Assembly (NCBI GenBank): GCA_943736015.1
Contig: OX031063.1
Location: 2,275,001-2,339,000 of the forward strand
Direction of reading: 5' to 3'
DNA length: 64,000 nt
Origin: Tridacna crocea
Lineage: Eukaryota > Mollusca > Bivalvia > Cardiida > Cardiidae
This document shows positions 1 to 64,000 of this stretch, piece after piece (position 1 is the first letter of the stretch; the number at the start of each line of letters is the position of its first letter). The position numbers and the translations under genes were made by a program. The notes below the pieces were generated by a model, which was not told the DNA's origin, made no database searches, and was given only the letters and a program-made list of their open reading frames with translations.

Positions 1-90
1 AAAAGGAAAAACTGCTGGTTACCAGCAATTTTTTCATAAAGGTTCCTTCTTTGGGACATCAAAATTCCCCATTGTGTGGTAAAAGGTTAA
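1..90 (+). mobile_element. MITE A, cut by window edge
   Basis: Hairpin centre and short arm remain; ends at TTAA. Confidence 0.8.
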
Positions 91-139
91 AGACTCCCGC
101 TCATACTTGCTCACAAAGCCCTGCCTTGGACACATTTCT

Positions 140-274
140 CATTTTCTCCTTTTCCCACAATATTTTCTATCCTGTTGGAAACAAATTTCACTTTTTGAGT
201 TTCATATTTTGTTGTCTGCAAATGCTTTCAATTTGAATCAGTCTAAAATATATTGTTGTTTGGTACAGAGTTAA
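140..274 (-). mobile_element. MITE A half copy
   Basis: Right hairpin arm plus long arm only; ends GAGTTAA. Confidence 0.75.
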
Positions 275-323
275 ACACTGGACCTTTGGATAAAGAGTTA
301 TATATTATTGCTGTACACCATAC

Positions 324-436
324 CTCCTCTCCCATGTAATTCTTGCAGACTGGATACTGAGCATGCCATTCCATGTACGCATCATGGACCAGATGATGCA
401 TGTTTCTACATGTCTCTCTCGTAAACCAGTGAGCTC
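324..436 (-). CDS. Exon 42: Cys/His segment after the LRRs
   Basis: Acceptor TTTTATAG, donor GTATGG; phase 1/0, 38 codons: GAHWFTRETCRNMHHLVHDA, then YMEWHAQYPVCKNYMGEE. Phase match with exon 41 and an open frame support it. The gene continues to the left of the window. Confidence 0.78.
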
Positions 437-3400
437 CTATAAAAAAGAATGAGGAATCATTTTAATTCATACAGTGCTAAGCATGACATCAGTGTTGCTT
501 CTAAGATTTTCTAAAATGGGACCAAAAGGGCCTCTTTCTATTCACAAAGCACCTACTTAACATAATATAACCAGATGAAAGGCCAACACCATAACCACTG
601 AGCAAAAGGAAATTCTCCCAAACACAATTGTTAGGTATTGTATTTAACCCTTTCCCAAATAAGACCTAGTCTGCAGTAATAGTCTTTTGAAAACATGGTG
701 GGAAAAGGAGAAATTGCTTGTAACGAGCAATTTCTCCTTTTCCCACAGTGTTTTCTACCCTTTTTGAGAACTTTGTCATTTTCTCCAAATCCAAAATTGT
801 TGTCTGCAAACTCTTGGGGTTAGAAACAAATCTGTTTAGGGACATCTATGACAAATAGCAAGAATCCTACAGCCAAGTTGCATATTGTACAAAATCGGAA
901 GTTGGATCTCCAGTCTTCATTGCCTGCTATTTTAAAAGACATTTGGGTCAAAGAGTAAAGGACAGACTGGCTGATTCCAGTATACCCCTGAAAACATTCA
1001 TTTTGCGATGGTATAATTAGATACATTTATCAAATAAATTCAAAACCTGTCAGATCCAGAGTTTTCAAGTTTTTCAAATTCTGCAAGGTTTCTGGAAGGC
1101 TTGTGACTGGGTTCTGGTTGAGAGAAAGATAAGTCAAGGCCTGTAGGCGGCCAAGATTTTCAGGCACACTGTCCAACAATAGCCCGTCTAGACTCAGAGT
1201 CTTCATGTCTGAGTTTTCCACGAAATCCTCAGGTAGGTGCTTGATTGGCATGTTCTTCAGCTCCATTAGAACAACGGTAGGTGACATGAAGATGTCCTTT
1301 GGCAGTTCTGTAATGGCCGTGTTCTGTACCTTCACGACCTGCAAACCATAGAACCATTTTAGTCGTGCTCTGTGAAATGGGGCTTAATGCATCTCCATGA
1401 TGCATGAATCCTTTACCAAACAATGACGATTTATTGATCATGAGGAAGAAGCCTTTTGCAAACATTTTGGGAAAAGGAGGAAATGCTGCATAAAGTTTTC
1501 TAATCTATCAGAGAAAATTTGCATTATTTGAGCCACTATGCAAACTCTTTGAATTCCAAGAGGGCTAAAAATTTTTACCACCATTTTCTCCTTTTCTCAC
1601 ATTTTTTTTTCAAAAGCTGTCTTTCTCTGCACTGTTTGATAGAAGCTATAAATCAGTATAAGTGTTAACCCTTTACCACATAATCCAAAGTTTTTTACGA
1701 TCCTGAGGAAGAAGGCCTTTTGAAAACAGTGTTGGAAAAGGAGAAAATGCTGGTAACCAGCTTTTTCTCCTTTTCCAACAATACTTTCTACCCTATCAAG
1801 TACAAATTTCATATTTTTGGCTACCTTTAATTTTCATCTGCAAATGCTTTTAATTTGGACAAATCTGAAATTAAGATGTTCAGTAAAGAGTTAATACCTG
1901 TAGAGACTTGGCCTTATGAAAACCTCCTGGCAATGAAGTCAATCTTCCCATGTGATTACCCACTGCCAAAGATCCAATACTAAAATACTGAAGATTTTCA
2001 AACTTTTCAAAAAAGTCCTCTGGCAGTTCCTTCAACGTCGTCAATGACCAGTTAAACACAGACACAGACTTGAGGTACGGTTCAAAATAATCGTAACTAA
2101 ACGTAATGTCTTTTTCCACGAGTATCACATCTGTAACATCGTTGTTCAAACAGTGCGCTTTACACACTGCATACTTGTCGTAACTCGTAAACTTAAACAA
2201 AGCATCGGCATCTGTCTGTGGCTTTCCTGGAAATTTCCTGACATGCTCATCTCTGTTTTTGATTGCGTCTTTAATTTCGTGTCTGTCTTCATTCGTTGGT
2301 GTGTATTGTACTCCGCCCCAAGCTGCGTTGTATATGCCACATAGTGATGTGTAAGATTGAAGCATGTTGTAGAATAACTTTTCGACCTGGTTCTGGGACA
2401 AACCACTACTGTCTCCCTTGATCAAGTTTTTATATGAAGTCAGGTTTAACTGCAAGATAAAAAGAGTATTTCTTACATGTTCTTGCTAACAAATGACCTT
2501 TAGTCTAACAGTGGGCATTGATTTTTTTTTAATCATATTGTGGTAGGAGAAAAAACTAGATCTGTTACTGAATGTGACTTAGTACCCCGGCCGGCACTTT
2601 GACAGAAACAAGGCAATTATTTGTACACAGACACACATACAGACAGACACAGATGGACACACTGATTCCAGTATACCCCCGAAAACATTCGTTTTGGGGG
2701 AGTTTAATGATCACACATGACTAACTTTCCCTTTGCCACAATGTTTTCATACTTTCTCATGTTTAATACTTTAGTTCATGCTAGGAAAGGGAAAACTCAG
2801 AATTCAGATCAAGAATTATCACTATGTGTGGACACTTTGAATTATTCTATAGATATCACACACACAGGGTTGCTGATTCGAATCTTTTTCCAAGGATTGA
2901 TGATAGTCATTACAACAGCATTATCTCACTTCCACCGGCATTTTCTCCTTTTTCCACATTGTTTTCTACCCGATCAAAGACAAAGTTCATTGTTCCAGTC
3001 GCATATGATTTTTTACAATCAAAATGCTCTTGTTATTGGTCCATCTGAAATGAGGTCCCCTTGTAATAAGTTAAGCTAAATTTAAGTAGCACTTCTAAAG
3101 AAATTATTCTCCGTCAGGAAAAAGCACTCAACCCATAAGCACATAACAAATTTCAAGCAAATTCAAACTGACAGCATTTGCAGATAACTAATTTAACCCA
3201 TTACCATAGAATCCCTACTTTTGACAGCTATGAAATTAGAAACCTTTAGAAAACATTGTGGAAAGAGGAGAAAATGCTGGTAGCCAGCATTTTCTCCTTT
3301 TCCCACAATGTTTTCCACCCTTCACAAAACAAATTTCAAATTTTCAGTCATTTTAATTTTGACGTCTACAAATGCTTTTGATTTGGACAAGCCTAAAATT

Positions 3401-6400
3401 TTGTCATTTGGTAATGAGTTAATGTGGCTCAAATTATTGAATTCGTCTCTGAGAGAAAAGAAAATATTTTTGGAAAAGGAGAAAATGCTGATTACCAGCA
3501 TTTTCTCCTTTTCCCAAAATGTCTTTAAAGGCCTTCTTCCACAGGGTAGTTAAAATTTGTGATAATAATTTATTGTAGGGTGTTTAATGATGTTTTTAAC
3601 ATCATTTCAGTTATATTCCAGCAGCCAATGCACCTATCTATGCTTTCATGGAGTCTCTTTACCAGTACTCCGCACAATTTTCTTCTTAACCCTTTCCCAA
3701 ACGGCAAACTTTTGGACTATACCAAATTGAAAGCATTTGCAGACTACGATTCAACTCTTGCTGAAAAGATTATTTCTGTCTATGATAGGGTAGAAAACAT
3801 TGTGGGAAAAGGAGAAAATGCTGGTTACCAGCATTTTCTCCTTTTCCCACAATGTTTTCAAAAGGCTACTATTCCAGACCCGTAAAAATCAGGGATTGTT
3901 CGGGAAACGGTTAAGCCACTGGCTTTTTTCCCTCGTAACCATCGTCGAGACAATGGCCAGTGGTCGGAGAGGAATAAATCCTGTCTCAATGACTATCATC
4001 AATCCTCAGAAAGAAATTGGCCGAGCCGGGAATCTCGTGATAGTGAGGTAACAGAATAACCAAACCTTCTGCCCAATCAAGGCCATGTAGGTCCAAACAG
4101 TTTTCCAGTCCCCATATAGGGCCTCAATAGGTAAAGGGGTCTCGGGTATGATCCCTGGTATATCAACAAAATGAATCGGTATCTTCCACATCCGATTATT
4201 AGGGAACCCAGCAAAGTCTTGAATCAGCTTCATTTCATCTGACGAAAAAAAGAACAAATAGCACATGTGAAACTTTTACAACATATAGAAATGTTGGAAT
4301 TGTCCAAATTCAAATCATTTGCATAACAGAAATTAACACATTACCACACAATCCCTACTTTTGATGACCCTGAAAAAGAAACCTTTAGAAACCATTGTGG
4401 TAACCAGCATTTTCTGTTTTCTTTTGAAAACACAGCTGGAAAAGGAGAAATTGCCTGTAACAGATGTTTTCTCCCATTCTCAAACTCTTTTCTACCCTTT
4501 TGGATCACTTTCTGCCATTTTCATCAAATTTAAAATTGTCCTCTGCAAACTCTTTCAGTTTGGAAGAGTCTAAAATGACAAAATTTTAGGTTTGTCCAAA
4601 TTTAAAGCATTTGCAGACAACAAAGTAAAAGTGACTGAAAATTTGAAGTAAATTTTGTAAAGGTTTGAAAACATTGTGTGAAAAGGAGAAAATGCTGGTT
4701 ACCAGCATTTTCTCCTTTTCCAATAATAATTTCTTAAGGCTTCTTTCTCTGGGTCATCAAAAGTAGACTGTGTAGTAATAATGGGTTAAAAAGTTTGACA
4801 TAAATCAATAAGGTAAGAAGACATAAATCATCCATAAATACTGTTTACTCACTGTAAGAAAAGCACGTCCTGTGTACAGCCACATCTTTAAATATGGAGG
4901 TAAGGTTCGGGTAGATCAGCAGGTCAACAGAAAGGTCGCTGGGTAGAAAGGTGTAGAGATACATGTCTTCATCGTCCTTCAGCCAGTCAATCAATGATCG
5001 TACAGCATTGCACATAGACTTCTCTTGCACTGTTATAACAGAATAAAGCAGAATAGAACCATAAATTGTGTGGTAGCTGACAAGGAAGATAAATATAGAT
5101 CTAGTTCATAAGTAAAAGTTATTTAGACATTAACCTGTTACCACACAGCAATATTTGAAATATATTCAAATTGAAAGCATTTGCAGACAACAATTTTAAA
5201 GTGGCTCATATGGTGCTATTTTGCTTTGATAGGGTAGAAAACATTGTCAGAAAAGAAGAAAATGCTGGTTACCGGCATTTTCTCCTTTTCCTGCAATGTT
5301 TTCAAACCCTCTCTTTTTCAGGGTCTTCAACCCATTACCACACAATCCCTACTTTTGACGCCCCTGAGAAATAAGCCTTTTGAAAACACTGTGGGAAAAG
5401 GAGAAAATGCTGGTAACCAGCATTTTCTCCATTTCTCACAGTGTTTTCTACCCTTCCCAGAACAAATTTCAATTTTTCAGTCACCTTTATTTTGTTGTCT
5501 GCAAATGCTTTCAATTTGGACCAGTCTAAAATTTTCTCGTGTGGTAAAGAGTTAAAGGCTAAGATTGTGTGCACGATACCCTTATCTTGGGGAATACCAC
5601 ACGTATGCGGGTGTCAGTATTTGGCTAAAGTTGCTTTTTCGGTGAAAATTTGAGTGATACAGTGGGCACTGACGGGTAGAGAAAATCTGATAAAAAGCTT
5701 TTGAAAACTCAGTAGGAAAAAGAAATGCTGGTAACTGGCATTTTCTCTTTTTTCTACAATGTTTTCTACCCATTTACAGACATATTTTTCTGGCGATTAC
5801 ATACCATCATGTTTTTCTTTTTTCAAAAATAGCTTTAATACCAACAAAATTAATCTTCAGAGTGCAAAATAAACCCAACTGACATTTTGAAATTAGAAAT
5901 ACAACCCAAATAATTACAATGTAACCATAGTTTTTGTCTGTAGTGTTTAAGAAAGTTGACAGTGTAGATCAAAGATCAGACTGCACATTTTGTGAAGTGT
6001 GATCTTGGCCTACACTGTCCAAAAAGGCAACTACAGAAGCCAAAGTTGTCGTAATGGTTAAGATCATTTAATCTGTAACAAGTGACTACGCTCAGTGCTT
6101 CTGCTACAAGATGGTACTGTGAATGAATGACAGTTTAACAAATGATATCTTTCGTTGCCTTCAACATTTTCTCAGTCATTTCACTGCAACAGTTCACTCG
6201 TCCATGTTTGAGATTAAAACAGACAGCACAAAAACTCCACACCTACCTGTTGGTCGTGTAAAAACCTGCGCACACAAGTTAAACTTCTTCAGCACGTTGG
6301 CTTTCCAATCTTTGTCAATAAATTGCATCACTTCCTGGGCAGCCTGTATGTGGACAATGAAAAAAAACTTCCTAACTATAACAACATTCACTCGCTCTCC

Positions 6401-9400
6401 ATCCTTACCCCTCAAGATGTCCAGCAAAGTCCACTAGCTAAGCTGTTTAATACAGGACTTAAGCCATTACCACACAATCCCTACTTTTGACGACCCTGAG
6501 AAAGAAGCCTTTTGAAAACATTATGGGAAAAGGAGAAAATGCTGGTAACCAGCATTTTCTCCTTTTCCCACAAAGTTTTTTTAACATTCCCAAAACATAT
6601 TTCAATTTTTAAGTAACATTTATTTTGTCGTCTGCAAACGCTTTCAATCTGGAAAAGTCTAAGATTTTCTTGTGTGGGAAAGAGTTAAAAGGTAAGTTTA
6701 TCGACATTGAAAACATAATGATTGCATAGGCTGATCATTGCTAATTCATTGATCATCAGTGCAGGAAGAGTTTACTACATCTAAATAAGAAAACAGGTTC
6801 AGAATGAGCAATCTTACTCTCCAATGACAGAATATTGGTAGTGTAAACATAAGTCCTGTGTAGGACTAATGGGACGAAACGGTATCAAATGACTTTCTTA
6901 ACCCTTTACCCCATAATTATGTCATTTCTATGGTATCTCTAATTGACCCTAAATAACAGAAAGGATGAAGTCTTTTCTTATGTGTATATGACACCTTTTG
7001 ATGGCATAGAAAACATTGCGATAAAAGGTGAAATTGCTCGTCATGAGCAATTTCACCTTTTGTCACAATGTTTTCCAAATGCCTCTACAAGTAATGCGTC
7101 GAAATGAGTATCTATGGAGTAAAGGGTTGAAGACCTATTTTGAATATAAACAGACCATTACGAAGGTTGTCACGATCAAAGGTGTTCCTGAAACTGATGG
7201 GCTTCTCCATGCATTTTCGCACCCGTATATCACGGCAACAAGTGTAATAACTTTCACATCGGAGCTTTCTCCGATCTTATATATGTGTTGTGATGGGTTA
7301 TCCGATATATTTTCAAGTTATAAACGGTGAAAATGACCTATTTTTGGACTTAGGGGCTTTAAACAGTTAAGCTAATAATGCAATTGTCCTTAACCCATTA
7401 CCACACAATCCCTATTTTTGACGCCCCTGAGAAAGAAGCCTTTAGAAAGCATTATGGGAAAAGGAGAAAATGCTGGTAACCAGCATTTTCTCCTTTTCCC
7501 ACAATGTTTTCTACTCTTCACAAAACAAATTACAAATTTTCAGTCACTTTTACTTTGTCATCTGCAAATGCTTTCGATTTGGACCAGTCTAAAATATTGT
7601 CGTATGGTAATGGGTTAAACAGTTAAGCTAATAATGCAACTGTCGTTAAGGAGACAAACCTGTGATAGCAGATATGGTGGGGCATTCACAAAAGTCTTCG
7701 TCAAACTCACTGGTGTGTCTGAAATATCATAAAGTGTTAAATGCAATCATGATTGTTTGAACTGTAAATATTTTTACATGTCATTTATCCTTTAAAAGAA
7801 AACAAACTTTTAAACTCCCATCAAACATGAAGGTGCTTGCTGACAACATATTAAACAAATATAATGTAATTTGTCCTTTAACTCATTACCACACGACAAA
7901 ATTTTAGACTGGTCCAAATTGAAAGCATTTGCAGACGACAAAATAAAGGTGACTGAAAAATTGAAATTTGTTCTGGGAAGGATAGAAAACACTGTGGGAA
8001 AAGGAGAAAATACTGGTTACCAGCATTTTCTCCTTTTCCTACAGTGTTTTCAAAAGGCTTCTTTCTCAGGGGCGTCAAAAGTAGGGATTGTGTGGTAATG
8101 GGTTAACACTTTACCAAACAATCCCTGGTTTTTACGACCCTGAGATAGAAGCCAGCAATGGTAACCAGCATTTTCTCCTTTTCCCACGATGTTTTCTACC
8201 CTGCTGGAAACAAATTTCAATTTTTGATTTACGTTTATTTTGTCGTCTGCAAGTGCTTTCAATGTGGACCAGTCTAAATTTTGTTGTTTGGGAAAGGGTT
8301 AAAGAAGAATACACTTGCCCTATTAATGGTGAACAACTTGTTAACCCTTTAACACACAATGATGACTTTTAATGACCCTTAGGAAGAAGCTGGTAACCAG
8401 CATTTTTCTCCTTTTTCCACAAATTTTTCTACCCTGTCAAAGCAAAATTGCACGCTTTGAGCCACTCTGAAATTGTCTGCAAATGCTTTCAATTTGGATA
8501 GGTAAAAAATTTTGCCATGTGGTAAAGGGTTAAAGTAAAAAATAAATATTTTCAGTAATAATAAAAATATCATTAAATGCCAAAAATTTTGAAAAATATC
8601 AAGTTTTTTGCATGATGAGGCAGAGAATGCAGATGATAACGATGCAAGGGTTCCAACATGTAACATTTTCTTAAAAAATAGCCCAACTGAATACACACAA
8701 CAAAACTACTTACTACGAGATTCATAAGGTATGATTGTGGACTCATTTCCCTTGAATATATCCGAGTTGAAATGTAGAACTGGGGAGTCAGCCTTTATAC
8801 AAATTGTCGAGTTCACATCTTTATCCTTGGGAGAATACTCTAGGGCCAACATTTTCCCTCTGCTATACAGGTCTACCACAACACATTCAGCAAATATATC
8901 CATGCTGAAAGATAGACAGAAAATGGATATCAAAATCATATTTAACACATGCTCTGAGAAAAGTTGATTGAATGGTGTTTTACATCGCTTTCAACACTAT
9001 AATTATCAGTCCCATCATGGCAACTCTGTGAACAGGGGGCTTTAACTCTCTACAAAAGGACATGTGAAAGCATGTGCAAATGACAAATTAAATGTAGTTA
9101 AATTGATGATATATGTCACTGACAGGGTTGAAAAATTATGGGAAAGAAGAAAATGCTGGTAACCAGCATTTTCTTCTTTCCCCTCAATGTTTTCCCCTCA
9201 ATGTTTTCTTTCAAGACCATAAAAGTTTTGGATTGTACGGTTATGGTTTAACCCTTTATCACACAATCCCAACTTTAATTTTTGATTCGCATTTATTTTG
9301 TCCTGTACAAATGCTTTCAATTTGGACTAGTCAAAGATTTTATTGTTTGGTAAAGAGTAAATGCATCTGTAATGCACCATACCTATCAAGTTGTCACGTA

Positions 9401-12400
9401 GAGATCCAATTTACCTAAAAACTGGCTGAAAGTGTGATTAGGTTTTTTTTATTTCAAACCTCCAAAATGGATATCTCATTCGAAAGACAATCATTAATCT
9501 TACGTGGCTAGCCATGGGGCTGAAACCCACACCCTCAAGGGGCCAAAGACATGATGATTACAAGTCTTGGGCTCTTCCACTTGAGCTATTCAGGCTCTTC
9601 AAGAAGAATTTACCACTAATGTTAGCGAGCTGGGTAGCACTTTGTAATTATACGATGTGACATGTATGTTAGAGCTAACATATTCATCACATTATAATTC
9701 AATCTTAGTTTTTTTTCATGAACATTGGCGAGTTCTGATTGGCTGATTTTTTTTTTTCATAGCTCCATGAAAGAAAAAAATCAACGGTGCCAGGACTACT
9801 TTTGCACTCATTGTAAACAAACATGTATACAAGATTTCATGATGGTTTTCTTTCTGATTTTAGATCTTTATGGAGTCAGCAGAATGCTAGCTGAATGTAA
9901 CTTGTAAAAGAACTTACCTGTCCAGATAAGCAATCAGCTTCATTCCTTTCTGATAGGTTTTGGGGTACAGGAAACTCTGAAAGCAAACAACTTTGATAAA
10001 TCTCTATCTTTCATTGGTTGAAGTGTTTTTACCCCTCAAATACAAAATAACCAACATTTAACTCTTTACCAAATTTCAGAGTGTCCAAGTTGAAAGCCTT
10101 TGCAGATCACATGTTGAAAGGAGCCCAAGTGTAGATTTCTATCTTTGAAATCATTGTGGGAAAAGGAGAAAATGCTGGTCACCAGCACTTTATCCTTTTC
10201 CCAAAATGTTTTCAAAACTATTCTATCTCTAGGTAATTAAAAGTTGGGATTGTGTGGTAAAGAGATAAGTAGGCTTTTATTGCATTTGAAAGAGGTACTT
10301 TTCCTTGCACATACATAAATGAATATATATTCAAATTTATATATCTGTGATATATTAGTACTAGATTACAGTGGCAGTTCTGACTGCTTGCATGCTGCAT
10401 ATGAGGGCCATTCTTCAGTTATTTCCCTAGATACTTCTCCAGTTCTACTTAGTAACCAGCATTTTCTCCTTTTCCCACAAGGTTTTCTACCCTTCACAAA
10501 AACAAATTTCAAATTTTCAGTCACTTTTATTTTGTCGCCTTCAAGTGTTTTGAATTTGGACAAGCCTAAAATATTGTCATTGGGTAATGAGATAAATGAG
10601 CCATGGTCTAGTGGATACATGCATTTACAAAAAGTTTTGACCAATTCAGCCTGCTCAGGCTGGCCAGAATCGATCTTTTAATTTTGGAAAATTTTCTGCA
10701 TGTCCAATTTTTATTCTACCTCATGATTCAGTCAAAAGTTAGGCAATATGGATGTTAATGGATCCATAATTATATGATTTGATTCACTTAATGCATCACA
10801 ATATGGTTTTTATGTTTCCATAATCATTTAATGATTTGCTGGGCGTAATGCGTCACAATATGGTTTTTTATGGATCCATAATTATATGATTTGATTGGCT
10901 TAATGCATCACAATACGTGTTTTCTGTTTCCATAATTATATGATAATTTGCTGGCCTCAATGCATCACAGAGATGCATAAACCCTTTACCAGAAAATCCT
11001 GAGTTTTAACAACCCTTAAAATGAATTCTGATATGCTTTCTACTCTTCAAAGACAGACATCAGCTTTTGTTGTTTCGAAATTTGTCATCTGCAAACGCTT
11101 TCAATTTGGTAGAGTCTAACATTTTGTCGTTTGGTATAGACATAGACTCCTTTTGCCATAGCTTCGCTCAAACATATAGGTAAAAAGAAGCTCTGGGTAA
11201 AGCATACTTTTTTGTTACTAATCACATAGCTGTTTCGAATGAATTTTAGACAGCTACAATTTAACGACAATGTAAACAGTACTTACTGGGCATTTAGGAT
11301 ATCTCATGATGAATTTCGCATCCTTGCTATTTGTTTCCACAGAGACCTGATAAGCCCCTTGCTTGAGATAGTAATCCTCAACAAAGGTTTCGTTTCTGTA
11401 CACTGACAACCGTAGACAGCTCTGTAAGAAAAATGAACATGCAGACAGCATAATGAACAATGCTAAAATGCTGAAATTCATTTATCAAATGGTGGAAAAC
11501 ACTATTGGAAAAGAAGAAAATACTGATAACCAACAAAGTTTTCAAAAACATTTCTCCTCAGGGTGGTTAAAACACAAGATTGTTTGTTACAGACAGGCCA
11601 GGAATGAGTGGAAAAACATAAGTACAATCTGTATGATTTGTTGATCTGTACTGGCAGAAAGGAATTAAAGCAATGGAACAAGTAACTTAACTTACGAACC
11701 TGGATGATTTGTTGATCTGTAGTGGCAGAATTAGATTAAAGTGAAAGGCCATGAACAAGGGACTTAACAAAGTACAAACCCTGATGATTTGTTCTTCTGT
11801 TGTGGCAGAAATGGATTTAATCCTTTACCAGACAAGCCCTGGTTTTTATGTGTCTGTAGTAAAAGTCTTTTGAGAACACTGTGGGAAAAGGAGAAATTGC
11901 TTGTAATGAGCAATTTCTCCTTTTCTCACAGTGTTTTCTACCCTTTTTGAGAACTTTCTGGCATTTTCTTCAAATCAAAAATTGTCGTCTGCAAACTCGT
12001 TTGGTTTGGAAGAGTCCAAAATTTGTCGTTTGGGAAAGGGTTAAGGGCTGAGCTAGGAACAGGTGACTAGACAAAATACAAACCTTTATGATTTATTGAT
12101 CTGTTGTGGCAAAACAGGATTTAAGTAAAAGGCCATGAACAAGTGACTAAACAAGGTACAAACCTCAATGATTTGTTGATCTGCAGTGGCAGACAGGGAT
12201 GAAAGCAATGTGCCGAGAACAAGTGTTTTTAGTTACCTTGATAATTTGTTGATCTGTAGTGGCAGAAACTGTAGGAAGCTCCTCAACAACATTTTGGGAC
12301 TCAACTATCTTCACCTTAATCCTGCAATATTATAAATGTCAAATATTTTCTACCTTCAATAGGACAACCTAGAGTTGTAGTTGGTTGGTTGGTTGTATTG

Positions 12401-15400
12401 GGATTTAATGCCACTTTAACAGTTAAGGTTAAGGCGGACGGTGACTCTCATATGTTTCCTGGCTTTCTCATACCAGTACTAACACAACTTTCTTTCCAAA
12501 ACCACCAACTACTTTTCTCACATGCCTCAGCAGAGTTGAGAGTTGAAAAAATCCACCGACCGACACATGGACAGACAGACTGATTCCAGTATACCCCCAA
12601 AAACATTTTTTTTCTGGGGGTATAACTATCTTTTAAAACTACTTGAACTCTCAACTGTAGATTCTTTCAATATGAAACAGTCTAAACTTTTGCCAAGATG
12701 TAAGTGCATTTACACATTAGTTCTCCTCAACATGGGGAAGACAATATGTAGAATTGTCCAAATTGAAAGCATTTGCAGACCATTTATACCTTTACAAAAT
12801 GACAAAACTTTAGACCGGTCCAGACTGAAACCACTTACAGACAACAAAATAAACATAACTCAAAAATTGAAATTTGTTTTCTGCAGGGTAGAAAACATTG
12901 TGGGAAAAGGAGAAAATGCTGGTTACCAGCATTATCTCTTTTTCCCACAGTGTTTTCAAATGGTTTCTTTCTCAGGGTCGCAAAAACCAGGGATTGTTTG
13001 GTAAAGTGTTAAATATGACTTAAATAATGACATTAATTTCGTCTTCAACAGGGTACTAAGCACTGTGCAAAAAAAGAAGAAAATGCTGGTTACCAGCATT
13101 TTTTTCTTTTTGTCACAATCTTTTCAAAAGGCTTTTTCCTCATGGCCATTAATGTGGGGGTTGTGTGGTAAAGGGTTAGCATGGGAGATAATGAGCCAAC
13201 AGACCTGTGTTGAAATCCTGCCTGGCTGTTGTATGCATGGGATTCCCCAAACAGTATGACCATGTCATCCTTGGTGTAAGATCTTCCTGTCTCGAGTGAC
13301 ATCCACTCTACAGTGATTGCCTCCACAATATGTTCTGAAATCAAAGTTACCTTGGTATATGTATTACAGCATACACAACATACATAATGATTGATTGATT
13401 GTATGGTGTTTAATGCCGTTTTCAATATTATTTCAGTTATATTACGGCGGAGGCCAGTGCATTTATCCATGCTTTTCTAGAGTCTCTTTTACCAGTATTC
13501 TGTATTTTATCAGCTGTATTCAGTATTTTACCAGTATTTCGCACAATTTTCTTTCCAAACCATTGGCTACTTTCCCACATAACCATTATCGCTGACCATT
13601 GCATGGACGCTATCGCAATGACTATCATCTAACCTCGGAAAGAAATTGGCCGAGCCGGGGATCGAACTCACGACCCCCATTCTCAAGTCCTGTATGCTAC
13701 CAACTGAGCTACCAGGGCTCAGCACAACAACATACATAAATTAGCAAAGCTCTCACAAAAAGGTTGTCATGCACCTTAAAGATACATCATACCAAGCAAC
13801 TAATCACATAATTATGGAGAACCTATTTTGCCTAACAAACTACTGAATCCTATAGAAGAATGGTTCTTTGACATGCAGAAAACTTACCAGAAGGCAAAAG
13901 TTCTGACACAGCTGGCAATGATTCAAATAAAAGGTTATGTTTGATATTAGGTTATTAAAACTCAGAATTGTGCATTAAAGGCTTTACCACACAATCCCGA
14001 CTTTTGACGACCCTGAGAGAGAAGCCTTTTGAAAACATTGTGGGAAAAGGAGAAAATGCTGGTGACCAGCATTTTCTCCTTTTCCCAAAATGTTTTCTGC
14101 TTTTCCGGAATCAAGTCTCATTTTTTGAGTCAAGGTTATTCTGTTGTCTGCAAATGCTTTCAATTTGGACAAGTCTAAAATTTTGTCGTTTGGTAAAGAC
14201 TTAAAGGCTTTAACTCTATCACTGCCCACATGCCTTGATTAGCTTTTGCAAAAGATGAAGATCAAGATTAGACTGAACAGAACATGCAGACTGATCTATA
14301 TTCCTACCTGATGCTCAACTCAATAAGAGCACAGATGAAAGTTTTATTCCAAAAAAGGAGCTTAACTGTATCAAAAAATAAAGGTCTTTATTAACGACAG
14401 AGATATCGAAAAATATCAATTTTTTTTTTTAAATATCAAATCTTTTACATGATGCAGTTGACCAGAATAGTGCAAAGGCTAGGGTTACAACAATACTTTT
14501 AACATATTCTTTGGAAATAGCCAAGCTAGAATTTAAATTGAATTGTCTTCAATTTAAAAAAAAAAACCTAGTTTTAGACCCCTTAACAATGTTGAATCCA
14601 TTTATTTGGCAGTGTAACAGTTAATACAACGCAATCATCAATTCTTACCCCTCTTCAACCTGAAATGGTGAACCCAGTTTTTCTTGTCTTCAATGACTCC
14701 GAAGCATGTGTCCTCTGCATTGGTACTGCCTGCCACCTTAAGTAATTTTAAAACAAAAGATAAAAAACACCTTGTTCCCAGATTTTGACAGAGGCAATTT
14801 TTTTCTATTAATTCTTAGGCTGCTAAGCACAACTCACTGACCTTTTGCAGACAGTATAGATCAAGATCAGACTGCAGTCTGATCTTGGATCTACACTGTC
14901 TGATAAGAATATATATTTTCCTCCCCAAAAAATAATTTTGAAATAACAACATTTGTGTTTTTTACAATTGGATTGTTAGTTATTTAGCAGGATAAGGGTT
15001 TATCCCATTACCACACGAGAAAAATTTAGACTGGTCCAAATTCAAAGCATTTGCAGAAAACAAAATAAAAGTGACTGTGAAATTGAAATTTGTTCTGGGA
15101 AGGGTAGAAAACACTGTGGGAAAAGGAGAAAATGCTGGTTACCAGCATTTTCTCCTTTTCCCACAGGGTTTTCAAAAGGCTTCTTTCTCAGGGGCGTCAA
15201 AAGTAGGGATTGAGTGGTAATGGGTTATTCTGAAACTGACATGGTAAATATGTTTTTAGTCTTCACCATACACCACAATACAATGAAATCAAATCGTCAT
15301 AATGGCTCGAGTGCATATCTCTATATATTCTGAGACTGCAGTTTCTTTCTTTGTCCCAAGTTAAGTACCCTTTCATAAATCATAATTTTTTGGCTGGACA

Positions 15401-18400
15401 GTGCTGTAAAACCATAAATGTTTGCGTACAGAAAATAAAAAATGTGAGGTATCCACAAATGTAAATTTAGGCCAGACTTAGGCATATTTCACCAAGACAA
15501 CAGGGCCCCATTTCACCAAGGTGACAAAATTAGCGTAAGTTTTACATAACTATAGTATAGTGGCATTAATCAGCTACGAGATACGTGAAAATTATCATGA
15601 AAGTTTTCATGTGTCTCGTGGCAGATTAATGCCACTATACTATAGTAAAGAAGTTTATTTTCGTAACTACTTCAGTGAAATGGGGCACTGGTCATGTGGA
15701 AGCAATTGACTAGGACCCTTGTCAACATCAATGAGTGATTTTTTCATCAAAGTTGACCATAATACCAGTCTAGTGGCAGTTGCCAGTTTTAGATATTTAA
15801 ATACTTTGCATCAAACTGGAAAATTTAATGAGGATTTGTTGAATTGAATGAGAACGATAGTAGTTCTCACTGAAATGGTAACACGCATAAGGTCAGTATT
15901 TTGTTATTTGCAAAATTTTAGACCCGCTATAATATCCACTTTTACAATATATTACGAGATCATGGGCTTTCCTTTTCTCCCACAGTTTATGACACTTTCA
16001 CAAATCACACTTTTTGAGCAACATTTAATAACTGTCATCTGCAAATACTTTTAATTTTGATGAATAGGAGAAATTTGTCACATTAAAGACTCAAGAATGC
16101 TAACAACCTACCCTAAAACCAACTTGCTCTTTCAGTGGATTATGGAGAATCACCCATCCACAATATTCACTGCCAACTTTGGTAAAAGTCACTATTTTAC
16201 CAGGACTATAATGAAACAGAGTATAAGACACAATAAGAGCACATCACAAAAGTTTCGTTGGTTTGCAGACAATGTAAATCCAGGATCAGACTGCAAAGAA
16301 TGAGCGGTATAATCTTTAGTCCACACCCATGCTTTGCTACAAGCTATACTAAGCAAAATTACCACTAACACTAGAGCCATGCATTGTAAAAGGGGGGCTT
16401 AATGCCTCTGCAGAAAGTATTGGTCCAGGTCAACCTGCGTAGTCCCAACAGGCTGGTCCAGGTCAACCCGCATAGTCCCAACAGGCTGACCCAGGTCAAC
16501 CCGCGTAGTCCCAACAGGCTGGTCCAGGTCAACCCGCATAGTCCCAACAGGCTGACCCAGGTCAACCCGCATAGTCCCAACAGGCTGGTCCAGGTCAACC
16601 CGCGTAGTCCCAACAGGCTGATCCAGGTCAACCCACGTAGTCCCAACAGGCTGGTCCAGGTCAACCCGCGTAATCCCAACAGGCTGACCCAGGTCAACCC
16701 GCATAGTCCCAACAGGCTGGTCCAGGTCAACCCGCATAGTCCCAACAGGCTGGTCCAGGTCAACCCGCATAGTCCCAACAGGCTGGTCCAGGTCAACCCG
16801 CATAGTCCCAACAGGCTGGTCCAGGTCAACCCGCATAGTCCCAACAGGCTGGTCCAGGTCAACCCGCATAGTCCCAACAGGCTGGTCCAGGTCAACCCTT
16901 TCCCAAACAACAAAATTTTAGATGGTCCAAAATGAAGCACTTACAGATGAAAAAATAAATGCAACTCAAAAATTAAAATTAGTTTCCTGTATGGTAGAAA
17001 ACATTGTGGGAAAAGGAGAAAATGCTGGTTTCCAGCATTTTCTCCTTTTCCCGCAATATTTTCAAAAAGGCTTATATTTTAGGGTCGTAAAAACCAGGGA
17101 TTGTTTGGTAAAGGATTAACCTGTGCAGTCTGCACAGGCTGTCCTAGAACAAAACATTTTGTTTTTGATCAATTTTTGGCATGTCAAAGGACCAGGATAC
17201 TTCACGATTCAGTTAGAGAAAATTGTTTTAATGGATCCACAACTATATGACAACATGCTTAGTATTACAGATCATGAAGATGCATTAAGCATCTTTTTGC
17301 CAGAGCATGGCTCATTATTGTCAGTCATGTTACAGTAACGGGGGATGTTACGGGACACCACACACCTTCACGCATGGCTTTGTCCAAATTTAAATACAAT
17401 ACCTAACAACCGCATTGGGGAGATATCTCTTTGGCTTATTGGTTAAGGTATTGGCCTGTCGTCCGGGCTTTCTAGGGTTCGAATCCTGGCCCCGTCTCTT
17501 ATTTCTGCCATGCATGTGCTCATTTGTCTCTTTGTTACGGACTTACTTTGTAAGATGGGGGTTCGTCTGGGATTGGCCATTGAGCCATTAATCCCATTTG
17601 TTGTCCAAAAATGGACTTTCTTAATAAGGCTTTGAGTCATCAATAAATGATGACTTTAAGAGGGGACGTGTTACGGGAGACCACTCGTTCATGCATGGCT
17701 TTGTCCCGATTTAAAGTTGGAGAGATATCTCTTTGGCTCAGTGGTTAAAGCTGCATTAAAGGCAAAAATAGGTATATTTACCATTTACAACTCGAAAATA
17801 TATTGAGCAGAACTCTCTTGCAATCTTGAACATTTACCTGATCCATAAGTTGCCATACTTGTAAGTTGTAAAAGCTGGTGTATCCACATTTCTCTGTAAA
17901 AAGAATGGAAATCGATTTGTAGAAGTCATTGTAATTCTAGCATTTAATTACTAAAGTAAAAAAAGCAAGTAAAACGATCAATAGACTTCAACAAAAATTT
18001 AATCAATTAAGGCTTAATCTTTATTACTATGATTAAGGAAAAGGATAAATAAAACACACAGCTGGTGTCATAGATTGGGAAAGTCTATCAGGCTTGGCTG
18101 CAGAAATTTATAAAAGGCAGTCTTTATCAGTGTTTCTGTTGGGTTTTTTTTTTTTTGTCTGTTTGTAATTTGTTTTGTTACAGGATAAATAGTATAGATG
18201 GTTGGTGTATTGTATGGGTAAAGTTTATCATATCAGGCTTGGCTCTGAAATGTATCTGGTTCACCTTTGGCACACCAGATAAATTCCTCCGCCTTGCCCG
18301 ATAAACTTAACCCATGCAAGACACCGAAAATCTACTTCCTATATTTAGTATCTTACCTCTGTGTCATTCCGTGGTGTCCACACATTTTTCTGAAGCAGCT

Positions 18401-21400
18401 GAACAGATTCGCCGAGGGAATGAAAACCCACACAAGGGTAGTAACCTAGACGACTGGGATTAAGGTTTAGTTCGATGCATTTTTCTCCGTTCTTCCTGAA
18501 GAATCCCTTGTTTCTTGCAAAATCGCAATGAAAGGACATCTCATCTCCGACAGTGGCTTTTAATGTTCTTCTTGTGGGAGAGCCAGACTCAAGGAAAATT
18601 CTGTTTGAAAATAAAATGTGATTGGGCCATGCACTGGCAAGAGGCGGTTAAATTAACCCTTTACTCCATAGATACTCATTTGACGCATCAAAAACAGACA
18701 CCTTTTGAAAACATTGTGGGAAAAGGAGAAATTGCTCTCCAACAATGTTTTCCACTCAATCAGATATTTGTATCCTCATTTGTCCACATTTTTGACGTCA
18801 TGTCTTTATTTGCTGCTGAAATGGAAGAACCTCAAATTGGCATATCAGGGAAAGAGTTAACTCATTACCAAACGACAAAATTTTTGGTTTGTCCAAATTG
18901 AAAGCATTTGCAGATGACAAATAAATGTGACTGAAAATTTGAATTCTGTTTTGTGAAGGGTAGAAAATATTGTGGGAAAAGGAGAAAATGCTGTTTACCA
19001 GCATTTTCTCCTTTTCCCACAGTGTTTTCTAAAGGCTTCTTTCTCAGGGCCATCAAAAGCAGGGATTGTGTGGTAATGGGTTAAGAAATAATAATCTTTC
19101 TTTCGTGGTTTTTTCGTTCAATAAACCAAGGTTGTGAGTTATGAGGCTCAATAAATATCCCACAAGAGCCATAGCCCCATGTGGTTTATTCATTGCGCCT
19201 CATAACTCACAATGTGGTTTATTGAAGGATAAATCATAAAAAGATTATTTTGACTCTAACATGACCAAGTCTGTATTAAAGGAAAACAAATCAAAACTTC
19301 TTGTACAAGAGCTGATGCAGATAACATTCCCTGGAGTAAACCATGGCTTTAACAAAGAAAGACAGGTCGATGACCACAGCTATAACATAATACACCCTTG
19401 GGGCATACAAAAAGCAATCTTTCTGTTAAAAAAATTATTTCAACAAAATGCGCTTTCTCCTTTTACCACAATGTTTTCAAAACATTTCCTCAAGGTGATT
19501 AAAACTCATGGTTGTGTGGTAAAGAGGTAAGGCTTCACCCTTTATCAAACAACAAAATTTTGTTCTAGTCCAAATCTAAAGCATTTGTAATTTTGTAGAC
19601 GAAAAAAATACATGTAAATCAAAAACTGAAATGTGATTTGGGAAGGGTAGAAAACATTGTGGGAAAAGGAGAAAATGCTGATTACCAGCATTTTCTTCTT
19701 TTCCTACAATGTTTTCAAAAGGATTCTATCACAGGGTGATTAAGAGTCTGGATTGTGTGGTAAATGGTTAAAGCCCAGACTTACCCTCCATCATCTGCAT
19801 GATAACCAATAGCCTGGGAGTTCCAACCTGGTTGCCTGTTTGGAGCATAGTTTTGGGGTACCAGCCCAATTGCAATGTACCCACCTTTACCAGTGGAAAG
19901 TATACCTGTGAATAGAAAATAAATGTTTGTGATTTTTTGCAAAAACACTCTTTGCCGGTCCCCCTCCTCCCTATGAAAATAAAGGTCCTGCTGTGACTTT
20001 GAACACAAAGACTTGTACATGTATGTGCTGTAGTCCAAACTGGAATCCAGGCAGATCCGGAATCTGCCTAGACCAAACTGGAATTTGTCTGTAACAAATC
20101 AGGATTCCAGTTTAGCTTTGCAGCTCTACAATCTGTCTACACCAAATTTTAATAATTTCTCGTTGAATATAGGGCATCTACATATAATATGAATCATCTT
20201 ACTTTTAAACGTAAACCCGAAAATAAAAGAAGTTTTAGTCAGAAATTCAGAGTAAATATAAATTTTGAATGTTTTGTACTAATAAAAAAGGTGGAAAAAA
20301 GAGCGATTGTGGAAAAATCATATAAAATGCTTTAAATAAAAATACCTCTCAACTGTAAACATAATTAAATCAATATATTTTTAAAAAAAAGTATTAGAAA
20401 ACAATGCAGTTTGGTCTACACAAAATTTGAATTCTAATTTGGTCTAGGCAGATTCCGGATCTGCCCAGATTCTAATCTGGCCTACAACATATGTATAACC
20501 AGATGGATGTCTGTGATTTTCTTTTTTCAAATCAGACAAAGAAGTAACCCTTCATCAAACAATGACGACTTTTAACGACCCTGAGAAAGAAGCTTTTTGA
20601 AAATATTGTGGGAAAAGGAGAAAATGTATGTTCTCCTTCTCCCACAAAGTTTTCTACCCTTTCAAAGCAAAACTGCACCAAATGAGCCGCTCTGTAATTG
20701 TCGCCTGCAAATGTTTTCAATTTGGATAGGTCTAAAAGTTTGCCTTGTGGCAACAGGTTAAGGATATATGGGGGGATGGACAGACTGATAGGTGAACAGA
20801 AAGATAGAAAAGAATATGTCTTCCCCTAATTTAAATAACAGAGGAAGACATAATTAATCAAGAATTATTCTTAACCCTTTACCAAACAATCCCTGGTTTT
20901 TACAACCCTGAGATAGAAGCCTTTTGAAAACATTGTAGGAAAATGAGAAAATGCTGGTAACCAGCATTTTCTCCTTTTCCCACAATTTTTTCTTCCCTGC
21001 TGGAAACAGATTTCAATTTCTGAGTTATGTTTATTTTGTCATCTGTAAGTGCTTTCAATTTGTACCTAAGATTTTGTCATTTGGTAAAGGGTTAAGAGCT
21101 ACAGCAATGTCAAAATTAATCATAATCTCAACAAAGTAACAAGTTAAATATCAAGGAACTGATATCATAGACAGCAAAATGAGGTACTCAACACTTTCAA
21201 AGAGGGCTTGAACTGGTTACAAACACTTGTAAATGCTCAAATGCACATCTTTTTACTTCATAGCCAGACGTTTAAGAAAAAGTATCTTTCTATTGTAGTT
21301 TATCATTCAATAAACCACAGTTGTGAGGAATAAGGCACAATAAATAATTCACAAAAGCAATAGCCCAAGCGGTTTATTCATTGTGCCTCATAACTCACAA

Positions 21401-24400
21401 TGTGGTTTATCGAACAATAAACCACACTAGAAAGAAGATTATTCCATTCCAAAATGATTGACTCTTAACTAAAAGAAAACAAGTTCATGCCTAGTGTAAA
21501 AAAAGTGGATGCAGATTATATTCCATTGAATAACTTTATCACTCACTAAATTTATACAGTATGATGTCACTCTATATAGAATGACATGCTGGTAGTAAGC
21601 ATTTTCTCCTTCTTCCCACAATGTTTTCTATCCAGCCAAAGAAAAATTGGACCAATTGAACAACATTGAAATTGTCCTATGTAAAACGCTTTCAATGAGG
21701 ACAAGGCCAAAATTTTGTCATCTGGAAAAGGGTAAAAAGATACTTTTTTTTGGCATGATACTGAATTACAGAGGTCTACATGTTACTTACGCACTGAGAA
21801 TTCTGGACACTCTTTGGTTAAAGGTTTACATGAAATAAACTGGCCAACAGGTATGGCTGATGATGCAGTTTCATATCTACAACAGACAAAATGTGTACAT
21901 GTGATCTATTAAAAACTTTCTAACAAAAGACAAAATATAAGACTCTTCCAAATTAAAAATATTTCCAGAAGAAACATTCTAATAAAACTTTGTAGGAAAA
22001 GGAAAAACAAAAGGAGAAAATGCCAATTACCAGCATTTTTTCATCTTTTCCCATGTTTTCAAACACATCATTGTTTCCAAGCCACTGGTTACTTCCTCAC
22101 ATACAATTACTAAAACAATATTCACTTATTCAGCATTGAGACAATAATAAATCCTGTTGCAAAGACTATCTTCAATCTAATCAAATGACATAATGAGTCC
22201 GTTTTTGCTTAACTCTTTCCCAAACAAAAAGTCTTTTGAAAACACTGTGAGAAAAGTAGAAATTGCTCATAACGAGCAATTTCTCCTTTTCCCACAATAT
22301 TTCCTTCCCTTTTTGAGAACTTTCTGCCATTTTCTCAAAATCTAAAATTGATGTCTGCAAACTCTTTTGGTTTAGAAGGGTCCAAAATTTATCATTTGCA
22401 AAAGGGTTAAACATTTGCATGTCCACAAAATTTTATTCTTCAAGGTTGTAAAAAAATTTGGTTGCTTGGCAAAAGGTTAGACAAGATCTAAGCATAAGCT
22501 TCGCAGAAAGGCGCATATGCGTCTGAAGGGGCTTGTCAGTGAAATGGGTTAAAATCTAGAATGCCTGCAGAGATCTCAATTTTAAAAGTCATTATGAATT
22601 TCTGCACATTATAGAAATTCATTGTGGTTTGTTTCAAGATATTCTGATGGAAACTGTAGGAGGTACGCACACAAGAAACTGCTAATAGACAGACAGACGG
22701 ATGAGCAGGGCCATAAAGTAATATGACCCTTTGGGCGAAAAAGATAGATTTTTAGAACAAGATAAACATCCATATTTAATCTGTTGGCACGAGCCTGATA
22801 ATTAGAGAAACCTATCCACTGACATCAATCTAATGTAACTGCAACTAGTAAAAGCTTTTACTTAGAGCCTTTCAACACTAATACCTACTGTTGTGACCTT
22901 ATTACAAAACTTACTTTTAAACCCGATAAACAATTAAAAAAGGGAGTTCCTACATAACTCAGTTATAAAGTGTAGGATTTCTATCAAACAACTACCATTT
23001 GACTGGTGATTTCAAACCATTGTAGTTATTTAGTGTCTGCCAATAACAGTGCTGACAGCACTTTGACTGAACCTTTGAATATACTCACACGAGTACACCG
23101 GTTTCATGAATGACCCTGACCTCTCGACCAACAAAGGCAAAGTACTGGGGTTCTAACTCTAGTTCTCCAACCTCCGCTGTTGATTTGTCCTGCAGTCTGT
23201 AAGATGTGCCCTAAAATTGAAAATAGTATCTTACCAATTACCTCTTTACCGAACAAAATGAATGAGCCACGCTCTGTGAAAAGGGGGCTTAACGCATCAG
23301 CAAAATGTTTCAACCAATGTAAGTCTGCACACAACGCACAGACTGACCATCCTCCGATACCCCTGGGACAATTAGTTGAATTTCCCTCGCTTTACCGCTG
23401 GCCGAATGCTGGCTTTTCATTGGTTCCATCATCATTTTGTGATGGGCATACGCTATGACGTTTCGTATTGATTTTCAGCGGCTGATTCCAAGTTTTATTA
23501 GTCACTTGTCCCAGGAGTCGATGTAGCGCAGCAAATAGGGAGACCCCGGGGTATCCGAGGATGCAGACTGACATGGATCAAAACATTCTCCTATTGGCTA
23601 GTTTTCTGATTCAGTCGATTGTTACACAACACCAATTTTATGGATCCTTATTATGCCATGTCTAGCTTGGTACAATGCATTGTGGCAATGATTTAAGCCT
23701 TTACTACACAATAATGACTTTTGACAACTCTGAGGAAAAAGCTTTTAGAAAACATTGCGGAAAAAGGAGAAAATGCTGGTAACTAAGATTTTCTCCTTTT
23801 GAAAACATTGTGGGAAAAGGAGAAAATGCTAGTAACCAGCATTTTCTCCTATTCCCACAAAGTTTCCTACCCCATTAAAACAAAATTGTATCATTTGAGC
23901 GACTGGGAAATTTTCATCTGCAAATGTTTTCAATTTGGATATGCCTAAAATTTTGCTATGTGGTAAAAAGTAAAGCTTTTGGTAACTTTTCTGCAGGTCA
24001 GAGGACCATCCTACGTTAGGATTCAGTCTGGCATCAGACAAAATGGAAATTGTTGATCCATAATTATTGTGATGGCTTGCATGGTCTTATGAATCATGGA
24101 GATGTAAATGAATGAATTTATGGTGTTTTATGGCACATCAACATCTTGAGTCATTTAGTGGGCAATAAAGAAATAATGAAAGGGAAGTCATGAAGATGTA
24201 TTTAAAGCCCCTTTTGCCAGGGCATGTTTGAAAAAATTTATCAAAATCTATTTGTAAGAGGTGGTGAGATAACTTACACTTTCATCGGACAATCGAAGCT
24301 GAATACGATCACCAACATTCAGCTTGTAGTTGAAGACATTAGTCACTGCCTTTTTAATATCGACCTTCTTCAGGTCCTCAATGTAATGCGCCTTTCCAGG

Positions 24401-27400
24401 ATACGCTTGTAAAATGGTTCCGTCTGACTTTTTCTTTAAACAGACAATCTTCTCATGTATCGTCAGGTTTGTAAACTCCACTTCATTATACATGAATGGA
24501 TCCATAGCGATATTAGGTACATTTGTCACATTGAAGTTTTCACTTGTATTGTCTGGGGTGTCTTTCGCCGTTTTCAGTTTTGTCTTCTCAAGAAGCGTTT
24601 CCTCTACTTCAGTCATCATTAGGGAGTAAGGGCGCAATCGCGTACGAATACCCTGTAAGAAGTAAATTTGCACATGAATGAATGAATGAATGAATTCATT
24701 CATTCATTCATTCATTCATTCATTCATTCATTCATTAACTAATTGATTTATATCATTGCATGGCTTTTGTCAATTATCACACATAGCTTTATTAAAAGAT
24801 GATTAACATAGAATTTTTTAACTTAAAAATTAGGTTGAATTTTACTATTTACCCCATGAGAAAAATTTGTACAACTTGTACAAATTGAATGCTTGCAGAT
24901 GACATAAAAAAAATAACTAAAAATTGAAATTTGTTTCTTTAGAAGGGTAGAAAGCACTGCAGGGAAAAGAAGGAAATGCTGGTTACCAGCATTTTCTTCT
25001 TTTCCCACATTGTTTTCAGAAGGCTTCTCTCTCAGGTTCATTAAAAGTTGAGATTGTGTGTTAAAAGGTTAAATGCATCCAAAATTCTGTCACATGGTAC
25101 CGAGTTAATTACTAATTCCCCTTGACTTCACAGGTTAATTATTTTGTTTTGTGTGGTTGCAGGATGACAAACATGAAGATGAAGGCTGGACAAACAGACA
25201 GACAGAAGGCAAATCTATAGTTTCATGAAATTTTGGTAAAAATGAAAACTTTTCAATTGAGAACAAAAGTATTACATGACTTTTTTTTTTCACTAGAAAA
25301 TCTCTTTATATGGAAAATTGAAAAAGAGCATTCAATGCATACGCTTAGCCGTGGTTTCTTAGTTTTCAGAGAAAATTGTAGAAAAAAAAGGGGGCATAGC
25401 TATTTCAAAAAGACTTTGCTAGTTACCTGCCCCTGATCTATAAGTTACCCTTTTGTTACTGAACAACTTGCCTTAGTTTGAAGTAGATCTAAATAACTTC
25501 AGTTATGACTAAGATATTTCAAAACATTGAAGTTTTCATTAACTCATTACCAAACGACAATATTTTAGGCTTGTCCAAATCAAAAGCATTTGCAGACAAC
25601 AAAATAAAAGTAACTGGAAATTTGAAATTTGTTTTGTGAAGGGTAGAAAACATAGAGGGAAAAAGAGAAAATGCTGGTTACCAGCATTTTGTCCTTTCCC
25701 ACAATGTTTCCTACAGGTTTCTTTCTCTGGGTTGTCAAAAGTAGGGATTGTGCTGTAATGGGATAACACACTGAAACAACAACTCAACAAATACAATCCC
25801 CAGGCTATGTCAAATTTCTTGAGGTTTTCTTCGAAGACGGCCTAGCTAAAACGGTCAAAGGTATTCTGATGGCCATTTGCCCTTCAGTTATGGATTCTCC
25901 TTTGCACTATAAATAAATTATGGGTACAACAGTTTCCAACAAATATCCAAAGGAATTGCAAAGATAAAACAAACTGTCAAAGATTTTTCACAATGACAAA
26001 TACAAGGACAGGGCTATTGTGATGTTTTCTTTCAAAACAGCCAAACTAGAAATTTACCCAAAGCTCCGCAGCACATTTGACACAGATTCCACAATATTTA
26101 CATCCAGCCAGATCTGTACCACATTCACAATCCCGTAAATACTCTGCAACAAGGCCATTCCATACACAGTTGTCTCCCTTGTCAACACACTTGTTACACA
26201 GTGTACAAACACTCTGATTGACAGTTTTTGTTTCCATGGCAATCCATTTGTGTTTACAGCCAACTGACACATTAACTGGAATTAAAAATTCATAAATCTT
26301 TAACCATGAAAATCATAAAATAAGTTTTATATTGAAAAAATTGTTACAATCGAGTAATCTACTTATTATGTTTTTGCTATGTGTTTGGTCAGATAACACT
26401 TTACCAAACAACAAAATTTTAGCCTTTTCAAATTCTACGCAACAACTATTACTTTGAATTACAAAATCAAATAAGCGTTTACTCAATCAAATGCCACCTG
26501 TTGTAACTCATTCAGCTATGACATGATTCCTTCAGCTAGCATGTAACCTATGCACAGGCCATTTATTGAAACAGCCCCTACAGGCTTGAGTAATAGCTTC
26601 GGTATAAGCCCTACTGTTCTCTAGTATATGGCATTGATGATGTGTCAAAGCAGACAGGTCAAATTTACGCATAATATGACATGCGCAGACAATGATGTAA
26701 ACCCCTGAGGAGATTGTAACCATTTCAAAATAATTACCTAGTCCATCTGGGACATCTTTAGTAGCCATAGCAACCACATTTGACCTTCTCAAAAGGTCAT
26801 CAACAATATCTGTGTAGATACAGAAAATGTTCCAGGTGAAGTCTTGCACATAGGACGAGGTTTGTTTGGACATTGTTCTGTCTTCCTGCAAGCTTGGCAT
26901 ATAACATCTGGACTCTATGACAAGTACTGCCACACCTGCAAGAATAAGAAAAGAATACAAGAAGAAATTCATACTGTATGAGTGGAAATATTTGCAAAAT
27001 GAAAATTTTTCATGATTTCCTGAATTCCAAAAATTTGCCAACTTTTCTGTTCACATATTTTACTACAGGAGTACCAACAAATAACAAATGTCTTGAAATT
27101 GAAAACATTTCTATATGCAAAATGGGCATAATTGGTAATTTGCAATTTTTGGATTATTTGCGAAATTGAAAAATTCATGAACTTCTTTGTTAACATATTT
27201 TGCCACAAGTGCACCAACAAATACATGTAACAAGTGTCTTGAGTTCACAAACATATCTGTATGTAAAATGTCCATAAAAGGTATTTCGCAAATCTTCCGA
27301 CAGTCACATACAGCCACATATTCAGTATTTGTTCATACCTTTTTCATGAAGATCCTTCAGTATTATAGTCTGTACACACCCATTCTGATAAACCACACCC

Positions 27401-30400
27401 TTTTCTGTGATCAATACGGGCCGTCCATATCTAGAGGTATTCGATATCACAAGGGACAGTATACAGGGGGGAAAGCCTGCAGGAATTGTGTAGGTCTGCT
27501 TCATCACAACAAAGTCTTTTCTATCCATGAGGGGAAGATAGTCATTCTGCAGGAAAAAAAAGTTTTGAATAATATTCAATAGAAAACAGGACCTTAATAG
27601 ATGACAAAGATCAACATCAGATTGCACAGAATGGAACAAAATGTTAAAATATTAGAGAACATGATAGAAAATTAAACAAATAGAAAAATAACTTGTTTCA
27701 GAATTATTAAATTGATACATATCTATGATTGTATTAGTTTTATTTTTCTTTTTATCACTTCTTTTTGTTTTATAGATATTGTCAAATGTGTATTTGTAGC
27801 CAGCTGAACAGTGACCAACTTGTGATCAACTTTCTTATTAATTTAGTCCATTACCCTTACGGTAATTTATGTAAAATTATGTGTCTTACACAACAAGGTG
27901 TCTTAAGGGTCTTATTTTCTGTTTGTTCGGTGGGTGGTGACTTAATTCTTTACCTCACAATCCCAACTTTAAAAGACCCTAGGAAAAAAAGCTGTCGTAA
28001 AACACTGTGAAAAAGGAGAAAATGCTGGTAACCACCATTTTATCTTTTTCCCACGTTTTCAACCTTTCCAACAAAAAATTTCAATTGTTGAGTCACATGT
28101 ATTTTGTGGCCTGCAAAGGCTTCTATTTGGACATTTCTGAAATTTTGTTGTTTTGTCAAAACAGGAACTGTATAGTTATCAAACTCTAAGAACAAGAACC
28201 CGCGTCTATGCTAGAAAATCTCACACCAACCAAAGCAAGAGACCCTGGCATGGGCCCTACAGCCCTCACATGATAAAAATGAAGAGATCCTGCTTTAACT
28301 CATTACCAAACGAAAGAATTTTAGGTTTATCCAAATCGAAAGCATTTGCAGACGAAAAAATGAAAGTGACTGAAAATTTGAAATTTGTTGTGTGAAGGGT
28401 AGAAAACATTGTGGGAAAAGGAGAAAATGCTGGTTACCAGCATTTTCTCCTTTTCCCACAATGTTTTCTAAAGGTTCCTTTTTCAAGGTCGTCAAATGTA
28501 GGGATTGTGTGGTAATGGGTTAAATGATGTACAAGAAATGAGTATAAGAGATTTCCTAAATCTCGTTGACCCAACAGGATTCAAATTCCAATTTGTCCGA
28601 GATATTGTTGAAACAACCATTCTCATCAAGTTTTGTGTATAAACCTTTGCTAAACAAACTCGTATCATAACAATCCTGATGATGTTTTGTCAGAACTTTG
28701 TACGAAAAGATGAAAATGCTAGTAACTAGCATTATATCCCTTTTCAACAGTGTTTTCTAACCCAACATAAGACAAATAACTTCATATCAATTCCTCTTTT
28801 CTTTTACAATTCCCATTGTCTGAGCCACATTTACTATGTCCTTTGGAAATGTTTCCAATTTGAATCTGTCTACAACTTTGCTGTGTGGTGAAGAGTTAAG
28901 TGGTAAATGGCAAAATTTTAGTCTGGTCCCAACTAAAAGCACTTGCAGAGTGGTAAATGGCAAAATTTTAGTCTGGTCCAAACTGAAAGCAGTTGCAGAC
29001 CACAAAATAAACTTAACTCAAAAATTTAAATTTCTTTCCGGCAGGGTAGAAAACATTGTAGGAAAAGGAAAAAATGCTGGTAACTAGCATTTTCTCCTTT
29101 TCCCACAATGTTTTCAAAAGGCTTCCATCTCAGGGCCGTAAAAACCAATGATTGCTTGATAAAGAGTAAACTTGTTGCTTTCAAACTCTTCCCACTCACC
29201 TGTGTCTATCATTATTGTTGTATGATGTGCAGAATGCCAATTGGCTCGATGAAATACCTTTCATACCATTAAATGATAAAAGTTTGACAAAGCAAGAGGA
29301 AAAAACATTATAAAATTCAGCAAATAAGGTTTGTAAATGGTTCACAATTTGATTTAAAGTAACAATGAAGGCCAAATGAAAACAAAGCGGGTTTTTAATG
29401 CAGTTGAATTTATACAATACCATTTTAACATATAAAAATTATTGTGTAGCTGACAATCTGTCATTGTACGATCTGTCTAAGTGTTAGTCACTGATAGACA
29501 AATTAATTTCAAAACTAGGTAGCTGTGTCTTTTGTTTACTTTGTGCCTGATTTTATTTTTTTTTCTGCCAGCCACTAACATATGGCCTGACCACAAGGTA
29601 ACAATCGTCATTTCCACAATATTTACTATACCTTTAAATGGTATGATTTAAATGTTTTAATTTTAAATGTGTTGTGACACCAGCTTTGATGCTTTTGCCT
29701 TTACTGGGCCTTTAAAGAAAGTAAATCTATTTTGTTTTGTAAAGTCTCATGATGAATATACCAATCAAGGTTCATATTTATTCTTGTGCGGGTGTCCTTC
29801 ACAAAACACACAAACATACACAACAAGATAAATTCACTGCCCACAGGTTGTTTCTAACATCTATAGGGGTAGGTGCCGAGGGTGTAAACATAAGGACTTT
29901 CTAATTTTACGAAAACTAAAAACGAGCCCTGCTCTGGCAAAAGGAGGTTTCATGCATCTCTACGATTCACGGTACCATGCAAGACATCAGATTATTGCGG
30001 ATCTACAAAATCTATTTCAACATCTGACTGAATCATGAAGGATAAAATTGACCAGTAGCAAAAATTTTTGATCCCAGGTCAGTTTGGGCTGACTGTGCAC
30101 GCTGACCTAAGTCCATACATTTGAAGATGCATTTACTCTTTACCAAACAACAAAATTTTGGACAAGTCCAAACTAAAAACATTTGTAGATGACAAAAAGA
30201 TGTGAAACTATGATTGAAATTTGATTTAGAGAGGGTAGAAAACATTGTGGGAAAAGGAGAAAATGCTGGTTACCAGCATTTTCTCCTTTTCCCACAATGT
30301 TTTCAAAGGCTTTTTTTCTTAGGGTTGTTAAAAGTCAGGATTGTGAGGTAAAGAGTTAACTCTTTACCACAACACAAAATTTTAGCCAGGCCCAAGTTGT

Positions 30401-33400
30401 GAACATTTGCAGATGACAAATTAAATGTTACTTAAAATGTAAAATTTGTCTTTGAATGTAAAGAGTGAATGTTGAATGTTGCGGGAAAAGAAGAAAATGC
30501 TGGTATTATGATGCATATTTTTTCTTGTGCATTCTTGCATAATCAAATAAGGGCAAAGGACTTTCTTACAAACACTTATTGTGATGTAAGAAATTCCTTT
30601 ACCCTTATTTAATTATGCAAGAATGTACAAAAAAAAAATTGCACCATAATACTGGTTACCAGCATTTTCTTCTTTTCCCACAATGTTTTCAAAAGGCCTC
30701 TTTTTGCGGGTTGTTAGAGTCGTGATGGTATGGTAAAGTGTTAACTCATAACCAAACGATAAAATTTTAGCCTTGTCCAAATTGACAGCATTTACAGATG
30801 ACAATTCCGATGTGGCTAAAATGGGGAAGTCTTTCTTTGATAGGGTAGAAAACATAGTGGAAAAAGAATAAAATGCTGGTTACACTTCTCCCTCTTATTT
30901 ACTGATAATATGCAAAAAGTTGCACTACCAAGTTAAGTGATGAAATTTTCAAAGCTTGGTGAGAATATAAAAATCTGAGAAGGCCTCTTTAACTTCATCT
31001 ATACTGTGGATAAAGTGCCAAAAGTTGACCTACAGATGCTATGGGTAAAACATATGCAAAACATCTAGTATAAATACAATATCTTGTAGGGGTACATACC
31101 CAATGACTTTCAGCAGGCTGAAATATGATGACTCAATATTACTATCGATGAAATAGAGGATATTTGTTTTTTTTGGTGAAAGATCGGTAATATTTTCACG
31201 AGTGGTACAGCCATGAGTGAAAATATTACCTATGGTATTCACGAGATGAAATAAATTTCGATCTTTCACCGAAAAAAAACAAATATTCTATTTATTTCAT
31301 GCTTTTTATCCTTTCTGGGAGGAGCTTTATCAAAAGTCAGTACAGTTCTTTTCCCTTATTCCCCGTGGCGTACCCCTCCCGCATAGCAACGTTACGTCAA
31401 GCGCGAGAAATGTAAGGTATGTGACGTCATATTTCCCATCTGGTTGTTAGGCACGCGCAATTTACCTAGGCAACAAGAGCTTGAAAATCGGTAGTTTCAC
31501 TGGTGGTACCAGTGTAAGATCAAAAAATATTTTTGCTGCTATTTCTCGATATCCTATCGGAAAGCATGAAATAAGAGTTGGTATTTTTCTCCATGTCAGA
31601 AATGGATAAGTGGAAACTTTCCTTTTTCAACCCACTGGCTGTAAAAGCCTGATTGATTGATTGTGCATCATTTTCAACATTATTTCAGTTATATCGATGT
31701 GGCCAGTGCACCTATCCATGCATTCCTTGAATTTCTTTTACCAGTACTTCGCACAATTTTCTTTTCAAGCCTTTTGCTGCTTTCCCACATGATCATTGTC
31801 AAAACAATGGTCAACTGTGGGAGAGGAATGAATCCTGTCGCAATGACTATCATCAATCCTCGGAAAAAAATTGGTCGAGCAAGAGGTCGTAGCCAGGCAT
31901 CAAACTCTGGACCCTGTATTCTAAAGTCCTGCATGCTACTGACTGAGCTACCGAGGCTCGGCTGTAAAAGCCTGACTCAAGGACCTTTTGAAGCAGATAT
32001 TCTTCCCAAATACTTCTTTATCTCATTACCAAACGACAAAATTTCTGGCAGGTCCAAATCGAAAGCATTTGCAGACAACAAAATAAAAGTGAGTGAAAAT
32101 TTGAAATTTGTTTTGTGAAGGATAGAAAACATTGTGAAACAAGGAGAAAATGCTGGTTACCAGCATTTTCTCCTTTTCCCACAATGTTTTCTAAAGGCTT
32201 CTTTCTCAGGGGCGTCAAAAGTAGGGATTGTGTGGTAATGGGTTAATTGGGTTTTTACGATAGGCTTGAAAGTATCATTTGACTTCTTATAGTAGGTTAA
32301 AGGCTAAAGAAAATTCTTACATTATGGATAATCCCAGAGAATCAAACTAAATTCCTGTGACTATGAAATTGTTAAGAAATACGTAGGAAATGCGCTACTT
32401 TTTTTTTTCCAAATATGGAACTAAATCTTAACCCTTTCCCAAACAAGGCCTGGTTTTTACGCAGTAAAAGTCTTTTGAAAACACTGTGGGAAAAGGAGAA
32501 ATTGCTCATAACGAGCAATTTCTCCTTTTCCCACAGTGTTTTCTACCCTTTTTGAGGATTTTATGCCAATTTCTCCAAATCAAAAATTGTCGTCTGCAAA
32601 CTCTTTCGATTTGGAAGGGTCCAAAATTTGTCGTTTGGGAAAGGGTTAATAATCTGTTGCTTTTTCCTTCTAATCATCACTTTTCACCTTGTGAGAAATT
32701 AGAGCTATAGATAAGAGTGAGTGATGGTAAAGTAATAAATCCATTATTTCTCTTTCAAACCCTATGCTGTGGGTAATCATTAGAATTATCTCCCAGAGAG
32801 GTAAACATGGATCAGCGTAAAATTTTGTTGTTTAATAAAGAGTTAATCATTTACAAATGACAAAATTTCACACTGTCAAAATGAAAATATATATAAACAA
32901 AATATAGCCTGATTGATGATTTCTATCTTTAAAATGGTAAAAAACATTGTGGGAAAAGAAGAACATGCTGGAAACCAGCATTTTCTCCTTTTCCCAAAAT
33001 GTTTTCTACCCCTTCCAACAACAAATTTCGAATTTTCAACCACATTATTTTGTCATGGCAAATGCTTTCAATTTGGACCTGTCTAAAATTTTGTCGTCTG
33101 GTCAAGAATTAACTATCATTTTGTGTGCATTTACCCCTTACCAAATGACAGATTTTAGAATTTTCCAGATTAACCCTCCACCAGACAATGCCGACTTTTG
33201 ACGCTCCTGGGAAAGACGCCTTTTGAAAACTTTTCCCACAAAGTTTTCTACCCTATCAAAGCAAAATTGCTCCATTTGAGCCACTCTGAAATTGTCGTCT
33301 GCAAATGCTTTCAATTTTGATAGGTCTAAAATTTTGCTGTGTGGTAATGGGTTAACCCTTTACCCCATAAGACATTTCTATGGTATCTCTAATTGACCCT

Positions 33401-36400
33401 AAATTACAGCAAGGCTGAAGCTGTTTCTTATGTGTATATGGCACCTTTTGATAGCATAGAAAACATTGTGGCAAAAGGTGAAATTGCTCGTCACGAGCAA
33501 TTTCACCTTTTGCCACAATGTTTTCCAAAGGTTCCTACAAGCAATGCGTAGAAATGAGTATCTATGGAGTAAAGGGTTAAGAGTTTAATGATATATTCTC
33601 TAATATAAAAAAAACATAAATAGTACTTACAAATGATACAGGAGAAGTTGACAGGTTCTGATTGATGACATAGACAGTTTGTTCATCTTCCACACCGGAT
33701 CTCAGACATTGCAATGGTATCACTCCAAATGTCTTTACCATTACATGCTTCAGAAAACTCATCTAAAAATATTGTTCAATACGATCCTGCTGATTATTAA
33801 CTACTTCCCTTATCTGTTATCTGTCACAATGTTTTTTAACTGTTTACAACACAGCCTTGTCCAATTGAAGGGATTTGCAGACAACAATTTAATTACTGGT
33901 ACTGACTCAAATTGTGGAATTTTTCTCTGATACGGTAGAAAATATTGTGGGAGAAGGATGAAATGTCAGCATAGTCTCCTTTTTCCCACAATGTTTTCAA
34001 AAAGCTTCTTCCTCAAGGTCATTAAACACCCGGATTGTTTGGTACATGATGAAAGCATGTGATTGGCTGACTTTTCAAAGAAACAGTCAAAGTGCATCTC
34101 TGTAAAACTAGTATTCAACGACAATTTGCTCATTTATATAACAAAGTCAATACAAAATCATCCCTTAACCCTTTTCGACACAATGATGACTTTTGACAAC
34201 TCTTGGTAAGAAGCCCTTTGAAAACATTGTGGGAAAAGAAGAAAATGCTGGTAACCAGCATTTTCTTCTTTTCCCACAATGTTTTCTACTCTATCAATAA
34301 ACAGTTGCACCATTTGAGCCACACTGAAATTGTCTTCTGCAAATGCTTTCAATTTGGACAGGACTGATATTTTGTCATGTGGTAAAGGGTTAAAGTGCAA
34401 AAATACACCTAAAGACTGTTCTGTTTCTTTTTTTTGTCTTCTATTCTTAAAAAGCCACTCAAAAATTTGATGCTTAAACCATGGCTTCTTCACATCTACC
34501 TGGACACCTGTGTAGCATATTGTTTGTCAGTAGTGCTTTGGCGTGTATAACCATTTTCAACATTTCTTGAGTTATTCATATTTCAGTGGCTAGTGCACCA
34601 ATCCAAGCTTTCCTAGCATTTTATTTACCATTACCTCACACAATATTCTTCAAACATCACTGGCTTTTTTTCCCCACACAAACACTCTCCAAACAATGTT
34701 CAGTGCTGAGTGGTTATGGGATAAATCCTGTTGCAATAACTATTATCTATCCTGGAAAGGAAAATGAGCTGGGGCACTAAACCTGCCACCCAGATCCTCC
34801 CCCCCCACCAGTCTCAAGCCCTATACATTACACAATGAGCTCATATTTAGCATAATTCCCCATACCTGTTCCTCACTAAATGTATCACCAAACACCTTAG
34901 TCTTCAATCTATTACTGGTCCAAACATGGCTGTTTTGTCCAATACAAGTCACCATGGACTTTGTATCAATCATCTCTGTCGGGACAAGCTGTAACAGCTG
35001 ATCCTCGACCTTGAACATGAAGTCAATGTCACAGGCTACTGTGTCCTGTCCCATGTCAAATAGCAGGACTTTGCCCTGTGGAAGAAGAAAATATGGAGAA
35101 TGTTTACACTTTTTTAAATCATGGCATTTTTCTATCCATCGTAACCCTTTACCACACAATGCCAAATTATAATGACCCTGGAGAAAGAAGGAGAAAATGC
35201 TTGTAACCTGTGTCTCAAGCACTCATCTGTAGTGATAACATATACATCAAAAATCAACATCTTTACACCAAAACAATGACATCAAAACCAACAGGGCCTT
35301 GACAACACCAAAATGCTTTCAACCAAAACAGTCAAACTAAAAAATATTCAAATCTTCTCACCTCCGAATGCATCACCTTTAACAAAGGTAAAAGATGTTG
35401 GCCAGGTACAGCTGACAGTATAGAGCACAATTTCGATACACAAATCATCTTGTGTTCTCTAACTGCCGTCAATATATCTTCTATATGTTTTACTGCCTCA
35501 GCAGACTTTCTGTATTTCAACAGTTGGTAGGTCTTGTACTTGTCCTGGATGCTGGAGATCTTGTTTAGCAAAGCTTCTTTCAGTTTCTGTAAATTGTTTG
35601 TGGTATAGATATAAATTTGATAAATTTGACAGTCTATTAAAATAAATTAACTTAGCATAATGCCAGCGTATGGAAGAGTTTCAGCATTCACAATGTGTAA
35701 AAAGTGTCTTTACATGTTGACCCTTTACCACACAATCCGGACTTTTAAAGATTTGAGAAGCCTTCTGAAAACATTGTGGGAAAAGGAGAAAATGCTGGTA
35801 ACCAGCATTTTCTCCCTTTCCCACAGTGTTTTCTACCCTTCACAAAACAAATTTCAAATTATTACTCACTTTTATTTTGTCTTCTGCAAATGCTTTCGAT
35901 TTGGACAACCCTAAAATTATGTTGTTTGGTAATGAGTTAAAAAGTGTTTTTGCATGCAAAAATAACCCTTCCACAGTGGTTTCTTCCTGGAACAAAATGG
36001 CACATAACCCCTCAATGTACAAATTCATCATTTTTTATTTTGTGTGTATCACTGTGCATATTCAAACTGCTGTTTGTCAGAAGCACTCACCTCATTTCCA
36101 TCAAGTGTGATACCGTGAAAGGATATCCTTGAACTGTTCTTCTGTAATGACTTCATATTGTCTTCAACTGCACACAGCTGGCCATAAGTATACTGTTCTT
36201 GAAAGTCAAGTGCACCCAAGTTCCTATTTGCAAGGAAAATAGACAGACTTGGTTAATTAAAGCTTTTGCCTGGTTAGTTTGGCTGTTTTCGAAGGAAAAG
36301 TTGAGGTTTTGTAATAGCCGTACCATTGACTGCATGGTTTTATTACAACTGAAGATATTTCCTTTAACTCTTTACCACACAATCCCAACTTTTGACAACC

Positions 36401-39400
36401 CTGAGAAAGAAGTCTTTAGAAAACACTGTGAGAAATGGAGAAAATGCTGGTAACCAGCATTTTCTCCTTTTCCCTCAATTTTTTCTACCCTTCACAAAAC
36501 AAATTTCAAATTTTCAGTCACTTTTATTCTGTCATCGGCAAATGCTTTCTATTTGGACCAGTCTAAAATATTGGCGTTTGGTAATGAGTTAAAGCATTTG
36601 CCTGGTTAGTTTGGCTGTTTTCGAAGGAAAAGTTGAGGTTTTAAAATAGCCAAATCATCGACTGTGTAGTTGTATTGCAACTGAAGATATTTACTTCAAC
36701 TTTAACTACTTGTTACTTACTATAGGAGAACCCAAACAACAGAGCAAGGTTTTTGATATTTTTGACACTTTTTGATGCTCCTTTTTTACTTTAAATTTTA
36801 ACTGAAAAGCAAGTTACTGCAGTCGAGCATTGGTAACAATATACAGCATTCTTAACTTATTTGTTCTGATTTAGATTTTCCTGTCCCTAAATGTATTCCA
36901 ATCACGTAGAAAATAAATATAAACATCTTTACAGACATTATTCTCATCTTGATCTCCACGGTCCCCAAAAGTAATGTACGCATCTGAATAACCATTATCC
37001 CACAACTAAGTATCATCTTACCCCTTTACTCCATAAGGAATTTCTATTGTATGTATAATTGACCCTACATAACAGCAAGGATGAAGCTGTTTCTTATGTG
37101 TATATGACACCTTTTGATTGTGTGGAAAACATTGTGCCAAAAGGTGAAATTGCTCATCACGAGCAATTTCACCTTTTGCCAAAATGTTTTCCAAAGGCTC
37201 CTACAAGCAATGCTTAGAAATGAGTATCTATGAAGTAAGGGGTTAACTCATTACCTAACAACAAAATTTTAGGTTTGTCCAAATCAAAAGTATTTGCAGA
37301 TGACAAAATACAATGTTTTCAGAAGGCTTCTTTCTCAGGGTTGTCAAAAGTCGGGATTGTGTTGTTAAGTGTTAAACACACATCATTTTGATCTTGACCT
37401 GTATTGTCCACCAAAAGGAACATAAATTGTTCTGTTTTGTATCCTTTGATTTCACCCATTGCCATGCTTTCTGTGAAATTTCTTGCCATAACCGGGTAAC
37501 TATCATTGCACAAAGTATAAATATATTTAACTATCTACAACACAGAACTCTGAACTCAACCACATTAAGGCATTCAGCAGACAGCAACTTATGTGAAGCT
37601 CAAGGGATGACTTCCATCTGAAAGGGTAAAAAATATTGTAGGGAAAAGGTGTTTTCTCCTTTTCTTACAATGTTTTCAAAAGCATTCTTCTTCAGTATCA
37701 TTAAAACTTGGGGCTGTTTGGTGATGTTTAACTCTTTACCAAACAACAAAATTTCGGACTAGTCCAAATTGAAAGAAGTTCCAGACAACAAAATTATTCG
37801 ACTCAAAAATTGAAATTTGTTGTAGGAAGGGTAGAACACATTGTGGGAAAAGGAGAAAATGCCACTTACCAACATTTTCTCCTTTTCCCACAATGTTTTC
37901 AAAAGCCTTCTTTCTCAGGGTCTTTAAAAGTCGGCATTGTGTGATAAAGAGTTAAAACACACTCAAAACTTTACTTGATCTATACTTTACGCAAAAGCAC
38001 TGTAAGTTGTTCTTGACACTTCAAGGCTTAACTCACTTTTCCATTTTACTTATACACGCCGTAACATTGTTCAATTCTGGCCAGTCACCAAGGTGAATCT
38101 GCTGCTGTAATATTTGTAGTTTTCCTGAGGGGTCCGACCCCTCCTTTCCGACACCAACAACCAGGAACTCTGTCCCTGTATATGTTTCTGTTTTTGTTTC
38201 CTCTGACTTAGCCATGTCTATCTTTGTCTTTTCCTGTTAAAGTACAAAACATGGTTTATTCCTTTACCTAAAAATCCCATGTTTTAACCCTTTACCACAT
38301 GGAAAAATTTTAGACCATCCAAACTGAAAGCATTTTGCAGACAGAAATTTCATAGTGGCTAAAATGACGCAATTTTTCTTTGATAGGGTAGAAAACTTTG
38401 TTTGAATAGAAGAAAATACTGGTTACCAGCATTTTCTCTTTTTCCCATGTTTTCAAATGGCCTCTTCCTTAGGGTCATTGAAAGTCGTCATTGTGTGATA
38501 AAAAGGTTAACAACCCTGGTAAAGACCACTTTGGACAGCATCATGGAAACATGGCTCATCCCGCAAAATTTGTATACAGAAAGTATCAAAAAGCTGGTTA
38601 CCAGCATTTTGGTTGAGAAAGCTGGTTACCTGCATTTTCTTCCTCTCCCAAAATCTTCTCCCTCAAGGCCATTAAATGTTGTCAAGCCACATAAATGAGG
38701 CCATATTTTACATATTTGTCCACAAATACCTTCATTATGGGCAAGTCTAATAGCACTACGTCTTGTTTACTGATAAAGAAATAAAGATAGAACCTGCCGC
38801 CATTTTGACAAACATTTGGCTAATGAGCAGTTTCTTCAAATCTAATGGGATTAATTTCCAGCTCCACCAATTTTGCTACATTTTTGTGACCCATCACACA
38901 AAAAGGGACACTGCTAAATTGCGCAGGCTGACCAGGGTTGACACTTTTCCCTTTAATGACATTTTCTGTACGAAAAGTGGTCATTGTACATTGTTGTACA
39001 ATCATTTTTTAAATATCAACTTAAATTGACCTGCACTATCATTGATCTGTTTTCATCTAAGTGATGTACAGAACTCCTGAGAGGTCAAATTTATTCTTTT
39101 CTAACCCCTTATTATCATTTCCACAATAGTTTTGTTGGAGTGCAGCAAACGGTTTTGGAAGAAAATAGTGCAAAGTACTGGTAAAAGAAACTCCAAGAAA
39201 GCATGGACAGGTAAACTGGCCATTGTAATATAGCTGAACAATTGTTGAAAGCACTTTAACATCATTCAAACTACTGTCCCATGAATCTGAGAAGACATAC
39301 CTTAACTCTTTACCACACAATCCCAACTTTTAATAACCTGGACAAAGAAGCCTATAGAAAATATTATGGAAAAAGGAGAAAATGCTGGTAACCAGCATTT

Positions 39401-42400
39401 TCTCCTTTTCCCACAATATTTTTCTACACTATCAAAGTCAGAAATCATCATATTACCAAATTTAATTTCTTGTCTGCAGATGCTATGAATTTGGTCTAGT
39501 TCAAAAATTTATGTTAAAGAATTAAGTCCCAGATGCCATGAATTTGGTCTAGTTCAAAAATTTATTATTAAAGAATTGCGTGAATAGGGCTCTTTGGTTA
39601 TCGTCGTCTGTATTGGGGCGAGTTGAAAAAAACAGAGCAAGAAGGTTCATCACTAACCTTTGACCTTTGGCCTGCTTTCGATTCCACATTTCTCCAAATA
39701 TCCTCTGTTTCTGCATAAAAGTTGCTGACTTTTACTTTTGCACCTTTTAGACACATCACGGGATAGAAACTCTCTGTCAGAATCTCGTAGACTAGCTCAT
39801 GCATCTGTTTACAACCAAAACAGGACAAAAAATAAGATTGTTGTAATGAATATTATGCTCTTTTGTTACAGAATGTTGGTGACTATTCTAGTTTTTTCAA
39901 TGTTTTATCTATAAACAAGATGTATAAATAATAGTCTAGAAAATATACTATTTTTTTATAATTAGTTGGTAAATAGCACATGACTTTAATCGATGGCAAT
40001 GTAGGTACTTAACTGATTACCAAATGACAAAATTTTACAGTTTTCCAAATTGAAAGCATTTGCAGACGACAAAATAAAAGCGACTGAAAATTTGAAATTT
40101 GTTTTGTGTAGGGTAGAAAACATTGTGGGAAAAGGAGAAAATGCTGGTCATCAGCATTTTCTCCTTTTCCCACAATGTTTTTAGAGGCTTCTTTCTCAGG
40201 GGTGTCAAAAGTAGGAACTGTGTGGTAATGGGTTAATTATTTGTGAGAAAGATCCATCTACTGGTCTCAAAGAAGAATTAATGTTATTACTGCTATAATT
40301 TAGCATGCATGTTTATCGGGAAATTCAATGTTATTACTGCTATAATTTAGCATGTATGTTTATCGGGAAATTCAAAGTGTTTTCTCGAAAATACTTCCAG
40401 CAGCTTCTAGGTGTACTCTTTTATTCTGTTATGATAAATATGTGCTAAAACACTGATGAGTTTGTAGCTGGTGAAAATTTTTTTATTGATGTTTTCGACT
40501 GAATTTAGGAAGGATTTAAAGATTCTACAGAACACTTTTTTGCAATCATAGCATAAAAAAATGTAGGATCAGCAGCATTTATTTTCTAGGTATGGTCAGG
40601 AAACCCTAAACACGGGTATTTTTTTAAAAGGCCTATGAAATCTTATCTAACTCACTAGTTCTCCATTTTTAAAGAACTGAAGTTTGACAGATTGCTGTGA
40701 GGCGAGCTCATCATCCTCGTCAAATTGCAACGGTGTCGCTGTATTTAACGGCAAAACTTTCATCAGAGCTGTGTCCCCTTCATACAATTTCGTGTCATTG
40801 GATGTTTGTTTATGTGAATTAATACCGCTGCCACTGTTGTTGTAGATCCTAAAAACAGAGAAATTATTCACTCTTTACCAAACAACAAAATTTTAGACTG
40901 GTCAAAATTGAAAGTGTTTGCAGACAACAAAATAAAAGTGAAAATTTGAAACTTGTTTTTGGAAGGGAAGAAAACATTGTGGGAAATGGGGAAAATGCTG
41001 GTAATCAGCATTTTCTCCTTTTCCCGTAATGTTTTCAAAGGGTCTCTTTCTCCGGGTCGTGCGGTCAGGGATCGTGTGGTAAAGAGTAAAACATACATGA
41101 ATTCATTTTACACTGATTGAGAAACAAGTTCTTTCAAATTATACTAATCTCTCTCAAGCCTGCTCCCTGGGAACTGCACCAGATCTCGCACCGAATATGT
41201 GGGCCAATGAAAAATCGCAAAGTTGACGCCAGCTCCCCTGTATCAAATTTGGGACCTTATTGTTACAAGGCAGACACACTACCCCACAACCACAGACATC
41301 ACATGGACAAATAAAAAATATTATTGATGCTCAGGCCGGTATTACCAAACCCTTTACTGCGCTATACAATCTTTTATCAACCCTGAAGGAAAAGACATTT
41401 GAAAGCATTGTGGGAAAAGCAGAAAACTTCTACCAGCTTTTTGCACAACATTCTTTCAAGACAAGTGATGCTCTCATATTTAAGCCTTTACCCGATGACA
41501 AAATTTCAGCTTTGTCAAAATTGGAAGGCAATTGCAGACGAAGTGGCTCAAATGATATAATTTTCTTTGATAGGGTTGGAAACATGGTGGGAAAATAAGA
41601 AATGCTGGTTTTCAGTATTTTCTTCCCTTCCCACAATGTTTCAAAAGGTTTCTTTAACCCTTTACCACACAATGACAATTTTTAAGAACCCTGAGGAAGG
41701 AACCTTTTGAAAACATTGTGGGAAAAGAAGCATTTTCTCCTTTTCCCACAAATTTTTTACCCTTTCGAAGAAAAATTGTGTCACTTGAGCCACTATAAAA
41801 TTCTTGTCTGCAAATGCTTTCAATTTGGATCGGTCTAAAATTTTGCTGTGTGGTAAAGGTTTAAGAGGACCATCAAAAGCGATGTCTGTGAGGTAGAGCA
41901 TTGGCTTGTATCTAAAAGATCCTGATTTTGATTCCTAAAGATGGTGCAAGTACTTGTGTAGTTTCCAGAGAAATCGACAGAGATTAATTTAACTTGTAAT
42001 GACTTGTTTCACAATCAATGTCAAATAATTATGTTTAAACTTTGTTAAATCTTTACCAAACAACAAATTTTTGGACCTTTCCAATTTCAAAGCATTTGCA
42101 GACAACAAATGAAATCTTGTTAATATGATTACTACTGACTTTGATAGGGTGGAAAATATTGTAGCAAAGGAGAAAATGTGGGTTACCAGCATTTTCTCAT
42201 TTTCCAACAATGTTTTCTTTAGGCTTCTTTATCAAGACCCTTAAAAGTTGGGATTTTGTGGTAAAGAGTTAAACCAATTAACCCTTTACCACACAACAAA
42301 ATTTCAGACCTGTCCAAATTGAAAGCATTTGCAGATGACAGTTTTAGTGTGGCTCATATCAAATGATTTTTTTTTGATAGGATAGAAAACATGGTGGGAA

Positions 42401-45400
42401 AAGGAGAAAATGCTGGTAACCAGCATTTTCTCCTTTTCCCACAATGTTTTCAAAAGCTTTCTCTTTCAGGGGCGTTAAAAAGTCGTCATTGTGTGGTAAT
42501 AGGTTAAACAAGTTCTTCACAACACATTCTTTTCAAGCAAATGGGTGCTCTGCCATGTAAACATCCTAGAAACAGTGTTCTGTGGTTGGAAAAGAATGGG
42601 GATCAAACTTGTGTTCAACTGATTGTATGGTGTTTAACCCTTTACCCCATAAGGCATTTCTATGGTATCTCTAATTGACCCTTAATAATAGCAAGGATGA
42701 TGCCATTTCTTGTGTGTATGTGATACCTTTTGATAACATAGAAAACATTGTGACAAAAGGTGAAATTGCTCGTCACGAGCAATTTCACCTTTTGCCAAAA
42801 TGTTTTCCAAAGGCTCCTACAAGCAATGCGTAGAAATGAGTATCTATGGAGTAAAGAGTTAATGCCATTTTCAACATTATTTCAGTTATATCACGCTGGC
42901 CAGTGCACCTATCCATGCTTTCCTGGAGTTTCTGTTACCAGTACTCTGCAAAATATTCTTTCAAAAGCAACTGACTTCCTTCCCACATAACCATTGTTTA
43001 AACAACCATCAGCAGTGAGAGAGGAATGAATCCTGTTGCAATGACTATCATCAATCCTTGGAAAGAAAAAGGCCCAGCTGGGGATTGAACTCACAAACCG
43101 CTTTTCTCAAGTCCTGTATGCTACCAACTGAGCTACCAGGGCTCGGCTACGTAAGCCCTGAGCTACCAGACTTGATAGTTATGCATGTAAATGTAAAATA
43201 ATTCTAAACAGGAAGTTAAAACGAAGACGCAAAGAGCATCAACTCACTGTCCGTTATCTCCATGGTAACCCACGGATCCAGCTATCCAACCAATAAACTT
43301 TGAGGCATCGAAGTCGAACCCAGCTCCTCCAATACCGAACAGCCGTGTACTGTCTTCCTTCAGTATCTGTACTTCAAACTCCAGGAGATCTTTGTTGAAC
43401 GGAACTTTGGAAATGAAGATACTGTACAGTTTGGGACCAGTTTTTGGAAAGTCACTGTCAAAAAAAATTATGTTAGCTTATTAGCCCATTACCACACAAT
43501 CCCTACTTTTGACGCCCCTAAGAAAGAAGCCTTTAGAAAACATCGTGGGAAAAGGAGAAAATGCTGGTAACCAGCATTTTCTTCTTTTCCCACAATGTTT
43601 TCTACCCTTCACAAAACAAATTTCAAAATTTCAGTCACTTTTATTTTGTCGTCTGCAAATGCTTTCAATTTGGACTAGTCTAAAATATTGTCGTTTGGTT
43701 ATGGGTTAACTGACTAAGCTTCTACCAGACAACAAAGTTTTAGAATTGTCCAATTTGAAAGCATTTGCAGACGACAAAATAAATGTGAATAATAAATTGA
43801 AATTTGCTTATGGAAGGGTAGAAAACTATTTACAAAATGACAATGTTCTAGACTTGTTTGAATTGAAAGCACTTGCAGACTACAAAATAAATGTGACTCA
43901 TAAATTGGAATTTGCTTATGGAAGGGAAGAAAACATTGTCGAAAAAGGAGAAAATGCTGGTTACCAGCATTTTCTTCTTTTCCTGCAATGTTTTCAAAAG
44001 GCTTCTTTCACAGAGCTGTGAAAACTAAGGATTGTTTGGTAAAGAGTTAACTCACACTGTATTGCTTTTTTAACTCTTTACCAGACAATCCGACTTTTAA
44101 CAACCCTGAGAAAGAAATCTTTTGAAAACATCGTGGAAAAAGGAGAAAATGCTGGTTACCAGCATTTTCTCCTTTTCCCACTATGTTTTCTACCCTTTCC
44201 AAATCAAATTTCAATTTCTGATTCACATTTATTTTGTCGTCTGCAAATGCTTTCAATTTGGACTAGTCCAAAATTTTGTCGTTTGGTAAAGAGTTTGATT
44301 TTTTTTCATTAATGTTTTGTGAAGAAAACTGTCCAGTCACAAAGTCTACTACTTACCCAGAATCCTCCATTTCTCCATTATCCATGACCTTCAAGAAGTG
44401 ATTACGCCCCACCGTGATTTTGTTCCTTATAGGTGCCTGAAAAAAAGAAGATAGTTTAGTCACCTTGCTGATTTGTTTTGTTATTTTGCCCATCTTGTTC
44501 CTCATTTTTATGTGTGTTTGTAGACGGATAATCAAATCTCCTTCAAAACCATAAAATTTGTCTTTAACCACTTACCACACGACAAAATTTTACACCTGTC
44601 CGAAATGAAAACATTAATTTTGCTGCTGATGAAATGATCTTTCTTTTATGGGGTAGAAATCATTGTGGGAAAAAGAGAAAATGCTGGTTACCATCTGTTA
44701 TCATGAGTGATGAATTAACATTACAGTGAAGCATTTTGACTGATCCAATCTCAAATCAATGCATACCTTATTATACCATATTTTTGACTATTTCACAGAC
44801 TGTAGATATTTTTTTTTTCTTTTGTGTGGGATATTTCATCCAATTACAGTGCATGTATTGCAGTCGGAAAATTTACCGTAATGTAATAATGCTGAATCCA
44901 ATAGCAACGGATGTATTACAGCAAGAAAATTTACCGGTTTGGTATAATGCTGATTCTGATTACAACACATATATTGCAGCCGGAAAATTTACTGGTATAT
45001 AATAATGCTGGCTATAGGCATTTTCTTCTTCACCAATTACATTTTCAACAAGATGGCCATGATGGCCCTGAATCGCTCCACTGGCTTTTAAACACTTTAC
45101 CACACAAATTGAAGTATTCATGACCCTGAAAAAGAGGGCTTTTGAAAACAACGAACACTGTCAGGCAATACAAGTAGGTTTATTAATTGGCTTGACATGT
45201 AAAGTTTTTGGGAAAAAACCTGAATGATAGAAAATTTGCATTGAATTTAAAATTCCACTCATGTGAGCATAACTATCAGCATCGAAACAAATCGCTCTCC
45301 TTGAAAACAGAAGATTTTCTATATAAAAACTTAAATATCTAGCACCAATCATGAATCATTGCATTTTGATAATCAAGGTAGGTAAATAGTACATAAGTTA

Positions 45401-48400
45401 TTTCCCTCGATTACTGTTAAAATTGAAGTGACTACATATGGAAGACCATGTCAAACTTGTGATCCCTAGAATGCAGCCAATTTTGACCCCAGACCTATAA
45501 TATGAAGAGACTTGTTGAAAAAGCTACATACCAAATTCAGTAGCCCTGGGCCTTGTGGTTTCTGAGAAAAAGATTTTTTTTTCTGTTTTGTTGCTATGAC
45601 AACCAGAGTTTTAGAAGGAATCAAATTCTTTTAAGAATTCTGAAGAGGACCATGGCAGGATAATTTCTGTGAAGTTTCATCAAAAAGAGAAGAAAACGTT
45701 TGAAATAAAAGGTAACGCACCCAAGCACAGACGGACGGACGTACAACAGACACCAGGCCATGACATAAGCCTGCCGGACTGGGCCAAGCTAAAAATCATG
45801 TCTGTCAGTGTTGTGAAAACTTGAGAATGTTAAATATTCAAATCTTACTGGTCTCCTGTAGGTAGGTTTGTAGTTCTTCAACCTTAAAACATCATTTTGG
45901 TATTTTAGCCGAATACAGGGTACCAATCTACTGGCCTTATTTGGTTTGAATGGAAACTTTTTGACACAAATCTGAAAAATGTAGAAAAATAAGACATAGA
46001 AGATGCGACATAAGCTGGCACTGAAAATAAAATTTAATTTCTTCATTACCAAACAACAAACTTTTAGACCAAATTTAAAGTACTTGTAAAAAGAATAAAA
46101 TAAATATGGAAATTAAAACTAGTTCTGGAAAAGTAGAAAATATTGTGGGAAAAGGAGAAAATGCTGGTAACCAGCATTTTCTCCTTTTCCCACAATATTT
46201 TCAAAAGCTGTCTTTCTCTAGGATTGTGTGGGAAAGGGTTAAATGTGTCTAGAAAAGAGATATTAATTGCCTAAAAAATGCTTTTTCTTGTTATAAGACA
46301 AGTGTTATAAAATTCTGTCCCAAAAACAAACAAATGACAGATTCTTATTATAAAACAATAAAACACTGTACAAGCACACAATGGTAATTTCAGTCAATAA
46401 AAGCATCCATTTGAACACAAGTCTATTAAATGATTTAGGTCCATTTTTTTTTTAAACTCTTTACCAAACGACAAAATTTTAGACTAGTCCAAATTGAAAG
46501 TATTTGCAGCCTACAAAATAAAATTAACTGAAAATTTGAAATTTGTATCGAAGAGGAGAGAAAACATTGTGGGAAAAGGAGAAAATGCTGGTTTCCAGCA
46601 TTTCCTCCTTTTCCCACAATGTTTTCAAAGACTTTCTTTCTAAGGGTCTTTATAAGTCGGGATTGTGTGGTAAAAAGTTAACCAAGTTGAGTTGAAAACA
46701 TTGTGACATCTCAGGATTTGAAAATGAGACTAGTCTCTTAATGTTGGTGGTATGTCTCTAATTAACCCATTACCACACAATCCCTACTTTTGACGCCCCT
46801 GAGAAAGAAGCCTTTTGAAAACACTGTAGGAAAAGGAGAAAATGCTGGTAACCAGCATTTTCTCCTTTTCCCACAGTGTTTTCTACCCTTCCCAGAACAA
46901 ATTTCAATTTTTCAGTCACATTTATTTTGTCGTCTGCAAATGCTTTCAATTTGGACCAGTCTAAAATTTTCTCGTGTGGTAAAGAGTTAACAAATTTAAC
47001 TTGACTCTACCAAACGACAAAATTGTAGACCAGTCCAATTTGAAAGCACGACAAAATTGTAGACCAGTCCAATTTGAAAGCATTAGCAGAAACATAAGTA
47101 TGGCTTGAAATTTGTCTTGGGAAGGGTAGAAAACATTGTGGGAAAAGGAGAAAATGCTGGTTTCCAGCATTTTCTTCTCCTTTTCCTACAATGTTTTCAA
47201 AAGGCTTCTAGCTGAGGGGCATTAAAAGTCGGGACTGTGTGGTAAAGAGTTAAACCATAAACTTAGTATGTTAGCAGATTTGATTAACCCAAGAGACTTA
47301 TATTGTTTTGTTAAAACCCGCTCAAGACCCATATTGATGTAAACATTTCCAGTAATGACAGGTTTTCAAACTATGCCACTGAGGCATATATGAAAAGGGC
47401 TACAACATATTTTCTTCAAAACAGCAGAGGTAAAATAATCAAAGCCATGGTCAAAAAAATGTCAGAATTCATATTTGTCCTCCTGCCATTTTGCACATTT
47501 TCTACAGTTAGACAAGATTATTCTTACTTTTCCTCCTGCCATTTTGCACTCTTCCTACAGTTTTTTAGACAAAGGAAGATAATCCACTTGCCTTCACCAA
47601 ATTTTTACTAGTAAGGACAAGTGGACAAGTGGATTTTTTGGACCCTGAAAGCTGTATTTACTTGTTTTCCATTGTGAAAGAATTCCACTTGTGTAAGATC
47701 ATTTCCCGTAGCTTTTGACACGGTCACCATGAAGGTGTCTCCCTCTTGTATCTGATCCGTTTGTTCAGTGACCTTTGATGACGCCTGCATGTTGATCTCT
47801 GACCTGTTTATAAGGAAATACTGCTCATGTACAGTTTAACAAACAATTCCTTGGTTTAAAGACCCCAAGGATCAATGTATGAGAAGCATTTTCTCCTTTT
47901 CCCACATTCTTTTCTACCCATAAAAAGACAAATATTGTTAACTCTTTCCCAAACAATCCTGACTTCTGATGACCCTTGGAAAGAAGCCTTTTAAAAACAT
48001 TGCAGGAAAAGGAGAAAATGCTGGTAACCAGCATTTTCTCCTTTTCCCACAATGTTTTCTATCCTTCCCATAGCAAATCTTAACTTTTCAGTCACATTTA
48101 TTTTATCGTCTGCAAATGCTTCCAATTTGGACTAGTCTGCAAATTTGTCGTATGGTAAAGAGTTGATTGCGATGTCACTTAACTTTCCCAAACAATCCCT
48201 GGTTTTTACCGCCCTGATATAGAAGCCTTTTGAAAACATTGTAGGAAAAGGAGAAAATGCTGGTACCCAGCATTTTCTCCTTTTCCCACAATGTTTTCTA
48301 TCCTTCCCATAGCAAATCTTAACTTTTCAGTCACATTTATCGTCTGCAAATGCTTCCAATTCGGACTAGTCTTTAAATTTGTCGTTATCACTTAATTTGT

Positions 48401-51400
48401 TAATCCAAATATTTTCCAAATTCGGACAAGTGTAGAACATTATTGTCTTTTAAACAATTAAAGGGACTCAACTTTTCAAAGTTTCTCCCGCAGAATGTCA
48501 GTAATTTTAACCCTTTACCACACACTGACAACTTTTGACGGTCAGTGTTGATCAAGATCAGGCTGCACAGATATCAGTCTTTTGAGCCATTCTTTATTCG
48601 CTGTCTGTGAATTCTTTCAATTTGGATGACTCTAAAACTTGGTTATTAGGTAAGGAGGTAAGTAAAACTGTGTAAGAGATGTTGTAGCTTGAAGGCTTCA
48701 CATAATTTTTCAACATTATAGATCCAAGATCAGTCAAAATATGCAGTTACTATCAACCTCATCTAACCTGACCAAGGTCAAAATCATTTACATTCTATTT
48801 TTACCCTCCGCATTGCTCGGCATATGTTCCACATGATCACGGAAATATTTCAACATGTATTCAAAACGAGGAACTGTGTTGTCAAGTACTAATAATTAGT
48901 ATACAATTTTGTTAACTCATTACCACACCAGAAAATTTTGGACTGGTCCAAATTGAAAACATTTGCAGACAACAAAATAAAGGTGACTGAAAAATAGAAA
49001 TTTGTTCTGGGAAGGGTAGAAAACACTGGGGGAAAAGGAGAACCAGTATTTTCTCCTTTTCCCACAGTGTTTTCAAAAGGCGTCTTTCTCAGGGGCGTCA
49101 AAAGTAGGGATTGTGCGGTAATGGGTTAAAACCTGCCTACATTTAATAGCAGCATGTATCTGATTTTACAGTTGTGTTCAAAGCTATTCTTTTTGCGTAA
49201 CTCGCCCCACAAAAACATGGATAGCACCATGGATGTGTGCAGGATCTGTAATGATTTATTACCAATAAAACATGGACGAACAATATTTACAGGAAGTTTC
49301 AGTGTGACCAATCAATTATTAGAGGTTTTAGGCTATATCCAAGCACCCGTCCATGGAATGTCAAAGTATGTTTGTGGTTATTGCTTCATGTTGAATAATT
49401 GTATTCGTAAGCGGTTTGTAAAATGATATTTCATTGGCTATAAGAAATATGATGTAAAGGGGGATAATAATCAGCATCCATTAGGGGGTGTATCGCGGGA
49501 ATCTCGAAATCTGGCACGTAGTGATCGTAACCTTGGCTCGCGAAGCTGATATTCAGGTAAAATGCGGGTGACTCATAACCTGAAGGAAATATGTCATTTA
49601 CCTTACATTTCTGTCGCTTGATGTAATGTTGTAATTCATTGCTATGCAGAGGGGGGATGCCACAGGGACTAACTGAATAAAACTACTGCATTTTGATAAA
49701 GTTACTCTCAGAAAGAGTTCAAAGCATGAAATATATAGAATATAAATAAATTTTGATCTTTACCCAAGAAAAGACAAATATCCCCTATATATTCCACCAT
49801 TATTTCTAAATAAACTACATACAAGCAAAAATTACTTTAATGAAAATTACTTACCAAACCTCCCTGGCATATTGTCCAAACCTGAAATGAAGCAAAAAGT
49901 TTAAGTAAGGAATTGTATCATCTCTGACAGATAAGATCTGACATGAGTTGACATAAAATTTTATTAACTCATTACCAAACAACAATATTTTGGGCTAGTC
50001 CAAATCAAAAACATATGCAGACAACAAAATAATAGTGACTGAAAACTTGAAATTTGTTTTGTGAAGAGTAGAAAACATTATCGGAAAAGGAGAAAATGCT
50101 GGTTACCAGCATTTTCTCCTTTTCCGAAAATGTTTTCGAAAGGCTCCTTTCTCAGAGTCGTCAAAAGAAGGGATTGTGTGGTAATGGGTTAAGTCTTTAC
50201 CAAACAACAAAATTCTGGACTTATCCAAATTCAAAGCAGACAATAAAACAAATGGAACTCAAAAACTGACATTTCTTTTGGAAAGGGTTGCAAACATTGT
50301 GGGAAAAGGAGAAAAATGCCCCAGTTTCTTCCAAGTCCACGATTCTAGTAGCCCACCTTCAACATGTGACCCCTGGGGCGAGGTCCATCAGATGAAACTA
50401 ATGCTAAATTCAAAAGCCCTGGGTCCTATGATTTCAGAAATGCACATTTTCTAAGGTTTCCAATATTTTTCAGTTTTGTTGCCATGGCAACCAGTGTTTT
50501 CAGAAGATTCAAATTATTTCAAGTAATTCTAGAGAGAACCATGGCCGAATCAGTTCTATAAAGTTTCATCAAAATTATACGGGTAGTTTCAGAAAAGAAA
50601 GTGCAGACAGAGGAAATTTGTTCTATCATCCACTTTGGATACAACACAGTTTCATGCTTAACTCTTTACCAAACGACAAAATTTAACATCCACTCAAATT
50701 GAATGCATTTGCAGACAACAAAATTGGTATGCTATGATTCAAATAATAAAAATTTGTTTTTAACCCTTTACCAAACAATCCCTGGTTTTTACGACCCCGA
50801 GATAGAAGCTTTTTGAAAACATTGTGGGAAAAGGAGAAAATGCTGGTAACCAGCATTTTCTCCTTTTCCCACAATGTTTTCTACCCTATTTGAAACAAAT
50901 TTCAATTTTTGGGTTACTCTTATTTTGTCCTCTGCAAGTGATTTCAATTTGGACCAGTCTAAAATTTTGTCGTTTGGTAAAGGGTTAAACAAGAAGAAAA
51001 CATTGTGGGGAAGGAAGAAAATGCTGATTACCAGCATTTTCTCCTTTCCCCACAATATTCTCAAGAGTCCTCCTCAGGGTTGTTAAAATTCGGGATTTGT
51101 ATAGAGTTAATAAATAACAATTTTGTAAATGCAGAAAGACAATCCCTTACCCTTCAGGTATTACCCCCTTCTTGCAAGAAGAACAAACAACATCTTTAAC
51201 TTCGTTTGTGTGTTTGCACTGACTACAAATCCAGTTCTTTGAATTGGAAGCCCTGAAAGTACAAATATAGCAGAATTTCGTTACTTTGCATGTCATAGGT
51301 TCCAGCAACTGTATATGTAAATATATATATATGCATGTTAAAAAATTTTGTAAATTTTGTGTTGAGAAAAGTTTGTTAATTAAAGGCACTCATTCTTTGT

Positions 51401-54400
51401 TGGTATATTTGCTGTTAAATATGGAAACAGAAAAGTTCGTGAATTTTTCAAAATCACAAAAACTTCCATTTCGCAAAAATTTCCACTAATACAGTTTGTA
51501 TTGCACAAGAAATTGCTACGGGATAGATGGATGGACGACCAGGGCCTTAACATAATATTACTCTTCGGGCGTATAATAAGATAAGAAAAGATATGGCAGT
51601 AAACTCACTGTCCCCATGGAAGCAGATTTACCAAAGAGATTTTTAACTCAAGTCACTAAACTATATAAAGGTCCTGTCTATTAATGACAGCCTGTTAGTA
51701 GAAGGAGAATCTACTTGCAATAGGTAGCTCCCCCCCAACTCCACCCTATAAAAATTTACTTACTCTTCTGGAATGGTTCCTTTTGCACAAATAACGCAGG
51801 TTTTTGCTGTTCCATTGTTTTGGTTCTGACATTCACTGCATATCCAGGAAGCCCTGTACCTATAAAATAATCAAAGTCATGGTGAGATTAATTTTTTATT
51901 ACACAACAAAGAATTTAATTTTATCAAAAAAAGAATGGCATGCCATGGAGATGCCAACACTCCACTGCAATTGCTTGATTTTAGGCTAAAAAGAGGTTTG
52001 TCAGTGAAATGGATCAACATCTAGAACAACTACAGAGATCCAAATTTAACCCATTACCAAACGACAATATCTTAGACTGGTCCAAATTGAAAGCATTTGC
52101 AGATGACAAAAGAAAAGTGACTGAAAATTTGAAATTTGTTTTGTGAAGGGTAGAAAACATTGTGGGAAAAGGAGAAAATGCTGGTTACCAGCATTTTCTC
52201 CTTTTCCCACAATGTTTTCTAAAGGCTTCTTTCTCAGGAGCGTCAAAAGTAGGGATTGTGTGGTAATGGGTTAAAGAGTCACATGCACAACTACACAATA
52301 CAGAACTTAATTGTGGTAAGTTTGAACTTATTCAAATGGAAATTGAGTTTGGCACACAAGAAATTGCTAACAGATGGATAGATGGAGCGACGGACGGACA
52401 AAGAGTCAAGTGGGGCCATTACAATACTACTCTTTGGATGTATAAAGATTGGCATACCTGTGTGAAAATATTCTGATGTTACATGTCTTTAACCCATTAC
52501 CACACAATCCCTTCTTTTTACGACCCTGAGAAAGAAGCCTTTAAAAAACATTGTTTGAAAAGGAGAAAATGCTGGTAACCAGCATTTTCTCCTTTTCCCA
52601 CAATTTTTTCTACCCTTCACAAAACAAATTTCAAATTTTCAATCACTTTTATTTTGTTGTCTGCAAATGCTTTCAATTTGGACAAACCTAAAATTTTGTC
52701 GTTTGGTAATGAGTTAATTAATTACTAGTCCAAGTTTGAAGTAAATATCTTCAGTTTTGACAGAGATTTTATAAAATAAAGTTTTTACCTGACCATAAAT
52801 ATGCAGACAGGGACAATGCTATGGAAATACCCCAATGTTCTTTTCAGAAACACCAAAACAACATAAAAATATCCAGATTCCTCCTTAACCCTTTACTACA
52901 TATTTCTAAGTTTTAAAGACCTAAAAAACTATGGCTTTTAAATTCATTGCGGAACAGGAAAATGTACTCGTAACCAGCATTTTCTTCTTTTCCCACAAAG
53001 TTTTTTAACCTTTCAAAGAACAATTTCCTAATTTGCACAACCGTTGATCTGTCGCCTGCAACTGCACTCAAATTGGAACAGAAAAAATATTTGTCTTTTG
53101 GTAAAGGGTTACCTCTTTACCACACAATACCAACTTTCAACAATCCTAAAAAAGTAAGCTTTTGAAAACATTGTGGAAAAGGAAAAAATGCTGTAAACCA
53201 GCGTTTTCTCCTTTTCCCAAAATGTTTTCTACAGTGTAAAATAGAAACTTCATCATTTCAGTCACATTTCATTTTGTCATCTGCAAATGCTTCAAAATTA
53301 AACCAGTCTAAAAGTTTGTTGTTTCATCTACATTTAAGCCTTTACCACACAATGCCGACGTAACAACCCTGAAAACATTGTGGAAAAAGGAGAAAATGCT
53401 TTTGGAAACATTGTGGAAAAAGGAGAAAATGCTGGTAACCAGCATTTTCTCCTTTTCCCACAATGTCTTCCACCCTATCAAAGAAAAATTGCACCATTTG
53501 AGCCACGATGAAATTGTCGTCTACAAAGGCTTTGAATTCAGACAAGGCTAAAATCTGGTTGTTTGGTAATAGGTCAAGGCTCACTATCCTATACTTACTC
53601 ATTGAGACGAACATGTAAAAACACACAAGAGTTTGGTTTCACACTCTCTTTGAACAATTCCGAGGCCACTCCAAAATAGAACTCTGAGGTCGTCGATTTC
53701 CCAACTGCTACATTAAGTTTTTCGATCACTATAGAGAAGGAATGATTCTCTGCTGTCATTTCATAACGTCCCAAAAACACGCCAAGATTCCCATATGATG
53801 CATTGCTTATCATTCTGAAAAGAAAAAAAAAAGCAATTTCTTTGAAATGATATCTCCTGTTGAAAAAGACCTCCCAATTGGCCATTTTGCATCAAATAAA
53901 AAAAAAATACTGTCTCGGCAGTATTTTACACATGTATAAAGTTTCAAAGAACTCCATTCAATGGTATTGGAGTTATTCACCAAGACCGACACATAGACGG
54001 ATGGAAGGATGGATGGACGGAAGGACAAAGCTAAAACTATATCTCTCCACCTTTGGCGGGGGATAATAAAAACAAGAGGGCCATAATAGCACTATATTGC
54101 TCAACTTACTTTTAACAATAAATATTTACTATTTTCAGCCAGTTTTTTGTATGTTTTTCACCCATTTCATCCTTTTTATATGAAACTATAATCATTCTTG
54201 TATGTTCATGAAAAATGTGGCCCCTGATGGCTGCAAGATTGCACTGATTACTATGGATAGAAAATCCGTTTTCTCTTTTCAAGCTCTTCAAAGCAATCCC
54301 TGTTGTCGTTTCAGCTTTTATCCCATTACCACACAATCCCTACTTTTGACAAGCCTGAGAAAGAAGACCTTAGAAAACATTGTGGGAAAAGGAGAAAATG

Positions 54401-57400
54401 CTGGTAACCAGCATTTTCTTCTTTTCCCACAATGTTTTCTACCTTTCACAAAACAAATTTCAAATTTTCGGTCACTTTTATTTTGTCATCTGCAAATGCT
54501 TTCGATTTGGACAGACCTACAATATTGTTGTTTAGCAATGAGTTAAACGTGGACAAATCTCTTGACTTTTTCTATTTTTGTGTTCAAATAGCTGAGCCAT
54601 TCTACACTCTTACAAATCCGTAACAAAAAGACAAATGAACGAATGCACAGCAGAAATACGGGAACAGGGCAGAATTTGAAGCTCAAATGCCTGGACTAAA
54701 GGTCAATACCATAACCACTGAGCTGAAGAGAATTCTCCTTTACGCAGTTGGTAAGGTATTCTCTTTAAACCGGGATGAAGCCATGCATGAAAGAGTGCTC
54801 TCCCTTAACAACACTTTCAAGTTTTAACCCTTTACCACATAAACCTGACATTTAACGACCCTGTGAAAGAAGCATTTAGAAAATATTGTGGGAAAAGGAG
54901 AAAATGCTGGTAACCAGCATTTTCTCCTTTTCCCACATGTTTTCCTTCATGCTGGAAACAAATGTAAACTTTTGAGCTATGTTTATTTTGTCGTTTGCAA
55001 GTGCTTTCAATTCAGACCAGTCTAAAATTTTGTCCTTTGGTAAAGGGTTAATATAAAAAATTCATTACTCACTTTAGTTGAGTATGAAAGAATTTTTACA
55101 AACACCTACCCTCTACTCAACTCAGCATGACTTACCTCATTCTTCCTACTTTGTCAACCAACAAACTGTCTAGGTGATTGGTAAACTTTCTTTCTATCCA
55201 TCTGTTTTCTTTTTTCATCTTTTCTTCCAATGCCTACAATTCAAGTATTTCATACTGTAATCCTCTAACAGTTATTCTTTCATAAAAACCCCTGAGCATC
55301 CCTTTTATGGACTATACTTTGTTATGCTCTACCATTGCACTAACTCTTTACCAAACAATCCTGAGTTCTCATGAACCTATGAAAAAAGCCTTTTGAAAAC
55401 GTTTTGGGAAAAAGAGAAGATGCTGGTAACCAGCATTTCCTCTTTTTTACACAATGTTTTCTACCCTTTCAGAGACAAATTTCAAGTTCCAAGTCCTATC
55501 TATTTTGTCATTTGCGAGTGACTTCCATTTGCACTAGTCTAGAATTTCGTTGTTTGGTAAAGAGTTTACCAAACAATTCCAAGTTTAACCCATTACCACA
55601 CAATCCCTACTTTTGACATCCCTGAGAAAGAAGCCTTTTGAAAACACTGTGGGAAAAGGAGAAAATGCTGGTGACCAGCATTTTCTCCTTTTCCCACAGT
55701 GTTTTCTACCCTTCCCAGAACAAATTTCTATTTTTTAGTCAGCTTTGTTTTGCCGTCTGCAAATACTTTTAATTTGGACTAGTCTAAAATTTTCTCGTTT
55801 GGTAAAGAGTTAAACAATTCTGAAAGAAGAAAACTCTTAAGAACCAGCATTTTCTCTTTTTCCCACAAGGTTTTCTATCCTATTGCAGACAACAAAACTC
55901 ATATTTTGATCTACATAAAAGTTGTGGTCTGCAAACACTTTCAATTTGGTAGCGTCCAATATTTTGTCATTTGGTAAAGGCAAAACAAACAACAAAACTA
56001 TAGACTGGTCCAAATTGAAAGCATTTTCAGATGACAAAATAAATATGACTGAAAAAATGAAATTAGTGTTGGGAAGTGTAGAAAACAATGAGGAAAAAGC
56101 AGAAAATGATAGTTACCAGCATTTTCTCTTTTTCCCACAAAGGCTTGAATCATACAATCTTAGTTAACTCTTTACCACACAACAAAATTTTAGACTGGTT
56201 CAAATTGAGAGCATTTGCAGACGACTAAATAAAGGTGACTGAAAAATTGAAATTTGATCTGGCAAGGGTAGAAAATACTGTAGGAAAAGGAGAAAATGCT
56301 GTTTACCAGCATTTTCTCCTTTTCCTACAGTGTTTTCAAAAGGCTTCTTTCTCAGGAGTGTCAAAAGTATGGATTAAGTGGTAATGGGTTAACTGGTTTG
56401 ATTAGATTAACAAAACATAAACATTCATGCCAGACCCTCTATTTCTATAAGTGGTGTCCATAGTTGTGAGGTAAAGTATCGTCCTTGTAACCAAAAGGTC
56501 CCAATTTGCAAGTTCAATACTTGGGAGTGGGTATCAACTTTGGGATTCTTCATTGGCCAACACATTTGGCACAAATACTGGTGCAGTTCCCAGGAAGCAG
56601 AATCGAGAAATATTAATTAGTATAAGTTACAAGAACTTGTTTCTCAATCGAAGTGAAATCTACACTATTAGACAAAGGAATAGGAAAATTCACCTTTGGA
56701 GGTGTCACCATTTTCGGGAGAATGACCTCACCCACTGTCTCTCCCAGTACAGACACCAGTGGGTGCATTCCTGTACTTGGGGTGTCTTTAAGCGATGATT
56801 CTCTATCCTTGCCATACGTCTGTAAAAAGACAGAAAATAGTTTTATCACATAACCTCCCTTGTTGTTAGTGTAATATACCATTATGAATTTTCTTATCTA
56901 ACACATGTTTGATATCACATTAAATTTTGTGTGACGACATTTTTGACGTCATTTTGTACGCATTTCATACAAGTGGATGGGTCTCATGTTAAATATTGCA
57001 GGTGCATTTATGAATGTTTTTGCATCATCTGATCTATATTTTAAGAAATATCATTATGTGATAAAAAGAATCTGACATGAGTTGGAGTTTGAGATAAGAT
57101 TTTATTCAAATCGTAAAGGAAAATGTTATTAAGCTCGCCAAAGGCTCACTTAATAACATTTCCCTAGACTCGTTCAATAAAATCTTATCTCAAAAGCCAA
57201 CTCATGGCAGATCCTATATATGGCTTGCCACACGCGAAAAGGGACTTCCGACACCTGCGTAAAGTGTCTTCTCGGACCAGCCTGCGCAGTCCGCGCAGGC
57301 TGATCCGAGACGACACTTTCCGTTTTAATGATTTTTTATGTTTTGCGGAATTCTACTGAGGAACAAAATCAAATGTAGCCGTAAAGTGCCACCTCGGGAT

Positions 57401-60400
57401 TAGCCTGTGCAGACTGCGCAGGCTGATCCGAGACGACAATATACGCAAATGTCCGAATACCCCTTTTTGTGTGTTGCAAGCCATATAAGAGTCATGCTCA
57501 GAGAAAAGTGGGTTTAATGTGTCCGAGAAAAGTATCAAACCATGTCAGCATGCGCAAATCATCACATAATTACAAATTTATCAAATACATTTTGTCTAAC
57601 AATCAGCTAAATCATAAGTTAGAATGGCCCTTGAACATGCAGAAAATTTACAATTAGCAAAAAGTTTTGACTCATGTCAGCCTGACTAAATTACAACACT
57701 ATCAAGTTTTATCAGCATTTGTTTACTCTCTGGCTGTGGCAAATACTATTAGCCTAGTCAAGTTCAATATTTCATCTGCAGATAATCCCAGTTTTAACAA
57801 ATGTAGTAATCTTTTTCAACCCCTGGTTTTTAGACCCCAAGATAGGAGCCTTTCGAAAACATTGTGGGAAAAGGAGATAATGCTGGTAACCAGCATTTTA
57901 TCCTTTTCTACCCTGCTGGAAACAAATTTCAATTTTTGATTTAAGTTTGTCATCTGTAAGAGCTTTCAATTTGGACCAGTCTAAAATAATTGTTGTTTGG
58001 TAAAGAGTTATAAACGTTTTTGGGTCTGGATTGCAAATGCTTTCAATTTGGAGAAAGTCCGGTTCAAATGCTGCGCTGCAAGCATGTGACTTTCAATGAA
58101 TATTCAAAGTCAAAAAAGGGGTATGGCTGAGTCAAAAATAGTTTGACTGTTACCTGCCCCTGATGTATAGGTTCCCCTATAGATAGATGGCAACAAGTCC
58201 AAGTTTAGAGTAAACAGTCAGTAATTACAGAGACATAAAATGTGAAAGTTTTTGAAAATTCTAAGTCAAACAAGAGGGCCATTGGCCCTGGAACGCTCAC
58301 CTCAGACTATAGCTTATGAGTGAAATTCAATTCTTTTGAACAATTTTGGTAAAGCTTCACCCAAGGAACATCCCTGCCAAGTTTCACCAAGATTGGCCCA
58401 GTGGGTTAGGAGAAGAAGATGTTTAAAGAAATTGTTGACGGACGACAGACATAGGGCAATCAAATATCAAAGCTCTACACCTTCCAGTTTCAAAGAAGAA
58501 TTTCAAATTTTCCTTTTTTGTCTTATATTCGAACTTGTGGTCCCCGGGGCTGGGTCAGTTTTGACCAAAGCAGCATCCTTGGGACAAACTTGGTAGAGAT
58601 CCACTCAAAGATGCTACATGCCAAATATCAAAGCTCTACACCTTCCCATTTAAGGGAAAAAGAAATTTAAAATTTTCCTTATTTGTTTCTATTTTCCAAC
58701 CTTTGACCTCCGGGGCAGAGCCAGTTTTGACGCCAGGGACATCATATGACCAAACCTGGTAGAGGTCCATAAGAAGATTCTGCATACCAAATAACAAAGC
58801 TCTGCGCCTTCAAGTTTCAGGGAAGAAGATTTCCAAAGATTTCCTTCTTTGTTGCTATGTTCGAACCTATGACCCCCTCCCCCCCCCAGGCAAGGCCACT
58901 TTTGACCCCAAGGGCATAAAATGAACGAACTTGGTAGAGGTCCACATAGCTCTATGCCTTCTAGTTTTAGAGAAGAAGAATTTTAAATTTTTTTTCATTG
59001 TTCCTATGTTCGAACTTATGACCCCCGAGGTGGGGCCACTTTTGACCCCATGGGCATGATTTAAAGAAACTTGGTAGAGGTCCACTAGGAGATGCCACAT
59101 ACCAAATATCAAAGCTCTACGCCATCTAGTTTCAGAGGAGAAGAATTTTGAAGTTTTCCTTCTATGTTCCTATGCTCAAACTAGTGACCCCGGGGTGGGG
59201 CCAGTTTTGACCCCAGGGGCATAATTTGAACAAAGTTGGTAGAGGTCCACTAGGAGATGCCACATACCAAATATCAAAGCTCTACCCCTTCAAATTTCAG
59301 AGATGAAGATTTTTAAAGTTTTCCTTCTTTGTTCCTATGCTCAAACTTGTGACCCCCCGTGTGGAGCCAATTTTGACCCTAGGGGCATAATTTGAACAAA
59401 CTTGGTAGAGGTCCACTAGGAGATGCTACATACCAAATATCAAAGCTCTACGCCTTCAAGTTTCAGAGGACACGATTTTCAAAGTTTTCCTTCTTTGTTC
59501 CTATGCTCAGACTCGTTATTCCCGGGGTGGGGCCAGTTTTGACCCTAGGGACATAATTTGAACAAACTTGGTAGATGTCCATTAGGAGATGCTACATACT
59601 AAATATCAATGCTCTACGCCTTCCAGTTTCAGAGAAGAATATTTTCAAAGATTTCGGGTTTTTTTGTTTTTTTTTTTTGTTGCCATGGCAACCAGAGATA
59701 TGGGTGGAATTAAATTTTTTGAACAATTTTGGTAGAGCTTCACCCAAGGTACATTCCTGCCAAGTTTCATGAAGACTGGCTCAGTGGTTTAGGAGGAGAA
59801 GATCTTTAAAGAAATCGTTGACGGACATTGGGCCATCACAATAGCTCACCTTTAGCACTTTGTGCTAAGGTGAGCTAAAAAGGGGCATAACTGTGTCGAA
59901 CAAATTCTGATGGCAACCTGTTTTCCATTTGATATCTAACTTGTCCACATTTCAAATAAAAAAAATTTAATAATGACAGAAATATTATAAAAAAAAAAAT
60001 CCAAGTTTTTGCACCATGAGGACAACACCAATAAGAACAAGACCATCACAAGTCTATGTAGGTATTTCCTTCACAAACAGCCAAGATAACAACCAGGGCC
60101 CATATTCACCAACCATTCTTAAGAACATTCTTTGTCTTATCCTCCAGAATTTTCTACATTTGTAAGTAACACAACTTCTGATTGGCTAAACCATTCGGTT
60201 TAACCAATCAGAAGTTGTGTTACTTACAAATTTAGAAAACCTTGGAAAATAAGACTAAGAATATTCTCAAGAATGGTTGGTGAATAAGGGCCCAGGTTGT
60301 TGAAATAAAGGCGAATGCCCATGCAGGCTGCTATACACTACACAGAGATTCCTACTGGAAGAGTAACAACTATGTAACTATAACCTACCTTTACTCCATC

Positions 60401-62215: not shown

Positions 62216-62868
62216 CTGAAAATATATTTCAAGCACACTTTATCAGTAGTGAACATAACTGTCTCTATAGGTGATGCTACTTTTTGAATGGTTGCCTTTA
62301 GGTGCAGATATTATCCAGAAAAAACCAGTTGAAAGCTCAGCAAAGATTTGGTTAATCAAATTTTGGTTAACATGTTTGGACTCAAATAATTTCACAAAAT
62401 TTTAATAGAGCACTAAACTAGGATTTAAACATACCTATAGCTTCAGTATTTATTAATCCTTCATTTTAAATACAAGTATTTTCAGTTCAAATGCTGAACA
62501 TGAGAGGAAACCATGCATTCCATCCATTGGTCAAATTGTTTACGTTCCCAAAAACCCAAAAAGGCCATAGAACACAATAAATTTCTTTAGCCTTTACCAA
62601 GATTTGCATGTTCTAAATGACTTCTACAAGTTCTTTAAATAACAAAAGGTTTAATAATTTGTCTTCGGTCATGTTTGTTACTAAAAGTTAACTGACGAAA
62701 TAGAAAGTCAGTATAGCGCTGTCAGGAAATTTATGATGGACTTGAGACGGTACTGTGCAAAAATAAATATTCAAATATGAGCAAATTCCTCATAGCGTCT
62801 CATTCATGAGGCTGAAGTTACAAGCATGTTTAAAAAGTATATGAGTTTTTTACTCTGTGAAAGGAGCC
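62216..62868. other. Upstream intron, no exon found
   Basis: Should contain or precede the exon entering exon 1 in phase 2; no convincing candidate. Confidence 0.45.
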
Positions 62869-63085
62869 TTACAACCTTTACCAATGCTCCCTTGTTATAA
62901 AAACCTTGAGGAGAATGGATTTTGAAAATGTGGAAAAAGGAGAAAATGTTGGTAACCAGCATTTTCTCTTTACCATAATGTTTTCTTTCCTTTCAAATAC
63001 TTTATCTAACTTTTGAGTCACCTCTATTTTATCTGCAAATGCTTCCAATATGGACATAAAGTTCTGTTGATTGGTAAAGAGTTAA
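62869..63085 (-). mobile_element. MITE A, diverged
   Basis: TTACAACCTTTACCAA start, TTAA end. Confidence 0.82.
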
Positions 63086-63103
63086 TCTATCTGCAAAAAA
63101 TAT

Positions 63104-63330
63104 TCACCCTTTCCCAAACTATCCCTGGTTTTTATGGTCAGGAATAGAAGCCTTTTGAAAACATTGTGGGAAAAGGAGAAAATGCTGGTAACCAGCATTT
63201 TCTCCTTTTCCCACAATGTTTTCTACCCTATCATATAGAAAAATAATCTTTTTAGCAACTGTTAATTTGTCATCTGCAAAATGCTATTAATCTGGTCTGG
63301 TCCAAAATTTGCCATTTGGGAAAGGGTTAA
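63104..63330 (-). mobile_element. MITE A
   Basis: TTCACCCTTTCCCAAAC start, GGGAAAGGGTTAA end. Confidence 0.88.
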
Positions 63331-63581
63331 TATTAAGCTTACAGTCTAGGCAGGCCGACCTAGGCCGAAACATTTTGACTTGGAACATTTTCTGCATGCC
63401 AAAAGACCACTCAAACCATTCATCTCCAAGACCGAGCTGTTTTTTGACAAACGCTTTCAATCTGGATGACACTAATAATTTGTGATCTGGTAGGAAGTTA
63501 AATCTATCCAACAAAATGAAAACTGTTGACAATTACAAAATTAGATTCTGTTAACTCTTGACCAATTAATCCATAGTTATA

Positions 63582-63805
63582 ACTCTTTACCACACAATCC
63601 GACTTTTAACGACCCTGAGAAAGAAGCCTTTTGAAAACATTAAGGGAAAAGGAAAAATGCTGGTAACCAGCATTTTCTCCTTTTCCCACAATGTTTTCTA
63701 CCCTTCCAAAACCAAATTTCGAGTTTTCAGTCACATTTATTTTGTTGTCTGCAAATGCTTTCAATTTGGACCCATCTAAAATTTCCTTAAGAGGTAACGA
63801 GTCAA
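63582..63805 (-). mobile_element. MITE A
   Basis: AACTCTTTACCACAC start; right end GAGTCAAC joins the next copy. Confidence 0.85.
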
Positions 63806-64000
63806 CAACCCTGAAAGAAAAGGCTTCTAAAAATGATGTGGAGAAAGGAGAAAATGATGGATGCCAGCATTTTCTCCATCTCCCACAATGTTTTCTACCC
63901 TATTGAAGACAGAAATCATCATTTATCCTACATTTATTTTGTTGTCTGGAAATGCTTTCAATTTGGTCCAGTCCCAATTTTTTTCCAGATGGTAAAGATT
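63803..64000 (-). mobile_element. MITE A, tip missing, reaches window edge
   Basis: Core GATGGATGCCAGC. Confidence 0.8.

Follow-up and report, generated by a model that had tools for sequence, protein, structure and literature searches.

The MITE family in the window

The 64-kb stretch of Tridacna crocea DNA analysed here (the window) contains 131 non-overlapping copies and fragments of one MITE family, which together occupy 22,723 bp, or 35.5% of its length (nhmmer, three rounds, E<=0.01, overlaps discarded). The element is short, uniform and without coding capacity, with a model of 227 positions and 229 bp from TTAA to TTAA. Copies lie on both strands (71 on the plus and 60 on the minus strand); 66 of the 131 are near full length and 93 carry the hairpin. 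The first-pass annotation, which had proposed about 100 copies or fragments of a single TTAA hairpin family, is borne out as to the family, and the count is higher than it had given. A Pfam scan of 30 open frames gave a single match over the curated cut-off, in a leucine-rich-repeat frame at 1033-1383 that is free of MITE copies (overlap 0.0).

Table 1. Copies and composite features discussed in the text (window coordinates)
Feature	Position	Strand	Details
Top-scoring full-length copy	46763..46989	+	244 bits; model ends TAA...TTA, with TTAA at each side
Central palindrome of the best-scoring copy	46816..46884	+	Model columns 54-122
Full-length copy with palindrome (28401-28469) perfect over 33 bp	28296..28522	-	DNA fold -38.5 kcal/mol
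Subfamily 13, member 1; outer arms without detectable kinship to the main family	33353..33579	-	Fold -39.2 kcal/mol
Subfamily 13, member 2	37021..37245	-	Arm and hairpin comparison
Subfamily 13, member 3	42635..42861	-	Arm and hairpin comparison
Copy with subfamily-13-like left end and arm start, different right arm; hairpin partly deleted	18654..18859	+	
Full-length copy nested in another repeat	3687..3913	-	Joined flanks match over the junction at 75%
Copy 50761-50987 apparently inserted in another copy	50659..51108	.	About 78% match of the joined flanks to copies without an insertion; small gaps close to the junction
Two copies with one common TTAA (7879-8105 minus, 8104-8301 plus)	7879..8301	.	

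Some copies are nested or abut one another (Table 1). Paralogues of the locus holding the nested copy at 3687..3913 (L024 and L025) are without the MITE, and the target site there is degenerate, its TTAA gone. Twelve pairs in the window lie at the spacing of a shared TTAA, and nine of these have the TTAA, against 17-20 abutting pairs expected under random TTAA choice. Three simulations put the lower 95% bound at 10-12, and nine falls slightly below each; there is therefore no excess of self-insertion, and a preference for self-targeting was rejected.

Abundance in the genome

The family is spread throughout the genome, where it is estimated to number 0.94 million copies (bootstrap 0.63-1.26 million) and to cover 16% of 1.05 Gb; by this estimate, a single short parasite accounts for a sixth of the genome. 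There are 411,400 genomic occurrences of an exact 22-mer from the arm and none of the same sequence read backwards, used as a control; the 22-mer has no match in the virus and prokaryote collections searched. In 19 10-kb loci outside the window, the MITE share is 4-38% (mean 17.8%), and a local hot spot is rejected on this ground. By the exact 22-mer, the window is about 2.15 times as dense as the genome mean (54 in 64 kb versus 392 per Mb) and falls inside the spread of single loci, so the extreme local density that had been proposed is not confirmed. The first-pass annotation had also named an observation that would count against its reading, namely a similar density genome-wide combined with neutral divergence in every part of the element; the similar density is present, but the divergence does not appear neutral in every part, as described below.

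TTAA insertion and probable affinity to piggyBac

TTAA borders 59 of 68 left termini and 56 of 61 right termini, and both ends in 32 of the 37 copies aligned to both termini; outside it there is no longer direct repeat. One clean case of insertion comes from the filled copy at L015:2241-2461, whose empty counterpart at L018:7231-7366 has just one TTAA. Left ends are mainly CCCT or CCCA, and the right ends differ in their second base, with CT in 53 sequences and CC in 36 (column counts). The CC[C/T]T terminal motif, as defined for other elements (PMC2872659), is present at many MITE ends and absent at some.

The genome contains at least 118 matches to PF13843. A TTAACCC end is found in eight of 19 five-prime flanks of such matches and TTAACCCATT in one of ten three-prime flanks, the ends seen in these flanks being TTAACCCTTT, TTAACCCTAG and TTAACCCATT. 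The piggyBac transposons of this genome thus resemble the MITE at the outermost ends, and the earlier guess of a piggyBac-type transposase agrees with the TTAA and the first end bases. Further inward, the inner end of the MITE, ACCAMACAATC, was not found in the 19 five-prime and 10 three-prime flanks examined, nor was an exact partner. On the basis of its target site and termini, the family is a TTAA-inserting MITE, probably of piggyBac type.

Conservation of the hairpin relative to the arms

At the center of the element is a hairpin with 33-bp arms and a 1-base center, the perfect example of which folds as DNA with a z-score of -16 (Table 1). Identity to the consensus among the 66 full-length window copies is 0.93 and 0.94 in the two hairpin arms, compared with 0.80 in the left outer arm, 0.785 in the right outer arm and 0.87 at the ends. 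The same difference between hairpin and arms is seen in 77 full-length copies from random loci, and in both samples the copies were chosen by their ends rather than by the hairpin; the better preservation of the hairpin noticed in the first pass is therefore confirmed. In trees, internal branches are 10 times shorter in the hairpin (sums 0.267 versus 2.729) and terminal branches 2.3 times shorter (means 0.0516 versus 0.1204). Hairpin conservation acts mainly between lineages.

Individual copies, once parked, decay. Perfect hairpins number only 19 of 189, and the two arms of one hairpin mismatch at 10-13% of pairs on average; if copies land perfect, the palindrome may act as its own clock, with arm mismatches dating each insertion without an outside reference. 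Deletions of at least 5 bp in the 66 window copies number nine (in eight copies) within the 69-bp hairpin and eight in the 146 bp outside it. Full-length copies diverge by 33% on average outside the hairpin, and several subfamilies are present side by side; together with the arm mismatch, these observations do not support a single recent burst. Selection on the hairpin, the other explanation offered in the first pass, is supported, and likely acts at the level of transposing source copies.

The deficit of changes in the hairpin extends to closely related copies. In the main sample, the most closely related pairs, with CpG columns excluded, give a hairpin/arm ratio of 0.54-0.65 rather than 1. 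Since these first neutrality tests did not reach parity of hairpin and arms, a young subfamily, selected through a 57-mer that lies outside the hairpin, was added. In this subfamily the ratio is 0.52 for all changes (P<1e-4, again without CpG columns) and 0.65 for private changes (1.24% in the hairpin versus 1.90% outside, P=0.063). Part of the hairpin is lost in five of 40 young copies, a count that includes two loci without a single full alignment (L081 and L098), which were excluded from the rates.

Subfamily 13 and two-sided changes

One lineage of this roughly 230-base element has kept the palindrome while its arms changed beyond recognition, which suggests that the palindrome aids spread. 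Aligned to a main-family copy, the inner left and right arms of subfamily 13 do not outscore shuffled sequences (z 1.3 and 0.4), whereas another main-family copy gives z 8.9 and 16.1. An arm 22-mer of subfamily 13 occurs 27,445 times in the genome (control 0). In all three of its window copies, four of the 33 hairpin pairs are altered on both sides, with the palindrome kept.

Changes of this kind recur more widely. Across 221 non-satellite hairpins, the two sides are both altered in 182 cells, 131 of them in complementary fashion, compared with a shuffle mean of 33.5 (maximum 53 in 1000) and 18-30 for slid pairings, although the two-sided events are few, many copies derive from one ancestor and the shuffles disregard descent. 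Counted genome-wide by changed loci, pair 80/96 is altered on both sides at 12,256 and on one side at 1,815. Variants shared by 15 or more of the 221 hairpins comprise nine one-sided types (eight of them transitions) and three two-sided types. The common one-sided variants may represent recurrent decay; some, such as A66 with C110 (20 copies), track a subfamily and thus were probably amplified. Asymmetric shared variants at 78 and 84 first seemed contrary to paired change, but 19 of their carriers come from a tandem satellite in which one copy is frozen; for this reason four loci (23 of 244 hairpins) were left out of the pair count.

A proposed role for the palindrome in amplification

We infer from these patterns a role for the palindrome in transposition or amplification. 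On balance, it seems probable that copies amplify only with the central palindrome, and that it is held in source lineages and decays once a copy is parked. The element would be a non-autonomous MITE mobilised by a transposase supplied in trans, and its central 67-bp palindrome would be a second cis-acting requirement beside the ends. Because copies with a broken palindrome would leave few or no offspring, source lineages would retain the palindrome despite turnover in their arms, and its decay would set in after parking. Conceivably, it offers paired half-sites to a dimeric protein; alternatively, it could act as an extruded hairpin. Transposases of piggyBac and piggyBat are described as binding palindromes via a dimer of cysteine-rich domains (PMC11707139).

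Two-sided complementary changes above the shuffles could also arise if template switching or mismatch repair in the folded palindrome copied one arm onto the other, without selection, and the proneness of the palindrome to deletion is as expected from fold-back replication. However, among 1,183 hairpin pairs in the young subfamily, 54 are changed on one arm and three on both (two of the three complementary), so that such correction is rare in parked copies. Moreover, correction alone preserves symmetry rather than sequence, yet the sequence persists as well, with two-sided change at four of 33 pairs in subfamily 13 while its arms became unrelated. As an explanation it is therefore unlikely, though correction of the palindrome may take place during amplification.

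Similarly unlikely is that hairpin bases simply mutate less, or that composition or a search made through the hairpin biased the sample. The low ratios persist in young copies, where private changes in the hairpin are few at A (3/699 versus 18/871 outside) and T (5/698 versus 11/946), and part of the deficit may therefore belong to parked copies or be mutational. Private rates at C (12/517 versus 21/871) and G (10/512 versus 6/266), by contrast, are similar inside and outside the hairpin. CpG columns were excluded from the close-pair and all-change ratios, and copies picked by their ends, which show the same conservation, or by the 57-mer were not chosen through the hairpin. A lower mutation rate, furthermore, yields no complementary changes and does not account for the stronger shortening of internal than of terminal branches.

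The pairing of the hairpin with foreign arms, in subfamily 13 and in the copy at 18654-18859, could mean that the hairpin serves as a joint for recombination, or as a captured module passed among MITEs of differing origin, for which a million copies are available as templates. This is improbable, since left and right arms are co-inherited (Mantel r 0.795, permuted maximum 0.236), as is the hairpin with the arms (r 0.58 and 0.55), and since the 252 hairpins examined include no two-left-arm and a single two-right-arm arrangement; free recombination at the hairpin is rejected on these grounds. Finally, the very stable fold and the somewhat reduced rate of hairpin changes among young parked copies might reflect host use of parked copies (structural RNA, splicing, chromatin) that keeps each hairpin intact, but this is very improbable given the hairpin losses and deletions and the scarcity of perfect hairpins in parked copies, and no known RNA family matches at the Rfam gathering thresholds.

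A palindrome required for amplification would bear on the question of why few MITEs explode while most remain rare. The sequence history suggests that success depends on one internal element, and hundreds of thousands of natural variants are at hand for testing it.

Comparison with known elements

The REPINs of bacteria are likewise miniature mobile DNA of palindromic build; to our knowledge, they are without TTAA or terminal repeats of the MITE kind. Among TTAA-targeting elements, the T2-MITE/Kolobok group of Xenopus is also long-lived, but its termini are given as AG/RR (PMC6004289), whereas the Tridacna MITE begins with CC or CT, and membership in Kolobok was rejected. MITEs of piggyBac type in general, as described, share the TTAA target, the short inverted ends and the lack of coding capacity (PMC2872659). 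The Tridacna MITE differs from them in having a long palindrome at its center that subfamilies have in common, and in its estimated number of nearly a million copies.

An older parallel, itself unexplained, comes from the CMITE families of Acropora corals. They are about 100 bp long, A. millepora being estimated to carry 1,600 copies, and in the portion of the account available they share with the Tridacna MITE the TTAA duplications and some tandem arrays; their CC[C/T]T type of end is seen at many, though not all, termini of the Tridacna MITE (PMC2872659). By description, CMITE families with differing ends also have in common a conserved internal region, as the Tridacna subfamilies do; the authors of that account suspected that it takes part in transposition and described the origin as unknown (PMC2872659). 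Unlike the Tridacna hairpin, this conserved 75 bp is not described there as a palindrome, nor are complementary changes (PMC2872659). Rather more tentatively than for the need of a palindrome as such, we suggest that a palindrome with paired complementary changes could be an obligatory third cis-determinant beside the inverted ends and the TTAA, possibly read as structure; this would explain the roughly one million copies, and the same principle might underlie the core of the coral CMITEs.

Structure and abundance of the MITE family

The element, a probable piggyBac-type MITE, spans 229 bp from TTAA to TTAA, with the layout TTAA-C(C/T)C(T/A)TTACCA...TGGTAA(A/T)G(A/G)G-TTAA. Its centre is a 67-bp palindrome, which gave a near-perfect fold in both copies folded (n=2), and no Rfam family matches the element at gathering thresholds. 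Iterated nhmmer searches find 131 non-overlapping copies or fragments in the window (71 on one strand, 60 on the other), 66 of which are near full length.

The first-pass annotation had proposed an extreme local density of this element. The high density is real in the window (35.5% of bases), but it is genome-wide rather than local. The genome is of animal type, with 1.049 Gb in 31 contigs, of which 18 measure 40-77 Mb, and 19 10-kb loci chosen by position on 18 chromosomes contain 193 matches covering 17.8% of bases (range 4-38%). Four of these loci (L014, L020, L022, L027) contain tandem arrays with a 1.7-2.1 kb unit, each unit holding a frozen, asymmetric MITE copy; this satellite could form a large part of the genome. 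With copies in the four satellite loci counted as zero and the length of those loci retained, the estimated density is 0.89 copies/kb, corresponding to 0.94 million copies (0.63-1.26) and 16% of the genome (10.7-21.5%). An exact arm 22-mer occurs 411,400 times in the genome (backwards-read control, 0), not all of these being dispersed copies, because 16 of its 77 hits within the 19 loci fall in the satellite loci. By the same 22-mer, the window (54 in 64 kb) stands at 2.15x the genome mean.

Among termini reaching the last model position, TTAA is present at 59 of 68 on the left and 56 of 61 on the right; where both termini align it occurs twice in 32 of 37 copies, with no longer duplication. 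An empty site with a single TTAA is a paralogue of an occupied one (see table). One copy appears to be nested within another. Nine pairs of adjoining copies have one TTAA in common, which is no excess over the 17-20 expected from random TTAA choice.

Conservation of the hairpin

Among the 66 copies, identity to the consensus is 93-94% for the hairpin arms, compared with 80% and 78.5% for the left and right outer arms and 87% for the ends. A common search covering 67 copies from the window and 77 from random loci returns the same greater conservation of hairpin over outer arms. Copies differ pairwise by 0.124 on average in the hairpin and by 0.329 outside it. With CpG columns excluded, and with one half of the outer columns used to rank pairs and the remaining half to measure them, the closest pairs have a hairpin/outer ratio of 0.54-0.65 and the most distant pairs one of 0.37-0.38. 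A fixed tree of 73 copies gives summed internal branch lengths of 0.267 for the hairpin and 2.729 outside, with terminal branches averaging 0.0516 and 0.1204, respectively.

Young copies were chosen by a 57-mer that lies in the right arm, beyond the hairpin, and has 1,789 genomic occurrences; the first 40 places were taken, 38 with full alignment, and rates exclude the 57-mer stretch and CpG. All changes amount to 143/2,954 outside versus 61/2,426 in the hairpin (P<1e-4), and once-seen alleles to 56/2,954 versus 30/2,426 (ratio 0.65, P=0.063). The hairpin is partially lost in 5 of the 40 young copies, and the 66 window copies carry nine deletions of at least 5 bp in the 69-bp hairpin versus eight in 146 bp outside. 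These change rates and deletions indicate that decay is much freer in parked copies, which are inserted but not amplifying further, than in lineages. A weaker hairpin deficit may also act in parked copies. The A-rich composition of the hairpin may lie behind part of it; once-seen alleles at C and G are similar inside and outside, and those at A and T are lower in the hairpin.

Paired change in the palindrome

Subfamily 13 has three full-length copies in the window; genome-wide, its arm 22-mer is found 27,445 times and the control not at all. Compared with a main-family copy, its inner arms score at shuffle level (z 1.3 left, 0.4 right), whereas a second main-family copy scores 8.9 and 16.1. 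The palindrome is altered in all three copies at only four pairs of partner columns (68/108, 75/101, 80/96, 85/91), with both members of each pair replaced so that complementarity is kept; further one-sided changes occur at 64, 90 and 109 in one or two copies. Short stretches immediately flanking the palindrome are likewise retained.

Across 221 hairpins from the window and random loci, satellite loci left out, 131 of 182 cells changed on both sides are complementary, counts that take in inherited changes; shuffled partners give a mean of 33.5 (maximum 53 in 1000) and slid pairings 18-30. At six pairs, a complementary two-sided type is present in nine or more copies, and for pair 80/96 a genome-wide count gives two-sided alteration at 12,256 loci and one-sided alteration at 1,815. 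One-sided changes form the majority of altered cells (822), and the one-sided variants slightly reduce confidence in the reading of the palindrome as a requirement for amplification. Eight of the nine one-sided types reaching 15 copies are transitions. Recurrent transitions are a prediction of parked-copy decay; A66 with C110, at least, follows a subfamily.

Other features of the window

The short CAGCCTGYGC palindromes presumably resemble repeats from bivalves.

Positions of individual features in the window and in sampled 10-kb loci (L numbers)
Feature	Position	Strand	Description
Leucine-rich-repeat protein open frame	window 1033-1383	minus	Pfam LRR_8 above cut-off
Long frame adjoining it	window 1883-2485		no Pfam match
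Minisatellite	window 16421-16898		33-bp unit, 14.5 copies, 94% alike, several frames open
Subfamily 13 copies	window 33353-33579, 37021-37245, 42635-42861	minus
Palindromes round CAGCCTGYGC	window 57261-57319, L011 1800-1858, L018 327-393, L023 2697-2761
166-bp tandem repeat	window 58461-58877		2.5 copies
166-bp tandem repeat	window 58948-59655		4.3 copies
Separate palindromic repeat	window 60150-60239, L024 7941-8030		43-bp arms, TTTTCTACATTTGTAAGTAACACAACTTCTGATTGG, outside the MITE family
Empty site	L018 7231-7366
Occupied site	L015 2241-2461

Superfamily, mechanism and known parallels

Kolobok elements are described with AG/RR ends (PMC6004289), whereas the MITE combines TTAA with ends starting CC or CT, so that piggyBac is the better fit and the probable assignment. 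The genome contains at least 118 piggyBac transposase matches (PF13843), among them 26 nearly whole, stop-free domains. Several of these 26 share the same score, and recent piggyBac activity is therefore possible. Recognisable ends lie in 8 of 19 five-prime transposase flanks (TTAACCCTTTATATACG in three, TTAACCCTTTCAGTGCGGG in two, TTAACCCTAGTCATGCGGG in three) and in one of ten three-prime flanks (TTAACCCATTTATGCC). Their first bases are common to the MITE; its inner ACCAMACAATC is absent from the piggyBac ends seen in these 19 and 10 flanks.

Judged from sequence, the palindrome is most likely a cis-acting requirement for amplification, such that mainly copies with an intact palindrome would be amplified. 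piggyBac transposases are reported to bind palindromes via a dimer of cysteine-rich domains (PMC11707139), and putative binding of such a dimer to the MITE palindrome would account for symmetric change. Because the 33-bp arms exceed such a dimer site, there would also be room for a putative folded structure.

Among the titles and abstract beginnings retrieved from the open-licence literature, none describes this family or a MITE with a compensated internal palindrome. The closest parallel is the coral CMITEs, TTAA MITEs whose internal region is reported to be conserved between families beyond the ends; the study's authors suspected that it functions in transposition and did not settle the origin (PMC2872659). 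The same pattern of internal conservation recurs in the Tridacna family at a much greater scale, joined there by the palindrome, the paired change and the split between the evolution of lineages and that of parked copies.
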